From Arenibacter sp. F26102 (lineage in GTDB: Bacteria > Bacteroidota > Bacteroidia > Flavobacteriales > Flavobacteriaceae): 64,000 nt of DNA. Positions 1 through 64,000 of the stretch are shown piece by piece. The stretch is from contig NZ_JALKBC010000002.1 of NCBI RefSeq assembly GCF_023015865.1, forward strand, positions 1 to 64,000, written 5' to 3'. The position numbers and the translations under genes are program-made. The notes beneath the pieces are model-generated. The model saw only the letters and a program-made list of their open reading frames with translations, did not search any database and was not told the origin of the DNA. Position 1 is the stretch's first letter; every line of letters begins with the position of its first letter.

Positions 1-812
1 CCTATGGTACACCCCACGCGCCATACCACACTGCCCCGTTGGAATATAGGAACCGATTTGATCCGGAAAAGATCCAACTCCGAAGAAATGTACCCGATAG
101 TCTTAAGGAACGGGCAAAAAAGGATCTGGCAGGTTATTATGCTCATATAGCGGCACTGGATGATATGATAGGCAAGGTGATAAAAAATCTAAAGGATTCC
201 GGTCAATTTGATAATACCATCATAGTATTTACTGCAGATCATGGGGATCTACTGGGCTCCCATGGAGCCTATAAAAAGCAACAACCTTACGAGGAATCCG
301 CAAAGGTGCCTATGCTGTACTATATTCCTGAAAAATTGAAAATCGCTGCAGGAGAACGGGAGGCTTTAATGAATTCCGAAGACATCATGCCCACCCTTTT
401 AAGTCTCTGCGATATTTCCATCCCCAACACTGTGGAAGGATTGGACTATAGGCCTTATATGGAAGGGAAAGAGGAAATAGGACATGCTACCTTGCTCACC
501 TGTGTACAACCCTTTGGGCAATGGAACAAGGTACAACATGGGGCAAGGGAGTACAGGGCCATAAAGACCCTACAGTATACCTATGCCCGCGATTTGAATG
601 GCCCGTGGCTGCTGTTCGATAACATCAATGACCCATACCAATTGTTCAACCTTGTGGGCAATGAGGGCTATACCACCCTTCAGGACGAATTGGAAAAACA
701 GCTATCCCAACGCTTGAAAGAAACCGGAGATGAATTTCTTCCGGGAATGGATTACATAAAAAAGTGGGGCTATCCGGTTGATGAAACTGGTACAGTGCCT
801 TATACTAACTAG
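1..812 (+). CDS. Sulfatase, C-terminal part only (runs off left edge)
   Basis: The frame is open from the first bases of the window, so this is the end of a longer gene; the first in-frame TTG at base 39 is not a real start. The visible part begins with a PHAPYHTAP stretch typical of arylsulfatase-type enzymes. A TADHGD metal-binding motif follows about 80 residues on, then a lysine-rich segment (YKKQ) where family members keep a substrate-contacting Lys. The catalytic formylglycine Cys lies upstream of the window and cannot be checked. By family it should hydrolyse a sulfate ester on a carbohydrate. A strong terminator follows at 850. Its subfamily cannot be assigned from the tail. Confidence 0.85.
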   Translation, partial: YGTPHAPYHTAPLEYRNRFDPEKIQLRRNVPDSLKERAKKDLAGYYAHIAALDDMIGKVIKNLKDSGQFDNTIIVFTADHGDLLGSHGAYKKQQPYEESAKVPMLYYIPEKLKIAAGEREALMNSEDIMPTLLSLCDISIPNTVEGLDYRPYMEGKEEIGHATLLTCVQPFGQWNKVQHGAREYRAIKTLQYTYARDLNGPWLLFDNINDPYQLFNLVGNEGYTTLQDELEKQLSQRLKETGDEFLPGMDYIKKWGYPVDETGTVPYTN

Positions 813-849
813 CTAATTTCTGGTGGTATGTCATAAACGGTTTAAATTT

Positions 850-881
850 AAAAAATGCGTGTCACGGGACACGCATTTTTT
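850..881 (+). terminator. Rho-independent terminator after the first sulfatase
   Basis: A perfect 13-bp stem (851-863 pairs with 868-880) with a four-base loop (ACGG) ends in a run of T. It separates the partial sulfatase from the next gene. The A/T flanks are symmetric, so it could work in both directions. Confidence 0.85.
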
Positions 882-1050
882 AATTGAATAATAAAGTAGT
901 ACTATCAGATTGGAGTGCAGAAGAGTTGACCAAAATTAATATTCAATATTTATTATTTTACAAGTAAATTACTTGGCATTAACTATGACCTCAATTTGAT
1001 ATGTACGGTTGGCAACTTCAGCAATAGTTATATAATGTTAAATTTCCTAT

Positions 1051-2514
1051 ATGAAAATTATAAAGACGCTCTTTTCACTTTTAGCCCTTTTACTAATTCT
1101 AGGGTCTTGTAATTCCAAAAAGAAGGTTGAAACTAATATAATTCATGAAAGGCCCAACGTATTGTTTATCGCCGTAGATGACCTTAATGATTGGATTGGG
1201 GTTCTTGGAGGTCACCCCCAAGCCAAAACCCCCCATATGGATCGGTTGGCTCAGCGTGGCGTTCTTTTTAGTAATGCGCATTGCCAGGCTCCAGTTTGCA
1301 ATCCCAGTAGGGCAAGTGTTATGACCTCCTTATATCCCAGTACCTCTGGTATTTACTTTTTAAATCCAGATATTACAGAATCTCCTGTGGCAAGTAAAAA
1401 TATAGTGATGCCAAAACGGTTTCAGAAGGAGGGTTATAATGTTTTTGCTGCGGGTAAAATCTTCCACAATGGGAAAGGAATCAACGAAACCCATATTCCA
1501 AATTATGCAGGGCAATTTGGCGGGTTTGGGCCCATGCCCGAAAAAAAAATAAGTACATATCCGGGCCATCCATTGTGGGACTGGGGGGTCTATCCTGAAA
1601 GTGATGAACAAATGCCCGACTATCAAATTGCAAGTTGGGCCGAAAAAAGATTGGCGAAAAAACAAGAACAACCTTTTTGGATGGGCGTTGGTTTCTATCG
1701 TCCACACGTGCCTCAATTCGCACCGCAAAAATGGTTTGACTTGTATCCATTGGAATCTCTACAGCTACCTAGCACCAAGACGGAAGATCTGAATGATGTT
1801 TCTTCCTACGGTATCGATATCACCCGCTTAAATCATGTGTCGCCAACTTTTGAATGGGTGACCGGGAATAAGGAATGGAAAACTTTGGTACAGTCCTATC
1901 TGGCCTGTGTAAGTTTTGTGGATGATCAAGTTGGTCGGGTGATTACTGCACTGGACAATGGGGACTATGGCAAAAACACTTATGTGGTATTATTTAGTGA
2001 TCATGGTTTCCACCTGGGCGAAAAGGAACGCTTCGCCAAACGGAGCCTATGGGAAGATGGGGCACGAGTACCATTGATAATTATTGGACCCGGTATTCCT
2101 AAGGGAAAAGTTATTAATAAGCCAGTTCAATTATTGGATATCTACCCTACGTTGCTTGAATTGACCAATCTTAAACCAGATTCTAAACACGAAGTAAATT
2201 CTTTGGTGCCATTATTAATGAATAGGGAAACTGAATGGTCACATTATGCCAGAACTTGTTTTGGACCTGGCAACTACACCATCATATCGGAACGTTATCG
2301 TTATATACAATATAATGATGGGTCTGAAGAATTTTATGACCATGAAAAGGACCCACAGGAATGGTACAACTCCATTAGCAATGTGGATTATGCCGATATA
2401 ATTGCCCAGCACAGATTGCAGGTGCCTCAAGAGCGTTATAAAATTCTAGGGCAGGGATCTACCGGGCATGAATCTTATGAGGCTACCGAAAAAAAGAAAA
2501 CTCGATTAGATTGA
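1051..2514 (+). CDS. Sulfatase lipoprotein, iduronate-2-sulfatase-like
   Basis: A 487-residue enzyme predicted to remove sulfate from a uronic acid or similar sugar. It starts with a lipoprotein signal peptide (lipobox LGSC, Cys20), so it should be anchored in a membrane facing the periplasm or outside. Metal-binding Asp43-Asp44 lie in VDDLNDW, and the formylglycine site is Cys83 in C-N-P-S-R. Gly-Lys136 and His139 (AAGKIFH), His219 (YRPHVP) and Asp317-His318 (FSDHGFHLGE) complete the active-site set. DDLNDW and SDHGFHLGE are characteristic of iduronate-2-sulfatase-like (S1_7-type) enzymes. It converges with the gene at 2630. The true substrate is not shown; iduronate or glucuronate sulfate in ulvan would fit the locus. 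Confidence 0.92.
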   Translation: MKIIKTLFSLLALLLILGSCNSKKKVETNIIHERPNVLFIAVDDLNDWIGVLGGHPQAKTPHMDRLAQRGVLFSNAHCQAPVCNPSRASVMTSLYPSTSGIYFLNPDITESPVASKNIVMPKRFQKEGYNVFAAGKIFHNGKGINETHIPNYAGQFGGFGPMPEKKISTYPGHPLWDWGVYPESDEQMPDYQIASWAEKRLAKKQEQPFWMGVGFYRPHVPQFAPQKWFDLYPLESLQLPSTKTEDLNDVSSYGIDITRLNHVSPTFEWVTGNKEWKTLVQSYLACVSFVDDQVGRVITALDNGDYGKNTYVVLFSDHGFHLGEKERFAKRSLWEDGARVPLIIIGPGIPKGKVINKPVQLLDIYPTLLELTNLKPDSKHEVNSLVPLLMNRETEWSHYARTCFGPGNYTIISERYRYIQYNDGSEEFYDHEKDPQEWYNSISNVDYADIIAQHRLQVPQERYKILGQGSTGHESYEATEKKKTRLD

Positions 2515-2629
2515 ATGACGGATATAATAATTGAAAATATAATTTTTTCGATACTCAATTTATTTTACTGAGCATTATTTATGGTCAATGTTAAACATAA
2601 GAATGTGAAAATAGTTAGTAGGAAATACA

Positions 2630-5600
2630 TTAAAATGAATTAATCACCAATTTTATCTCATGTTTACCAGGCTCCAACCTAACCGAACCAAAGGCCGATG
2701 CCACTTTCTTCCCGTTGTGCATTAGTTCTTTTCCAGCTGAAGTAGCAATTTCAAATTCGGCAACCATATTGGCAGGAATTTCAACGGTATACAATTGTAA
2801 TCTAGGGCCTTTGGAGGTGTAGCGGGCCTTTATTGTTCCTTTAATAGTAGGCACTTCGATAGTACTATTCTTTAAATCCCCCAACTGCGGTTTAATGGTA
2901 GCAATGCCAAAACCTGGGGTTTTTGGCTGAATCCCCCATAGTCCGCGTGGAATGGCATTAGCCGGTACAGCTCCCCATGCATGGTTCCAATCCAAATTAT
3001 TTTTATACTTTAAATCCCACGCTTCCAAGGTGATGGTAGATCCTATACGGATCATATTGTACCAACTTCTGTCACTTGTGTCCGTTAACAAATCCAGGGC
3101 ATAATCTGCCGCGCCCGCATTGTATAGGCCGTCCATCAAATATTGGGAACCATATACACTACAGGCCATTCCCCTCGATTTTACAAATTCAACCACCGAT
3201 CCAATATGTTCCTCGGGTACCATATTGAATGCCAAAGGCATCATATTGGCATGTAAGGATGCATGGTCTGTTCCAATTCCGTCTATGTAGATGCCCCTCT
3301 TAGGGTCGAACATTTTTTCATTGAAGGCCTTCTTCGCTTTTATTGCTCTCAATTTAAAATCCATGGCTTCATCGGTTTTACCCAAAGCCTTCGCGAATTC
3401 AGACATGATTTTCATGTTCTGGTAATAAAATGCATTGACAACGGTATTATAATCCTTAAAAACATAACCATCACGTTCGCCTTTGTTCGTAGGATCTCCA
3501 CCCCAGCCTGCAGAGGGCCAGTCAACAATATCCCTAAAGGTTTCCTTTAGATCTTTTGAAAATCCAAGATTGGCCATCAATTCTGGAGTCATTTTGGTAG
3601 AGGTTATTAAGCCGTCTTCATTTGACAGCTCATATAGGGTTTTATACTTTAGTTGGTCGTAGTATTTTTGGATAAGCTCAGTATTGCCTGTGTACATATA
3701 GTCGGCATAAAACATAAGTGCTACGTGTTGCTGCCATTCGGTAGGCCATGTAGGGTGTTTCATAAAATATTCAATGGTCTGCCTAGCCATTGCATATTCG
3801 CGATCAGTTGTATAATGGCTCAATTGGTTTAAATAGGCGTCGGCTTCATAAGGAATCCGCTCACGGTCCCCATCTACGTATAACCCGTTAAAAGTTGTGG
3901 CTTTAATAGAGTATTTACACAAATCCCAAATTTGATTCAAAATATCATCTGTACTCGTGAAACTACTGCTGTCATCTTCCCAGTAACTGTGATACGCTAG
4001 TTGCGTGAAATTCTCAGCAGTCAAGGGCTCTTTGGCCCCGTCAACCTCGGCATATCGAAAAGGCAATAGAACCGGAAAACCTTCTGGTAGCGGAAGGGCT
4101 TTGCCAGGCAGGGTGTTTCTTTTGTCCGGTTTGATCTGAAGTTGATATTTGGTTTGATTGGGGGTAACTGGGACTTCAATTTCTTGGTACCTGATATGGC
4201 TCTTTTTAAAAGGTGTCCTATTGATACCTTTACCTTCTAACTGTTCCCCGATCCTGAAAGTAAGGGTATGAGCGGTTTTGGCATTGTAGGTAAAATCAAT
4301 GGTTGCGAAGGCCGCTTTCCCAAAATCGACAAAATACGTATCACCTCTTTTTTCGAATAGGACCGGTTTTATTTTATCTATTTGAAAACTGTTAGGTGTT
4401 GTAATGGTTGTTTTGGGACTGCCCATAGTGAACGTCTGGGTATTGGAATATCGTGAAAGACGATTGTCCTGGTCCCAAATGCGCACTTTCCAGAAGTAGG
4501 TCTCCCCACTTTTCAACTGCGCCCCTCCATGTTCTATTTCTGTTGAGGTGTTGGATCTTATTTGCCCACTATTCCAGACATCACCTATATTATTATTTAT
4601 TTTTTCTTCGGAAGAAGCTACCAATATTTGATAGGCCGATTGGGAAACTGCGCCATCCGGTACCACCCATCCATATTCCGGTTTGGAATCAATTATCCTA
4701 ACCCCAGTGGTGTTTCTTATCCATTCAATAATTAAATTGGACGGTCCTTTGGAATAATCATCCGAAAGTTCAACAATAAGCTTGTCCGTTTTTCCCCGGA
4801 AAGATTTAAGCTTTTCAGCATAATTTGAATCTTTCGCTAGGTTATTGATTTCTTTTGGGTCATCTTTTAAGTTATATAGCTCTTCAAAAGACTTATCATT
4901 TACATAGCGGAAGTATTTCCAATATTTGGTACGTACACCCTCGCTAGGAGGAATGTTTTCAAACTCCCAAAGATGTTCGATCAAAACGGTATCCCGATCA
5001 AAGTTTTTCTTGGAATTATCAGCAATTGGCATCAGACTTTTACCTTGCCAAGTTTCGGGTTGTGCAATGCCGGCTAGGTCGAGAATAGTGGAGGGAACAT
5101 CTATGTTCAATGCCAAGGCATCGCTGTCTTTTTGTTTTTTTAAGCGTGGGTCAAAAACAATCAAGGGTACCCGAACCGAATTATCATATAATAACCATTT
5201 TCCGGCAAGCTGACGCTCACCCAAGAAATAACCATTATCTCCCATCAAAATGATGACCGTATTTTTATCAATTCCCTTTTTCTTCAGCTCTTCCCTGATT
5301 GTGGCTATTTCACGGTCAATACCCGAAATCATTCGGTAATAGCCTTTTACACTGTGCTGGTATTTTTCTGGAGTGTCATAACGCCAGGTCCAGCGCAATC
5401 TGTTAAAGCCATCCCGTACAAATTTTGGCTGTGCTTCAAAGTATTTTTCTTCCCCCAGGTCGGGTTCTGGAATATCTATGTTCTGAAGCAACCCATCAGA
5501 CTCCTGTTGCCAGAAGTATTGGTCTTTAGCAGAGTCTTGGGCATGGGGCGCACTAAAGCTCAACGAGAGGCAAAATGGAGTATTGATATTGGCATCCGCA

Positions 5601-6148
5601 ATAAAATCTATAGCCTGTTGACCCGTATATCGGGTGAGGTGTACCGTATCTTTGTCTAGGGTCTTATAATAATATCCCCTCCTATCATTATATCCATTCC
5701 GATCATAGGACTCATAAGTATCAAACTGTTTTTCTAGATCATCATACCGAACACCGTATTTACCATAAAAGCCGGTATAGTAACCGTTTTTTTTCAAGAT
5801 GGATGGATAGGAGTCGGCCATATAGGAATCTCGAATATTTCCCGTCTGGAAATTGAAGTTATGGGTGCGTTCGTATAGCCCGGTCAATATGCTCGCCCTA
5901 CTAGCCGCACAGATTGGAGTGGTAACCATGGCATTTTTAAAATAGGTGCCTTCTTGGGCCAATTTGTCCATTTCTGGGGTGGAAATGAGTTTGTTGCCAG
6001 CATAACCCAAGGCATCAAAACGTTGGTCATCCGTTAAAATAAAGATGATGTTGGGTTTTGTAATTTGCTGTTCTTGTGTTGTTTTTTGTGCTTTTAGAGG
6101 AATGGCGCAAACAATAAAGAGTAATACAACAATAATTTTTATTTTCAT
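2630..6148 (-). CDS. Bifunctional sulfatase / GH78 alpha-L-rhamnosidase fusion
   Basis: A 1172-residue secreted fusion with signal peptide 1-21. Residues about 30-465 form a sulfatase: metal Asp40-Asp41, formylglycine Cys80 in C-A-A-S-R, and Asp304-Asn305 in [10 protein letters not shown]. Residues about 472-575 match the N-terminal beta domain of bacterial rhamnosidases ([27 protein letters not shown]). Residues about 720-1172 form the GH78 (alpha/alpha)6 catalytic domain; Glu763 in [12 protein letters not shown] and Glu1042 in TLEAWD are the likely general acid and base. It should desulfate and release terminal rhamnose from a sulfated rhamnan. From memory, the ulvan locus of Formosa agariphila encodes a protein of this architecture (P36), which supports an ulvan-type substrate. 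An operator-like site lies about 200 bp upstream (6346). Confidence 0.93.
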
Positions 6149-6345
6149 CTATTGGTGATTTTTGTTTTTAATTGGCAGATGTAATTTGCCTATCATTAGT
6201 GGTCCATAAATTAAGAATTGTCAACATCAATTTCAAAATTAAGTTGTTTTCCATGGGACTGGAAGTTATACTTTTATTTATAAAAACAAAGTATTATTGG
6301 GATTGAAATAGACTTGATCAAATTTAAGCTTTATATGATCATAAC

Positions 6346-6365
6346 CTGTCCTGTGCTGTCCTGTC
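6346..6365 (-). promoter_or_regulatory. Operator-like site A
   Basis: Plus strand reads CTGTCCTGTGCTGTCCTGTC. In the sense of the downstream minus-strand gene this is two CAGGAC boxes spaced 10 bp start to start. It lies 197 bp before the sulfatase-GH78 start and matches site B at 17 of 20 positions. The regulator is inferred to be the GntR protein at 29890. Confidence 0.6.
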
Positions 6366-6424
6366 ATTAAATATACTTTTATTATATACTTGGAGTGGGG
6401 GAGTTGACATGCTTTGGGCAATAA

Positions 6425-6460
6425 AAAAAGGGATGAAAATTTTAATTTTCATCCCTTTTC
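6425..6460 (-). terminator. Terminator of the DUF1080 operon
   Basis: A perfect 15-bp stem (6426-6440 pairs with 6445-6459), four-base loop, with A/T runs on both sides. It lies just after the stop of the minus-strand gene ending at 6545. Confidence 0.85.
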
Positions 6461-6544
6461 CTATAGGAAATTTTTCAAGTTATAACAGAAGCCAAGAATT
6501 AAAGGTTGGGCTCTAATCTTCTTGAAAAGAAGCTATTGATATCA

Positions 6545-7348
6545 TTATAAATTCTTCAACCTTATATTTCTATATTCAACCTTCATAGGGGGGCCAACAT
6601 GTACCTGAACCCCCAAATACCCTGCGGATGTCTTGTTAACGTTGTCATCATCGATTACCTCGCTCATTAGAACGCCATTGATGTAATGCTGTAATTTGTT
6701 TCCTTTAATGATAAGGTGGGCTTCGTTCCAATCTTCACTCTTGATCTTTGTTTTTAATTCATCCGAGTCTCCAAGTGATTCCAAAATCTCCCTACTCTGC
6801 CAGGCATTCTTTGCTACATTGGCTCTTAAGTATCCTGGAGTATCAGGATTTGCCTGAGACGTTATTCTGGCCTTTTCACCTCTATAGGCCAAAGTAGTAC
6901 GCTTTTTCTCTTCATAGTTCTGCCCGGTATACCTTATTTTTCCATCAATATCGGCTTGATAACCGCGTAACGCAAAAGGAATGGTATCTACTTTTTCACT
7001 GCGATAGTTTATACCACTGTTACCGGCTTCCGCAATACGGAATTCGAGTTTCAGTTCAAAATCTGCAGGTTGTCCTCCTTGATAAATAATAAAGGTATTG
7101 TTCTTCAATAAAGTAGTGGGGGTTACCTCACCCACAAGATTTCCGTTCTCCACCCTCCAATAGTTGGGGTCTCCTTCCCAGTTATCAAGTGTCTTGCCAT
7201 CAAAGATTTGTACGAATCCGTCCTTTTCCGTTGTGGTCTCTGTCACTTCCTGGTTTGGTTTATCTTCTTTTTTTTCCTTGCAGGATTGTAAACCAATAAT
7301 TGCTATCAGTACTAATAATAAGGGCTTAAACGTTCTTTTCAAATTCAT
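6545..7348 (-). CDS. DUF1080 / 3-keto-disaccharide hydrolase-like lipoprotein
   Basis: A 267-residue protein with a lipobox ending LQSC (Cys23), so probably membrane-anchored. Residues about 43-265 are a DUF1080 domain: FVQIFDGKTLDNWEG at the start, then FELKLEFRI, GNSGINYRS and a C-terminal VEYRNIRLKNL, all usual for this beta-sandwich family. Some DUF1080 members hydrolyse 3-keto-glycosides, others are probably binding modules; activity here is inferred. It is the last gene of an operon, three bases after the FG-GAP gene. Its pairing with a cytochrome-bearing propeller protein suggests oxidation of a glycoside followed by cleavage. Confidence 0.88.
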   Translation of the reverse strand: MNLKRTFKPLLLVLIAIIGLQSCKEKKEDKPNQEVTETTTEKDGFVQIFDGKTLDNWEGDPNYWRVENGNLVGEVTPTTLLKNNTFIIYQGGQPADFELKLEFRIAEAGNSGINYRSEKVDTIPFALRGYQADIDGKIRYTGQNYEEKKRTTLAYRGEKARITSQANPDTPGYLRANVAKNAWQSREILESLGDSDELKTKIKSEDWNEAHLIIKGNKLQHYINGVLMSEVIDDDNVNKTSAGYLGVQVHVGPPMKVEYRNIRLKNL

Positions 7349-7351
7349 TGT

Positions 7352-8581
7352 TTATTGTTTAATAGGTTCGTTGTAATAAATGTATAGGCCATCCTTTCCG
7401 GCCACTATAATATCTTTGTTTCCATTTTTTTTCAAATCAGTAACACTAAAAAAGACTCCGGTTCCTTTTCCCTGACCATATGGACCATAATCAATAACTT
7501 GCTTACTGAAACTCTCCCCGTTCCACCTGAAATAATAGAGTCCAAGATCATCGTAACCCCCGGGATCTTTTCCATTATGGGCACGGTAACGCTTACCTGT
7601 TACGAGTTCGTTTTCCCCGTCCTGATCAATATCGGTCCATTCCATACTATGGTATTGGGAATTATAGGGGTCAATGGCGTGTTTTATCCATTGGGATTTC
7701 TGTTTCTTGGTAGCAATTTTTTGTTCATACCAAAATAAACCGTAATCATGGCCTTGACCAACAATAAGATCTGAAAGTCCATCCTTATTTACATCGGTTA
7801 CAATTATTGGTACGCATGCCGTGCCCAATTCAAAATCCTGATGAAGTTTCCATTTACCCGCATAGGGATCGTTAGGGGCTTCGAGCCAACCCTTTGGTGT
7901 AATAATGTCGTCCAATCCGTCACCATTTATATCACCAAAGCCCAACCCATGTCCTTGTGCACCAGAAATGGCGTGCTTAATGAACTTTCCTGCACCTTTT
8001 TTGTTTTTATCCAATTGCAATCTATAAATCACCAAAGAATCATTGGGAGTATTGGGGATTATTTCGATAGTGCCATCGCCATCCAAATCCCAAGAACGGG
8101 TGCTTTCAATGTTTCCTGCTTCAGCTATTAAATGTTCCTGCCATTCACCGCCATCACCAGGATTTTGCTTCCATATCAATTGTTTTCCAAACCAGCCGCC
8201 GGTAATAAAATCCATATTTCCATCCCCGTTAACGTCTAAAGGAATGGTGGAAAAATCATCATAATATTCGCCGTATCGTTTTGCTGAACCTATATAGTAA
8301 CGGGTTTGAAATTCTGGTCCCTTATACCAATATGCCCCGGAGACCAGGTCGAGTACGTTGTCGTTGTCTACATCGAACACCCCTACCGTTTCATAGCTTT
8401 CGGAAGCAATCTGTTGTTTGGTGAACTTTAAAGGTTTCGATTGTGCAATTATAAAAGAACCCATCAATAAAAAGACAGCGTTTATAAAAAGCGCTGCACC
8501 GCCTATGTTAATTACACTTAACATAAACGGTGCAGGTTTTTTTAACCTGAATAGGTCAATTCCTTTAATTGTTTTCGCCAT
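7352..8581 (-). CDS. FG-GAP/VCBS repeat protein
   Basis: A 409-residue protein built of beta-propeller repeats with six calcium-type loops: DVDNDNVLD, DVNGDGNMD, DLDGDGTIE, DINGDGLDD, DVNKDGLSD and DIDQDGENE. A long hydrophobic stretch near residues 38-57 is a signal or anchor. The first 18 residues before Met19 are unusual, so translation may begin at that internal Met. The gene begins two bases after the cytochrome-domain gene and ends three bases before the DUF1080 gene, so the three are surely co-transcribed. Function is unknown; such repeats bind ligands or partner proteins outside the cytoplasm. Confidence 0.85.
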   Translation of the reverse strand: MAKTIKGIDLFRLKKPAPFMLSVINIGGAALFINAVFLLMGSFIIAQSKPLKFTKQQIASESYETVGVFDVDNDNVLDLVSGAYWYKGPEFQTRYYIGSAKRYGEYYDDFSTIPLDVNGDGNMDFITGGWFGKQLIWKQNPGDGGEWQEHLIAEAGNIESTRSWDLDGDGTIEIIPNTPNDSLVIYRLQLDKNKKGAGKFIKHAISGAQGHGLGFGDINGDGLDDIITPKGWLEAPNDPYAGKWKLHQDFELGTACVPIIVTDVNKDGLSDLIVGQGHDYGLFWYEQKIATKKQKSQWIKHAIDPYNSQYHSMEWTDIDQDGENELVTGKRYRAHNGKDPGGYDDLGLYYFRWNGESFSKQVIDYGPYGQGKGTGVFFSVTDLKKNGNKDIIVAGKDGLYIYYNEPIKQ

Positions 8582-8583
8582 TC

Positions 8584-11265
8584 TTAATTATTGGCTTCCT
8601 TTTCTGAATAAATAGGATTTTCTGGATTTCCTCCAGCTACCAAATAGGCCAATAGGTCTTTCACTTCTTCTTCATTTAGTCTATTGATGGTTCCCGGGGG
8701 CATCCAAGAAATGCTGGACAGCTTAGTGTCCACCACTTGATCCTTAGGGATCTCACGGGTTTGATCGGGTGCATAGGGGTTTTGCGAGACAATATAATTT
8801 TGCTCGGTCTCGTTCATCAATCGTCCAGCGATTGATTTTCCGTCCTTCAGGGTGTACACCGTGGTATTATATTGGTCCGAAATTACATCGTTCGGTTCAA
8901 TAATGGCCTTGAGTATATCCTGGGGTGAAAAACGGGTCCCCAATTGCGTAAGGTCCGGCCCAATATTCTCTCCTTCACCTCGCATGGAATGACATGTGAT
9001 GCAAGTTGTAGCTGCAAACATGCTTTTACCGTACTCGAAATCCCTGCCTTTAAAGCCATCGGCCAATAATGGTTCTATTTCCTCCACTTTCCAATTGTGA
9101 CGTGGACCTTTGGGCTGTACGGTGGAAACGGCCAAATCGGTGCCTGAGCTTGACAACAGTTCGGCGCCCGACATTTTATCGTAAAACTCAAATTTATCCT
9201 TGGGTACATGGGTCAGCGCTTTTTTCCTGGCCTTGTCTATGAAACCGATATAGCTTCTTCCTGCCTTGAAGGAAAAGGCCTTGTTGAACCACTTGAAATA
9301 CTTTTTACGCAGTTCAGGAGTCCATCCCTTATCAACATCCTCCAGTACCATCCCGTAATAGGTATGCTGGGCGGGAGGCATATTTTTCAAAGTAAGGGCT
9401 ATATCCATTCCATATTGTGGATTTCTTAAAATAAGATCCGAAGCCTCTGTGGCCGTATTGGCCATGACATCCGAATTTTCCCCTGCTTTCGACTCTAATA
9501 GTGCCAATGTTTTGCTTGCCACGGTTGGGTCATCCAAGTAAGCAAGTGTTTTGCTCAGCATTTGGTTCAAGACATCTGTAGTTGCCGGATATTGCGGCGA
9601 AAGGTAATCGATGACCTTGTTCTTAACGGATTTCCCCGGTACCCCAAATCGGGACAAAGTTAGCTCAAATGCGCGTAACTGGTCCACTTGTTGTTGGGGT
9701 GTAAGCTTGGAGTAATCTACTTCCAAAAGGGCATTTAGCATCTGGTTTTGCTGTGATTTTTTGCCATGTCTGGCAAGGGCTATAATTCCCTGTGCCATGG
9801 TAACCGGATCCTTTTCGGAAAGCACTTTGCCCTGCCATTCCTTGACTGGCTGATGCTCCACCGCAATACGTGCCGCATATTGGATAAACCGGTCCGTGTT
9901 GTTCAGATACGGCCATGCAAAGTCGATTGCGCCGCTCTTTGGACCTGTATGATATTCTTCCAATTGTCTTCTAATCTTGTTCTCTTCGGTAAGTTCGGAT
10001 GCCTTGTTGGCAGCTGTTACAGCTTCGTTTCCGGTATAGTGTACCCGGTAAAGATCGGAATCCAATCTACGCCCTCCGGTCATGAAATACATGGCGCCAT
10101 CAGGACCTATAACCCCATCCGTCAAAGGAAGTGGGATCCCGGATAAAAATTCCTCCCTCTCCCCGTTATAGGAAGATCCATTGGCCTTTAGGTGAATGGC
10201 ATAAATGATACCAAAACTCCAATCGAAGGCATAAATGCTCTTTTGATATTTTTCTGGAAATTTCGCCCCTCTTCCGTAAACTACATTGGTAGGAGATCCC
10301 TGTCCAATATTTACGATGGCAGGAAGGTTGTCTGGATATGCCGGTGACCATTTTCCATTGCCCGTTCTCCAACCAAATTCGCTACCACTGGTAACATGGC
10401 AGATACGGGTAGGACGGTACCAAGACATACCCAAATCATATTCCATATCGGAATCGTATACAAACATGTCCCCTTCATCGTTAAAATCCAGATCAAATGG
10501 ATTTCGAAAACCGGCACTTATCAATTCCCAGGTTTTTCCTTCTGGATCAATTTTAGCAATCCAACCCCCAGGGGCTCCGCGGTCATTGGCATGACCACGG
10601 GGATCTTTGATCTGAGGAAACAAGTTGTCGTCTTGCCAAACCATGGGCAAACGATAAGCATCCATTTCTGGAAGATCGGTATGATTTCCTGCTATAACGT
10701 AAAGAGACTCACCGTCAGGACTTAAAACAATACTATGTGGGCCGTGCTCACCTGCACCGTTCAATGCTTTTAACTGGGTAATCTTATCATATTGGTCATC
10801 GTTATCCGTATCCTGCAAACGATAGAGCCCACTGCTCTTCTCGAATTCATTATTACCGCGATGGTTCACCATTACATATAGACTATTAAAAGCGTAGAGC
10901 AATCCCTGGGCATAACCCATTTGAATTATGGAGTCGGCCACGGCCTCCCCTGTCTGTATCCTGAGTTTTTCAATCTTAGGCGTCAATACGTCAGAACCTA
11001 TGGCAGGAAGCTCCAGGCGATATAAGGCACCGTGTTGATCTGCAGTAATCAGTCGGTCTTTGTGGTCGAAGGCCATGGCAACCCATGAGCCCTGATCGTT
11101 ATCGGCCGGACTGTACAGGTGTTCCGCCTCAAAGCCGGGCTGTAATTTAAGCTTTGCCAATTTTGGAGGAAGCTCCTGGCCACTTGCGGTTTCCATTTTC
11201 TCGGTATTCTCACAGGAAACGGACAAAAGCATTGAAAAAATAAGTACGGCAATTAGTCTGGTCAT
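8584..11265 (-). CDS. PVC-type heme protein: beta-propeller dehydrogenase-like, HEAT-like region, cytochrome c domain
   Basis: An 893-residue lipoprotein (Cys18 in LSVSC). Residues about 37-410 resemble the soluble quinoprotein/sorbosone dehydrogenase propeller (KLQPGFEAEHLYSP, VAMAFDHKDRLI, GPHSIVLSPDG, GFRNPFDLDFN). Residues about 430-700 are helical and HEAT-like. The C-terminus has a cytochrome c domain with heme site CITCH (755-759), NIGPDLT and a probable distal Met855 (SWMPPG). This is the TIGR02603-type PVC heme architecture. It probably oxidises a sugar or alcohol and passes electrons to the heme; the substrate is unknown. It leads a tight operon with FG-GAP and DUF1080 genes, and operator-like site B lies 115 bp before its start. 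Confidence 0.88.
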   Translation of the reverse strand: MTRLIAVLIFSMLLSVSCENTEKMETASGQELPPKLAKLKLQPGFEAEHLYSPADNDQGSWVAMAFDHKDRLITADQHGALYRLELPAIGSDVLTPKIEKLRIQTGEAVADSIIQMGYAQGLLYAFNSLYVMVNHRGNNEFEKSSGLYRLQDTDNDDQYDKITQLKALNGAGEHGPHSIVLSPDGESLYVIAGNHTDLPEMDAYRLPMVWQDDNLFPQIKDPRGHANDRGAPGGWIAKIDPEGKTWELISAGFRNPFDLDFNDEGDMFVYDSDMEYDLGMSWYRPTRICHVTSGSEFGWRTGNGKWSPAYPDNLPAIVNIGQGSPTNVVYGRGAKFPEKYQKSIYAFDWSFGIIYAIHLKANGSSYNGEREEFLSGIPLPLTDGVIGPDGAMYFMTGGRRLDSDLYRVHYTGNEAVTAANKASELTEENKIRRQLEEYHTGPKSGAIDFAWPYLNNTDRFIQYAARIAVEHQPVKEWQGKVLSEKDPVTMAQGIIALARHGKKSQQNQMLNALLEVDYSKLTPQQQVDQLRAFELTLSRFGVPGKSVKNKVIDYLSPQYPATTDVLNQMLSKTLAYLDDPTVASKTLALLESKAGENSDVMANTATEASDLILRNPQYGMDIALTLKNMPPAQHTYYGMVLEDVDKGWTPELRKKYFKWFNKAFSFKAGRSYIGFIDKARKKALTHVPKDKFEFYDKMSGAELLSSSGTDLAVSTVQPKGPRHNWKVEEIEPLLADGFKGRDFEYGKSMFAATTCITCHSMRGEGENIGPDLTQLGTRFSPQDILKAIIEPNDVISDQYNTTVYTLKDGKSIAGRLMNETEQNYIVSQNPYAPDQTREIPKDQVVDTKLSSISWMPPGTINRLNEEEVKDLLAYLVAGGNPENPIYSEKEANN

Positions 11266-11635
11266 TATCTTTTAGTTTTTAATTATGTGTCTAATATAAT
11301 TATTAATTAATTGGTGATTTCATTAAAATTTAGGAATAATCAAAGTGAATTACCAAAGATATAGGAGCCGTTGGATTTAACTGTCCTGTGCTGTACTGCA
11401 TTTTCCTGATAATTTTTTTTGATCTGATAATTTTCATATTTGTAGGTTATATTTAATACAGAATGGATTGAATTTTTATTGATAATGCTGGTGTTGTACA
11501 AAAAGGGGGGTGACCAGTCTTTTGATATATTGAACGGGGGCCTAATGGTATTTATCCCAAATGTTTTTATAACACCCAAAGATGAGTAAAAGGACATTAT
11601 AACAATGGTTTTTGTGTTTGGAAAAGCATATTTAA
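11266..11635. other. Intergenic region with operator site B
   Basis: About 370 bp, AT-rich. It holds operator-like site B. A minus-strand 85-codon frame (11340-11597) overlaps that site and has no recognisable product, so I treat the region as regulatory. Confidence 0.6.
11381..11400 (-). promoter_or_regulatory. Operator-like site B
   Basis: Plus strand reads CTGTCCTGTGCTGTACTGCA, 115 bp before the start of the PVC-type heme gene, in the same orientation relative to the gene as site A. Confidence 0.6.
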
Positions 11636-12598
11636 CTAGTGGGTTTTGAGCTTAAATGTTCGTTGCCTAGGTTGTTGTGCTGTTGGAAAATCGAGAGGGA
11701 TGGCTTGCGTTACCTTACCCGATGCCGCCCATTCCGTTCCCCGCAAAAAGGAAACAATAAACCCAACATTTTCAAAAGAATCGGTATCGTGGCCCAAAGC
11801 GCTATGAAATATACGTCCCTTGCCATATTCAATGGTCATGAGCACAGGTTCTTGACGGTCCGTAGGGGCATTTTCACTTAAATCCTTACCCGTGGCCAAT
11901 ACCGTCATATTTTCGGCAGTGCCACGTAATTTGGCATAACATTCATCAACACCGGTCATCCACACCTTGGGCATACCCTTGGTTATTGGATGATCTATGT
12001 GTTGAACGGTAGCTGGAAAATGGTGTCGGTCTCCGTGGGCACCTGCAGTTCCCTCGCTTGTGTCTATCACCTTATTGCCCACGTTGTCATAATAAACATA
12101 AGGACCATCCTTTTCGGTCCTATCTCCCCACCCCCCTAAGCCAATCATTTGATTATAGGCCTCCCATTCAGGAAAAGAGTTGTTGGCGGCATGGATACTT
12201 ACAAATCCGCCTCCATTTTGTATATAGGCTTTGAACGATTTTCGGGTTTCCATGGGCCATGGAGCTGCCTTCCATCCAAAGTTGGATATAACCACATCAT
12301 ATTTTTCAAAAGTAGGACTAAATGCCGGGTCTGTTTTAGGTTGTTCCAATATTTTACTTTTCCCAGTTTTTGCGAGGGGTAAATAATCCACTTCCCGTTC
12401 TGCCTTCTAAAGGTACTCGGTACGTTGGATATTAACCTCAAAAAGACCAGTTTCTTCAAGATATTGCTTCATCATAATGGTAGATCTGGGCCAAACAAGA
12501 TGATTGTTTTGCCCGTCAACGATGAGAACTTTCATTTTACTTTGTGCAGTAATTGATAGTGATAAAATAAGTAGGAGGTAAGTGAGATTTAATTTCAT
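11636..12598 (-). pseudogene. ThuA-like domain protein interrupted by an in-frame TAG
   Basis: One continuous frame of 321 codons carries a secreted ThuA-like protein but has an amber stop at 12407-12409 after codon 63. The first part has a signal peptide and the domain start (MKVLIVDGQNNH, MMKQYLEETGLFEV). The rest, in the same frame with no indel, continues KAEREVDYLPLAKTGK, YDVVISNFGWKA, NGGGFVSIHAANNSFP, DECYAKLRG and GRIFHSALGHD. In relatives I recall a Trp near this point, so a TGG to TAG change is a simple explanation. ThuA-like proteins have a glutamine-amidotransferase-like fold and often sit in sugar loci. The remaining sequence looks otherwise intact, so the mutation may be recent, or a sequencing error. 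Confidence 0.85.
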
Positions 12599-12809
12599 GA
12601 ATTTATTAATAAATTAAGGTTATTAGACAATGTTTGCTCAACGATCCTTAGAGTTTTCAATAATGTACAACAATATTATATAATATCGTTTGCGGTGTTC
12701 GAAGTAACACTGTTGCCTTCCCTCAATAAGAACTATTTGTTATTACGATATCATCAATAATTGGATCCACTTCAACAAGGCTGGGCTTGTTGAGATTTTT
12801 CTTTACATA

Positions 12810-14522
12810 TTACTGGCGAGAACTCGGCTGTTTATAATGGGTAAATAAATCATAGAATGGCTCTTTCCTGACCTCATTGAACGGATTGTAATCAGGATTA
12901 ACCGATGGCCAGTACCTTTCGTCGATATTGATTTTTAGCCAGTTCATTAACTTTTTGAACAAGGCCTCTCGCAAATCCGTTTTTTCGGAAGCCATATCAT
13001 TTTTTTCAAAGGGGTCTTCCTTAATATTGTACAGGTGAAATCGTCCATACCAATCGAATATTAATTTATAATCTCCGTCCCGAATTGCAGAATGTGGTGT
13101 TAGGGCATATGGCTCGTAAGGACTATTGTAAATTACATTAAAAGGGTAGTGCCAATAGTGAGTTTCCTTGCTATACGCCTTCTTACTGTTTTCGGGGTCT
13201 GAAAGTAGGGGCAGGACACTTTCCCCATCAAGCTTGTTGGTCTTGGCAATAGTTTTTGCATCATAACCCGTAGCTTCCAAAATTGTGGGATAAATATCGG
13301 TGCAATCTACGGGTACGTCTACCCATTGCCCTTCTTTGATCTTTCCTTTCCATCGAAAGACAAGGGGTACGCGGATTCCACCTTCGGTTACGCAGGCCTT
13401 TCCTCCTAAAAAAGGGCTATTGTCCGTGCCTTCTCCATTTGGGGTGATTTTAGAATCGATCCCTCCGTTATCAGACATGAATACCACTAGAGTATTTTCG
13501 TCCAGGCCGGTTTCTTGAAGTTTTTTTAGAATTTCTCCTACTGATCTATCCAAACTTTTTATCATGGAACCGTAGACCGGATCTTTATGTCCGTTCCATC
13601 CTTTGGCAGGCTTGTTCTCAAAATAAGCAACTTCATTTTCTTTTCCCTGATAGGGGGAGTGGATAGCAAAATGTGAAAAATAAAGGAAAAAAGGCTGCTC
13701 TTTAAGTTTTGATCTTTTGTCTATGTAATTTAGGGCCTGTACCGTCAAGTCGTCCGTTAGGTAATCCTCATTGGTCTCCTGACCGGAATCGCCTATTTCC
13801 GAATATTCCTGTGGCATTTTTGGAAAGCGGGTCTTTTCTTTATTATCCCAGCTTTTTTTCCAATCATAATATACCGAGCCACCAGCGTCGAACCAGGCCA
13901 AGGGTTCAAACCCTTGGTCCGCAGGCTGGTATCCCTGGGCGCCGAAACCACCTATGTGCCATTTGCCAATAAAGGCAGAGTGATAGTCCTTTAATGCCTC
14001 GGCTATTGAAAGTTCGTCCTTACCTTTATCATAAGAATTTCCGGTAGGTACTGCGGAATTGGAGGTGCCATTGTTCAATGCCTGCTCTATCAAAATATTA
14101 TCTTTATGTTCCAATACATCATGGACATAATATCCGTCAGGGACCGGTGAATTTTGATTGTAATAGGTTTCACGCGGGGGCATGGCGGTTGTAAAACCAA
14201 GTCTACCTGAATATTTTCCCGTCATGATACTTGCCCGGGTCGGAGAACATAACTGGTTGGCATAGGCCTGCGAGAAGGCAGTGCCTTCATGGACCAATCG
14301 GTCAATATTTGGCGTTTCGTAGAACATTTCAGAAGCCTCGACCCCAGTAAACTTATGCGCGTAAGCCTGACAGTCCATAATGCCGTAATCATCAGCTAAT
14401 ATTAAAATTATGTTAGGACGATTGGGTGGGGTCTGAGATTTGACTTTTCCTTCATTATTAAATTTGCATCCAAGGAATAAAAAAACCAAGAGAATTAGAA
14501 TACCTTTTTTAATGATTGACAT
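12810..14522 (-). CDS. Sulfatase lipoprotein (arylsulfatase A-like)
   Basis: A 570-residue sulfatase with lipobox FLGC (Cys19). Metal-binding Asp44-Asp45 (ILADDYG), formylglycine Cys92 in C-S-P-T-R, GKWHIGGFG, and FMSDNGG are all present, so it should be active. An insertion relative to shorter sulfatases (about residues 52-70 and 130-155) is visible. It is downstream of the sulfatase at 14570 (47-bp gap) and upstream of the broken ThuA gene, probably in one transcript starting at 19959. Substrate is unknown; a sulfated rhamnose or uronate is inferred from context. Confidence 0.92.
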   Translation of the reverse strand: MSIIKKGILILLVFLFLGCKFNNEGKVKSQTPPNRPNIILILADDYGIMDCQAYAHKFTGVEASEMFYETPNIDRLVHEGTAFSQAYANQLCSPTRASIMTGKYSGRLGFTTAMPPRETYYNQNSPVPDGYYVHDVLEHKDNILIEQALNNGTSNSAVPTGNSYDKGKDELSIAEALKDYHSAFIGKWHIGGFGAQGYQPADQGFEPLAWFDAGGSVYYDWKKSWDNKEKTRFPKMPQEYSEIGDSGQETNEDYLTDDLTVQALNYIDKRSKLKEQPFFLYFSHFAIHSPYQGKENEVAYFENKPAKGWNGHKDPVYGSMIKSLDRSVGEILKKLQETGLDENTLVVFMSDNGGIDSKITPNGEGTDNSPFLGGKACVTEGGIRVPLVFRWKGKIKEGQWVDVPVDCTDIYPTILEATGYDAKTIAKTNKLDGESVLPLLSDPENSKKAYSKETHYWHYPFNVIYNSPYEPYALTPHSAIRDGDYKLIFDWYGRFHLYNIKEDPFEKNDMASEKTDLREALFKKLMNWLKINIDERYWPSVNPDYNPFNEVRKEPFYDLFTHYKQPSSRQ

Positions 14523-14569
14523 TTATAGCTTATGGAGTTAAATGGTTTTTAAATAACAATGAAATGAAT

Positions 14570-16081
14570 TCAAGATTTTTTGGTTACAGTACCATTGAGT
14601 GTATCTTCAATACCTGGGTGGTGACCAAATTCTTCTTTTCTTGATTCGTCGAAATTTGGATTCATTATGGGCATGGCGGCATCGACATTCTTACGCCAGT
14701 TTTGTAGTAGACTAAATAGTTCGTTCGCTTTTTCAGTTTGGAATGACGCTATATTTTTCAATTCGCCAATGTCAGTTTTCAGATTATAAAGTTCTAAATG
14801 GTCATCGTCTAAAAAATGAATTAACTTATAATTACCTTTGCGAATGGCACTTGCAGGAACCCCATGATGATAGACAGGGTAATGCCAAAAAATGGCGCGT
14901 TCGGTATCGGGTTGTTCACCCAATAACTCAGGAACAATACTTTTACCATCAATCATTTGAGTCTCAGAAAATGTACCCTTGGCCATATCTACAAAGGTGG
15001 GAAAGAGATCGATACTGCTTATTATAGATTCAGAGATAGTGCCAGGCTTTGTTTTACCCGGCCATTTTACAATAAATGGTTCTCGAATACCACCTTCAAA
15101 TAAGGTACCCTTTTCAGCACGCAAAGGCTTGTTCGATGATGCAATATATTGCAAACTATCACTTTTATAATAATGCAATTTATCTTTTGCCAATAAAGGT
15201 TTTTTGTCGTAACGACTGACCAATCCACCATTGTCTGAGAAGAAAACAATGATGGTGTCATCCTCTAAATTTAGTTTTTTCAAATTTGTCATAATACGAC
15301 CTACACTGGAATCAATATTCTCAATCATAGCCGCATAAACGGCGTTGGATGGATAGTTTGAAGCCTTAGGCTTTTTAACATATTTATCGATTAATTCATT
15401 CTGTGCGTCTAATTGAACATGAACATCATAATGAGCTAAGAAAAGAAAGAACGGTTTTTTTTGGTTTTTTTCAATAAAATCAAGACCCAAATCGGTTATT
15501 GCCTCTGATAGCGACTTGTCTTTTGGAAAATCTGTTTTAGGATACATTTCATCATTAAAATTGAAAAAGCTGCCTCCTCGTTGAACTACACTTGTGTCGT
15601 ATCCTTGATTCTTAGGATAATGTTTTTCGGTATGGCCCAAATGCCATTTACCAAAATAACCCGTGGCGTAGCCTGATCTTTTCATAGCCTCTCCTATGGT
15701 CTCATATGACAAAGGAAGGAATTGCGTTTTGTTAGTGGGTACCTTTAATTTTTCGTAAGGTAGCCAATGGCCTGGTATAAAATCATTTATTCCTATGCGG
15801 GCAGGATACTGCCCAGTTTGAATACTGGCCCGTGTAGGCGAACACACCGGATTGGCCGCGTAGGCATTTGTAAACTGCATGCCTTGGCTGGCCAATGTTT
15901 CAATATTAGGTGCCTCGTTAAATTCATTCCCATAATTAGGTAAATCTGCCCAACCAAGATCATCTGCCAAAATGAATATGATATTCGGTTGTTTCGTTGG
16001 TTCAGTCGTTTCATTTTTGGAATCAGATTTACAACTTGTAAAAGTTGTAACGACCAGAAAAAATATTAAAAGGCGTCTCAT
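14570..16081 (-). CDS. Sulfatase lipoprotein
   Basis: A 503-residue sulfatase with lipobox TFTSC (Cys17), metal Asp40-Asp41 in ILADDLGWAD, formylglycine Cys80 in C-S-P-T-R, GKWHLGH and FFSDNGG. The LGWADLPNYG and ARIGINDFIPGHW segments are typical of arylsulfatase A-like enzymes in Bacteroidota and Planctomycetes (S1_16-like, a tentative call). It begins 14 bases after the stop of the 1287-residue protein gene, so it is co-transcribed with it. Surface or periplasmic location is inferred from the lipobox. Confidence 0.92.
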   Translation of the reverse strand: MRRLLIFFLVVTTFTSCKSDSKNETTEPTKQPNIIFILADDLGWADLPNYGNEFNEAPNIETLASQGMQFTNAYAANPVCSPTRASIQTGQYPARIGINDFIPGHWLPYEKLKVPTNKTQFLPLSYETIGEAMKRSGYATGYFGKWHLGHTEKHYPKNQGYDTSVVQRGGSFFNFNDEMYPKTDFPKDKSLSEAITDLGLDFIEKNQKKPFFLFLAHYDVHVQLDAQNELIDKYVKKPKASNYPSNAVYAAMIENIDSSVGRIMTNLKKLNLEDDTIIVFFSDNGGLVSRYDKKPLLAKDKLHYYKSDSLQYIASSNKPLRAEKGTLFEGGIREPFIVKWPGKTKPGTISESIISSIDLFPTFVDMAKGTFSETQMIDGKSIVPELLGEQPDTERAIFWHYPVYHHGVPASAIRKGNYKLIHFLDDDHLELYNLKTDIGELKNIASFQTEKANELFSLLQNWRKNVDAAMPIMNPNFDESRKEEFGHHPGIEDTLNGTVTKKS

Positions 16082-16095
16082 ACTATAAAATTGTT

Positions 16096-19000
16096 TTATT
16101 CTGAATAATAATAATTAGCCCTTCTGTTAGGGGCATTGTCGCCGGCTTCAAAAAGGTCCTGTATATTTTCTAATTTGGATGGGTTATCAACCCAATGAAA
16201 GTTTAAATTAAGCGTGCTATTCAGCATCCATAAACTTTTAGGTACTGCTAACATCAATTGATTTCCTTCATACTTATAAGGTATTTCGGAAATCGTTTTC
16301 CATCCTTTTTTTGGATGGAATTTCTTGAAGGTGGTTTGTCCATTCTCGATTATATCGTGGTTAATCAAATAATCGTAACCTTCCCAACCCGTTGTTTTGT
16401 TTTGATCAGAATCTATAAACAATAACATCCAATTTTTGTTTTCAGGACTTGAAATATCATCCTTAGTTTTTACATAAAAGTAAACCTGATTGTCATCTCT
16501 TGCCACTTTTGATATTAGTATATCATTTCTTCCATTGTTTTTTATATATGGGCCAGCACTACCTTGTTTTTGGCTACTTCTATGTGCAATATCTCCTACA
16601 TTATCAGAATACGTCGGGGTTACCGTAAACCATTGGTCAAAGCTACCCGAGATATCTATGGTTTTTTTTAATCCTGATTTCATCGGCTTTTCAATTCCCT
16701 TAAACTTACGAACATTTGCCATTAGTTGATAGTAGTAATTGTCAGTATGGCCACCTTTCATGGGCTCAATATCACGGCTGTATTCTTGATTGTACTGATC
16801 AATAAAATAGACATCGCCTTCTTTGAGTTCTCTTCCTACCTTTCCTAAATGGGCACCCGGATAAAAACTCCATTTTTGAAGTTCCTTGCTGATATCCTTT
16901 CCCATTTGCATCCTTCCCGCCGACCACTCGTTCCATCCGGTTACAAAAACAAATTCTGGATCAACCTCAAGTGCCCTATCCCATTGTTCCTGAAAAAAGA
17001 GGCCTTTATCTGTATCGGGAGTTATATCAAATTTATTTGTTTCAGGTTGATGGAAATTACGAAAACTCCGACCGATATTTGATAGCGGGTGTTGTGCTAC
17101 GGCCACGGGTATCATTTCTTTTTCTTTGGGATTTTCATGCCATGCAACAGCCTGTGGAAAATGGTCTACCCAAGGCCACTCATCCTTACCTTCTTGGTCG
17201 TACCAAGGTAACGATGTCCATGCCCAGCTTTGCTTTAGATTAAAAAAAGATTCAATTTCTTCTGAGAATTTCATATCATTTATCTTATTACGTTCTGGTA
17301 TTTCGTGCTGGCCATATAGTAATAAGGGTTTTCCTTTCCATTGAAACCATAGATTTTGGTATAATCCCTTGGAGTAAAATTCCTCCCATAATTTGTTCAC
17401 GGATATTTCACTTCCTAAAAAAGAAATATACGGAGTCACTTCCCCATCATTTCTCATTTTTGAGAATACTTCACAAATCTTTAAATACGTATCTGGAAAA
17501 GTCTTGTTGTTCGTTACATCTAAAATAATGACGTCTACCCCGGCGTCAGCCAATTGATAGGCATGTTTTCGAATGGCCCATTTTTCGTTGTTCAAATAAT
17601 AGCCTATTTCCGGTTCGCCCCAGTAATGCGTTCCAGTGCCCCATTGTGGATTCTTCGGATTCTTTTCTACGATTTCCGTTACGTTGAAAGGACCGGAACT
17701 ATTGGGGTCATTGTGTGTTAAGAAATAGAACATACCCACATATCGGTTATCTTTTGGAGGGCCGACTTCGGCATAGTCAGGAAGGCTTCTGCCTAAAGCA
17801 TCTGAGGCCTGCCAGTTTTGATTAGGGATATTCTTTGACGACACTACTATTTTTTTACCGATTTTAGTTTTATGACGAATCTCGTCCCAACTGTCGATCC
17901 CAATCATCGCTTTGTATTGGTCGTACACCTCAATTTCTTTGTCCGTACCAAAGGCTTGGTACACATACCAGACCGGTTTGATACCTGTCGGGTCTTCTTC
18001 GTCATCCGGAAATCTTCTTAGACCGATACGTAACCCTCCCTCGTTACGGTTGTCTTGCCAGTTGTGGTATTGAAAGCCATCTATACCGTCTAGATATTTT
18101 ATTTTTTTCATGGCATAAGCCATACCGGCCGCTTGTTCCTTTAAATCTTGTTGGCTATAAGTAGGTGAGTTGGTACCGTTTTCGGAAAGATAAACAATGC
18201 GTTTAGTCTTCCCTTTGTACAATACTTCTGGTTGTTTTACCCAAGCGTCCAAAACCTCTGTATTCTTGAAGGTGATTAACTGGGTGTCAAAATCGAAGCT
18301 TACTTTATTGTCTAGCCAAGTCTTGGGTTCCCTCAAAGACTCTGGGTAGGGGTGATGGGCTATAGCCCATTCAAAATCTCCTTCTGCCCTTGAAAATTGT
18401 AGCAACTGTTCCAAAAGTTCTTTGGATAGATAGAATTTTGGATTGGAAGTCCAGTTCCAATAATGTGTAAGTGAGATAAATACCTTGGAATTAGGATTGT
18501 ACTTTCTAGCGATGTTATGTGACATCCGCATCGATTTATGGTATAGATCCATAAAAACCAATGCCGTTTTGTCTCCGGCATTTGTCCACACCCATCCCGC
18601 ATCGACTTCATTGTGGATGATCCAATGATGTATTCGACCGTATTTTTTATCTGGGCGACTATAGCGTTCTGCCAAGAAATCAAGAACTGCTGCGTAATAT
18701 TGGACTCCTTCTGGAGAAGTGAGATTAGGCATGCTGTAAATTCCTGCTGGGTCACAATCAGGGTGCTGTAATATGCGCCCAATTTCAGGGTCTTTCGCTT
18801 TTGAGGCCTTGTCAACCAAAAGAATGGCTGAGACTTCTATATCACGCTCAACAGTTGTCAACAGGGTTTTGTCATATTTCGCTATTTGTTCTTTATCTAC
18901 ATAATAAGTCTTGCCCATATACTCAAAAGGTATGTTTTGGGGCGAAGGACCTGACCTAAAAAAATGAGTGACCCATATATTTACTGTGGCACTCGTAATT

Positions 19001-19959
19001 CCTAAATCATCGAGATCGGAAACTGGCGCATCCCGATTGGCATTGTAGCCGCCCAATCCTTTTTTGGTCGAAGGTTTTACAAATGGATAGTTGTATTTTG
19101 GAACAATGGAGTCGGCATAGCGAGCATGAGACACGGGAGTAAAGCTATTTCCATCTTTTTTAACAATCATCCATTTCGATAATACCCGGTCTTGTTTAAA
19201 ACCATGGCGATTTACGAATCGATCTATTGTTACTTTAAAGTTATTTCCATCGAATTTCAACGGGGCCAAGAATTCAAATTTAGTAAGTTCAGTAGCATTC
19301 TCATATGGACTTACCTCTGAAATAAACAGATTTTCGTTCTCTCTAATTTTCCCCTCAACATTTACATGATTTTCGGTTACTAAGACCTGTGAAACTTCAT
19401 TTTGAAATTCCTTATCCAAATAAGATATCAAGTTGGTCTCAAGAATAGCTTCTTCCTTTTTTTGTAATTCCTTCTTGGCTTTCAATTCGGCTTCACGGGC
19501 TGTTTGTGGTCGTAGAACCAAATTTTTTGTTTGAATTTTTAATGCGGGGGCGGCGCCAAAACTCAAACGGAGAAAATCTCCCTTCTTGCCCCAATTTGTA
19601 AGCTCTTCTGTCAAGTCTACCTTAAATTCTACCCAGCCTTCTGTAGAACCCACATCTCTTATAATCTTAGCTTTCACTCCCACTTTAATAGGGTAAAATT
19701 GTATCTCTATAAAATCTACTCCGGTCGGACAGAAATATTCGAATGCCAACCGATTATTTTCAACAGCCACTTCAGACTTTAATGGAGCTGTAAATACATA
19801 TGGGTTTTTTCCAGTTGTTTCTATATCATAAACACCTTCATCTAAAACTTGAAGTTCAAGGTCATTATAGCCATTCTTCTCTAGTGCTAAAGACACTTTT
19901 GAATTCTGGGCAAAGACAACAAAGGGAATAGCAAAAAAAAGCCAAATGTATTTTTTCAT
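16096..19959 (-). CDS. Two-barrel putative glycoside hydrolase (DUF5722-like plus GH99-like) with C-terminal binding domain
   Basis: A 1287-residue secreted protein (signal peptide 1-18). Residues 20-150 look like a beta-rich binding domain. A charged helix (about 155-172) precedes a DUF5722-like barrel at about 275-690. In that barrel IIHNEVD (Asn450-Glu451) and YLSENG (Glu593) sit where clan GH-A enzymes keep acid/base and nucleophile. Residues about 735-1110 form a second barrel with AGVDVIILDVT and FVTGWNEWSAGR, resembling GH99-like/WbsX domains. Residues about 1130-1287 resemble a CBM9/DOMON-type carbohydrate-binding sandwich (WMLLFIDSDQNKTTGWEGYDY). Activity is unknown; an endo- or exo-acting glycosidase on the locus polymer is inferred. 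Operator-like copy C lies 51 bp before the start. Confidence 0.75.
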   Translation of the reverse strand: MKKYIWLFFAIPFVVFAQNSKVSLALEKNGYNDLELQVLDEGVYDIETTGKNPYVFTAPLKSEVAVENNRLAFEYFCPTGVDFIEIQFYPIKVGVKAKIIRDVGSTEGWVEFKVDLTEELTNWGKKGDFLRLSFGAAPALKIQTKNLVLRPQTAREAELKAKKELQKKEEAILETNLISYLDKEFQNEVSQVLVTENHVNVEGKIRENENLFISEVSPYENATELTKFEFLAPLKFDGNNFKVTIDRFVNRHGFKQDRVLSKWMIVKKDGNSFTPVSHARYADSIVPKYNYPFVKPSTKKGLGGYNANRDAPVSDLDDLGITSATVNIWVTHFFRSGPSPQNIPFEYMGKTYYVDKEQIAKYDKTLLTTVERDIEVSAILLVDKASKAKDPEIGRILQHPDCDPAGIYSMPNLTSPEGVQYYAAVLDFLAERYSRPDKKYGRIHHWIIHNEVDAGWVWTNAGDKTALVFMDLYHKSMRMSHNIARKYNPNSKVFISLTHYWNWTSNPKFYLSKELLEQLLQFSRAEGDFEWAIAHHPYPESLREPKTWLDNKVSFDFDTQLITFKNTEVLDAWVKQPEVLYKGKTKRIVYLSENGTNSPTYSQQDLKEQAAGMAYAMKKIKYLDGIDGFQYHNWQDNRNEGGLRIGLRRFPDDEEDPTGIKPVWYVYQAFGTDKEIEVYDQYKAMIGIDSWDEIRHKTKIGKKIVVSSKNIPNQNWQASDALGRSLPDYAEVGPPKDNRYVGMFYFLTHNDPNSSGPFNVTEIVEKNPKNPQWGTGTHYWGEPEIGYYLNNEKWAIRKHAYQLADAGVDVIILDVTNNKTFPDTYLKICEVFSKMRNDGEVTPYISFLGSEISVNKLWEEFYSKGLYQNLWFQWKGKPLLLYGQHEIPERNKINDMKFSEEIESFFNLKQSWAWTSLPWYDQEGKDEWPWVDHFPQAVAWHENPKEKEMIPVAVAQHPLSNIGRSFRNFHQPETNKFDITPDTDKGLFFQEQWDRALEVDPEFVFVTGWNEWSAGRMQMGKDISKELQKWSFYPGAHLGKVGRELKEGDVYFIDQYNQEYSRDIEPMKGGHTDNYYYQLMANVRKFKGIEKPMKSGLKKTIDISGSFDQWFTVTPTYSDNVGDIAHRSSQKQGSAGPYIKNNGRNDILISKVARDDNQVYFYVKTKDDISSPENKNWMLLFIDSDQNKTTGWEGYDYLINHDIIENGQTTFKKFHPKKGWKTISEIPYKYEGNQLMLAVPKSLWMLNSTLNLNFHWVDNPSKLENIQDLFEAGDNAPNRRANYYYSE

Positions 19960-20007
19960 TATAAAACATGTATTATTTGTTTTTAAAACTACTCCTTACT
20001 TTTTTTT

Positions 20008-20054
20008 AAACCATCCTGTTCTATCCTGTCAGACAGGATAGAACAGGATGGTTT
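20008..20054. promoter_or_regulatory. Operator-like site C: perfect inverted repeat between divergent genes
   Basis: Left arm 20011-20030 (CCATCCTGTTCTATCCTGTC) is the exact reverse complement of right arm 20032-20051, with one base between; three more flanking A/T pairs extend it. Each arm matches site A at 16 of 20 positions. Each arm is oriented toward the gene on its own side, 51 bp from the minus-strand start (19959) and 67 bp from the plus-strand start (20119). It could also form a cruciform or RNA hairpin, but its likeness to four other upstream sites favours a protein-binding site. Confidence 0.7.
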
Positions 20055-20118
20055 CTTTTAAAAAGCCGAATACATTTATCTATCATTTGAAATAATACAA
20101 ATTAGAAAAACTTTAATA

Positions 20119-21552
20119 ATGAAACCACTATTAATTGTTGCCGCTTTACTTTGTTTTTCATTTTCATTTGGTCAGAAACGTCCAAATATTATAGTAATTT
20201 ATACCGATGACCAGGGCTACGCAGATATTGGTGCATATGGTCAGGTAGATGATATTAAGACTCCGAATATTGACCTTTTGGCTAAAAATGGGGTTCGCTT
20301 GACTTCAGGTTATGTTACAGCTCCGCAATGTATTCCCTCTAGGGCTGGTTTGTTGACTGGAAGGTATCAGCAACGTTTCGGGCTAGATCACAACGGTTTG
20401 ATTCCTTTACCATTAGAAGAGGTCTTGATTTCACAACGTATGCGATCTGCGGGGTACGTGACGGGAATGACAGGTAAATGGCACTTGGATCCCAATCATC
20501 AATCTGTAAAATGGATAGCAGAAAACTTACCAGAAATAAAAGATAAGAAAGACTATGTACCCACTGATATTCCCTTTGCAAAAAAGATTCCATATATGAG
20601 TTCCAATAGAGGTTTTGATTTGACATTTCAGGGCTATATAAATGATTATTGGGCAACGTATTCACTGGATGGAAAAGATTTTGAAGCACAATGGATAAAA
20701 CAAGAAGGATATAGATTGGAAATACAAACGGAAGCAACCGTGGAATTTATTGAAAAAAACAGTAGTAAACCGTTCTTTTTTTATCTCTCTTATTTTGCGC
20801 CCCACGTACCATTGGAAGCTACCAAAAAGTATTTAGATCGATTCCCGGGGGACATGCCAGAGCGTAGGCGACACTGTTTAGCAATGATGTCTGCTATTGA
20901 TGATGGAGTTGGAAAAATAAAAGAAACTTTACAAAAAAATGGTATTGAGGATAACACAATAATCTTTTTTATTAGCGATAATGGAGCCCCTTTAAAAATA
21001 ACTATGGAAGATTTACCCATAACCTTTCAAGGCGGTGCTTGGGATGGATCTTTAAATACACCCTGGGTAGGTGAAAAGGGTATGCTTTCCGAGGGAGGTA
21101 TCCGAGTGCCTTTTATCATGAATTGGCCAGCTGGTTTACCTAAGGGAAAGGTGTATGATAATCCGGTCATTTCATTGGATGTTGCAGCTACTTGCATAGC
21201 ATTAGCAGGATTACCTTCTATTCCGGCGCTGGATGGCACCAACCTAATTCCATTTCTGAACGACGAAAAAAAGGGAGAACCACATGAAGCTATTTTTTGG
21301 CGTTTTTGGGGTCAACATGCTATACGAATGGGCGATTTCAAATTTCTAAAAACAGGTGATGTGGAGTATTTGTTCAACGTTTCAACACCAGAACACGAAA
21401 ACAAAAACCTTATTGAAGTATATCCCAAAAAAGCAGAAACCATGAAAAAACGTTTATTAACTTGGTTAGGGGAGCTTAAAAATCCTTCAACTCAATTTGG
21501 TGAAATTGGCAATGAGAATAGGTGGTACGACTATTATTTTAAAAATAACTAA
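20119..21552 (+). CDS. Secreted sulfatase
   Basis: A 477-residue sulfatase with a cleavable signal peptide (1-19, ending SFGQ) rather than a lipobox. Metal Asp30-Asp31 (IYTDDQGYAD), formylglycine Cys71 in C-I-P-S-R, GKWHLDP and FFISDNGAP are present. Its QCIPSRAGLLTGRYQQRFGLDHN segment is shared with carbohydrate sulfatases of marine Bacteroidota. It is divergent from the 1287-residue protein and shares the inverted-repeat operator at 20008, so the two are probably induced together. Substrate unknown. Confidence 0.93.
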   Translation: MKPLLIVAALLCFSFSFGQKRPNIIVIYTDDQGYADIGAYGQVDDIKTPNIDLLAKNGVRLTSGYVTAPQCIPSRAGLLTGRYQQRFGLDHNGLIPLPLEEVLISQRMRSAGYVTGMTGKWHLDPNHQSVKWIAENLPEIKDKKDYVPTDIPFAKKIPYMSSNRGFDLTFQGYINDYWATYSLDGKDFEAQWIKQEGYRLEIQTEATVEFIEKNSSKPFFFYLSYFAPHVPLEATKKYLDRFPGDMPERRRHCLAMMSAIDDGVGKIKETLQKNGIEDNTIIFFISDNGAPLKITMEDLPITFQGGAWDGSLNTPWVGEKGMLSEGGIRVPFIMNWPAGLPKGKVYDNPVISLDVAATCIALAGLPSIPALDGTNLIPFLNDEKKGEPHEAIFWRFWGQHAIRMGDFKFLKTGDVEYLFNVSTPEHENKNLIEVYPKKAETMKKRLLTWLGELKNPSTQFGEIGNENRWYDYYFKNN

Positions 21553-21693
21553 GAAAATGAATAAATCAAATCTAAACTCAAAACCAGTGTAAACTAAATC
21601 CTCCAAAAATCCTTATCTCCAAGTTAATGGGAATTTAGTGATTATTGTTGGAATTTTTATAAAATATAAGTTAATGAAATACTTTACAATTAA

Positions 21694-21858
21694 TTCTTTT
21701 TTGTCGAAAGGCACCTTGTTAACAAAAAATATTTGAACACATTGAGTCTAACAATAAAATCCATGATGGAAGATTATTTGGCTTGTCGTGCCGAGTATCC
21801 TGATATGTCCAAAACTTGGACCAAAGCCTTTAATTTCCCAAGTACTGATTCAATATGA
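21694..21858 (+). pseudogene. Orphan 54-codon coding tail, possible gene remnant
   Basis: A frame open from 21694 to the TGA at 21856-21858 reads as ordinary protein (SMMEDYLACRAEYPDMSKTW) and overlaps the ATG of the next gene in an ATGA arrangement, as is common between coupled genes. There is no good start for a full protein and I do not recognise the family. It may be the end of a deleted gene, or a small gene starting at the ATG at 21763. The rest of the 300-bp gap around it shows nothing. Confidence 0.35.
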
Positions 21859-23981
21859 AATCCAGAAATAGTTTAAAATACAACTGGCCTTTTTACAAAG
21901 TGATAATAATAATCTCTTTAGTTCTTTCAGGTTGTAACCCCGAACCTAAGGTCTTTTTTGCCAATGAAGATTGGGCGGCTCCCGGAGGAAATCAAGGCCA
22001 AACAAAGTATTCGACTCTGGACCAAATTAATAAACATAATGTAGGGGGGCTCGAGGAAGCATGGACTTTCAATTCCGGAAATATGAAAGGTAACATACAA
22101 GTTAATCCACTTGTTGTTTCAGGGGTAATCTATGTAATCAGCCCTACCCAAGATCTTATAGCCATTGAAGGCACTAGCGGAGAAGAAATATGGCGTTTCA
22201 ATCCAGCAAGGAGTGGTGAAACTTTCGGTGGTGTAAACAGGGGACTCTCTTATTTTAAATCGAATGAATCCCAATGGATATTCTATACCTCCGGACCTTT
22301 CTTGAATGCTGTGGATGTTGCAACAGGTAAGGCCGTAAGTACGTTTGGCGATAAAGGCCGCATAAATATCAATGAAGGTTTAATTAAAGAGGCCGCCAAA
22401 ATGGGTATATCATCGCCTGGGGCCCCTATGATATATAGAGACAAAATTATAGTGGGCGCCATGAGTTGGAGCTCTCCTGCAAATATCAGTGCATTCAATG
22501 TGTTTACAGGAAAAAGAGAATGGATCTTCCACACCATACCAAGGCCTGAAAAGTATGGTTATGATACTTGGGGCGACAAGAATTTTTGGAAAGAAGGAGC
22601 GGGAGTAAATGTATGGGGCGGAATTAGTGTTGACGAAAGTAATGGCTTGGTGTTTTTTGCAACAGGACAGCCCAAAGATGATTTTTACCGACCAGACAAC
22701 AAGGGAAAACAATTATTTGGAAATTGTATTGTTGCATTAAATGCCGATACAGGAGAACTCAATTGGCACTACCAAGCCATTCACCACGACCTGTGGGACT
22801 TAGATCTGCCCTGTGCTCCCATTCTAACAACCCTTTTGGATAATGGCAAAAAAGTTCCTGGTGTCGTGCAGTTAAGTAAAACTGGAAATGTATTTCTTTT
22901 TAACCGGGTAACCGGAAAATTGTTATCCGATGTAGAGGAGCGTGCTGTTCCCCAGAGTCCTCTTTATGCTCAAAAGGCCTTTCCAACCCAGCCCTTTGTG
23001 AAATGGCCAGAGCCTATTTCCAAACAGGTGGTAACCGCTGATGAATTGACCAACATTAGCTCAGAAGCAAGATCCTACGCTTCCAAGACGTTTAATAGTG
23101 CGGATGCCGGTTGGTTTGTTCCACCATCAGAAAAAGGAATTATATATTATGGGATTCATGGTGGTGCAGAATGGGGAGGTGGGTCCTATAATCCCAAATC
23201 CAACACCCTCTTCGTAAATTCAAACGAGTTGGCGTGGCATATTACCATGCAAAATATTAATTCAGACGAAAAAGATAGCACACACAAACACCCGGGAAGA
23301 AATTTTTATCTGGAGAGAGGATGTGTTAGTTGCCATGGCACAGACCTAGAAGGTGAAGGGAGTATCCCTTCGTTAGAGAATCTGGACAGGAAATATAGCC
23401 AACAGGAAATATCTCAAATTATATCCAAGGGCAAAGGAGCCATGCCTTCTTTTTCTCAAATTCCGGAAGATGAATTACAGTTAATTTCAGCATACTTAAT
23501 AGATCTCGAAATAGATATGGACGAATCAAAGATAAATGATACTATAAAAGCCCCTTATTACAAAGCCATTGCCTATACCAAATTTTTAGACGAAAAGGGA
23601 TATCCGGCAACTGCCCCTCCTTGGGGAACTTTAAATGCACTTGATTTAATCACAGGTAAAATTAAATGGAAAGTGCCGTTGGGAGAATACCCGGAACTTA
23701 CCGAAAAGGGAATTCCAATAACTGGAACCGAAAATTTTGGAGGTAGCATCGCTACTGCCGGGGGGGTTATATTTATTGGCGCGACAAGAGACAGGAAGTT
23801 TAGGGCATTTGATCAGGACACTGGGAAAATTTTATGGGAGTATCAATTGCCATATGGAGGCTATTCCACTCCCAGTACCTTTATGGCTAAAGGAAAACAG
23901 TATGTCATTATTCCGGCCACAGGAGGTGGGAAGCTTGGCAAACCAACGGGGGATACCTATTTTGCTTTTGCACTGCCCTGA
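21855..23981 (+). CDS. PQQ-dependent dehydrogenase with inserted cytochrome c domain
   Basis: A 708-residue lipoprotein (lipobox LSGC, Cys27). The N-terminal half is an eight-bladed PQQ propeller of the membrane glucose/alcohol dehydrogenase type (EDWAAPGGNQGQTKYSTLDQI, LVVSGVIYVISP, YQAIHHDLWDLDLP). A cytochrome c domain with heme site CVSCH (490-494) and possible Met ligand in GAMPSF is inserted before the last blades (APPWGTLNALDLITGKIKW, GGSIATAGGVIFIGATRD). It should oxidise a sugar in the periplasm and reduce its own heme; the substrate is unknown. It follows the sulfatase at 20119 and is 38 bp before a double-ThuA gene, so an oxidative step in glycan use is likely. Confidence 0.9.
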   Translation: MKSRNSLKYNWPFYKVIIIISLVLSGCNPEPKVFFANEDWAAPGGNQGQTKYSTLDQINKHNVGGLEEAWTFNSGNMKGNIQVNPLVVSGVIYVISPTQDLIAIEGTSGEEIWRFNPARSGETFGGVNRGLSYFKSNESQWIFYTSGPFLNAVDVATGKAVSTFGDKGRININEGLIKEAAKMGISSPGAPMIYRDKIIVGAMSWSSPANISAFNVFTGKREWIFHTIPRPEKYGYDTWGDKNFWKEGAGVNVWGGISVDESNGLVFFATGQPKDDFYRPDNKGKQLFGNCIVALNADTGELNWHYQAIHHDLWDLDLPCAPILTTLLDNGKKVPGVVQLSKTGNVFLFNRVTGKLLSDVEERAVPQSPLYAQKAFPTQPFVKWPEPISKQVVTADELTNISSEARSYASKTFNSADAGWFVPPSEKGIIYYGIHGGAEWGGGSYNPKSNTLFVNSNELAWHITMQNINSDEKDSTHKHPGRNFYLERGCVSCHGTDLEGEGSIPSLENLDRKYSQQEISQIISKGKGAMPSFSQIPEDELQLISAYLIDLEIDMDESKINDTIKAPYYKAIAYTKFLDEKGYPATAPPWGTLNALDLITGKIKWKVPLGEYPELTEKGIPITGTENFGGSIATAGGVIFIGATRDRKFRAFDQDTGKILWEYQLPYGGYSTPSTFMAKGKQYVIIPATGGGKLGKPTGDTYFAFALP

Positions 23982-24019
23982 CAAATAAATTTTTAATACA
24001 GATATAATTACAGTACTAA

Positions 24020-25606
24020 ATGAAAAATTTCACTTTAAAGATTATCAAGACGCTTCTTTTAGTTTTGATTTCAGTAGGCACTATTACTGCCCAAAAGACA
24101 AACGGAAAGAAAAAAATTGTTCTTTTGGCGGGTGCAAAAAGCCACCCAGCTGACTTTCATGAATACATAAAAACAGTCCGCCTTATCAAGGTAATGCTCG
24201 ATAACTCGAATGTTAAAAATTTAGAAACAGAAATTCACTACAATGGATGGCCTGAGAATGAAAGCACCTTAGAAGATGCAGATTTGATATTAAACGTTTC
24301 TGATGGATATGATGGTATAGAAGGGACTCCCTTTGCTCCTGTGACATTCCGTACGCCTGAAAGGATGAAACTTATAGAAAGGCTTATGAAAAGGGGATGT
24401 GGATTTATCACCATGCATTTCTCGACCTTTATCAGAGATAGGGAAGGCAAACAAGTACTTGATTGGGTGGGAGGCTATTTTGACTGGCAAGGCGATACCG
24501 GGGAGAAATATTGGTATTCCTCCATAAAGACTATTTCTGCGGCTATAAAAAGAGAATCTTTGGGCGAACATCCAATTACTAATGGCGTGGAACCATTTTC
24601 TTTAAAAGAAGAATTTTATTATAATATAAGGTTTAAAGAAAACGATAAACGGTTAAAGCCCATACTCACTATTTCGGAATTGGAGACTGAACAAGAGAAT
24701 GGAAAAGTAGTAGCTTGGGCTGTAGAAAGGGAGGATGGTGGTCGTGGGTTTGGCACAACAATGGGGCATTATTATGACAATTGGGAAAACGAGAATTATA
24801 GAAAACTTCTCTTGAATGCGATCGTTTGGACTGCTGGAATGAAGGTTCCTAAAAACGGTGTAAAATCAAGATTTTATGATGATAAGGAAGTTACTCAAAA
24901 TCTTTTTGGAAAATCTCTTAAAGCACTTATTTTTACTGGTAACCATCACCCAGGTCATCACTGGAAGGAAACAACCCCTGTTTTAAAAGAAATATTGGAG
25001 AAAGATTCCCAAATGAAAGTTGATATCTCCATTAATATTGAAGATTTAAATCAATATAACATCGAGGATTACGATGTTTTACTTCTGAATTATTGCAACT
25101 GGGAAGATCCAAAAGGTATTAGCAATCGATCTAAAGAGGCCTTGGTCAACTATATGAAAAAGGGTGGGGGATTGGTAAGCGTCCATTTTGCGAATGGGGC
25201 TTTCCATTATTCTTTGCCAAATGCCAGTGAATCGGATTGGCCAGAATACCGGCAAATTATACCGCGTGTCTGGAATCATGGAGTAAGTAGTCATGATAAT
25301 TATGGTGAGTTTATCGTTAATATTGTAGATGCCAATAGTGTCATTACAAAAGGTCTTAAGCCATTTAAAACTGTTGATGAACTATACTTCAATCAGGCCG
25401 GGGACATTCCAATAACTCCATTGTTAACGGCAACATCAAAAATAACGGGCAAGGATGAACCTTTAGCATGGACACACCAATACCAAAAGGGAAGGGTTTT
25501 TCAAATTCTCTTAGGGCATAGTACTGAGTCACTAGAGATTCCAGAAGTTCAGAAAGTAATAAAAAGTGGGGCAGAATGGTCAGCAGGAAAATTAAACACT
25601 GAATAA
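24020..25606 (+). CDS. Secreted protein with two tandem ThuA-like domains
   Basis: A 528-residue protein with signal peptide 1-25. The first ThuA-like domain (about 33-275) starts KIVLLAGAKSHPADFHEY and contains GCGFITMHFSTF; the second (about 295-525) starts KALIFTGNHHPGHHW and contains GGGLVSVHFANGAF and GRVFQILLGHSTES. Both keep the family pattern of a class I glutamine-amidotransferase-like fold ending in a GHxxES/GHYYDN loop. ThuA proteins recur with sugar dehydrogenases, DUF1080 proteins and cytochromes; their reaction is not firmly known. It is in an operon with the PQQ dehydrogenase. It may cover the loss of the broken ThuA gene at 11636. Confidence 0.85.
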   Translation: MKNFTLKIIKTLLLVLISVGTITAQKTNGKKKIVLLAGAKSHPADFHEYIKTVRLIKVMLDNSNVKNLETEIHYNGWPENESTLEDADLILNVSDGYDGIEGTPFAPVTFRTPERMKLIERLMKRGCGFITMHFSTFIRDREGKQVLDWVGGYFDWQGDTGEKYWYSSIKTISAAIKRESLGEHPITNGVEPFSLKEEFYYNIRFKENDKRLKPILTISELETEQENGKVVAWAVEREDGGRGFGTTMGHYYDNWENENYRKLLLNAIVWTAGMKVPKNGVKSRFYDDKEVTQNLFGKSLKALIFTGNHHPGHHWKETTPVLKEILEKDSQMKVDISINIEDLNQYNIEDYDVLLLNYCNWEDPKGISNRSKEALVNYMKKGGGLVSVHFANGAFHYSLPNASESDWPEYRQIIPRVWNHGVSSHDNYGEFIVNIVDANSVITKGLKPFKTVDELYFNQAGDIPITPLLTATSKITGKDEPLAWTHQYQKGRVFQILLGHSTESLEIPEVQKVIKSGAEWSAGKLNTE

Positions 25607-26321
25607 TGAACATATCAGATATTCACTAAGTCTCTATTTACAAATAGGTGTTGTTTTAACAAAATCAAGTAATAAATCTCAATCGTTTTCTGGATAATAC
25701 TTATTGGTGAGTAAAAAAAGATTGACCTTGGATATCGGTAATATTCGGAGATAAATAATAACCTGAGCCCAATTGAGCTAATTATCTACCGTTCCTTTAA
25801 AAAAACAATATACTTTTTCGACTATTTTGTGCGACTGGATATATTCTTGATTATAAATATTAATAGATGGAGTTTTATCATCTATTATTAGATTACAATT
25901 GGAATATTTTTGATAACAAATTCTACTACCTGCTTATATTTTGAGAATCATGATATCTATTAATTTTTAGGTATACCTCAATATAAGTATTACTGTAAAT
26001 TTTCAATAAATAATTTCAGCAACTTTATAATCAGGTCACCATAATAAATTGTTCAAATTTAATTATACAGGCCATCTTTGGCACTTATTGTTTCTAAGAT
26101 CTCAAAAAAGGATACTTATTACAGGACACAGCAGGACGGAAACAGGGCAACACGGGTTTATTTTTGAGATAATAAAACTATGAAGATACTTAAGTTAAAA
26201 GGATTATGTAAATAATTTCAAGTATGTTAAACACCATTGCGACGAGATTAAAACGTAATAATTGTGCGACGATTAAATAGAATTATTTCTTGGCATTTTA
26301 ATATAATTAATTCTGATAGTT
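25607..26321. other. Long AT-rich intergenic region with operator site D
   Basis: About 715 bp with no convincing coding frame on either strand. The only structured element I see is operator-like site D (26121-26140) about 180 bp before the next gene. Confidence 0.6.
26121..26140 (+). promoter_or_regulatory. Operator-like site D
   Basis: Plus strand reads ACAGGACACAGCAGGACGGA: two CAGGAC boxes spaced 10 bp, as in site A (14 of 17 core positions identical). It lies 181 bp before the GTG of the putative glycosidase gene and faces it in the usual orientation. Confidence 0.55.
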
Positions 26322-28265
26322 GTGAAACTAAAAACATTTTTAACATTTTTAATTTTAACAGCAACAGGTTGCGCTACAGCTCAAACTGCTGAAAATTCAA
26401 ATGCTTTAAACAGTTCTCGACCAGCAATGAAGGAACTACCAATGCCAACGAAATCAGGAAAGGTGTTTGCACCTGTTGTTGATATCATGCCGCACCTAAG
26501 AGGATTTCATGATTATAAAAAGGTACGTGAAGAAATGGTCTTTTTAAAAGAGTTAGGTTTTAAAAGAGTTTATTTTGTACTGGGTCAACCTGGTTATTCA
26601 TCTTTCTCTGACCCAACTATATCGGTTATGTCACCTGATAAGGGTACGGGAAATCATATGCTAGAATCTATTTTAGCGCTTGGGGATCCGAACTTTGCAT
26701 ATTTATATGAAGCCCAAAGATTAGGTATGGAGGCTTGGGCAATCATAAAACCATATGAATCAGGAACAGGGTTTACAATTCCGCATGACGCCAATGCACC
26801 ACTTAGCAGAAAGCAGATAGAAACTATTGGCGGGCAGCATATCAATTTTGATAATTTAATAGCGGATAATCCAGAGTTAAGAGTAAAAAGAAAACCCGAA
26901 CAAGATGCTATTCTAAATAGGCTAAATGAGCCTATAAAAACATTGGAAGTTGCTTTTAGTTTGGATTCTTTCAGACAAAAGGCTTCTTCTAATACATATT
27001 TTGAATTTAAGGGATTGAAAGATTCGGAAATTCAAATCCCAGAAATTACGCTTTGGCATAGTCAAGATAATGGTAAATATGTAAAATATGAAGGCGATAT
27101 TGAAGTAGAATCAAAATTTGAACATCGTCAAGTAGAAGATGCGAATGGTTTTTTAGTATCGGAAAAGCCAAAGCGTTTACTGGTATTAACGGTTAAAAAT
27201 TTTAGTTTACCTGAAAAACATCCGTATTTGGCAATAACCTTTGATCAGCATAAAGGTTTATATACAATTCCCTATTCTATGATAAAAGCATTTACTCGTT
27301 CAGGGGAGATACCACTTACCACAGGTTTACATGTTAGAAGCCCCTTAAGTGAAGCGGAAGGTGCGACATCTCCGAAAAAAAGAGAATGGGGCTTGGAAAA
27401 TCACACTGCTAAAGGTGAAAAAGCGGCCAAGTTGTTCAAGGATTGGGGCTTTGAATTTGAATTTCAAGGTGCCGGATTTTGGGGTGATGGTTGGGTTAAT
27501 AGCCCTGTTTATGGAATTGCAAAAGGGAAACGAAAATATATGGGTGGAACCCCATGCGAAGCTTACCCTGAGGTACAAAAATATTGGATAGACCAGGTTG
27601 AGCGTGTTGTGAAAATGGGTTTTGATGGTATTGATTTTAGACTCCAAAACCATTCGGGAATGGTCTCCGATTACGTAAACTATGGATACAATGAGCCGAT
27701 TATAAAACGTTATAAGGAAAAATATGGAGTTGATATTCTAAAGGCAGAAGCAGAGCCATTGAAAATTATGGAAATAAGAGGTGAATATTTCTTGTCGTTT
27801 CTTGAAAAGGCAGCAGATGTTCTGCATTCATCGGGTAAAAAAATGCAAGTAAGTTTGCGCCATGCACATGAGGCACCTTTATTGTCCGATGACTTTAATG
27901 AATTAGGCTTCTGGGCTATGCCCAAGATATTACTTGATTGGAAAAAGGCCATTGATTTGGCTGATGAGGTAACTATTAAACATTATTATCATGGTGATTA
28001 CCGACCTTGGATGAGTGATAAAATTAAAACATATGCAAGTCATCAGGGAAAGCATGTATGGGTACATAATTACTTTACCCAAGGGGATGGGGTTAATTAT
28101 GATTTTTTAAATACTATAGAAGAAGATGAAAGAATAAGTGGCGTCTTATTGTATGAAGTGAATAGAGGACTTTTATATACTGGTTTCCCTGAACAAAAGT
28201 GGGGACAAAATGTAGAGAATATTAATAAATTACATAATGTTTTACATAAATTAAACAAGAACTAG
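26322..28265 (+). CDS. Putative glycoside hydrolase-like lipoprotein of unknown family
   Basis: A 647-residue lipoprotein starting at GTG; this start is chosen because it gives a complete signal peptide with lipobox TATGC (Cys17) and no ATG serves. The N-terminal part (PVVDIMPHLRGF, VREEMVFLKELGFKRVYFV) and the C-terminal part (GFDGIDFRLQNHSGM, KKMQVSLRHAHEAP, DLADEVTIKHYYHGDYRPW, GVLLYEVNRG) look like the strands of a TIM-barrel glycosidase. A beta-rich segment of about 150 residues (about 205-310) is inserted between them. Acidic residues in DGIDFR and LLYEVNRG are candidate catalytic groups. I cannot place it in a numbered GH family. Site D upstream ties it to the rhamnose regulon. Confidence 0.6.
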   Translation: MKLKTFLTFLILTATGCATAQTAENSNALNSSRPAMKELPMPTKSGKVFAPVVDIMPHLRGFHDYKKVREEMVFLKELGFKRVYFVLGQPGYSSFSDPTISVMSPDKGTGNHMLESILALGDPNFAYLYEAQRLGMEAWAIIKPYESGTGFTIPHDANAPLSRKQIETIGGQHINFDNLIADNPELRVKRKPEQDAILNRLNEPIKTLEVAFSLDSFRQKASSNTYFEFKGLKDSEIQIPEITLWHSQDNGKYVKYEGDIEVESKFEHRQVEDANGFLVSEKPKRLLVLTVKNFSLPEKHPYLAITFDQHKGLYTIPYSMIKAFTRSGEIPLTTGLHVRSPLSEAEGATSPKKREWGLENHTAKGEKAAKLFKDWGFEFEFQGAGFWGDGWVNSPVYGIAKGKRKYMGGTPCEAYPEVQKYWIDQVERVVKMGFDGIDFRLQNHSGMVSDYVNYGYNEPIIKRYKEKYGVDILKAEAEPLKIMEIRGEYFLSFLEKAADVLHSSGKKMQVSLRHAHEAPLLSDDFNELGFWAMPKILLDWKKAIDLADEVTIKHYYHGDYRPWMSDKIKTYASHQGKHVWVHNYFTQGDGVNYDFLNTIEEDERISGVLLYEVNRGLLYTGFPEQKWGQNVENINKLHNVLHKLNKN

Positions 28266-28452
28266 GTTAGAAAACTAGGAGATTATTGAATTGTGTCATT
28301 GCTAATCCCAATGGAGTTTGATAGAACGAAAATAACTTCCTGTTCATGGAAATGATAAAGTATACATAAACCGACCGATAGTGATATTAACTATGGTAAC
28401 ATATTTTTAGGTGCATTGTAGAAATACACACTTGAACATTAATATATCAATT

Positions 28453-29637
28453 ATGAAAATATCAAAACTGATCATTAGTAATATAGTACTTTTAATCTAT
28501 TTTCTTTCAGGAGTAGTCTTGGCACAAAGCAACGATTCATTTCTACTACCCCCAGAGGTGATTATGTTACCTGAGAAAACCGGTATTCATTCACCGGCTA
28601 AAAGAAAATTCACGGGTATTCCCAGCGTGGCGATAAGCCCCGAAGGGCGTTTGTGGTCCACCTGGTATACCGGCCCTACTCCCCATGAGGATTTAAATAA
28701 TTATGTTGTACTATCTACCAGTGGTGATAATGGAAATACCTGGCAGGAGGTATTAGTGATAGACCCTGACGGCCCGGGAGAAGTCAGGGCATATGATCCT
28801 GAGATATGGATTGATCCCGATGGAAAACTTTGGGTATTTTGGGCACAGGCTGCTGCTCTTGGTAATGGAGCAACGGTTTTGATAGAAGAAGGGACGGCGG
28901 CCGGAGTATGGGCTATAAAAGCCGATAATCCAGAATTAGAGGACCCAAGTTGGGGTGCACCGGTCAGAATTACCGATGGTGTAATGATGTGCAAACCATT
29001 AAAGTTGTCGACAGGAGAATGGACATTGCCGGTTTCTATTTGGAAAAAGAAGCCAAATAATGCAAGAATGGTAGTCTCCACGGATAAAGGGGTTACCTGG
29101 AAGGTCTGGGGAGGTGCATCCGTACCCGATGATGTAAGGTCTTTTGATGAAAATATAATTATCGAAAGAAAGGACGGTTCGCTATGGATGCTTATACGTA
29201 CAAAATATGGAATTGGCGAGAGTATTTCAAAAGATCGTGGTACTTCATGGTCCCCAGTTGCCCCATCGGCAATATCCCATCCGTCAGCCAGATTTTTTTT
29301 AACCAGATTAAAATCAGGGAACCTATTGCTTGTTAAACATGGCCCAATTGATGTGAAAATTGCACGCTCTCATTTAATGGCATTCATTTCAAAGGATGAT
29401 GGAAAATCTTGGTCAAGCGGTTTGTTAATTGATCAGCGAAACGGTGTTTCCTATCCCGATGGACAGGAAACCGAAGATGGAAAAATATATATTGTTTACG
29501 ACTACAATAGGACAACAAACCAGAATATTTTTATCACAAGTTTTACTGAAAAAGATATACTATCAAATGATTATGACAAAAGCATAATAAAAATTTATAA
29601 CAATAGAAAGATAGTAAGTGAGGGTGGAAAAGATTAA
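28453..29637 (+). CDS. Secreted BNR/sialidase-fold glycosidase-like protein
   Basis: About 394 residues from the ATG at 28453, which gives a clean signal peptide (MKISKLIISNIVLLIYF...VLAQ). An upstream in-frame GTG at 28411 would put 14 hydrophilic residues before it and is less likely. Four Asp-box motifs mark a six-bladed sialidase-type propeller: STSGDNGNTWQE, STDKGVTWKVW, SKDRGTSWSP and SKDDGKSWSSG. SYPDGQETEDGKIYIVYDYNR near the end is usual for the family. No sialic acid catabolic gene is in the window, so a different exo-glycosidase or lyase activity, or a binding role, is more likely than true sialidase. Confidence 0.8.
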   Translation: MKISKLIISNIVLLIYFLSGVVLAQSNDSFLLPPEVIMLPEKTGIHSPAKRKFTGIPSVAISPEGRLWSTWYTGPTPHEDLNNYVVLSTSGDNGNTWQEVLVIDPDGPGEVRAYDPEIWIDPDGKLWVFWAQAAALGNGATVLIEEGTAAGVWAIKADNPELEDPSWGAPVRITDGVMMCKPLKLSTGEWTLPVSIWKKKPNNARMVVSTDKGVTWKVWGGASVPDDVRSFDENIIIERKDGSLWMLIRTKYGIGESISKDRGTSWSPVAPSAISHPSARFFLTRLKSGNLLLVKHGPIDVKIARSHLMAFISKDDGKSWSSGLLIDQRNGVSYPDGQETEDGKIYIVYDYNRTTNQNIFITSFTEKDILSNDYDKSIIKIYNNRKIVSEGGKD

Positions 29638-29889
29638 TAACTGTTTATTTCAATACATACTTATATGGCCTTACTCATATTGGGCATTACCGAATTCAGT
29701 TTTATTTTGTTTTCAGGAGCATTTTAGGGGCTTATAGAAAATAATATTCTTCCTGTTTTAGACTCTCTCATATATTTACCTAACTACACATTATATTACA
29801 TATTTTTTGATTTATTCCAAACTGCAAAAACCGAGAAATTAGGTGTTAATTTTGTTATGTAAGCGCTATGGATGTAAGTCATGAAGATT

Positions 29890-30930
29890 TTAAATTGAAT
29901 TTCTATCTATAAAATTAAATGGGTTTTTGATTTTCCCTTTTTCCTTGTTCAGAATCATGCGGGAAGCAGTTTCACCCATAACCTTAAAGTCTGTAGAAAT
30001 AACGGTAATGCCCAATAATTCCTTTAATGGGGTGTCGTTATAGGATATGACCCCTATCTCAACGCCTAAAATAAACTCCTTGTCCCGGATTTGGTTTACC
30101 AAGCTTACCAAGTCGTTTTCTTCAATGGTAATAAATAGATCACCCTTCTTAAGGATGATATCATCAAAAATTTCATCCAAAACCTCGAAATCTATTTTGT
30201 GTTCTACACAAAATTTGCGAAAGCCGTGCAAAATTCTTCTGGGATAAGGATATACGGCACTTTCGGGATAGACCAAAATCAGTTTTCCATATCGCGAAAT
30301 CTTTGCCAGTCCTTCCTTGAGGGCATTGTAGATATCATTCTCAAAATCCTGATAGATTTCAATGAAATCCCCTTCAATTTCAAGATTATTATTGTCCATC
30401 ATTACTAATTTATTCTTTGGGATCATATTGATGGCCTTAATGCCTTCATCGGTAGAACTAATGTGTTTAAGATCGCCCGTCTTAAAATGCGGCATGATGA
30501 CGTAATAATCATATACATTGATGTTCTTCTCTAGAATATTTAAAAAAAGTGAGTTGTCGCAATGATAAATATGCAGGTCTGTATGGGAATTACCTCCTAT
30601 GGTATTTATAAAGGAATTGTAAATGCGCATTTTATAGGCGCTCAACTTATTTATTAGGAATAGTATATTGACCTTGGATATAAGTTTTGTTCTGGTTATG
30701 TAATAACCTTTGCCCCTTATGGAGGTAATTATCTTACGTTCCTTTAATATCTGGTAAGCCTTTTCAACAGTATCCCTGGAAAGCAAAAATTCCTCGCTCA
30801 AGCTATTGATGGAAGGTATTTTGTCATCGATCTTTAAATTTCCATTGGAAATATTATTGATGACAGAATCTACTAGCTGCCTATATTTAGGGATCCTGGA
30901 ATTTTCATCTATTTTGAGGTATTTGAACAT
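29890..30930 (-). CDS. GntR-family regulator with sugar-binding-like C-terminal domain
   Basis: A 346-residue cytoplasmic regulator. Residues about 10-80 are a GntR winged helix (PKYRQLVDSVINNI, KIDDKIPSINSLSEEF, SRDTVEKAYQILKE, IRGKGYYI). Residues about 88-340 resemble a LacI/periplasmic-binding-protein sensor domain (VNILFLINKLSAYKMRIYNSF, FILGVEIGVISYNDTPLKELL, GETASRMILN). It is divergent from the rhamnose catabolic operon, with 231 bp between starts that contain site E, the usual position for a local regulator controlling both itself and the operon. The likely effector is rhamnose or a derived intermediate; this is inference. Confidence 0.9.
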   Translation of the reverse strand: MFKYLKIDENSRIPKYRQLVDSVINNISNGNLKIDDKIPSINSLSEEFLLSRDTVEKAYQILKERKIITSIRGKGYYITRTKLISKVNILFLINKLSAYKMRIYNSFINTIGGNSHTDLHIYHCDNSLFLNILEKNINVYDYYVIMPHFKTGDLKHISSTDEGIKAINMIPKNKLVMMDNNNLEIEGDFIEIYQDFENDIYNALKEGLAKISRYGKLILVYPESAVYPYPRRILHGFRKFCVEHKIDFEVLDEIFDDIILKKGDLFITIEENDLVSLVNQIRDKEFILGVEIGVISYNDTPLKELLGITVISTDFKVMGETASRMILNKEKGKIKNPFNFIDRNSI

Positions 30931-31084
30931 ATCTAAGCTAATCTATAATAATGGTAATTTAAAATAATAAGTCTGCCGCTATTGTTTATTCTTCAATAAT
31001 AAGCTATTTAATTTTAAATTTATTTATAAAATTAAGCACTTTTGGTTTCAGGAAGGTCGATAAAATTAAAAAAAAATCACTGCT

Positions 31085-31104
31085 TGCAGTACAGTACAGG
31101 ATGC
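31085..31104 (+). promoter_or_regulatory. Operator-like site E
   Basis: Plus strand reads TGCAGTACAGTACAGGATGC, matching the reverse complement of site B at 16 of 20 positions. It is 57 bp before the aldolase/dehydrogenase start and also within the divergent promoter region of the GntR gene, so autoregulation is possible. Confidence 0.6.
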
Positions 31105-31161
31105 ATACAGGAGAACTGTGCAATACTTTAGCAATCATAAAACTTTTGAAGCTATTAAATT

Positions 31162-33267
31162 ATGAATCATTCCGTTAAGAATTTTAAATACGTTAATTAT
31201 CTCTGGGAAGAGAGTAAGGCGGAGGCGCTGGGCGACGATCAGGTAGAACTGTTTCTTTATAGGTCCAATATTTTAGGGGCCGATCTTCGAATAACCAACT
31301 ATGGTGGGGGCAATACCAGTTGTAAGACCGTTGAAAAGGATCCTTTGACCAATGAAGAGGTAGAGGTAATGTGGATCAAGGGTTCCGGTGGGGATATAGG
31401 TACCTTGAACAAAGCAGGTATCGCCGGACTATATACCGAACGATTGAGAAATTTGAAAAACGTGTATGGAGGTCTTGCGGATGAGGATCGAATGGTAGGT
31501 CTTTTTGACCATTGTATCTACGATCTGGAAAGTAAGGCTCCGTCCATAGATACTCCCTTGCACGGCCTGCTCCCTTTTAAACATATAGACCATTTGCATC
31601 CAGATGCCTTGATAGCGGTAGCTGCAGCAAAGGATAGCGAAAAGGTGACCAAGGAAATTTGGGGAGATGCCATGGGCTGGGTACCTTGGCAAAGGCCGGG
31701 TTTTGATCTAGGCCTGCAATTGGAAAAATGTTTGAACGACAATCCTGGTATAAGGGGGATCGTTTTGGGGAGCCACGGACTTTTCACCTGGGGGGATACC
31801 TCTTACGATTGTTATATGAACAGCCTGGAGGTTATAGAAATGGCTTCAGAGTATATAGCCAAAAAGATTAAGGAAAAAGGCAGCATTTTTGGAGGACAAA
31901 AAGTTAAAAGCCTGCCCCAAAAGGAACGCGCTGAAAAAGCCTCACTAATAATGCCATTGCTTAGGGGACTTTGTTCTTCGGAAAATAGGATGATTGGGCA
32001 TTTCACGGACAGTGATGTGGTAATGGAATTTATAAATAGTAACGACCTTTCACGTCTTGCTCTTATGGGTACTTCCTGTCCAGATCATTTTCTTAGGACC
32101 AAAATACAGCCCTTGGTACTGGATCTTAGTGCCAATGAGGATCTTAGCGATTCGAAAGCCGTACTGAAAAAACTGGAACCGGCCTTTGAAGCTTATAGAC
32201 AAGGGTACAAAGACTACTACGAGACTTGTAAAAAGGACAATAGCCCGGCCATGCGCGACCCTAATCCAGTGATTATAATATATCCAGGTATTGGGATGTT
32301 CAGTTTTGCAAAGAACAAGCAGACCACCAGGGTGGCAAGTGAGTTTTACATCAATGCCATCAATGTAATGAGGGGCGCCGAAGCTATTACCGAGTATACC
32401 TCTTTGCCGAGGCAGGAAGCTTTTGATATTGAATACTGGTTGTTGGAAGAGGCTAAATTGCAGCGTATGCCCAAAGAACAGCCCTTATCCAGAAAAGTAG
32501 CATTTGTTACCGGAGCAGGTGGCGGTATAGGCAAGGCCATTGCAGATAAATTGGCAAAGGAAGGAGCCAATGTGGTATTGACCGATATTGCTGAAGACCG
32601 ACTAATAGAGGCTGTAGGAACCTATAAGCCAGATACAGCAAGTTATGCAGTTTGCGATGTCACCAAAAGTGAATCTGTTGCCGAGGCCTATAAAAAAGCA
32701 TGTTTGGAGTTTGGTGGTGTAGATATGGTAGTGCATAGCGCAGGACTCGCAATTTCCAAGCCCTTGGAAGAGACCACCGAAAAGGATTGGGACATTTTAC
32801 AGAATGTTCTGGTGAAAGGACAGTTTGAACTAGCCAAACAGGCAGTTGCCATATTGCGCAAGCAAGCTTTGGGTGGCGATTTCATAAGTATAGCCAGTAA
32901 GAACGGTCTTGTTTCCGGTCCAAACAATGTGGGCTACGGGACGGCCAAGGCAGCACAACAACACATGGCCCGCTTATTGGCCGCGGAATTGGGTGGAGAT
33001 AAGATCCGTGTCAACACGGTGAATCCAGATGGGGTCATCGTGGGCAGTAAGATTTGGGAAGGCGATTGGGCCGAAGGTAGGGCCAAGGCCTACGGAATTA
33101 CCGTGGACGAATTACCGGCACATTACGCAAAAAGAAATTTATTGAACGAGATTATTTATCCAGAGGATATTGCCAATGGTGTTTTTGCCTGTGTTGCGAT
33201 CTTGGATAAGACTACGGGGAATATTATAAATGTGGATGGCGGTATGGCCAATGCATTTGTAAGATAG
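31162..33267 (+). CDS. rhaEW: Bifunctional rhamnulose-1-phosphate aldolase / L-lactaldehyde dehydrogenase
   Basis: A 701-residue cytoplasmic fusion. Residues about 20-430 are a class II aldolase domain of the AraD/FucA type, with HIDHLHPDA and GSHGLFTWG providing the expected zinc His residues. Residues about 440-701 are a short-chain dehydrogenase with the cofactor motif T450-G-A-G-G-G-I-G457 and catalytic Tyr592/Lys596 (YGTAK). The aldolase splits L-rhamnulose-1-phosphate to DHAP and L-lactaldehyde, and the second domain oxidises lactaldehyde to lactate. Length and order match the known bifunctional family. It is first in the rhamnose operon, under site E. An 88-bp gap with an inverted repeat follows. 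Confidence 0.93.
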   Translation: MNHSVKNFKYVNYLWEESKAEALGDDQVELFLYRSNILGADLRITNYGGGNTSCKTVEKDPLTNEEVEVMWIKGSGGDIGTLNKAGIAGLYTERLRNLKNVYGGLADEDRMVGLFDHCIYDLESKAPSIDTPLHGLLPFKHIDHLHPDALIAVAAAKDSEKVTKEIWGDAMGWVPWQRPGFDLGLQLEKCLNDNPGIRGIVLGSHGLFTWGDTSYDCYMNSLEVIEMASEYIAKKIKEKGSIFGGQKVKSLPQKERAEKASLIMPLLRGLCSSENRMIGHFTDSDVVMEFINSNDLSRLALMGTSCPDHFLRTKIQPLVLDLSANEDLSDSKAVLKKLEPAFEAYRQGYKDYYETCKKDNSPAMRDPNPVIIIYPGIGMFSFAKNKQTTRVASEFYINAINVMRGAEAITEYTSLPRQEAFDIEYWLLEEAKLQRMPKEQPLSRKVAFVTGAGGGIGKAIADKLAKEGANVVLTDIAEDRLIEAVGTYKPDTASYAVCDVTKSESVAEAYKKACLEFGGVDMVVHSAGLAISKPLEETTEKDWDILQNVLVKGQFELAKQAVAILRKQALGGDFISIASKNGLVSGPNNVGYGTAKAAQQHMARLLAAELGGDKIRVNTVNPDGVIVGSKIWEGDWAEGRAKAYGITVDELPAHYAKRNLLNEIIYPEDIANGVFACVAILDKTTGNIINVDGGMANAFVR

Positions 33268-33299
33268 TTAGTGAGTGAGTTTGAGTTAGTTTTTTTTAG

Positions 33300-33335
33300 G
33301 ACCTGTCAGGGTAGAGTACCAATTCCTGACAGGTC
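33300..33335. repeat. Inverted repeat between rhaEW and rhaI
   Basis: Arms of 11 bp (33300-33310, GACCTGTCAGG, and 33325-33335) separated by 14 bases. There is no T run after it on the plus strand, so it is not a standard terminator; it may be an RNA-processing or attenuation hairpin. The CCTGTC core recalls the operator motif but the spacing differs. Confidence 0.6.
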
Positions 33336-33355
33336 TAATTCTAATCGGGAATATA

Positions 33356-34636
33356 ATGAGAATAGATAAAGAGAAAATACAGGAAAAGAACCAGAAGGAT
33401 TTAAAATCGCACCAGGAAAAATTCGATTTCTTGTCGAATGTCCTGGTAAAGGATGGTTGTAATGTCCATGAAATTATTAATAAAATAGCGGAATTTCAAG
33501 TAGCAATTCCAAGTTGGGCCCTGGGCGCAGGTGGAACCAGATTTGGTAGGTTTTCTTTTCAGGGAGAGCCGTCCAGTTTGGAGCAAAAAATAGATGACGT
33601 GGGTATTTTACATGCCCTCACCCAAACAGCCGGTGCCATTTCCCTGCACATTCCCTGGGATATACCACAAGATTATGAAGCCATAAAACAGTTGGCGGCT
33701 TCCCACAATATCGCTTTTGATGCTGTAAACTCCAATACCTTTCAAGATCAAAAAAACGCAAAGGAAAGCTATAAGTTCGGCTCATTGAGCAATAGGGAAA
33801 AGGTGATAAGGGGTCAGGCGGTTCAGCACAATTTGGATGTTATTGATATTGGAAACAAATTGGGCTCCAAAAGTTTAACGGTCTGGTTGGCCGATGGGTC
33901 TAATTTTCCGGGACAGAACAATTTTCAAAACGCCTTGCAAAATACCCAGGACAGTCTTAAGGATATATATAGGGCATTACCGGAGGATTGGAAGTTGTTC
34001 ATTGAATACAAGCCCTATGAGCCAAATTTTTACAGTACCGTAATTCAGGATTGGGGAACTTCATTTATGTTAGCCAACGAATGCGGGGATAAGGCTTATA
34101 CCTTGGTTGATCTGGGCCATCATTTACCAAATACCAATATTGAGCAGATCGTTGCCACTTTGATGATGAAAGGCAAATTGGGCGGATTTCACTTTAATGA
34201 CAGTAAATACGGGGACGATGATATTACCGTAGGTAGTATTAAACCATATGCACTTTTTTTAATTTTTAATGAATTGGTCTACGGGATGAACAATAATCCC
34301 CAAAATCCATACCCTGCATGGATGATCGATGCCAGCCATAATATCAAAGACCCCTTGGAGGATTTGATCCAATCTTTGGAAGCTATTCAGGAGGCATATG
34401 CCAAGGCGCTTTTGATAGATCAAGAACAATTGAGAACGGCACAAATGGAAAACGATGTTGTTCGCTGTCAGGAGATACTTCAGAACGCCTATCGTACAGA
34501 TGTAAGACCTTTGTTGCAGGAAGCAAGACGTAGGAGCGGTGGGGCACTTTCTCCCATAAATGCCTATCGTTCACTTAAGGTGAGGGAAAATTTGATCAAC
34601 GTAAGAGGTAAAAACAGCATAGCTTCCGGATTATAA
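33356..34636 (+). CDS. rhaI: L-rhamnose isomerase (RhaI type)
   Basis: A 426-residue cytoplasmic TIM-barrel isomerase that converts L-rhamnose to L-rhamnulose. Recognisable segments are VAIPSWALGAGGTRFGRF, LHIPWDIPQDY, LTVWLADGSNFPGQ, FIEYKPYEP, LVDLGHHLPNTNIEQI and GGFHFNDSKYGDDD; these carry the metal-binding Glu, Asp and His residues expected of the RhaI/xylose-isomerase-like branch rather than the E. coli RhaA type. It lies between the aldolase fusion and the sugar kinase, ten bases before the latter, which fits the pathway order. Confidence 0.92.
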   Translation: MRIDKEKIQEKNQKDLKSHQEKFDFLSNVLVKDGCNVHEIINKIAEFQVAIPSWALGAGGTRFGRFSFQGEPSSLEQKIDDVGILHALTQTAGAISLHIPWDIPQDYEAIKQLAASHNIAFDAVNSNTFQDQKNAKESYKFGSLSNREKVIRGQAVQHNLDVIDIGNKLGSKSLTVWLADGSNFPGQNNFQNALQNTQDSLKDIYRALPEDWKLFIEYKPYEPNFYSTVIQDWGTSFMLANECGDKAYTLVDLGHHLPNTNIEQIVATLMMKGKLGGFHFNDSKYGDDDITVGSIKPYALFLIFNELVYGMNNNPQNPYPAWMIDASHNIKDPLEDLIQSLEAIQEAYAKALLIDQEQLRTAQMENDVVRCQEILQNAYRTDVRPLLQEARRRSGGALSPINAYRSLKVRENLINVRGKNSIASGL

Positions 34637-34645
34637 TACAATCAA

Positions 34646-36019
34646 ATGAAAGAGAAAGTAACGGCAGTATTCGATATAGGGAAGACCAATAAAAAATTCT
34701 TTCTATTCGATAAGGATTTTCAGGAAGTGTATAGGGAATATACGCGTTTTGAGAATATTAATGATGAGGATGGTTACCCAACGGAGGATCTTGAGCGATT
34801 AAAAATATGGTTGAAGGAGGTTTTTGACAGGATATTGGATGCCCAAAAGTACGATATCACCTCAATCAATTTTTCAACCTATGGTGCCAGCTTAGTGCAT
34901 TTGGATGAAAATGATGAGGTGGTAACACCGCTATATAATTATACCAAGAAGATTCCTCAGGAAATTATAGACTCATTTTATGAAAAATATGGCCCGAAAT
35001 CGGTTTTTGCAGTAGCCACAGGTTCTCCAGTTTCCGGACTATTGAATTCGGGAATTCAACTTTACTGGCTGAAGTATACAAAACCAGAAATCTTTAAAAA
35101 AATTAAGTACTCTTTACATTTGCCCCAATACTTAAGTTTTATCTTCACCGGTATACCGGTAAGTGAACATACCAGCATTGGTTGCCACACGGCCTTATGG
35201 GATTATACCAAAAAGGATTATCACGATTGGGTCTATCAAGAAGGGATAAACAAAATATTGCCCAGGATCGTTTCTACAGAGACCAGTATCAATATGAACT
35301 ATAACGGCAAACGAATTAAGATAGGTGTAGGGATACATGATAGCTCGGCCGCATTATTGCCTTATATACGCAGTGTCAGAAAGAAGTTCATATTGGTTTC
35401 TACAGGTACATGGAGTATAGCCATGAACCCATTTTCGGAAGAAGCACTGAAAGATTTGGATATAGATAAAAAATGTATCAATTATATGCGGATAAACGGA
35501 AAGGCAGTCAAAGCCTCAAGTTTGTTCCTTGGCAATGAATATAAGGAACAAGTTAAATTACTTTCCGAACATTTTCAGGTTTCCAACGTTTATCATAAAA
35601 CGATTCGATTCGATCATGACATTTATTTAGAGATTATCAAGGATTTCGAATATATGTACCGATGGGTAAGTTTTAACGATGAAAGGATGCCAAAATCAAC
35701 CAGAATTCCTTACGACCAATTTGAACATGCCTATCATCAATTAATGGTAGAGCTGGTCTTATTACAGGTTGAAAGTATTAAAACCGTAAGTGGGAAAGAT
35801 AACATTGAGAAATTATATATAGATGGAGGTTTTTCGGATAATGACGTATACATTCAACTGATATCGCACTATCTAAGAAATATGAAACTAAGCACCACTC
35901 ATTCCTCTTTGGGATCCGCACTTGGTGCAGCACTATGTATATCGGATGTAAGGTTGAACTCCAAATTCCTTAGAAAGAATTATGCCTTGAAGAAACATGT
36001 GCCATTCATTATTCAATAA
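34646..36019 (+). CDS. rhaB: FGGY-family carbohydrate kinase, probable rhamnulokinase
   Basis: A 457-residue cytoplasmic kinase. The N-terminal phosphate motif is VFDIGKTNKKFFLFD, a second phosphate motif is ILVSTGTWSIAMNPF, and the adenosine motif is LYIDGGFSDNDVYIQLI, all of the FGGY actin-like fold. By position between rhamnose isomerase and the transporter it should phosphorylate L-rhamnulose to rhamnulose-1-phosphate. The sequence belongs to the divergent kinase branch common in Bacteroidota rhamnose and fucose loci, so the sugar specificity is assigned from context. Confidence 0.85.
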   Translation: MKEKVTAVFDIGKTNKKFFLFDKDFQEVYREYTRFENINDEDGYPTEDLERLKIWLKEVFDRILDAQKYDITSINFSTYGASLVHLDENDEVVTPLYNYTKKIPQEIIDSFYEKYGPKSVFAVATGSPVSGLLNSGIQLYWLKYTKPEIFKKIKYSLHLPQYLSFIFTGIPVSEHTSIGCHTALWDYTKKDYHDWVYQEGINKILPRIVSTETSINMNYNGKRIKIGVGIHDSSAALLPYIRSVRKKFILVSTGTWSIAMNPFSEEALKDLDIDKKCINYMRINGKAVKASSLFLGNEYKEQVKLLSEHFQVSNVYHKTIRFDHDIYLEIIKDFEYMYRWVSFNDERMPKSTRIPYDQFEHAYHQLMVELVLLQVESIKTVSGKDNIEKLYIDGGFSDNDVYIQLISHYLRNMKLSTTHSSLGSALGAALCISDVRLNSKFLRKNYALKKHVPFIIQ

Positions 36020-36135
36020 TTAGTAACATAATTAAATTCAAACTATGTTGAGCCTACTCAATTTTATGACCTTAAAAAATAAATCATAATTGAACATTAA
36101 TCAGACACCATAACCTAAAATAACAACCAACCACT

Positions 36136-37542
36136 ATGAGCCAATTCAATATCGAAGAAGAAATAGAAGATATAGCTGGAGGAGAATTTGAGCGCGTACC
36201 AGTACCCAAATCCAAACTGAAAAGCTGGAAGAGTTTTCTAGGAATGTACGCAGGGGAACATGCGGCGGGAACCGAATTTGTAATTGGGCCTTTGTTCCTG
36301 ACAACAGGGGTAAGTGCCTTTGATCTTATTATAGGACTTCTGTTAGGGAATCTATTGGCCGTGCTCAGCTGGCGTTTCCTGACCGCCGAAATTGCCGTAA
36401 AATACAGATTAACCCTTTACTACCAATTGGAAAAGATCTGTGGAAAGAGTTTGGTTACGGGCTATAATTTGGCTAACGGGCTACTTTTCTGTTTTCTGGC
36501 AGGTTCCATGATTACTGTTTCGGCCACAGCCGTGGGGATTCCCTTTAATATGGAAATGCCAAAGCTTACGGATACCATGCCCAATGGCATGACTTGGGTC
36601 ATTATTGTTTTGGTCATTGGGGCTTTAATATCCTTGATAGCCTCTAAAGGATATGAAACCGTGTCCAAAGCGGCAAATTGGATGTCCCCAGTGATAGTAC
36701 TGGCATTTTTGGCCTGTGGGATTGTGGCCTTAAATCAGATGGGGGTAGGTAGCCTAGCGGAATTTTGGGATATATGGGGAGAAGGTTCTGATCCATTCCC
36801 AGGACAGATAAAATATACCTTCTGGCATGTTGTTATTTGGTCTTGGTTCGCCAATGCGGCCATGCACGTGGGAATGTCCGATCTATCGGTATTCCGTTTT
36901 GCGAAAAAGGCGAGTAGTGGCTGGACAACGGCGGCCGGAATGTATGTAGGACATTATATGGCATGGATTGCGGCAGCTTTGCTGTATGCCGTTTATTTAA
37001 AATCACCAGAGGCTCAGGGACTCCTTGCCAATGGCGAGGCACCCACCGTAGCACCTGGACCATTGGCCTACAATGCCATAGGTGTATTTGGAATAATTGC
37101 CGTGGTTTTGGCAGGGTGGACAACTGCTAATCCTACTATATATAGGGCAGGACTTGCTTTTCAGGCCATAGTACCCAAACTATCCACTTTTTGGGTTACC
37201 ATAATTGCAGGGACATTGGCAACCATAGCAGGTCTTTTTCCGGCATTTGCAATGAAATTGTTGGCATTTGTTGCCTTGTACGGGTTTATCCTAGCGCCTT
37301 TCGGTGCCATTATCGTATTCGAACATTTTTTCCACAAACAGGCGGGCATCGTTAAGAATTATGCCGAAGTGGCAAATCTAAAATTTAATAAAGCCGTATT
37401 TTTTGCATGGGCAATAAGCTTTGGACTGTTCTATTTTATATCAATTCAGTTCGATGTATTTCTGTCCTTTGTTACCTTACCGGCTTGGTTACTTTGCGGT
37501 GTCCTGTTTTTAGTATTTAGCAAATGGATTCAAAAGAGTTGA
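36136..37542 (+). CDS. NCS1 (purine-cytosine permease-like) membrane transporter
   Basis: A 468-residue inner-membrane protein with about twelve hydrophobic segments and an N-terminal cytoplasmic stretch (about 40 residues, acidic at first). GMYAGEHAAGTEFVIGPLFLTTGVS, VIWSWFANAAMHVGMSDLS, and VLAGWTTANPTIYRAGLAFQ are the landmarks that resemble cytosine/purine permeases. Known relatives carry nucleobases, hydantoins or vitamins by cation symport. Its position as the last gene of the rhamnose operon before a terminator, with no purine gene nearby, suggests it carries rhamnose or a related monosaccharide; that is inference. Confidence 0.85.
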   Translation: MSQFNIEEEIEDIAGGEFERVPVPKSKLKSWKSFLGMYAGEHAAGTEFVIGPLFLTTGVSAFDLIIGLLLGNLLAVLSWRFLTAEIAVKYRLTLYYQLEKICGKSLVTGYNLANGLLFCFLAGSMITVSATAVGIPFNMEMPKLTDTMPNGMTWVIIVLVIGALISLIASKGYETVSKAANWMSPVIVLAFLACGIVALNQMGVGSLAEFWDIWGEGSDPFPGQIKYTFWHVVIWSWFANAAMHVGMSDLSVFRFAKKASSGWTTAAGMYVGHYMAWIAAALLYAVYLKSPEAQGLLANGEAPTVAPGPLAYNAIGVFGIIAVVLAGWTTANPTIYRAGLAFQAIVPKLSTFWVTIIAGTLATIAGLFPAFAMKLLAFVALYGFILAPFGAIIVFEHFFHKQAGIVKNYAEVANLKFNKAVFFAWAISFGLFYFISIQFDVFLSFVTLPAWLLCGVLFLVFSKWIQKS

Positions 37543-37794
37543 ATTAGCTTAATTTGTACACCCATAAACTTGACGACTTAGACTGGATATGTCGGATTGT
37601 AGAGCTTAGTGGTTATTTTCAGACTTAGAACAAAACAAAAAAAGGCTTTCAAGAAATTGAAAGCCTTTTTCTGTTCTCTACGCTTGCTGATTTAATACTT
37701 AATTTTAATTATTACTAAACTTTAGGCTACGTCATTATTTTTGCTTTTCACAGGTTTGGCCAACAATACCTGGGTTAGACGCGCTTCGCACTAA
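37543..37794. other. Gap after the transporter gene
   Basis: Holds the terminator at 37637-37670; otherwise nothing recognisable until the coding remnant at 37795. Confidence 0.5.
37637..37670 (+). terminator. Rho-independent terminator after the rhamnose operon
   Basis: Stem GGCTTTC/GAAAGCC extended by A/T pairs (37639-37650 with 37659-37670), eight-base loop, followed by a T run. It separates the rhamnose genes from the DgoK/aldolase genes. Confidence 0.85.
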
Positions 37795-37986
37795 TATTTT
37801 AAAGATGAAAAAAAATTAGCGTATTTTTCGGAAAAATTGGAATTTGGAGAAGTGGACCTGAACGGACAAATATTTGATATTTGCCTTCCCGATGGTCCTA
37901 TACTAAGTAGTGGTATCGGAGTGGTTTATTCATCCTGTTCACTTGAGGATTATCACAATATTAAAAGAGTAACCAAAGCGTTTTAA
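37795..37986 (+). pseudogene. Orphan coding tail before dgoK, possible gene remnant
   Basis: A frame of 63 codons without an ATG (YFKDEKKLAYFSEKLEFGEV onward, then FDICLPDGPILSSGIGVVYS, ending KRVTKAF) ends five bases before the dgoK start. The composition looks like real protein, and the spacing to dgoK looks like that of a former upstream partner gene. I do not recognise the family. Confidence 0.4.
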
Positions 37987-37991
37987 GAAAC

Positions 37992-38945
37992 ATGGGGCTA
38001 CCGGAAAAATTTATTAGCTGCGATTGGGGGACAACCAATTTTAGACTCCGTTTGGTGGATTCCCTTTCATTAAAGGTGCTTTCCGAAATCAGGACCGATA
38101 TGGGGATTAAAAAGTGTTATCAACTATTTAGAGCACAAAGTGAACGGTCCCAAGAATCCTATTTTGCAGATTATTTGTTGGCACAGTTGGAAAGGTTGGA
38201 TTTGTCCGGAACCGAAAACTACGATTTAGTGGCTTCGGGAATGCTGTCCTCTTCCATAGGGATGCAGGAATTGGAGTACTGCAAATTGCCCATTGCCTTT
38301 AGTGGGGAAGACCTAATAAGCAAAGGGCTTTCAGTCAATAATAAGTTGGACCTACTCTTAATTTCCGGGGCCAGAACAGATAGCGATGTAATGCGAGGGG
38401 AGGAAATCCAGGCCATTGGACTTTCGGATCACCTGCCCAAGAAAGAAAAGGGGGTTCTGGTGTTGCCCGGGACCCACAGTAAACATATCCATTTTGATTC
38501 CGGGAGATTTATAGATTTCACCACCTATATGACGGGTGAACTGTTTGAGGTTTTGGGGAAATACACAATTTTGTCGGCTTCATTGGAAGAAGTAGGGTGG
38601 AATCCTACGTTTAAGGATATTTTTGTTGAGGGTGTTAAAAAGGGAGTTGCCAACCAACAGATGGCCTCGCTTTTTTCCATTCGGGCAAATAGTTTGATAC
38701 ATAAAACCTCCGCTAAGGAAAACTATTATTATTTATCTGGATTGTTGATAGGGGCGGAGCTGGGCCATTTGAAAGAAAGGAGCGACACCGTATACCTAGC
38801 GGTTACCGGAAAACAGAACGAATTGTACCAATTGGCTTTGAAATCATTCCTGCCTTTGGAGCGTATCGTTTGTTTTGACCCACAGTTTATAGAAACGGCC
38901 CTACTGGTGGGTCAGCGAAAAATTTTAGAGCAACATGTTAAATAA
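37992..38945 (+). CDS. dgoK: 2-dehydro-3-deoxygalactonokinase (DgoK)
   Basis: A 317-residue cytoplasmic kinase of the DgoK family. The start has CDWGTTNFRLRLVD (phosphate-binding loop of this group), then VASGMLSSSIGMQE, GVLVLPGTHSKHIHFD, FTTYMTGELFEVL and YLSGLLIGAELGHL. It phosphorylates 2-keto-3-deoxy-galactonate, or a close ketodeoxy acid, at C6. It overlaps the aldolase gene by 11 bases, so the two are translated together. In this locus the acid could come from uronic acid units or from oxidised galactose; the sequence does not decide. Confidence 0.93.
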   Translation: MGLPEKFISCDWGTTNFRLRLVDSLSLKVLSEIRTDMGIKKCYQLFRAQSERSQESYFADYLLAQLERLDLSGTENYDLVASGMLSSSIGMQELEYCKLPIAFSGEDLISKGLSVNNKLDLLLISGARTDSDVMRGEEIQAIGLSDHLPKKEKGVLVLPGTHSKHIHFDSGRFIDFTTYMTGELFEVLGKYTILSASLEEVGWNPTFKDIFVEGVKKGVANQQMASLFSIRANSLIHKTSAKENYYYLSGLLIGAELGHLKERSDTVYLAVTGKQNELYQLALKSFLPLERIVCFDPQFIETALLVGQRKILEQHVK

Positions 38946-39576
38946 AGAATCATTTTCTTGGGAACTGTACAATAGGGCCCCTATAGTTGGTATTGTAAGG
39001 GGGGTGCCCATGGATGTTATGCGTGATATTGCCAATGCATATCTCGAGACGGGTCTTCACACCATTGAAATAACCATGAATACTGCTGGGGCCACAGAGA
39101 TGATTTCCAAACTAAGGAGCGAATTTCACGACCTCAATGTGGGTGCGGGTACAGTCTGTAATATGGAAGACTACGATAGGGCCGTAGCGGCAGGTGCCCA
39201 GTTTATTGTTACCCCAATTTTGGATGAAGCGGTTATCAGGAAATCAGTTGAGCAAAACATACCGATTTTTCCAGGGGCCTATTCTCCAACTGAAATTTAC
39301 AGGGCGTGGAGCTTAGGGGCATCTGCAGTAAAGATATTTCCTGCTACCCAGCTTGGGGTCCAATTTATAAAGGACATCTCGGCCCCGCTTAACAACATAA
39401 AACTTTTGCCGACAGGCGGAGTTACTTTGGAGAATATCAGATCTCTTTTTGAGGCTGGTGCCGTGGGAGTAGGTATGGGTAGTTCGCTCTTCAACAAAAA
39501 GTTAATAGTAGAAAGAAATTTTGAAGGCCTAGCCAATCATTTTGCCAAAATAAAAGCAGAATTAAAGGGCTTTTGA
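38935..39576 (+). CDS. eda: KDPG/KDPGal aldolase (class I)
   Basis: A 213-residue cytoplasmic aldolase. GIVRGVP near the start, IEITMNT, GAGTVCNMEDYDRAVAAGA, FIVTPILDEAV, FPGAYSPTEI and AVKIFPA (Schiff-base Lys) through LLPTGGVTLENI are standard for the Eda/DgoA family. It cleaves a 6-phospho-2-keto-3-deoxy acid to pyruvate and glyceraldehyde-3-phosphate. Coupled to dgoK by overlap, so the phosphogalactonate form is the likely substrate, but many of these enzymes accept both epimers. Confidence 0.94.
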   Translation: MLNKESFSWELYNRAPIVGIVRGVPMDVMRDIANAYLETGLHTIEITMNTAGATEMISKLRSEFHDLNVGAGTVCNMEDYDRAVAAGAQFIVTPILDEAVIRKSVEQNIPIFPGAYSPTEIYRAWSLGASAVKIFPATQLGVQFIKDISAPLNNIKLLPTGGVTLENIRSLFEAGAVGVGMGSSLFNKKLIVERNFEGLANHFAKIKAELKGF

Positions 39577-39618
39577 GTTCAAATATATATATTTAACAAA
39601 TTCAATTCTATTTTTATC

Positions 39619-40767
39619 ATGAAACGATCTTCAAATTATTTAGTGATTATTATTCTATTGGTGATATCGGCCGGGTGTAAAGATCAACCCAAAAAAGCCA
39701 ATTTGGCAAGCGGACAACAACAAATTCAGAAAGAAGGTTTAAAACTCTTGGTCGGTACTTTTGCCGAGGGCGACGACAAGGGAATATATCAACTCGACTT
39801 TAATACGGAAACAGGGGAACTTTCCAACCGTCAACATGTAGCCAAAGAGAACAAGCCAGGCTATTTATACCTATCAAAAGATGGGGAGAGGGTCTATTCT
39901 TCAAACGGAACAAAACCGGGGAGTGTATCAGCATTTCAATGGAACGAATATAAAACTGCCTTGGACAAAGTGTCCAACCTTTCCAGTATAGGGGATGGAG
40001 CATGTTATGTAGGGTTAAGCTCCGATGAAAACCTTCTTGCAGCGGCAAATTATAGTTCCGGCAGTATCGTTCTGTATCCCTTGGATGAAAAAGGGGGTAT
40101 GATAGATGATCCACAGGGGATACAACATAACGGGAGTGGGCCACATCCAAACCAAAATTCGGCACACGCCCACTGTGTGCAATTTTCCCAAAACGGAAAG
40201 TTTTTATATGCGGTAGATTTGGGTATTGACCAGATTTTGATCTATCCAATAAATTCGGAAAATAAATTGGGGAAAGCGCAAGTGGCTCTTCAATTGGATC
40301 CTGGGGACGGACCAAGACACCTGGTATTCCACCCAACTGAAAACAAGGTGTTTATTATAAATGAACTGTCCAGCACCGTTGTGTCGGCTACTGTGGATGA
40401 AGAGAACGGCGTTTTTACAAAAATCGATAAAAAGAGTACCCTCCCAGATGATTACCAAGAACCAAATGCCTGTGCCGATATTCATATTAGTAAGGATGGC
40501 AAATTCCTATATGCTTCCAACAGGGGGCACAATAGTATAGCTGTTTATTCGGTATCCGAAAGCGGAGATCTAAAACTTCTCACTATAGAACCTGTGCAAG
40601 GGGATTGGCCTCGGAATTTCACCTTGTCGCCAGATGGAGAATTTTTATTGGTGGCCAATCAAAAATCGAATAACATAACTGTTTTTAAAGTCGATGGGCA
40701 AACAGGTCTCCTTGAGTTTACAGGAAATGAAATATCAATTTCGCAACCAGTTTGTTTAAAGTTCTAA
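39619..40767 (+). CDS. Lactonase-family (6-phosphogluconolactonase-like) seven-bladed propeller lipoprotein
   Basis: A 382-residue lipoprotein with lipobox SAGC (Cys20). LLVGTFAEGDDKGIYQLDFN at the start, GSGPHPNQNSAHAHCVQFS, LDPGDGPRHLVFHP, NACADIHISKDGKFLYASNRG and VQGDWPRNFTLSPDGEFLLVANQ are typical of the YbhE/Pgl propeller lactonases. As a lipoprotein it should act outside the cytoplasm, on a free sugar lactone rather than a phosphorylated one. That fits a periplasmic sugar dehydrogenase producing lactones which then feed the dgoK-eda pair 42 bp upstream. Confidence 0.9.
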   Translation: MKRSSNYLVIIILLVISAGCKDQPKKANLASGQQQIQKEGLKLLVGTFAEGDDKGIYQLDFNTETGELSNRQHVAKENKPGYLYLSKDGERVYSSNGTKPGSVSAFQWNEYKTALDKVSNLSSIGDGACYVGLSSDENLLAAANYSSGSIVLYPLDEKGGMIDDPQGIQHNGSGPHPNQNSAHAHCVQFSQNGKFLYAVDLGIDQILIYPINSENKLGKAQVALQLDPGDGPRHLVFHPTENKVFIINELSSTVVSATVDEENGVFTKIDKKSTLPDDYQEPNACADIHISKDGKFLYASNRGHNSIAVYSVSESGDLKLLTIEPVQGDWPRNFTLSPDGEFLLVANQKSNNITVFKVDGQTGLLEFTGNEISISQPVCLKF

Positions 40768-40820
40768 ACTGTCTAATTATATATTCAATAGTAAAGATGT
40801 TAGCATTGATGATTAATCAA

Positions 40821-42140
40821 TTACTCAAATCTTAAGTTGTTTATTACGTACGTGCCCACAGCTTTACCTTGCATAACCCCTAGATCTATTGCAGGTCTAT
40901 AATGAATACCGCCATATAATCTACTTATAGCCGCTTCTTGGGCCGCTGCATTGAAGGATTTAAAACTTCTTGGGGGAAGTCCATATGGCACTTCGGTGGC
41001 ATCAACGAAGCTGTAATTGTCACCAAAAATATGGGTCAATACCGAAGCGGCGGAAGCTGAGGCCACACTGTGTCCGGAAGTGTGTTCTGGAAAAGCCGGT
41101 GTCTGTAAAATAGGATTCCAATTCTGATCTATATACTTGTTGATGTAGGTTTGCGGCCTAATAAGGTTACTCGTATACTTTTGGTCCCAACAGCTAATAA
41201 ATGCATCAGCTATAGCAATACTCAACTTCGCTAAGGTGGTTGCGGCTTTTAATTGCGAAGCTTTTTTTTCTTCTAATATTTGGGCGGCTATATGCACCCA
41301 ATGTCCGCCAGGGGAAATTTGCTGTTGAAAATACATTACATGGCCATTGGTGTGTGATATATTAGGGTTACAGTCCCAAAATTTGGCGATTTGAAATTGA
41401 GTGGAATCTAAACTCTGAACGGTTTTATAAACTTCTTTGGCTTCTTCGTAAAATTTAGAGTTCTCATCCGTGTCGAAGGTTGTAGGCGAACCCGGATCAA
41501 ATTGCTTCGCGGAATCCAACACAAAAGGTCTCAGTGTACTCCAATGTGGTTCTATTGCGTCCATATAGTCGGGTGGGGTAGGGCGCCATAGCCCCGGGTC
41601 TTCAGAAACACTATAACGGGGAAGGGCAGTACGTTTTAGATAACCATCTTTTGAGGCCCAATGGAGTATTTCCTGAGCTAGCTTTTCTCCGTATGCAATG
41701 GAATTGTCATAGACTTCTTTATCGATGCCAATAGTACGAATATCCTGTAGAATTTTTTTTTCAATTTGACCAACCTTTTCAAGGTTAAAGACTAGTTTTT
41801 CCCCTACCTTAAAAAAAGCCACCGTGGAGACTAAAGGATAGTAATAGGATTTGTTGGTATCCGGGAGGGTTAGTTTTTCGCCTCCGTTCAATTGCTCGGT
41901 CAGTGAAATTTTTGTTGAATCAACAAAACGGATACCCTCATAGGCCGCGATATTGCTATATGCATATATGCGGCTTGCTACTGGAGGGGTAAATATATCT
42001 GATACGATTACATCGGTCAATTTTCGGTTATATTTGGGCAGGCTCCCTTCAAAATAGGCATCCAATTTTTCTTCGTCATGTTTAGATGAGCATGATAAAG
42101 ACACGGTAATTATTAATAATAAAATTGGGATATATTTCAT
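40821..42140 (-). CDS. Vanadium-dependent haloperoxidase / PAP2-type lipoprotein
   Basis: A 439-residue lipoprotein (lipobox SLSC, Cys17). The C-terminal half has the acid-phosphatase/haloperoxidase pocket: IRPQTYINKYI (Arg motif), PAFPEHTSGHSVASA, and SRLYGGIHYRPAIDLG (His motif). Proteins of this form either carry vanadate and oxidise halides or act as phosphatases. Marine algae-degrading Bacteroidota often carry them near glycan loci, but a role in sugar breakdown is not established. It lies at the end of the SusCD/FG-GAP strand block and may be co-transcribed, with a 102-bp gap. Confidence 0.85.
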   Translation of the reverse strand: MKYIPILLLIITVSLSCSSKHDEEKLDAYFEGSLPKYNRKLTDVIVSDIFTPPVASRIYAYSNIAAYEGIRFVDSTKISLTEQLNGGEKLTLPDTNKSYYYPLVSTVAFFKVGEKLVFNLEKVGQIEKKILQDIRTIGIDKEVYDNSIAYGEKLAQEILHWASKDGYLKRTALPRYSVSEDPGLWRPTPPDYMDAIEPHWSTLRPFVLDSAKQFDPGSPTTFDTDENSKFYEEAKEVYKTVQSLDSTQFQIAKFWDCNPNISHTNGHVMYFQQQISPGGHWVHIAAQILEEKKASQLKAATTLAKLSIAIADAFISCWDQKYTSNLIRPQTYINKYIDQNWNPILQTPAFPEHTSGHSVASASAASVLTHIFGDNYSFVDATEVPYGLPPRSFKSFNAAAQEAAISRLYGGIHYRPAIDLGVMQGKAVGTYVINNLRFE

Positions 42141-42242
42141 GGATAAATTCTTTAAAGTTGTAAACTGGACTTTTGTTGTTCCTGAGTTTTTATATGTGAA
42201 ATAGGGCTTTTAAAAATTCCTTTGTTATGGTTTTGTAACTTT

Positions 42243-45200
42243 TTAATTCGCCTCAAATACCGTTTTTGTTATCCCGTACACATCAGTAAAATTAATGTTT
42301 TTGATATTTTTTGATACCGGGATACTGCGGCTACTTTGTGATAAGTATCCAGAACCGAAGTAAAATTCAATTTTATATTTGGTGTCGTTGATTAGTTCAA
42401 TTTCTGCAAATTGCACGTCTTTCTCCGCTTTTATCCATGTTTTATGGTCAATGTTTTGTGATGCAAACAATTTTAATGGAGCATCATTGTTAGCGGCCAA
42501 TACATTATAAGTGCCTTTTATGTTTTGTAGGAGGGCAAGGCCACTTCCGTCCAAGTCACTTAAAAATCCGCTTTCTTCCCACGGGATATTTCTGAAAGTT
42601 CCATCCCCATTGCCTTTTAGGAAGGCACCTAGAAAAGCATCGTACCTGCCTGTAGCTGCCTCCGTAGCGTATGAATTTCCTGTAAGCAATATATCTTGTT
42701 TTCCATCAAAATCCATATCCGAAATCGTAATTCCTTTAATAGGGGCAGTTTGAAGATCAATAGGTAGCGACTTTAGTTCAAATCTTCCGTTGCCTTTATT
42801 TTCTAAATAGCTATTTTCAAAGTTGTAGCTCTTAACAATATAAGCGGAGTCCAATTCTTCAGGCAAGAAGGCTTTGTTAAACGGAGTTTGAGCATATGAT
42901 TCATAGGTTGTAAATCTGCTTCGCATAGCGTTAATTTGGCCTATAATCTCATCTCTGCTGTGAGCCAAATGGTTTTCGCCTTCTATAAAATAGCACATTA
43001 CGGGATCAATCTGGCCGTTTTTGTCAAAGTCACTGGCATAAATACAAAGGGGCTCTTCCTGTGAAGCCTTGTATTTTGTATTGAGGCCCAAGTTGCCCAA
43101 TATGTAATCTATATCCCCGTCTTGGTCAAAATCCCCACCGTGAATACTATTCCACCAGCCTTCGGTTTTTGATAATCCTGGAATTTGGTTTTGATGTACA
43201 AGCCTTCCCTGTTCATTGTGGAAAAAAGTTATCGGTATAAACTCACCCACGGCAATAAGGTCGGTCCATCCGTCATTGTCGTAATCTGTCCAGAGGGCGG
43301 CAGTTACCATGGTAAGAGAGTTCCAACCTTCAATATCTCTACCAATATCAACAAATCTAGGTTCAGCTGATTTTTTACCTGTGATATTTTCCAGTAAATG
43401 ACTTTTGGCAGGCATAGGGTAGGCACCTGGGGTTACCCTACCGCCTACAAAGAGATCTAAATCACCGTCTTTGTCAAAATCATTGCCGGTAACGCAGGAG
43501 CCGCTAGAGGTAATTTTTGGAAGTGCATTAGACTTTGCAAAAGTCCCCAGTCCGTTATTTAGATATAATCGATCTTGAAAATTTTCGCTATCAGGGTCTG
43601 TAAATACCCCTCCACTAACCACATATAAATCCGGATAACCGTCATTGTTGGCATCGAAGAATAAGCTGCCCATGTCTTCATATTGTGGGTCGGACACCCA
43701 TTTTTGCGACTCAAAGCTTCCATCGGGCATTTGCAAAAAGAGCTCACCGGGTTGGCCACTGGCCCCACCAATAAAAAAATCCTCCCTGCCATCTATATTG
43801 ACATCAGAAATAGCAATCCCGGGCCCGTTTCGGGAGTGCATATGGGGAAGAATGGGCTGGAGCTTAAAATCTACCATATTATCTTCACGGTGTGCGAATG
43901 ATGTCCCTAAACTATCGGTCAATTCAAGAAACATTTTAATTTTACCATTATCTTTTCCGGGGGAATCTTTGATTTCGGACTTTAATTGGTCTAATTCTAT
44001 AAGCTGATTGGCCGAAATATCCCTTAATTCCTCATAGCCTCCATCGGGCCATTTGACCTGGAGTAGATCTATTTTTTGCGTTTTCCCCAACCCAAAATGG
44101 ATGATGGGGTCAATACTGGATTCATAACCCCTACTTAGATAATGTTGATAATACTGGGTATTGCCCGCTGCGGTAATTTGTATTTGGGTGCCAATTCCTT
44201 CTGAATTATTAGGTTTTCCATTAAGTTTTATCCGGAAATAATGATTGTTTTTCCGCTTCTCACTTAAATTTTGATATACAAATGCTGGTTGGTTAATATT
44301 ATTGACCAAAAGGTCCAAGTCCCCATCATTGTCCAGATCGGCATAGGCCGAACCATTGGAACAACTGGGCTCTTTGAAACCCCAAGCTTCCGAAACATTT
44401 TGGAAAGTTATATCCCCCTTATTTTGATAAGCGTAATTAATTAGCGCTGCTTTGGGAAGTTCCTGTATGGAGGATAATTTTTGTTTGATCTTTGTTTCCA
44501 TATTTCCTACAGGACTTTCCGTAAGGCTTTGGTAATGAATGTAATCTAAATTGCCTAAATCCCGTAAGAAACCGTTGGTAACATAGAGGTCTTTAAATCC
44601 ATCGTTATCGAAATCGGCGATTAGCGGACTCCAGCTCCAATCTGTACTGCTAATTCCTGCCAAAAATCCCACCTCGCTAAACTTGCCTCCGCCTTGATTG
44701 ATCTGCAAGGTATTTCTACTATATTGGGGATTATAACCAGCGTCCAACATCATTTGAAAACGATCATATCCGGTTGAGGAAATAATTAACTTTTGTCGCT
44801 TGTTATCTTCAGGGCGCATATCGAGCACCAAAATATCCGGTTTGCCATTATTGTCAATATCTGCGACATCGTTCCCCATTCCTGCATAGGAGGTGTGTTT
44901 AATTTGTTCTTTAATTTCGTCTTTAAAGGTGCCGTCCTTTTGGTTGATGTAAAGGATATCGTTCCCTATAAAATCGTTCGAAATATAAATATCGGGCCAT
45001 TCGTCCCCATTGATATCCGATACGGCGACTCCCAGCCCGTAACCCTCGATTAGAATTCCGGCATCCAAGGTTACATCGGTGAATTTGCCATTGCCATCGT
45101 TCCGGTACAGTCGATCATTACTAACCGATGTGCCGTCCAGTTTTCGTGGTTGGCTAACATTTACATTATATTTGTATGCTGCTTGGTTTACCAATAGGTA

Positions 45201-45755
45201 CATGTCCAGATCATTATCCTTGTCATAATCAAAAAAAGCGGCCTGCATGCTTTGTCTTGCATCGTCCAATCCATATTCTTCAGCTCTTTCCGTGAAAGTA
45301 TTATCGCCATTGTTTATATACAGCATATTGGTGTTTTTGGGTGCTTTGGCATTGCCCGAAACACAAATGTAGATATCTAAATGGCCATCTTGATTGACGT
45401 CGATCATAGTGGCTCCTGTGCCCCATCTGTCGTTAAGTAGGCCAGAGATTTCGGTGATGTCCTCGAACTGGAAATTGCCTTTATTACGATATAACCTTCC
45501 AGAAACCATATTGCCGCTAAAATAGACATCTAGAAGTCCGTCATTGTCTATGTCTCCCACGGCCACTCCAGCTCCAGTGTAGATATTCATATATTCAAAA
45601 ACATTGATGCTATCGGTCTCGACAATTGTATTTTCAAAATCGATACCTGTTTTCGATGGGTCAATTAATTTAAAAATAGCTGATTTTTTTTGTTCGCAGC
45701 CCATAGCCAAAAACATGCCGATCAATAACGTCAAAAATTCAATATTTAGTCTCAT
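42243..45755 (-). CDS. FG-GAP/VCBS and ASPIC/UnbV repeat lipoprotein, copy 2
   Basis: An 1170-residue lipoprotein (lipobox LAMGC, Cys20). Many DxNxDGxxD calcium-type loops (DIDNDGLLDVYF, DVNQDGHLDIY, DFDNDGFKDLY, DLDNDGDLDLL, DFDKDGDLDLFVGG, DFDQDGDIDYILG) mark two propeller halves. An ASPIC/UnbV segment at about 505-580 (HFGLGK, VKWPDGG) lies between them. The architecture recalls CRTAC1-like proteins found downstream of SusCD pairs. Its start overlaps the stop of the next upstream gene by four bases (ATGA). Function is unknown; a glycan-binding surface lipoprotein is a reasonable guess. Confidence 0.9.
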   Translation of the reverse strand: MRLNIEFLTLLIGMFLAMGCEQKKSAIFKLIDPSKTGIDFENTIVETDSINVFEYMNIYTGAGVAVGDIDNDGLLDVYFSGNMVSGRLYRNKGNFQFEDITEISGLLNDRWGTGATMIDVNQDGHLDIYICVSGNAKAPKNTNMLYINNGDNTFTERAEEYGLDDARQSMQAAFFDYDKDNDLDMYLLVNQAAYKYNVNVSQPRKLDGTSVSNDRLYRNDGNGKFTDVTLDAGILIEGYGLGVAVSDINGDEWPDIYISNDFIGNDILYINQKDGTFKDEIKEQIKHTSYAGMGNDVADIDNNGKPDILVLDMRPEDNKRQKLIISSTGYDRFQMMLDAGYNPQYSRNTLQINQGGGKFSEVGFLAGISSTDWSWSPLIADFDNDGFKDLYVTNGFLRDLGNLDYIHYQSLTESPVGNMETKIKQKLSSIQELPKAALINYAYQNKGDITFQNVSEAWGFKEPSCSNGSAYADLDNDGDLDLLVNNINQPAFVYQNLSEKRKNNHYFRIKLNGKPNNSEGIGTQIQITAAGNTQYYQHYLSRGYESSIDPIIHFGLGKTQKIDLLQVKWPDGGYEELRDISANQLIELDQLKSEIKDSPGKDNGKIKMFLELTDSLGTSFAHREDNMVDFKLQPILPHMHSRNGPGIAISDVNIDGREDFFIGGASGQPGELFLQMPDGSFESQKWVSDPQYEDMGSLFFDANNDGYPDLYVVSGGVFTDPDSENFQDRLYLNNGLGTFAKSNALPKITSSGSCVTGNDFDKDGDLDLFVGGRVTPGAYPMPAKSHLLENITGKKSAEPRFVDIGRDIEGWNSLTMVTAALWTDYDNDGWTDLIAVGEFIPITFFHNEQGRLVHQNQIPGLSKTEGWWNSIHGGDFDQDGDIDYILGNLGLNTKYKASQEEPLCIYASDFDKNGQIDPVMCYFIEGENHLAHSRDEIIGQINAMRSRFTTYESYAQTPFNKAFLPEELDSAYIVKSYNFENSYLENKGNGRFELKSLPIDLQTAPIKGITISDMDFDGKQDILLTGNSYATEAATGRYDAFLGAFLKGNGDGTFRNIPWEESGFLSDLDGSGLALLQNIKGTYNVLAANNDAPLKLFASQNIDHKTWIKAEKDVQFAEIELINDTKYKIEFYFGSGYLSQSSRSIPVSKNIKNINFTDVYGITKTVFEAN

Positions 45756-48700
45756 GGCATGGATAGGATTTCTTTCTGATTTCCAGTCAAATCCGTAATT
45801 TTAACGGATACAGCTTCTTTAGGTATGCGGAGTGTCCGGCTGGATTGTGATAGATAACCTGAACCATACGGGAATTCTAGCTTTTGTCTCCGACCGCCTT
45901 TAAATTTGACCTCTGCTGATACTTCGTTTGCTTTTAAGCGATACAATATACTCTTTGTGGTTTGGGCAAAAGTCTGTATCTGTCCATCATTAATTCCTAT
46001 TACCGACATTTCCGAATTATCGGTAGCCAGTCTGGCCATACCCTTGGCATCTCCCAAGACAGAAAATCCAGTTTCGGAAGCGTTTTCCGACCTAAAGTTA
46101 CCCTTGCCATCCCCTATCAATAACCAACCAATAGAGGCATCATATCGACCAGAAAATACTTCACCACTGTAAAAATTACCTACAGCCAGCACGTCTAAAT
46201 TATTGTCACCGTTGTAGTCGTAGACCAAAGTACCATATATAGGAGCTATTTGCGACGACCTGGGCAGTTGGGTAAGTTTAAATTGGCCACTGCCCAAATT
46301 TTCGAGATAGGCATTGGCAAAAGTTTCACTCTTGACCACGAGCGCATTTTTAATTTCTTCTTTTGTAAAGGACTCGTCAAAAGTAGCATTGGCATAGTCC
46401 GAATAGGTGCGAAAACGCCCGCGCATCGCATTGATTTGGTCTATTAGGTCTTTTCGGGAATGCGCTACATAGTTCTTGCCATTGATGTAATAGCACATTA
46501 CGGGGTCTATCTGCCCATTTTTATCGTAATCCTTGGCGTAAATACACAGCGGTTCTTTGGCACTTGCATTGTAACGGCTGTTTAAACCAAGGTTGCCAAG
46601 AATATAATCGGTATCTCCGTCATTGTCAAAATCACCTAGGTTGATACTGTTCCACCATCCGTGAGTATTTTCTAGGCCGGTATACTCTGTAATCTCCGAC
46701 AGTATGCCTTGATTATTCTTAAAAATACGAATGGGCATGAATTCCCCAATAACAATGAGGTCTTGCCATGTGTCATTGTTAAAATCGGTCCATACGGCTG
46801 AAGTGACCATGCCCAGACCTTCAAATATATTGTTAACGGCCTGTCTATCTTTTACAAACTTTATGTTATTTGGGGTGCTGGTATTCTTTAATAGCAGGCT
46901 GGGCGTTGGAAGTGGATATTCTCCCGGCTTTACCCTGCCGCCCACGAACAGATCAAAATCGCCATCCTTGTCGTAATCGGCGGCCGTGACTACCGAGCCA
47001 CTCACGTAGCTTTCTGGCAAGCCAGGGACAGACGTAAAATTCCCTTTTCCATCATTTTGATACAACTGATCACGATAGTTGGCATCTCCAGCAGGTTTTG
47101 AAGATCCGCCACTGACGACATATAAATCTTGGTCCCCATCATTGTCAGCGTCAAAGAACAAGGCCCCCATGTCTTCATAGTTTGCATTATCCAAAAGAGA
47201 GGGAACAAATTGGCCATCAGGTTTCTGTAGCATTATGGAGGCAGACTGCCCCAATGCCCCACCAATAAATATATCTTCCAGACCATCTCCGTTAACATCG
47301 GATACGGCTAGGCCTGGGCCATTTCTAGAATGCATATGGGGCAATAACGGTTGTACCTTAAAGTCTACAAAATCATCCTCCTTGTGAATAAAATTCAGAC
47401 CTAAATCATTCACTTTACCAAGAAGTTGATGGCTTTCTGATCTTTGATATTCAGAATCGGAGATATGGGCATCGGTATATTTCAAAGTTACTACCTGATT
47501 TGCCTTTAAGTTTTGAATTTTCTGAATTTTTCCATCTGGCCAAGTAACTTTTATACTATCTATTTTAGCTGCTTTTCCCAGTCCAAAATGCAAAGCCTGT
47601 TCCATTGTGGAGAGGTAGCCACGATATGGGGTGAAATATTGTTTTTGGAGATGTCCTTGGTAATAAACTTCAACTTCACTACCTAATCCTTGGCGGTTAG
47701 GGACTTGGCCTTCAAATTGGAATTTGATATAATTATTAGAATTGGTATTTTCCATTTGGTTTTTGTATAAACCGGCAGGATCATCAATGTTATTGATTAC
47801 CAAATCCAGGTCGCCGTCATTATCCAGATCGGCATAGGCGGCGCCATTGGAATAAGTTGGTTTGGAGAAACCGGCTTCCTCGCTAATGTCCTTAAATTCT
47901 AGGTTGCCATTGTTCCTGTACATAAAGTTGTGCATTTTTATGCCAGGTAAGGCGTTAAGTTTTTCTATTCTTTTTTTACGGTTAGCCTCTGCGGTGCCCA
48001 TGGTGAGTTCTTGATTGCCATAAACCATAAAATCCAAGTTAGTAATGTCTTGTCTATAACCGTTGGAAATGAAAATATCTTTATTGCCATCTTGATCAAA
48101 ATCTGCCAAAAGTGGGCTCCAACTCCATTCGGTGGCCGAAATACCAGAGATTTGGCCTATTTCACTAAATGTGCCATTGCCATTGTTGAGTTGCAAGGTG
48201 TTCCGGATGTATTGGGGCAGATAGCCGTGGGAAAGGGAATTATGGAATTGATCAAAATTATTTCCTACCATGGTTAATTTCCACCTTTTACTGTCCGGGG
48301 GAAGCATGTCCAGTACCATCACGTCCATGAGTCCGTCATTATTGATATCTGCGATATCGTTGCCCATGCCGTTAAAGGTCAGGTGCTGCATATAATCTCC
48401 TATCTGGTTTTTAAAGGTACCGTCTTTTTGATTGATGTACAGTAGGTCTTCGGTAAGAAAATCGTTGGATACGTAAATATCCGGCCAACCATCGGTATTT
48501 AAGTCACATATCTGTAATCCAAGACCAAAGCCTTCAAATACTATTCCCGAACTTTCAGATACCTCGGTAAACGTGTTGTCTCCGTTGTTGCGATATAATT
48601 TGTCCATTGAGGGGGCGGTTCCGGATCTGTCTTTAGCACGGGCAGTATTCCTATTGTAATGTACAAGGGCATTGTTTAAGAGATACATATCTAGATCACC

Positions 48701-49267
48701 GTCACTGTCATAATCCAAGAATGCAGCCTGTACGGAATAATTGGTGTCGGCCAGTCCCCATTTTTCAGCTTCTTCTGTGAAAGACAATCTACCTTCCTTA
48801 AGACCATTGTTAATGAACAGAAGGTTTGATGTTTCTTTGATTGTTGCGGATCTTGGGCCTCCTTTTGCAACATAAATATCGGCATACCCATCCTGGTTAA
48901 TGTCTACAATAGCAACTCCATTGGACCAACCTGTTGAACCTACATTAGCGGATAGGGTAACATCCTCGAATTTAAAATGGCCCAGATTTCGATAGAGACG
49001 GTTGCTGGTCATATTCCCTGTAAAATAAATGTCCTGGAGACCGTCAAGGTCAAAGTCGGCAATAGCGACACCGGCACCATTGTACATATACTCAAACTGC
49101 AAAATGTTCAGGCTGTCATTTTGGATTATTACATTTTTAAAATCAATGCCGGTATAGTCTGGTGCCATTTCATAAAACAAGGTATTTTTGGATTTTTCAC
49201 ACCCAATAAAGGGAATGCATAAAATCATGAAACAAAATGAGGTTATTAATGGATTTGATCGGTGCAT
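45752..49267 (-). CDS. FG-GAP/VCBS and ASPIC/UnbV repeat lipoprotein, copy 1
   Basis: An 1171-residue lipoprotein (lipobox FIGC, Cys23), a paralogue of the downstream gene with the same order of parts: about a dozen Asp-rich loops (DFDLDGLQDIYF, DINQDGYADIY, DFDQDGNKDIF, DYDKDGDFDLFVGG, DFDNDGDTDYILG), a central ASPIC/UnbV segment ending in HFGLGKAAKI and VTWPDGK (about 560-575), and a matching C-terminus (YGSGYLSQSSRTL). Length differs by one residue from its neighbour, so the pair arose by tandem duplication and then diverged. A terminator at 49294 separates it from SusD, so it may have its own promoter. Confidence 0.9.
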   Translation of the reverse strand: MHRSNPLITSFCFMILCIPFIGCEKSKNTLFYEMAPDYTGIDFKNVIIQNDSLNILQFEYMYNGAGVAIADFDLDGLQDIYFTGNMTSNRLYRNLGHFKFEDVTLSANVGSTGWSNGVAIVDINQDGYADIYVAKGGPRSATIKETSNLLFINNGLKEGRLSFTEEAEKWGLADTNYSVQAAFLDYDSDGDLDMYLLNNALVHYNRNTARAKDRSGTAPSMDKLYRNNGDNTFTEVSESSGIVFEGFGLGLQICDLNTDGWPDIYVSNDFLTEDLLYINQKDGTFKNQIGDYMQHLTFNGMGNDIADINNDGLMDVMVLDMLPPDSKRWKLTMVGNNFDQFHNSLSHGYLPQYIRNTLQLNNGNGTFSEIGQISGISATEWSWSPLLADFDQDGNKDIFISNGYRQDITNLDFMVYGNQELTMGTAEANRKKRIEKLNALPGIKMHNFMYRNNGNLEFKDISEEAGFSKPTYSNGAAYADLDNDGDLDLVINNIDDPAGLYKNQMENTNSNNYIKFQFEGQVPNRQGLGSEVEVYYQGHLQKQYFTPYRGYLSTMEQALHFGLGKAAKIDSIKVTWPDGKIQKIQNLKANQVVTLKYTDAHISDSEYQRSESHQLLGKVNDLGLNFIHKEDDFVDFKVQPLLPHMHSRNGPGLAVSDVNGDGLEDIFIGGALGQSASIMLQKPDGQFVPSLLDNANYEDMGALFFDADNDGDQDLYVVSGGSSKPAGDANYRDQLYQNDGKGNFTSVPGLPESYVSGSVVTAADYDKDGDFDLFVGGRVKPGEYPLPTPSLLLKNTSTPNNIKFVKDRQAVNNIFEGLGMVTSAVWTDFNNDTWQDLIVIGEFMPIRIFKNNQGILSEITEYTGLENTHGWWNSINLGDFDNDGDTDYILGNLGLNSRYNASAKEPLCIYAKDYDKNGQIDPVMCYYINGKNYVAHSRKDLIDQINAMRGRFRTYSDYANATFDESFTKEEIKNALVVKSETFANAYLENLGSGQFKLTQLPRSSQIAPIYGTLVYDYNGDNNLDVLAVGNFYSGEVFSGRYDASIGWLLIGDGKGNFRSENASETGFSVLGDAKGMARLATDNSEMSVIGINDGQIQTFAQTTKSILYRLKANEVSAEVKFKGGRRQKLEFPYGSGYLSQSSRTLRIPKEAVSVKITDLTGNQKEILSMP

Positions 49268-49293
49268 GAAAAAAACGGCTTAACCATAAAATT

Positions 49294-49333
49294 AAAAAAA
49301 TCCAATCTAATAATGATAGATTGGATTTTTTTT
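49294..49333 (-). terminator. Terminator between SusD and the FG-GAP gene
   Basis: A 15-bp stem (49294-49308 with 49318-49332), nine-base loop, flanked by A and T runs, located after the susD stop at 49393 on the minus strand. Confidence 0.85.
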
Positions 49334-49392
49334 AATTATTAAAATGCTTCAATATATTTGTATTTTCACTAATGTCCTAGATCGTAAATTTA

Positions 49393-50931
49393 TTAGTACC
49401 CCGAATTTTGTGTTAATACACCATCTGAACGATCAATTTCCGATAAAGGAAAGGGGAACACGTTATATTTGTCGTCCCATGCACTACCAAAAACATCAGC
49501 ACCAATCCCCCATCTGGTAATATCGAACCAGCGATGAGGTTCCAAGGCTAGTTCCACCCTTTTTTCTTGTATCATTGCTTCTTTTAGGTCCGCACCGAGA
49601 GGTAAAGGAAGTAGATTTGCACGAACGCGCACATCATCAATTTGATCTTTGGCAATGCCGAGGTCACCTCCACCTTCAATTAAAGCTTCGGCGTACAATA
49701 ATTTAAGTTCGGCAAATCGGAACCATCGCTCATTGTTAAAGTCCGCCTGTTCATTGGGGGAGTGGTTGCCGCCAACTGCATTGTGCTCACCACCATATTT
49801 CTTTAAGGACATTCCGTTGGATGACCAAGCGGGGTCATAGGGTAATGATTGAGTGGCGCCATTGGCCCAAACATAATAGGTGTCTCCATCCTTATAGTAT
49901 GTAAACTCTGCACGCACATCTCCAGGTTCAAAGGCATCGACCAGATCCTGTGTAGGAATCCATTGTCCATTTTTTCCGCCGGGGGCGCCATTGCCAGGTT
50001 CCCAATAATTGCCTCGAGCAATGCCCTGGGAAGCTTTGAAATTTTCGGAATGGGTATCGTCAAAAACCCAAATATTATCATCGGAGAAAGGACCTCCAAA
50101 TTGTATCTCAAAAATGGATTCCATATTATTTTCTTCGTCGTAATTAAAATTACTTGCAAATTCTGGCATTAGCATATAGGGTCCGGTTGTAACCACTTCC
50201 TCAAAGGCGGAAATGGCCGATGGCCAATCTTTCTTCCAGACATTTACCTTTCCTATGTATGATTTGGCGGCCCATGAAGTGGCCCTGCCAGTGTTGCCAC
50301 TATCCCATTCTTCGGGCAGACCAGCTGCGGCCGTCGTGAGGTCACTTAAGATGGCTGTAAATAAAGCATCTTGAGTGGCATTGGGTTGTGCTAAATTGTT
50401 GATATCCTTTAGTACCTCGGTAACAAGTGGAGGGGTGCCGAAAAGTTTTAAGGCCTGAAAATGAAACCAAGCTCTTAAAAATTTTGCTTCTGCGTCCAAT
50501 ACTGTTTTGTCCTCTGCCGTTAAATCGTTGTCGCCTTCCAAATTGTCCAATACAAGATTTGCCCTTAATATGCCTTCATAAATCTGGGTATATATAGCAG
50601 CATAGGGAACATCACTTGATCTTATCTGTAAATTGTCAATGTCTTGGGAAATGCCATCGGCCTGAATATTATCGGCAGCTACGTCATCTGTTATTACCAT
50701 GCTTATTTTCCAAAATTCACCTCTTTCCGACAGGGTTTCGGTACTTGTTCCCCAGAAGTCCTGGATAGAGGAATAGGAAGCAAAAATGGCTCCGTCAAAA
50801 TCACTTCTAGTCTTATAGAATGTATCGGTAGTTATCCTGTCGAGAGGTTGCAAATCCAATTCATTTTTACAAGAGAAAACGCCCAGAATACATATCGTTA
50901 AAAAAAGTATATTGATCTTTTTCATAATCAT
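49393..50931 (-). CDS. susD: SusD/RagB outer-membrane glycan-binding lipoprotein
   Basis: A 512-residue surface lipoprotein (lipobox VFSC, Cys21). The mature start KNELDLQPLDRITTDTFYKT, the middle AEAKFLRAWFHFQALKLFGTPPLV and SYIGKVNVWKKDWPSAISAFEEVV (TPR-like) and the end WFDITRWG and FPFPLSEIDRSDGVLTQNSGY are classic SusD features. It caps the SusC transporter and binds oligosaccharide. It lies 27 bp downstream of susC in one operon. Translation may begin two codons downstream, at MKKINIL. Confidence 0.95.
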   Translation of the reverse strand: MIMKKINILFLTICILGVFSCKNELDLQPLDRITTDTFYKTRSDFDGAIFASYSSIQDFWGTSTETLSERGEFWKISMVITDDVAADNIQADGISQDIDNLQIRSSDVPYAAIYTQIYEGILRANLVLDNLEGDNDLTAEDKTVLDAEAKFLRAWFHFQALKLFGTPPLVTEVLKDINNLAQPNATQDALFTAILSDLTTAAAGLPEEWDSGNTGRATSWAAKSYIGKVNVWKKDWPSAISAFEEVVTTGPYMLMPEFASNFNYDEENNMESIFEIQFGGPFSDDNIWVFDDTHSENFKASQGIARGNYWEPGNGAPGGKNGQWIPTQDLVDAFEPGDVRAEFTYYKDGDTYYVWANGATQSLPYDPAWSSNGMSLKKYGGEHNAVGGNHSPNEQADFNNERWFRFAELKLLYAEALIEGGGDLGIAKDQIDDVRVRANLLPLPLGADLKEAMIQEKRVELALEPHRWFDITRWGIGADVFGSAWDDKYNVFPFPLSEIDRSDGVLTQNSGY

Positions 50932-50958
50932 CTTATTAAATAGAGTTTTTATCTTAAA

Positions 50959-53900
50959 TTAATTAAATGTAACTGACCATCCTATTTGAATAATCCTAGG
51001 TAATGGAGAAGGTCCACCATCTTGGCCACTGGCCAGGGTAAAATCACCTTTCTGGAAGCTTTGGGCCCTTGTAACTTCTGGGTCATATCCAGAATATTTT
51101 GTAAATGTTGCTAGATTTTGCACCCCAAGATAAAAGCGCATTCTGGAAACAAAATTTCCGGTCCAGTTTATTAATTGATCTTGAGGCAAGGTGTAGCCGA
51201 TTTGTATATTCTGAATTCTTAAATATCCGGAGTCTTCTATCCAACGATCTGAATATCGAGTATTGCCATTTGGGTCATCCCTTGTTAATCTGGGAATGGT
51301 ATTACTCGTGCCTTCACCAGACCAACGATCCAATATTGAAGTGCTAAAATTATTAGAACCTGTCATGCCTTCCAAGTCAATTCTAGCTGAATTGTAAACT
51401 TGTTTGTCGCCAACTCCCCTTAGGTTCATAGAAAGATCAAAGCCTTTGTATTCGCCTTGTATATTGAAACCGTAGAAAAAACCTGGAAATGGATCTCCTA
51501 ATATGGTCCTATCATCCGCATCCACTTTGCCATCGCCCGTAACGTCCACAAACCGAATATCCCCCGGTTCTAGTCCTGAAGAGAAGGCATCAGGCAAGGC
51601 AGCATCAACTTCAGCCTGATTTTGATAAATGCCATCTGTCTTGTAGCCGTAAAAATGGCCAAGACTTTCTCCTACAATAGTTCTATGTGTTTGGGCTCCT
51701 CCGATACCAGAAATAATTTGAGGTATTTGTCCCAAATCTGTTACTTCATTTTTAACAGTGGTTATATTTCCTCCTATGCTATAATTAAATTCTCCGATAG
51801 AATTATTATAGTTAATTGCGAACTCTATACCTGAATTCTTGATTTGCCCAATATTCGCATCAGCAGGCAAAAAGTAGCCTGAAACGTAAGGAACCGGTAA
51901 ACCCAATAATACGTCGTCAGTAGTCTTGTTATAATAATCAAATGTGCTAGTAAGCTTGCCTTTTAAGAAACTTGCATCGACACCAATATCTAACTGTTTA
52001 CTGGTTTCCCACTTTAAATCGGCATTTGCGAAGTTCACAGGTGCAGGTGCATTGGTTACAACTTGTCCGTCTCCTATAACGTAATATATGTTGGTGTTCA
52101 GGGCACTTAAATATGCAAAATTTAAACCTGTAAATTGATTTCCGGACTCACCATAGCCCGCGCGTATTTTCAGGTCGTCTACAAAATCTCCTTTAGGAAA
52201 AAAGTCTTCTTTAGAGATTCGCCACCCAAGTGATGCTGATGGAAATACATCATCTCTATTTGCTTCAGCAAATCTAGAAGTAGCATCCCTTCTAACATTG
52301 AAAGTGGCTAGATATTTTCCTTGATAATTATAGGTCAGCCTTCCTAGCCATCCCTGTAGTGTCCATAGATCCGCTTCGTTTGCCGAGGCCACGGAATTTC
52401 CACTGGAGGCAAAATTATTGTTCACCAAGTTTCTACCTTGAATCCTTACTTTGTCGAACTTAAATTTGGTCTGCTCGAATCCTACCAGTGCACTTATGTT
52501 ATGGTCGCCGTCACCAAAGGTTGTGTCATAAGCCAATGTTGCGGCTGGTGTAATGGTTAACTCTACGGGTCGGGATTGAACCAATAATGATTGTCTTGTG
52601 GAAGTACCGTCAAAAGTGGTTTCCGCTTGGAAAAATTCACCTTTACCTACATTGTAATCGACTCCAACAGATGTGCGGAATTTCAAACCCTCAAATATTG
52701 TAAGTTCCCCATAGAAATTACCTAAAACTTTTCTAGTTTGAACCGTGGTTAAATTGACCCTTGGGTCATTCCTGAAAATATAATTATTACCTGTTCCATC
52801 TCCTCTGGTCTCTGGGTTTTCAAGGTTGTATCCATAAGGTCCGTCTCCGTAGATTTTATAATATGGGGCATTAAGTGAAGAGTTGTAACCAGCTAAAACG
52901 CCCCCTTCAGCCTGAGTAGTCCTATCTGTTGAGCTTATTAAAAGAGACTGCCCAAAACGTAGATGTTCTCCTGCTTTTATGTCAGAATTTGCTTTAAGCG
53001 AATATCTTTCAAAGTCTTGCCCTGCCTCATTGCCATCTTGGGATAAATATCCTCCCGAAATAAAATAATTGGCATTCTCAGTACCACCGCTTACTGTTAA
53101 GTTGTGATTTTGCATATGGCCTGTTCTAAATACTGCATCCTGCCAGTCTACAAAGGGTTGCCCGCTAAATTGTGATACATCCCTGCCCAACTGACCTTGA
53201 ATGTCAATATATTGTTCAACATTAAGGACATCTATTTGGTCCCTTACAGAACTAGCCCCTATATAACCATCATAGTTAACCTTAGCCTCCCCAGACTTGC
53301 CTCTTTTGGTAGTAACAATAATCACCCCATTGGCAGCCCTCGCCCCATATATAGCTGCAGAAGCTGCATCTTTTAGTACATCTATAGATTCTATATCATT
53401 TGGATTGAGACCTGAAAGCGGATTGGAATCAGTTGTGGAATTAGTATTAACCGTAATGTTGGTTGTCTGCACTAATGGAACTCCGTCAATTACCCAAAGA
53501 GGGTCGTTTACACCCGGAGTACCAATACCTCGTATCCTCACATTTATAGGGGCTCCGGGATCTCCACTTCTATTGGAAATATTAACTCCGGAAATGGTTC
53601 CCGCCAAAACTTGGTCTGGACTGGTAATAGGTTTGGATACTATTTCAGCAGCTCCAATTGACCCTACAGCACCAGTAAGATCGGCTTTTCTTTGGGTGCC
53701 ATATCCAACAACAACAACTTCACTTAAGGCCTGGGCATCCTCTTCCAAGGTTACATCAATGGTTGTTCTATTGTTAATATCAATTTCTTTTTTGGAATAG
53801 CCAACATAAGAAAATACAAGAGTTGTGGCACCCGAAGGCACTTCTATAACGTAATTTCCATCAAAGTCGGAAACACTACCTACGGTGGTGCCCTTAACAA

Positions 53901-54057
53901 CAACACTGGCTCCAGGTAAAGGGCCATCTACATCAGAAATAGACCCGGTTATGGTCACTTGGGAATAAAATGATTGGGTCCCAAGAAATAATAAAAACAT
54001 GACAATAAGGTGAAATACCCTAGAATCATTAAATTTTTTAATGGGTTTTTTCATCAT
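50959..54057 (-). CDS. susC: SusC/RagA TonB-linked outer-membrane transporter
   Basis: A 1032-residue outer-membrane beta-barrel transporter with signal peptide ending near residue 32. A carboxypeptidase-D-regulatory-like domain (about 33-108, VTITGSISDVDGPLPGASV) precedes the TonB box (EVVVVGYGTQ), the plug (about 115-230, RKADLTGAVGSI, IRGIGTPGVNDPLWVIDGV, AASAAIYGARAANGVIIVTTKRG), and a 22-strand barrel ending in IQIGWSVTFN. It imports oligosaccharides with energy from TonB and works with the adjacent SusD. There is no sign of the locus operator motif in its upstream region. Confidence 0.95.
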   Translation of the reverse strand: MMKKPIKKFNDSRVFHLIVMFLLFLGTQSFYSQVTITGSISDVDGPLPGASVVVKGTTVGSVSDFDGNYVIEVPSGATTLVFSYVGYSKKEIDINNRTTIDVTLEEDAQALSEVVVVGYGTQRKADLTGAVGSIGAAEIVSKPITSPDQVLAGTISGVNISNRSGDPGAPINVRIRGIGTPGVNDPLWVIDGVPLVQTTNITVNTNSTTDSNPLSGLNPNDIESIDVLKDAASAAIYGARAANGVIIVTTKRGKSGEAKVNYDGYIGASSVRDQIDVLNVEQYIDIQGQLGRDVSQFSGQPFVDWQDAVFRTGHMQNHNLTVSGGTENANYFISGGYLSQDGNEAGQDFERYSLKANSDIKAGEHLRFGQSLLISSTDRTTQAEGGVLAGYNSSLNAPYYKIYGDGPYGYNLENPETRGDGTGNNYIFRNDPRVNLTTVQTRKVLGNFYGELTIFEGLKFRTSVGVDYNVGKGEFFQAETTFDGTSTRQSLLVQSRPVELTITPAATLAYDTTFGDGDHNISALVGFEQTKFKFDKVRIQGRNLVNNNFASSGNSVASANEADLWTLQGWLGRLTYNYQGKYLATFNVRRDATSRFAEANRDDVFPSASLGWRISKEDFFPKGDFVDDLKIRAGYGESGNQFTGLNFAYLSALNTNIYYVIGDGQVVTNAPAPVNFANADLKWETSKQLDIGVDASFLKGKLTSTFDYYNKTTDDVLLGLPVPYVSGYFLPADANIGQIKNSGIEFAINYNNSIGEFNYSIGGNITTVKNEVTDLGQIPQIISGIGGAQTHRTIVGESLGHFYGYKTDGIYQNQAEVDAALPDAFSSGLEPGDIRFVDVTGDGKVDADDRTILGDPFPGFFYGFNIQGEYKGFDLSMNLRGVGDKQVYNSARIDLEGMTGSNNFSTSILDRWSGEGTSNTIPRLTRDDPNGNTRYSDRWIEDSGYLRIQNIQIGYTLPQDQLINWTGNFVSRMRFYLGVQNLATFTKYSGYDPEVTRAQSFQKGDFTLASGQDGGPSPLPRIIQIGWSVTFN

Positions 54058-54575
54058 GAAATTGTTTTAATGAGTTAGTTCAAAATTGAAAAGCTAGTGC
54101 CATAATTTTATTATTACCACACAAGCCGTTACAAGCTAATTTAAGAATAAATGTTAACAATGCGTTAATCTTTGTGAAATTATTACTTGGTATTTGGTTT
54201 AAAAAGTTAATTAATTGTGTTTTTGTTAAATGAGGACAATAAGTATTGAAGTTAAATTTGGATAAAGAAATTGTAAATGGGAAATTTTTTGTTCGCTACT
54301 TTTTGCATAAAAGCGAATAGGGAAATACTCGGGATGCATTTCTTTTTAGTAACTAAGAATATTGCCAATATTACTTTATAGGACCGTTTAGGCCAATTGC
54401 CTCTTGGGAAGGCTGTCAGCCTTATAGGTTAGCCATTTTTTTATTAGTTATCGCCAAATTGGCAATTATAGTTGCCGGCGTCTCCTATTTCATAAACACT
54501 TTCATTGAATGTAAATTTTACATTTAATGAAATTTTGTATATTAAGCTCCGCAATACAATTGACTATTCTAAGAT
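54058..54575. other. Intergenic region upstream of susC
   Basis: About 520 bp, AT-rich, presumably the susC promoter (minus strand). A short hairpin at 54409-54423 (AAGGCT/AGCCTT) lies in it. I see no operator motif and no coding frame until the SusD remnant. Confidence 0.45.
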
Positions 54576-54793
54576 TGAGTAGTACTTAGTTTAAAATAGG
54601 ATTGGACGAGGTGTTGGTAGGAGATTTTTGGGGTGCACCATTCCCAAACTCCACCTTATATCCAACCACATCCAAAAATATAGATCCTCAGTCTAGGTGG
54701 TATGTTACCACCAAGAATTTCCGGGAAGGTGTAGACGATGTATGGCCGATTCCAGAGTCGGAAATCAATGTAAATCCCAAGTTGGGGAATTAA
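54576..54793 (+). pseudogene. SusD C-terminal remnant
   Basis: A frame without a good start encodes about 70 residues that match the end of SusD proteins: FWGAPFPNSTLYPT, SRWYVTTKNFREGVDD, then WPIPESEINVNPKLGN and a stop. The WPIP.SEI.VNP ending is diagnostic for the family. The rest of the gene and any partner SusC are missing, so a second SusCD pair was once here and has been deleted. It is on the opposite strand to the intact susCD and is not a copy of its end (FPFPLSEIDRS). Confidence 0.75.
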
Positions 54794-54806
54794 CCCTATT
54801 GCTAAA

Positions 54807-57332
54807 ATGGTTTTAAAGAGAAGAAATTTTATTCAAAAAGTAGGGTTGGCAATTCCAATAATTGCCAACCCTTTCTCCAATATATTCGCCCAAAGTGGAG
54901 TGTTGGACAAGGCTCTAAACAGTAATTCAAAAAAGGCCATTGCCTTTAATTTTGAAAGTTTAAATGACAGGGTTTGGATTGGAAAGGATTTTTGGAGTAT
55001 TCCCATGGAAGATTGGGAAATAGGAAATAAAAGACTGGAGTTTAAAGGGACTATGCGGAATGCCCGCTTACATCTACTGACCTATGTACTTAAAAAGGAC
55101 AAGGGGGATTTTCGCATTAAAAGTAGAATTGGGCTGTTAAAAAATAATAATGACAAAGGGAGTGTCGGTTTTTCCATCGGAATAAAGGATACTACGGATC
55201 CCAATAGTGTAAAGGCGGCCTGTTATTTTGGTGAAGGATTATCTACTGGTATTTCCCTGGAAGGCAAATTGTTTGTAGCCGACAAAGAAGCTCAGCTTCC
55301 CCAAAATTTTGATTTTAACGATTTTACTCTGGAATTTGAGGGGTCCCCAAAAAAGGGGGATTACGAATGTAATTTGATCGCTGTGGATAAGGATGATCGA
55401 AAAGCGGAATTAGCCTATCATCATGCTGGTGAAATTGAAGGTCTGGTGGCTTTGGAACAGAACATGAACGAAAGGGAAGGTAGTACCTTTTGGTCTCGGT
55501 CAATTGCCCTTGATGGTACAAAGGTGGAATATGTTCCCGATAACAGTTTTGGGCCTATCTTTTGGGCCATGTACATGCTTTCAAAGGGGAAACTTAAATT
55601 AACGGCACAACTCCCCCCAGTAGGTAACAAGGATTCACAAAAGGTGGAGCTTCAATTTTTTAAGAAGGGTAAATGGGTCAAGGAAGAAAAAGGCGAAATT
55701 GATCCCGTATCCTATAGTAAAATTTTTTCAATAGAAAATTGGGATTCGGCTCAAGATACACCTTATCGTTTGGTTTATTCCATAGACAAGGAAAAGCATT
55801 ATTATAAAGGTGCTATAAGACAGGAACCGAATGACCGGCCACTGCGATTTGGTGGTTTAACCTGCCAGGAGTGGGCAGGATATCCATACCGTCCCTTGGT
55901 GGAGAATCTTGAAAAATCCAACCCGGATATGCTTTATTTCTCCGGAGATCAGTTATACGAGGGCAATGGAGGATACCCTATTAAAAGAGAGCCTGAGGAT
56001 AGTGCCATTTTAAATTATTTGGGAAAATGGTATATGTTCGGTTGGGCTTTTGGAAATATTATGCGCGATCGGCCAACAATTTGCACGCCCGATGACCACG
56101 ATGTTTATCAAGGTAATCTTTGGGGAGAAGGAGGGGAAGGCATTTCATTTGAGAAATGGAAAAAAGTAACCGATGCCCATGGAGGACTCGTCCAGACTCC
56201 AAAAATGGTCAATGTTGTTTACCGTACCCAATGTGGACACCTTCCAGATCCCTATGACCCATTGCCCTTAACATCAGGAATTACAAATTGGTTTACCCAA
56301 ATGGTTTACGGTAAGGTTAGTTTCGCTATTGTAAGTGATAGATTATTTAAATCCGGTCCGGAGATGCTCCGGAGTGGGGAAGGTAGGATAGATCATCTTA
56401 CCGCCCCGGCCAAACCGGAAGAACTTGATTCCAATGACCTGGATTTCTTTGGAAATCGTCAAATGGAGTTTTTGAATGGCTGGATCCAAGATTGGAAGGG
56501 AGCGGATATGAAGGTGCTGTTAAGTCAGACTTTATTTTCCAATGTAGGTACCCATCACGGTCCCAGAAAGCAATTCTTATTTGGCGATTTGGACTCGGGA
56601 GGTTGGCCCAAATCCAAACGGGATGAGGTAATACGGACCATAAGAAAAGCTTCTGTTTTTCATATAAACGGGGATCAACATTTGCCCTTTATGGTACAAT
56701 ATAGCGTAGATGAAGTACGGGATGGGGGCTGGACCTTCTGTACCCCGGCAATTTCAACGGGTTACCCAAGATGGGGACAACCAGATTCGGTCAATGTACC
56801 TTTTACGGATAGACCAGCACATGGCTTGCCCAATACGGGCTGTTATCGCGATGGATTTGGAAATATTAATTATATCTATGCCGTTGGGAATCCGACCGAC
56901 GATTTTGACCTAGAGAAAAACAGATATTTAAAGGCTCAGAAAAAGGCATCCGGTTTTGGGATAGTTACTTTTGATACCGGAGCTAGGACCATAAAAATGG
57001 AAGCAATCCGGTTTTTGGCGGTCCTTGGGGTGGAATCCGAAGAAAACATTTACCCCGGTTGGCCATTGACCATTGGCCAAGATGATAACGACGGCCGAAG
57101 CGCCTTGGGCTACTTGCCGAAATTACAATTAAAAGAATCCAACCAAGTTGTAAAGATTATTAATGAGGAGACCAATGAAATAGTGAAATCCCTAAGGGTT
57201 AAGGGCAACGAATATATTCCTCCCGTTTACTCTTTGGCCAAGTACACTTTGGTGATAGGGGAAGGGCAAAATGAAAAGATCATTAAATCGGTCGATATAA
57301 GTACGGACCCCAAGGAGGTCATGGAGGTCTAG
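54807..57332 (+). CDS. PhoD-like metallophosphatase
   Basis: An 841-residue exported protein. The N-terminus (KRRNFIQKVGLAIPIIANPF) has a basic, Tat-like signal. Residues about 345 onward carry the PhoD-like metallophosphatase domain: YFSGDQLYEG, TPDDHDVYQG, VLLSQTLFSNVGTHHG and FHINGDQHLPFMVQY supply the metal-binding Asp and His residues. The first 330 residues form a beta-rich domain. Family members cleave phosphate mono- or diesters; a sugar phosphoester or an unrelated phosphate-scavenging role is possible here. It sits 14 bp after the SusD remnant and 97 bp before a sulfatase gene. Confidence 0.85.
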   Translation: MVLKRRNFIQKVGLAIPIIANPFSNIFAQSGVLDKALNSNSKKAIAFNFESLNDRVWIGKDFWSIPMEDWEIGNKRLEFKGTMRNARLHLLTYVLKKDKGDFRIKSRIGLLKNNNDKGSVGFSIGIKDTTDPNSVKAACYFGEGLSTGISLEGKLFVADKEAQLPQNFDFNDFTLEFEGSPKKGDYECNLIAVDKDDRKAELAYHHAGEIEGLVALEQNMNEREGSTFWSRSIALDGTKVEYVPDNSFGPIFWAMYMLSKGKLKLTAQLPPVGNKDSQKVELQFFKKGKWVKEEKGEIDPVSYSKIFSIENWDSAQDTPYRLVYSIDKEKHYYKGAIRQEPNDRPLRFGGLTCQEWAGYPYRPLVENLEKSNPDMLYFSGDQLYEGNGGYPIKREPEDSAILNYLGKWYMFGWAFGNIMRDRPTICTPDDHDVYQGNLWGEGGEGISFEKWKKVTDAHGGLVQTPKMVNVVYRTQCGHLPDPYDPLPLTSGITNWFTQMVYGKVSFAIVSDRLFKSGPEMLRSGEGRIDHLTAPAKPEELDSNDLDFFGNRQMEFLNGWIQDWKGADMKVLLSQTLFSNVGTHHGPRKQFLFGDLDSGGWPKSKRDEVIRTIRKASVFHINGDQHLPFMVQYSVDEVRDGGWTFCTPAISTGYPRWGQPDSVNVPFTDRPAHGLPNTGCYRDGFGNINYIYAVGNPTDDFDLEKNRYLKAQKKASGFGIVTFDTGARTIKMEAIRFLAVLGVESEENIYPGWPLTIGQDDNDGRSALGYLPKLQLKESNQVVKIINEETNEIVKSLRVKGNEYIPPVYSLAKYTLVIGEGQNEKIIKSVDISTDPKEVMEV

Positions 57333-57429
57333 AATAAATACGAAACATGTGTTAAATGCCAGCCAAAAACAAAAGGGTAGTATCTTACAGGCTGCTAAAA
57401 TCAAAATCAGTAAATTAATTAAATAGAAT

Positions 57430-58992
57430 ATGAAGATTATCAAAAAGAGTTTGTTCCAATCCGCACTGGTTGTTTTGCTTATGCTGGGATGTAAATCCAA
57501 GGCAGAAAAAGAGGTTGCTGTTGTGGAAAGTTCTAAAAAACCCAACATTGTATTTATTTATATGGATGATCTTGGCTATGGGGATATGAGCGCCTATGGT
57601 GCCACCGAGATCAGCACTCCAAATATGGATGCCCTGGCAAAGGGAGGAGTGCAGTTTACCAATGGCTATGCCACCTCTGCCACCTGTACCCCAAGTAGGT
57701 ATGCCATATTAACCGGTAGGTATCCCTGGCGCAATAAGGACGCCAAAATATTACCGGGAACTGCTCCCTTGATTATTGATACGACCCAAATTACGGTTCC
57801 CAAAATGCTGCAGGAGAAAGGCTATGCCACCGGTATTGTGGGGAAATGGCACTTGGGACTTGGTAGTGGCATGGTAAACTGGAACCAATGGGTATCGCCT
57901 GGTCCCAATGAAGTGGGTTTCGATTATTCCTATATTCTGGCGGCAACACAGGATAGGGTGCCAACGGTTTATATTGCCGATGGTCACGTAGACGGATTGG
58001 ATCCCAACGACCCTATAGAAGTTAGTTATAAGGAAAATTTTGAGGGCGAGCCAACAGGATTGGATAATCCGGAATTGACTACCATGAAATGGCATCATGG
58101 GCACAATAACAGTATAGTGAACGGAGTGCCGCGAATAGGATTTATGAAAGGTGGGGAGGCTGCCAAATGGAGCGATGTTGATATGGCGGACCATTTTCTG
58201 GCCAAGGCACAACAGTATGTAAAAGAGCATAAAAACAAACCTTTCTTTTTGTATTATGCCTTGCAACAGCCACATGTACCACGTACACCCCATCCGCGTT
58301 TTGTAGGGAAATCCGATATGGGTCCCAGGGGAGACGTTATTCTGGAAGCTGATTGGATGATAGGAGAGTTTATGAAAACCTTGGAAGAGGAGGGAATATT
58401 GGAGAACACATTGATCGTCTTCTCCAGTGATAACGGCCCGGTGGTGAATGATGGCTACTATGACGACGCCGTAGAGAAATTGGGCAACCATACCCCGGCA
58501 GGAATATTAAGGGGAGGTAAGTACAGCTTGTTCGAGGCAGGTACCAAAGTTCCCTTTATTACCTATTGGAAAGGCATCATTGCTCAAGGAAAATCCGATG
58601 CCATGGTCTGTCAAGTGGACTTGCTTACTTCAATGGCCGCTTTGGTGGGAAGTGATAAAACAGGTGAGGATAGTGAGAACCTTTTGGATGAATTTTTAGG
58701 CAAATCCAATAACGGGAGGGATCAATTGGTATTGGAAGCTACCTCAAGAACGGCCTTCAGAAAAGGAAATTGGGCTATGATTCCACCTTATAAGGGACCT
58801 GCGGTTATTAAGTCGGTCAATATAGAAATTGGAAATTCAGAAGAATATCAACTTTATGATTTAGAAAAAGACCCAAGTCAAAAGGAGAATTTGGCAAAAT
58901 CCAATCCTGAAAAACTTCAGGAATTGGTTGCTGATTTTGAAAAAATTAGAGGTATTTCAGATAGTGGTATTCAAGACTTGGAACTCAAATAA
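57430..58992 (+). CDS. Sulfatase lipoprotein
   Basis: A 520-residue sulfatase with lipobox MLGC (Cys21). Metal Asp46-Asp47 in IYMDDLGYGD, formylglycine Cys86 in C-T-P-S-R, GRYPWR, GKWHLGLG, QQPHVPRTPHPRFVG and FSSDNGPVV are present. The order and motifs resemble arylsulfatase A-like enzymes (S1_15-like is a guess). It should be active on a sugar sulfate. It is the last intact locus gene on this side; beyond it lie degraded genes. Confidence 0.92.
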   Translation: MKIIKKSLFQSALVVLLMLGCKSKAEKEVAVVESSKKPNIVFIYMDDLGYGDMSAYGATEISTPNMDALAKGGVQFTNGYATSATCTPSRYAILTGRYPWRNKDAKILPGTAPLIIDTTQITVPKMLQEKGYATGIVGKWHLGLGSGMVNWNQWVSPGPNEVGFDYSYILAATQDRVPTVYIADGHVDGLDPNDPIEVSYKENFEGEPTGLDNPELTTMKWHHGHNNSIVNGVPRIGFMKGGEAAKWSDVDMADHFLAKAQQYVKEHKNKPFFLYYALQQPHVPRTPHPRFVGKSDMGPRGDVILEADWMIGEFMKTLEEEGILENTLIVFSSDNGPVVNDGYYDDAVEKLGNHTPAGILRGGKYSLFEAGTKVPFITYWKGIIAQGKSDAMVCQVDLLTSMAALVGSDKTGEDSENLLDEFLGKSNNGRDQLVLEATSRTAFRKGNWAMIPPYKGPAVIKSVNIEIGNSEEYQLYDLEKDPSQKENLAKSNPEKLQELVADFEKIRGISDSGIQDLELK

Positions 58993-59234
58993 GGTGTGCC
59001 AATTACCCATAGCAAGGAGGAAAGAATTGAATCTATAGATTTCCCTACCCGAATGTGGGCGATTGCTGTAGTGGTATTTAATAGGTATATGAGAAATGGA
59101 AAAGGGAAATACCTTTATTTGACTCTCACGGTTGGAAGAATCTATCTGTCCATAATGCCACGGCATGTCCGTATTTTGGATGGTATATTCAGAATAGGAA
59201 AAAGTTGGTTGTGATAAAATCTTAGAATAAAAGT

Positions 59235-59609
59235 CTATGTTTTGAAGACGGACCGAATGTATTTATTGTTAGAAAAATAACTATCAAACATATCCGTATT
59301 TTCAGGAACAGCACCTTCTATCTATACCAATCCTTCATAGTCGATATCATCAATCGCCTTTTTTATCTCTTCAAAATCTATTCTGCCTTGCCCCAATAAA
59401 TAACCGTTCTCTTGGGCATGGAATTCACAGATATGCTTTTTACCCAACCAAAGGATTTCCTCATAAATATTGTAACCCATTTTGTTGGAATCGGCCACGT
59501 TATAATATACTTGTACGTTGGGCGAACCAACGGCATTTATGAATTCCAAATATTCTTGGGAGGGGATAAAATCCAATAAATAAAAAGATTCAATCCATAT
59601 AATTGAAGG
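59235..59609 (-). pseudogene. Sugar phosphate isomerase/epimerase remnant
   Basis: The C-terminal third of a xylose-isomerase-like TIM barrel survives: AVGSPNVQVYYNVADSNKMG, HICEFHAQENGYLLGQG and IDYEGLV, then an in-frame TAG (59319-59321), then IEGAVPENTDMFDSYF and NNKYIRSVF to a second TAG at 59235. Relatives have Gln where the first TAG lies, so a CAG to TAG change is likely. The N-terminal two thirds of the gene are absent upstream. Confidence 0.8.
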
Positions 59610-59779
59610 CTACAAACGTGGTACTTTATCAGTAAAAATTCTGAAATTGGGCAGGCAGTTTATGGTTTGACGTAATTTAGACTTCCTAGGACTCAAAATC
59701 AAGTTTGAGGATATTATCGTTTTGGCGACGAGAGTGACTAAAGTTGTATTGATGAGGTAGGGGGTGAAGGCACAAAAGC

Positions 59780-59953
59780 TTAAAATTGATTCTTAGGACC
59801 TTCATTATTCTTTCTGATTTCCAAATCGTAAATGGAATCCAAGTCTATGGGGTGTCTTCTTTTTGAAAAAAACATACCATGAAGAATTACTAAAATGGTG
59901 CCTCCTGCAAAGCACAGATTCAGTACGAGTATAATGCTTATGATCTGTGACAT
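59780..59953 (-). CDS. Small membrane protein, 57 residues
   Basis: An ATG-started frame encodes one hydrophobic segment (about residues 4-29: IISIILVLNLCFAGGTILVIL then HGMFF) followed by a positive flank SKRRH and a charged tail (DLDSIYDLEIRKNNEGPKNQF). This is the plan of a single-pass inner-membrane protein with its C-terminus inside. I do not recognise it. It lies between two broken genes on the same strand, so whether it is expressed is uncertain. Confidence 0.5.
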   Translation of the reverse strand: MSQIISIILVLNLCFAGGTILVILHGMFFSKRRHPIDLDSIYDLEIRKNNEGPKNQF

Positions 59954-60281
59954 GATATTTGTTTTAAAGGTTATGCAAATGTCGAAAATAGGGGAAGCTA
60001 TGTGTTATATAATTATTGTAATCAGTTATATAATTAGTCTAAAATGGACGGTCTCTATATCGACAACCATTTTTGTTCAATTTAAACAAAAGCCTTTTTA
60101 TGGGAATGGCTATTGCTTCATTCTAATTTTAATGGAAGATAGTGAGTATATGTAATCCTCTAAATGGGAATTGTATAGTTGGTAGGATTTTCTGCACAAT
60201 TGGTTAAAAGCAACTGTTCATTAAATAGCAATTGATTTATTTTGGAACTTGGCTATTGATGATCTTTATAAACAGGGCACA
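59954..60281. other. Gap between small membrane protein and phosphatase pseudogene
   Basis: About 330 bp of AT-rich sequence; I see no gene, repeat or signal in it. Confidence 0.4.
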
Positions 60282-61516
60282 TTATTCCGGAACGATCCAA
60301 GTATTGGTAGAATTGTGCTTTCCTACAACTACAATTTTATAGAATTTGGAAGGATATTTGCCTAAATCAATTGTGGGGGTGTTATTATATGCCTTCATCT
60401 TTTTGACCAATTTATAAGGGTCGTTCATGCCATTTCTAAATCCGTTCTCAGTACTCAGATAAACTTTCAATTTCTCTTTGCCGGCATAACACCTCCAATA
60501 AAGGGTAAGTTCTTTACCTTGGGCCGTTGCCTTCAAATCGCTTACAGAAATCTTTCCTGAAATAGATACCCCATCTATTTCAAATGCTCGATGGCGCTTA
60601 GGTGAAATTTCCAAACTTCTGAGCATTGCTGGCAAAATATCCACTATTCCTGGAGTTCCTTCAGTAAAATAATTGTTTACATCACGGGCATTGGTTACGA
60701 TCCAAGTTAACGTTCCCGTTCTGATTGTCCGCCATGTCCCTTGCCAGTTTCCTTGTCCCTGCCATGGTCTGTTGTGATAAATTTTCGCCAATCCTCGCCA
60801 TAGTTATTTTGTCTAAACTCCATGGCATTGAAAAGTCTTCCTATTTGTTGGTCCATAATGGTTATGGTATTATGAAATTGCTCGCTATCACCATATCGGT
60901 GTCCCAAGTCATCTGTATATTCAAGATATACCCATGAGAGATCTGGACTTTAAGCTTTGATGTATCTAGCGGCTTCATTTACAACTTTTTCATCAATTTT
61001 ATGTATGTACTGTTGGTTTTCGTCATGTGGGAAGTTTTGGGTGTCCAACTCGAAGCCATCAAAATGATAATTTAATATTAGGTGATCGGTTTGGGGAAGG
61101 CCCTCCCCAACTAATTTTGTTCTATTGTCTCGCCAAGTCGAGAAAATGGACGTTTTTATTTCGCGCCTATGTTCCTTGGCATATCTAAAAATAGTCCAGT
61201 AATTATAATTGGGGTCTTTAATACTGTTGACCCACACATTGTGCTTGTTGGCCCAGGTGCCGGTCAATAAGCTATTGTATCCTACCGCGGAGGTGGTAGA
61301 TGCTCCGAATAGCCATCTTTAATAAATACCCCCAACGTAGGCACGTGTATATCCTCCTCGCTCCGCAATTGCATCCAAGTTGGGTGTGGCCAATTGTTCT
61401 ATTACGTCAGCAGAAATCCCGTCTACAATAACGAACACTATTTTACTGCTTGGCTTTTGCCCGAGCAGGGTAGTGAAATAAGTAAAACTGAAAAATAATA
61501 GGAAATGAATTTTCAA
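60282..61516 (-). pseudogene. Alkaline-phosphatase-superfamily (type I phosphodiesterase-like) gene with several disruptions
   Basis: Pieces of one secreted enzyme lie in order: signal peptide plus [63 protein letters not shown]; and TTDHGRDKETGKGHGGQS, followed by a C-terminal beta domain to VPE. Disruptions: a local out-of-frame stretch with a TAA at 61319 (KDGYSE is readable in another frame, so probably one insertion and one compensating deletion); an in-frame TAA at 60950 where Gln or another residue is expected; and a frameshift near 60710 just after GGQSERER. With at least three lesions the gene is dead. Intact relatives hydrolyse phosphodiesters or sugar phosphates. Confidence 0.88.
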
Positions 61517-61905
61517 AATGAAGACTGATTATTACAATAAGGTTCAGGTATAAATTTACTTTTACTTTTGTTGAAGTAAGAACCCATTATTCAAAAATAT
61601 TTAAAAATTTCCGAGTGATTGAATCAATATTAAGACTATTATATTAGAGTAGTTTGTAGGTTTATTACGTTTATTTACAAGGGGTTGGCTTCCTGTTAAA
61701 TAGAAAAGGCGAAAATTTATAGTCTATTGGATATCTTTGAAGGTACTGCAATTATAAGGTGAAGCTTGTTGGTCTTAATTTGCTTAATAAGAAGCCCATT
61801 TGGTATCCAAAGGAAATAATATTTTGGAAAAATATTGTCTATGGTTGTTTTAAACTCTCAAAATTGGTGTAATTTTGACGGACTATTTTCTGTAATTACA
61901 GTAAT
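61517..61905. other. Gap before tRNA-Val
   Basis: About 390 bp; no coding frame or repeat that I can support. It presumably contains the tRNA promoter. Confidence 0.4.
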
Positions 61906-61980
61906 GGGGTATTAGCTCAGTTGGTTTAGAGCGCTGCCTTGACAGGGCAGAGGTCACTGGTTCGAATCCAGTATGTCCCA
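61906..61980 (+). tRNA. tRNA-Val (anticodon GAC)
   Basis: The 75-base sequence folds as a full cloverleaf: acceptor GGGGTAT/ATGTCCC (with two G-U pairs), D stem GCTC/GAGC, anticodon stem CTGCC/GGCAG with loop TTGACAG (anticodon GAC), and T stem ACTGG/CCAGT with loop TTCGAAT. The genome does not encode the final CCA (the bases after the discriminator are CA). Confidence 0.95.
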
Positions 61981-62003
61981 CAAAAACGCCTCGATCTTGT
62001 ATC

Positions 62004-63278
62004 CTATAAGATGTCGAGTATTCTTTCCAAAGCCATTCCTCTAGAGCCCTTTATCAGGATAGTGGCGTGTTCCAGAGTACTGTTCTTAAGAGTTTCCTTG
62101 AGCTGGTCAAAGGATTTGTACTTGTTCAGATAACCTTTTGTTTTATAAAAGTTTTCCCCAATTAAATACACTTGGTCAAAATTCATATTGGTGACCAGAT
62201 CGGATATTTCCTGATGTTCTTTTTCAGCAGTTTTTCCTAGTTCGAACATATCTCCCAAGAAAACAATTTTATGGTCGGCCTTTAATTGCTGAAAGCTCTC
62301 TAATGCAGCCGTCATACTAGTAGGATTGGCATTATAGGCGTCCAGAATAATATGATGGCCATTTTTATTAATTATTTGTGATCGATTGTTTTGGGGCGCA
62401 TAATTTTCTATTCCTTCTTTTATTTTATCAAGGTCTACGTTAAAGTATTGTCCCATTAAAATTGCTGCACAGCAATTTGTGAAGTTATAGCGGCCCACCA
62501 GTTGGGTTGAAATAATGGTATTGCCAACGGCTATTTTAACAAATGGATCGGCACTAACAAGTTTTATTCTAAAGAATTGATTGTCTTCTTGACTATATCC
62601 ATATTTTTCAACTACCGAGCCTAATTTGTTTTTTTGAATTGGATCATCTGCATTGAAAAAAATGGACTTACCATGGGTTGTTAGATGGTCGTAAAGTTCA
62701 CTTTTGGCTTTTATAACCCCTTCTTCACTGCCAAAACCTTCCAAATGTGCTTTTCCAAAATTGGTGATATATCCGTAATCAGGCATTGCCAATTGGCATA
62801 AAAAATTTATTTCCTTGGGATGGTTAGCGCCCATTTCTACAATGGCCATTTCAGTATCGGGGGTAATTGAAAGTAAGGTTAATGGAACACCTATGTGATT
62901 GTTGAGATTGCCTTTTGTGGCAATGGTTTTATATTTTTTGGAAAGAACGGCGGTAATTAGTTCCTTGGTGGTTGTTTTGCCATTGCTCCCAGTAAGAGCA
63001 ACAACTTTGGCCTTGCAATAATTTCTGTGAAATTTGGCTAAGTTTTGGAGGGTGGTTAGAACATCCTTCACGAGTATGGTCTTGGAGTTTACGGCAAATT
63101 CCCGCTCATCTACAACAGCATAGGAAGCACCTTTTTTTATGGCTTCCGCAGCATAGGAGTTTCCGTTGAAATTATCTCCCTTTAGAGCGAAAAAGATACA
63201 ATCAGGGCTTATTTTTCTAGTGTCGGTACAAACCTGTGGAAACTCTAAAAAGAGTTGGTGCAGCTGTTCTATTGTCAT
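62004..63278 (-). CDS. murF: UDP-N-acetylmuramoyl-tripeptide--D-alanyl-D-alanine ligase
   Basis: A 424-residue cytoplasmic ligase that adds D-Ala-D-Ala to the peptidoglycan precursor. The N-terminal substrate domain has CTDTRKISPDCIFFALKGDNFNG, the central domain has the ATP loop VALTGSNGKTTTKELI and VEMGANHPKEI, and the C-terminal domain has ILDAYNANPTSMTAALE and LGDMFELG. Length is normal. It follows gldJ on the same strand with a terminator between them, an arrangement I recall from other flavobacteria. It is a core gene, not part of the sugar locus. Confidence 0.97.
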   Translation of the reverse strand: MTIEQLHQLFLEFPQVCTDTRKISPDCIFFALKGDNFNGNSYAAEAIKKGASYAVVDEREFAVNSKTILVKDVLTTLQNLAKFHRNYCKAKVVALTGSNGKTTTKELITAVLSKKYKTIATKGNLNNHIGVPLTLLSITPDTEMAIVEMGANHPKEINFLCQLAMPDYGYITNFGKAHLEGFGSEEGVIKAKSELYDHLTTHGKSIFFNADDPIQKNKLGSVVEKYGYSQEDNQFFRIKLVSADPFVKIAVGNTIISTQLVGRYNFTNCCAAILMGQYFNVDLDKIKEGIENYAPQNNRSQIINKNGHHIILDAYNANPTSMTAALESFQQLKADHKIVFLGDMFELGKTAEKEHQEISDLVTNMNFDQVYLIGENFYKTKGYLNKYKSFDQLKETLKNSTLEHATILIKGSRGMALERILDIL

Positions 63279-63296
63279 AAATCTAAGATATAAAAA

Positions 63297-63318
63297 AAGC
63301 CCTTTTTACAAAGGGCTT
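63297..63318 (-). terminator. Terminator between gldJ and murF
   Basis: Stem AAGCCCTTT/AAAGGGCTT (63297-63305 with 63310-63318), four-base loop. On the minus strand it is followed by a T run, so it ends gldJ transcription, at least partly, before murF. Confidence 0.8.
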
Positions 63319-63345
63319 CTTATATATTTATTTGAAGGTTTGAGC

Positions 63346-64000
63346 CTACTTGGCTTTCTTACCTCTAGGGGTTTTGTTTTTTGTTTTGGATTTTGAACCT
63401 ACCCTAGACATAGCACATCTAAAACCAATATAGTCTGTTGCCATGTATTGTGGTAAATATCTTCTTTGTGCAGGGTCTAACCAATAGGCCCTATCTCTCC
63501 ATGAACCCCCTTTGAAAACCCTAACTTCGTCATTTATTAATGAGGTTCTGTTATTGGATTTGTCATAAGCTCTTATGATATTTCCTGTGGAATCTACCTG
63601 TACCTTACTCACTGGGGAGTCGTACATTTTCTTTTTATTCTGTTCGTCCTCGTCCTCATCACTAAACCTGTCATAAAATCTTGTAGAACCTGGCTCGCCA
63701 TCTCTATATCCACGGTTATCACTGGAAGAGAAATTGGTTCTCAAAAAGGTTTCTTGTTCATCTACGGGCACCATTTTTATTTCCCCTGGTAAATTCACCG
63801 CTACAATTTTCCCGTTTGGCAAGGTGTCATAAATAATGGAATCTCGAATCACATTTACTTTTCCGTCTTTTCCAATGGCTGTTTTCATATAAACATTACC
63901 ACGGTAATAGTTAAAGTCACTTACCTCGTCATCTACGATAGGTCTGTATACATCGGCTACCCATTCGGCTACGTTTCCGGCCATATCATATAATCCAAAA
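63346..64000 (-). CDS. gldJ: Gliding motility lipoprotein GldJ, C-terminal part (runs off right edge)
   Basis: The C-terminal 217 residues of GldJ. The start of the visible part, FGLYDMAGNVAEWVADVYRP, and the end, EVRVFKGGSWRDRAYWLDPA then RRYLPQYMATDYIGFRCAMS, are the formylglycine-generating-enzyme-like (SUMF1) fold that GldJ uses structurally. A long acidic insert (SDEDEDEQNKKK) and a basic tail (KSKTKNKTPRGKKAK) are typical of GldJ. It is needed for gliding and type IX secretion in flavobacteria. The frame is open to the window edge, so the true start is outside. It should not be counted as a sulfatase-maturing enzyme. Confidence 0.93.
   Translation of the reverse strand, partial: FGLYDMAGNVAEWVADVYRPIVDDEVSDFNYYRGNVYMKTAIGKDGKVNVIRDSIIYDTLPNGKIVAVNLPGEIKMVPVDEQETFLRTNFSSSDNRGYRDGEPGSTRFYDRFSDEDEDEQNKKKMYDSPVSKVQVDSTGNIIRAYDKSNNRTSLINDEVRVFKGGSWRDRAYWLDPAQRRYLPQYMATDYIGFRCAMSRVGSKSKTKNKTPRGKKAK

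What the first reader, a model, noticed from the sequence alone, without database searches (positions are those of the whole stretch)
6346..31104. A shared operator motif upstream of six transcription units defines a rhamnose/sulfated-glycan regulon
Five intergenic places carry a 20-bp motif (sites A 6346, B 11381, C 20011 twice, D 26121, E 31085). In the sense of the following gene each reads two CAGGA(C) or closely related boxes (CAGTAC in B and E) 10-11 bp apart. Pairwise identities are 17/20 (A-B), 16/20 (A-C), 16/20 (B-E) and 14/17 (A-D). Orientation relative to the downstream gene is the same in all six cases, at 51-197 bp before the start. The targets are the sulfatase-GH78 fusion, the heme-propeller operon, the two-barrel protein, a sulfatase/PQQ operon, a putative glycosidase and rhaEW. 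A direct-repeat site of one helical turn is unusual for GntR proteins, which often bind palindromes. The GntR gene at 29890 is the only regulator in the window. This is the best candidate for an undescribed regulatory system here.
Basis: partly seen in the sequence, partly recalled or inferred. Interest (0 to 1): 0.85.

Follow-up and report, generated by a model that had tools for sequence, protein, structure and literature searches.

The report
Rhamnose-regulon switch at fixed promoter distance
In marine flavobacteria a seaweed-sugar regulator appears to mark its target genes with a tandem DNA repeat placed at one fixed distance before the core promoter box, which suggests it switches genes on rather than off and lets the rhamnose regulon be read from sequence.

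Summary
All six sites exist and point at the downstream gene; the repeat is CAGKAYAGNA-CAGGAYRG, period 10 bp. In the 5.44-Mb genome a composite search (motif, 20 bp, TAnnTTTG) gives 13 places with at most 2 mismatches: the six in the window and seven in a second cluster with GH78/GH106 rhamnosidases, sulfatases and SusC/D; 3 other places have 3 mismatches. Of 199 family genomes 33 hold the exact motif: 32 have a >=54% GntR ortholog, one a 44% relative beside rhaEW. The new point is geometry: 71 of 84 sites have the flavobacterial -7 box (at most 1 mismatch) starting exactly 37 bp after the motif's first base, background 1.3%. The repeat thus spans about -49 to -33, centred near -41, in place of the -33 element: class II activator geometry. 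Two paralogous GntR groups carry related tandem repeats at their own genes (33 of 34 and 15 of 20 loci), which ties the motif to this protein family. Best reading: an AraR-like GntR/LacI-fold chimera binding head-to-tail as activator of rhamnose, ulvan and rhamnogalacturonan genes. Binding, ligand and sign of regulation are untested.

The parts
6347..6363 (-). Site A, CAGGACAGCACAGGACA; upstream of sulfatase-GH78 fusion
6319..6326 (-). -7 box TAAATTTG of site A at +37
11382..11398 (-). Site B, CAGTACAGCACAGGACA; upstream of heme/FG-GAP/3-keto-disaccharide hydrolase genes
11354..11361 (-). -7 box TATCTTTG of site B
20012..20028 (-). Site C1, CAGGATAGAACAGGATG; upstream of DUF5722 protein
19984..19991 (-). 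-7 box TAGTTTTA of C1 (1 mismatch)
20034..20050 (+). Site C2, same sequence in inverted arrangement; upstream of sulfatase/PQQ/ThuA genes
20071..20078 (+). -7 box TACATTTA of C2 (1 mismatch)
26122..26138 (+). Site D, CAGGACACAGCAGGACG (weakest); upstream of the 26322 gene
26159..26166 (+). -7 box TATTTTTG of site D
31087..31103 (+). Site E, CAGTACAGTACAGGATG; upstream of rhaEW
31124..31131 (+). -7 box TACTTTAG of site E (1 mismatch)
29890..30930 (-). GntR-family regulator, winged HTH plus LacI/PBP-like sensor domain
   Evidence: Pfam GntR 3.9e-12; model mean pLDDT 88.4; best-ranked folds include SghR, LacI and RbsR
2630..6148 (-). target: sulfatase fused to GH78 alpha-L-rhamnosidase
6545..11265 (-). 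target genes (operon inferred): heme-binding CxxCH protein (8584), FG-GAP (7352), 3-keto-disaccharide hydrolase (6545)
16096..19959 (-). target: DUF5722 protein
20119..25606 (+). target genes (operon inferred): sulfatase, PQQ dehydrogenase-like, ThuA
26322..28265 (+). target: 647-aa protein without Pfam or NCBIfam match at E 0.001
31162..37542 (+). target genes (operon inferred): rhaEW, rhamnose isomerase, FGGY kinase, NCS1-like symporter

Best explanation
The GntR protein at 29890-30930 is the regulator of L-rhamnose and rhamnose-polymer (ulvan/rhamnogalacturonan) use. Two subunits bind head-to-tail to two 8-bp half-sites one helical turn apart (CAGKAYAG and CAGGAYRG), on one DNA face. The site as a rule sits 20 bp upstream of the TAnnTTTG -7 box, spanning about -49 to -33, so it takes the place of the -33 element. 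From there the protein most likely contacts sigma/RNA polymerase as a class II activator when its LacI-like domain holds a rhamnose-derived ligand. Shown by sequence: sites, spacing, orientation, targets, co-occurrence, paralog motifs, predicted fold. Inferred: binding by this protein, head-to-tail dimer, activation, ligand.
For: Own genome: 13 composite hits with at most 2 mismatches, all in two sugar clusters; 3 more at 3 mismatches; reversed-pattern control 1. Motif-only near-hits outside the clusters: 19 of 19 loci looked at have 2 or more mismatches to the box (30 of the 125 hits had loci). 199 genomes: motif in 33, reversed control 3 matches; 32 of the 33 have a >=54% ortholog and G064 a 44% relative beside rhaEW; Fisher p about 1e-27 without correction for kinship. 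75 of 77 intergenic sites with a callable downstream gene point at it. Box at exactly +37 in 71 of 84 sites against 1.3% background. Of 30 rhaEW promoters located by protein, not by the motif, 28 have site and spacing (one of them is the window's own, and the scoring matrix came from this genome's sites). Paralogs: 33 of 34 group-2 and 15 of 20 group-3 loci carry related tandem repeats before their own gene (patterns were drawn up from the same loci); as a wider check the group-2 pattern has 29 matches in 199 genomes (reversed control 4), 22 of the 29 within 100 bp of a listed paralog start. Seven motif genomes (G030, G064, G080, G144, G172, G176, G190) show a single family member with every candidate scored; G184 too, with 3 candidates unscored. 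Recognition helix SRDT.EKAY invariant in the 30 sequences.
Against: No binding or expression data. True rhaEW is in 47 genomes and each also has the GntR (42 the >=54% ortholog, 5 a 41-44% relative), so co-occurrence alone cannot separate the GntR from another rha-linked regulator. 10 of 42 ortholog genomes lack an exact match, though matrix scans find sites near the gene or rhaEW in them. G024 and G037 have no site before rhaEW, and G020 and G108 only a weak one. The tandem reading beats the palindromic one only modestly (0.52 against 0.26 per position), although the exact core GTACAGTAC is in 19 of 86 sites. One true-cluster site (C14:42126) has 2 mismatches to the box, no better than one outside hit. 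Five of 20 group-3 loci have no site. AraR and FucR are repressors as I recall.
Confidence: 0.66

Rival explanations
1. The GntR is a classical repressor: the tandem site overlaps the -33 region, blocks RNA polymerase, and is released by a rhamnose intermediate.
For: AraR (B. subtilis) and FucR are repressors as I recall; in 11 of 15 group-3 loci with a site it starts 13 bp after the start of the -7 box, a repressor position, and group-2 sites lie 20-40 bp before the box.
Against: Repression needs neither a spacing fixed to the base across unrelated promoters nor one orientation. The bases where a -33 TTG (recalled) would lie read GGAYR, so these promoters show no -33 box and should be weak unaided. 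About half of the group-2 sites also lie 35-40 bp before the box, so placement near -33 is not by itself proof of activation.
Confidence: 0.22
2. Another regulator (AraC type, hybrid two-component or PhoB-like) located elsewhere binds the motif; the GntR is only a neighbour.
For: AraC-type RhaR and HTCS use direct repeats (PMC3870299, PMC3878776, passages); this geometry is common for AraC and PhoB types (recalled). Regulators elsewhere in the genome were not surveyed.
Against: Those AraC/HTCS repeats are spaced about 21 bp, here 10. GntR paralogs carry kindred repeats at their own genes; seven motif genomes show only this member of the family; no other DNA-binding domain in the 25 scanned window proteins.
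Confidence: 0.08
3. The motif is a long -33 element read by an alternative sigma factor such as an ECF.
For: Fixed spacing to the downstream box; the C14 cluster holds an ECF sigma/FecR pair with its own site.
Against: The downstream box is of the housekeeping TAnnTTTG type (PMC9723704, passages: sigma-A box at -12 to -5; its ECF-like motif has a CGT box instead). A 17-bp tandem repeat is longer than a sigma -35 element (recalled).
Confidence: 0.03
4. Chance or low-complexity repeats.
For: Short units, rich in A and G.
Against: Shuffles, reversed-pattern controls and spacing statistics.
Confidence: 0.01

Closest known systems
AraR subfamily of GntR regulators (Bacillus subtilis AraR)
   Same: GntR winged helix joined to a LacI/GalR-like domain; control of sugar and polysaccharide genes (PMC4494728, passages).
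   Different: AraR is a repressor of arabinose genes with palindromic sites (recalled); here 10-bp tandem repeats near -41 and rhamnose targets. No direct comparison with AraR beyond phmmer matches of the HTH.
RhaR/RhaS regulators of AraC, DeoR and LacI families (survey PMC3870299, passages)
   Same: Rhamnose regulon; DeoR-type RhaR sites are direct repeats with 10-11 bp period.
   Different: Other protein families; the term GntR has 0 occurrences in that paper's main text. Bacteroides RhaR is AraC type with 21-bp repeats.
GntR proteins with direct-repeat sites (NanR, NagQ, FarR; MocR types GabR, TauR, PdxR)
   Same: GntR-type DNA-binding domain with direct instead of inverted repeats (PMC4494728, passages).
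   Different: FadR, HutC or MocR types by that paper, other half-sites; no fixed promoter geometry of this kind in the passages seen.
Bacteroides FucR (BT1272) and ManR (BT2103)
   Same: GntR regulators of monosaccharide genes in Bacteroidota (PMC3878776, table passage).
   Different: FucR regulon is a single operon by that paper; its motif was not in the passages seen. Relationship by sequence not tested.

Membership tests
GntR superfamily | GntR winged HTH at N-terminus | tested here: met
   PF00392 3.9e-12, residues 15-78
AraR subfamily (GntR-LacI chimera) | LacI/PBP-like sensor domain | tested here: met
   Foldseek best hits are LacI-family structures, E about 1e-12, TM (query) about 0.5; Pfam Peripla_BP_3 only 19.7 bits, below its 26.5 cut-off
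AraR subfamily (GntR-LacI chimera) | palindromic GT...AC operator | tested here: not met
   tandem shift 10 scores above every inverted register tried; exact palindromic core in 19 of 86 sites
AraR subfamily (GntR-LacI chimera) | repressor released by L-arabinose | not testable with these tools
   needs biochemistry; targets here are rhamnose genes
DeoR-type RhaR | DeoR HTH and sensor | tested here: not met
   no DeoR model among the Pfam and NCBIfam matches listed
DeoR-type RhaR | direct repeats with 10-11 bp period | tested here: met
   10-bp period; a likeness of site architecture only
AraC-type RhaR / HTCS | AraC HTH and about 21-bp direct repeats | tested here: not met
   no AraC domain in the GntR; period 10
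Class II activator promoter | site centred near -41 with fixed spacing and orientation | tested here: met
   71 of 84 at exactly +37 to the -7 box; 75 of 77 same orientation; transcription starts are predicted, not mapped
Class II activator promoter | bound protein raises transcription by contacting RNA polymerase | not testable with these tools
   no expression data available
ECF/alternative sigma promoter | non-housekeeping -10 element | tested here: not met
   TAnnTTTG box, described as sigma-A in PMC9723704

The most novel reading that the evidence does not exclude
An undescribed class of sugar-sensing GntR/LacI chimeras in Bacteroidota binds head-to-tail on 10-bp CAGNA-type repeats. One branch has become a class II activator that replaces the -33 element and so wires scattered polysaccharide loci into one rhamnose regulon readable from sequence, while sister branches kept repressor-like sites at their own promoters.
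Probability: 0.6. Interest if true: 0.72.

Novelty: new variant of a known kind. Interest (0 to 1): 0.62.

Why it matters
Regulation of polysaccharide loci in marine flavobacteria is usually guessed from neighbouring regulators. Here one composite sequence (repeat, 20 bp, TAnnTTTG) picks out targets across a whole genome with little background, including a second locus on another contig and genes of unknown function (DUF5722, the 647-aa protein, an NCS1-like symporter). If activation is right, a GntR protein works in a way unusual for its family, with repressor-like sisters at hand for comparison, and there is a candidate flavobacterial rhamnose-responsive promoter.

Tried and rejected
Palindrome reading: GTACAGTAC exists but in 19 of 86 sites only, and the inverted register scores below the tandem one (0.26 against 0.52). 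Near-matches elsewhere in the genome (C1, C11, C55, C77, C84 and others) were followed up for 19 loci; none has a -7 box with at most 1 mismatch at +37, so they are probably chance. Co-occurrence as proof of the GntR: not sufficient, because every genome with true rhaEW also has the GntR or a 41-44% relative; paralog motifs were used as well. Structure prediction gives a monomer and cannot test a head-to-tail dimer.

Literature: eight searches. From titles, abstract starts and counts I saw no paper on a GntR rhamnose regulator or this motif in Flavobacteriia; some searches listed only the best 20 of 51, 20 of 69 and 8 of 19. Passages were read in PMC3870299, PMC3878776, PMC4494728, PMC5698469, PMC9723704 and PMC12858550; everything else was seen as a listing only, among it PMC12125979, which names GntR once. 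This is absence from those searches of an open-licence library, not proof of absence.

Rows dropped: searches used 84 of 86 sites (two too close to a locus end). One search took 78 downstream proteins for 83 sites (the three C14 sites left out beforehand, five sites without an ORF); many are cut at about 1.5 kb, and one search showed 25 of 56 families. The 31 rhaEW sites leave out G024 and G037, which have none. rhaEW promoters were read for 33 of 47 genomes. In the first Fisher set 'orth+div' I counted G020, G037, G064 and G108 as holders of a divergent GntR; G024 (42%, some 12 kb from rhaEW) is among the 153 others. One search ran on the window alone because the loci files were not found under the names used; one search repeated it.
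Full report
What was checked. The six sites A, B, C (twice), D and E are in the sequence at the given places. With up to 3 mismatches the pattern gives 16 window matches against 5.6 in shuffles, none of 100 shuffles reaching 16. The repeat is CAGKAYAGNA followed by CAGGAYRG, a 10-bp period.

Whole genome. The window is part of contig C22 of a 5.44-Mb genome in 84 contigs. The eight exact matches to CAGKAYAGNACAGGA lie in C22 (five, all in this window) and in a second contig, C14 (three). C14 is 43 kb long with GH78 and GH106 rhamnosidases, sulfatases, two SusC/SusD pairs, an ECF sigma/FecR pair and a transposase (one SusC and one SusD were judged by N-terminal sequence). Seven sites lie there. 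Six are close before a gene reading the same way (for the GH106 gene the first in-frame ATG is at 20383, about 50 bp from the site); the one at 16091 lies some 540 bp before its gene. The regulator's closest relatives in named records are in Arenibacter (97% identity), so the genome is probably Arenibacter (inference).

Geometry. When 84 of 86 exact sites from 33 genomes are aligned on the motif, one further signal stands out: TAnnTTTG, the flavobacterial sigma-A -7 box, starts 37 bp after the first motif base in 71 of 84 sites (at most 1 mismatch) and in 9 more with 2 mismatches; the rate at other offsets is 1.3%. In this genome 12 of 13 sites have it with at most 1 mismatch and one (C14:42126) with 2. 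PMC9723704 (passages) places the box at -12 to -5, so the motif spans about -49 to -33 with its centre near -41. The bases where a -33 TTG box (recalled) would be read GGAYR. A composite search of the whole genome with at most 3 mismatches returns 16 places: 13 with at most 2, all in the two clusters, and 3 elsewhere with 3; the reversed control returns 1. Of motif-only near-matches outside the clusters, 19 of 19 loci looked at have 2 or more mismatches to the box.

Orientation and place. 83 of 86 sites are intergenic by a simple ORF model; the other three lie in ORFs of 99-118 codons. 75 of 77 with a callable downstream gene point at it; the two exceptions (L144, L162) were not followed up. 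Many sites are orthologous (17 of 78 target proteins are rhaEW), so these are not 86 independent events.

Targets. Of 78 target proteins, 17 are rhaEW, 14 TonB/SusC, 8 sulfatases, 5 GH88, 4 GH106, 3 GH28, 2 GH43, 2 3-keto-disaccharide hydrolases, 2 sigma factors, and single cases of UxaC, RGL11, an ulvan-lyase-type domain, GH3, RhaT and a sugar transporter (25 of 56 families shown). This fits ulvan and rhamnogalacturonan use.

Who binds. Of 199 family genomes, 33 have the exact motif (reversed control: 3 matches). 32 of these are among the 42 genomes with a GntR ortholog of at least 54% identity; the last, G064, has a 44% relative beside rhaEW, 8.6 kb from its site. None of the remaining 153 genomes has it; they include G024, with rhaEW and a 42% relative, and many with paralogs only. 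Kinship is not corrected for. True rhaEW is found in 47 of the 199 and always with the GntR or a 41-44% relative, so this alone does not single out the GntR. In rhaEW promoters located by the protein, 28 of 30 have site and spacing; the promoter-near box TACAGGAYA is nearly invariant, the far box varies. Of the divergent set, G064 has a recognisable site, G020 the near box only, G108 a weak site, G024 and G037 none.

Paralogs give the stronger evidence. Group 2 (36-43% identity) has ACYRGTACCTACYRGT or a variant before its own gene in 33 of 34 loci; group 3 (33-37%) has CAGAACAGAACAGAACRG, up to 3 mismatches, in 15 of 20. These patterns were drawn up from the same loci, so the counts describe rather than test; the wider check is that the group-2 pattern occurs 29 times in 199 genomes (reversed control 4) and 22 of the 29 lie within 100 bp of a listed paralog start. 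Both motifs repeat with a 10-bp period and share CAG(T/A)A-like units with the rhamnose motif. Seven motif genomes show a single member of this protein family with all candidates scored. In named records, 16 of 19 Bacteroidota loci carry a composite site with at most 3 mismatches in the 7 kb around the gene; Arenibacter latericius and two of three Lewinella-type loci do not.

The protein. GntR winged helix plus a domain with LacI/PBP fold (model mean pLDDT 88.4). The recognition helix is invariant in 30 sequences but for one position. This is the architecture of AraR, but the site is tandem rather than palindromic; the margin between the two readings is modest.

How it works. Tandem half-sites one turn apart imply two subunits in the same direction on one face. 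The strict distance and orientation across unrelated promoters, and the missing -33 box, are what a class II activator needs and a repressor does not. The sister groups look more like autorepressors: group-2 sites lie 20-40 bp before the box (two clusters, 20-26 and 35-40, with a few between), and 11 of 15 group-3 sites start 13 bp after its first base. The fixed offset in group 3 may reflect orthology of one promoter. I put activation at about 0.72 given that the GntR binds, and binding by the GntR at about 0.9; these are judgements.

Known and new. PMC3870299 (passages) lists AraC, DeoR and LacI regulators of rhamnose use; GntR does not occur in its main text. PMC4494728 (passages) names GntR proteins with direct repeats of the FadR, HutC and MocR types. 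In the searches named under 'tried and rejected' I saw no report of this motif or geometry.

Noticed in passing
window 36136-37542: NCS1-like symporter (weak TIGR00800 match below cut-off, no Pfam hit) behind the rha genes; proteins with the same N-terminus in L100 and L136 have their own motif site: candidate rhamnose transporter.
   Followed up: partly
window 20009-20053: Two copies of the site in inverted arrangement between divergent genes, each with its own -7 box on the outer side.
   Followed up: yes
G000:C14 (L031-L033): Second rhamnose-polymer locus with seven sites, an ECF sigma/FecR pair that itself has a site (a possible cascade) and a transposase (rve domain).
   Followed up: partly
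L260, L259, L265 upstream of GntR paralogs: Rhamnose-type motifs also lie upstream of other GntR-LacI paralogs (L260 exact; L259 and L265 by eye): possible cross-regulation within the family.
   Followed up: partly
L185-L218, L248-L267: Two paralog groups with their own tandem 10-bp motifs before their own genes; their other targets and sugars are unknown.
   Followed up: partly
window 26322-28265: 647-aa target protein without a Pfam or NCBIfam match at E 0.001.
   Followed up: no
window 42243-49267: Two adjacent proteins of about 1170 aa (the one scanned has FG-GAP repeats and UnbV_ASPIC) next to SusC/SusD at 49393-54057; no composite site there.
   Followed up: no
L066, L067 (G152, G071): GntR orthologs with an altered wing (PRRG instead of the usual RGKG or KGKG); whether the site differs was not tested.
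   Followed up: no
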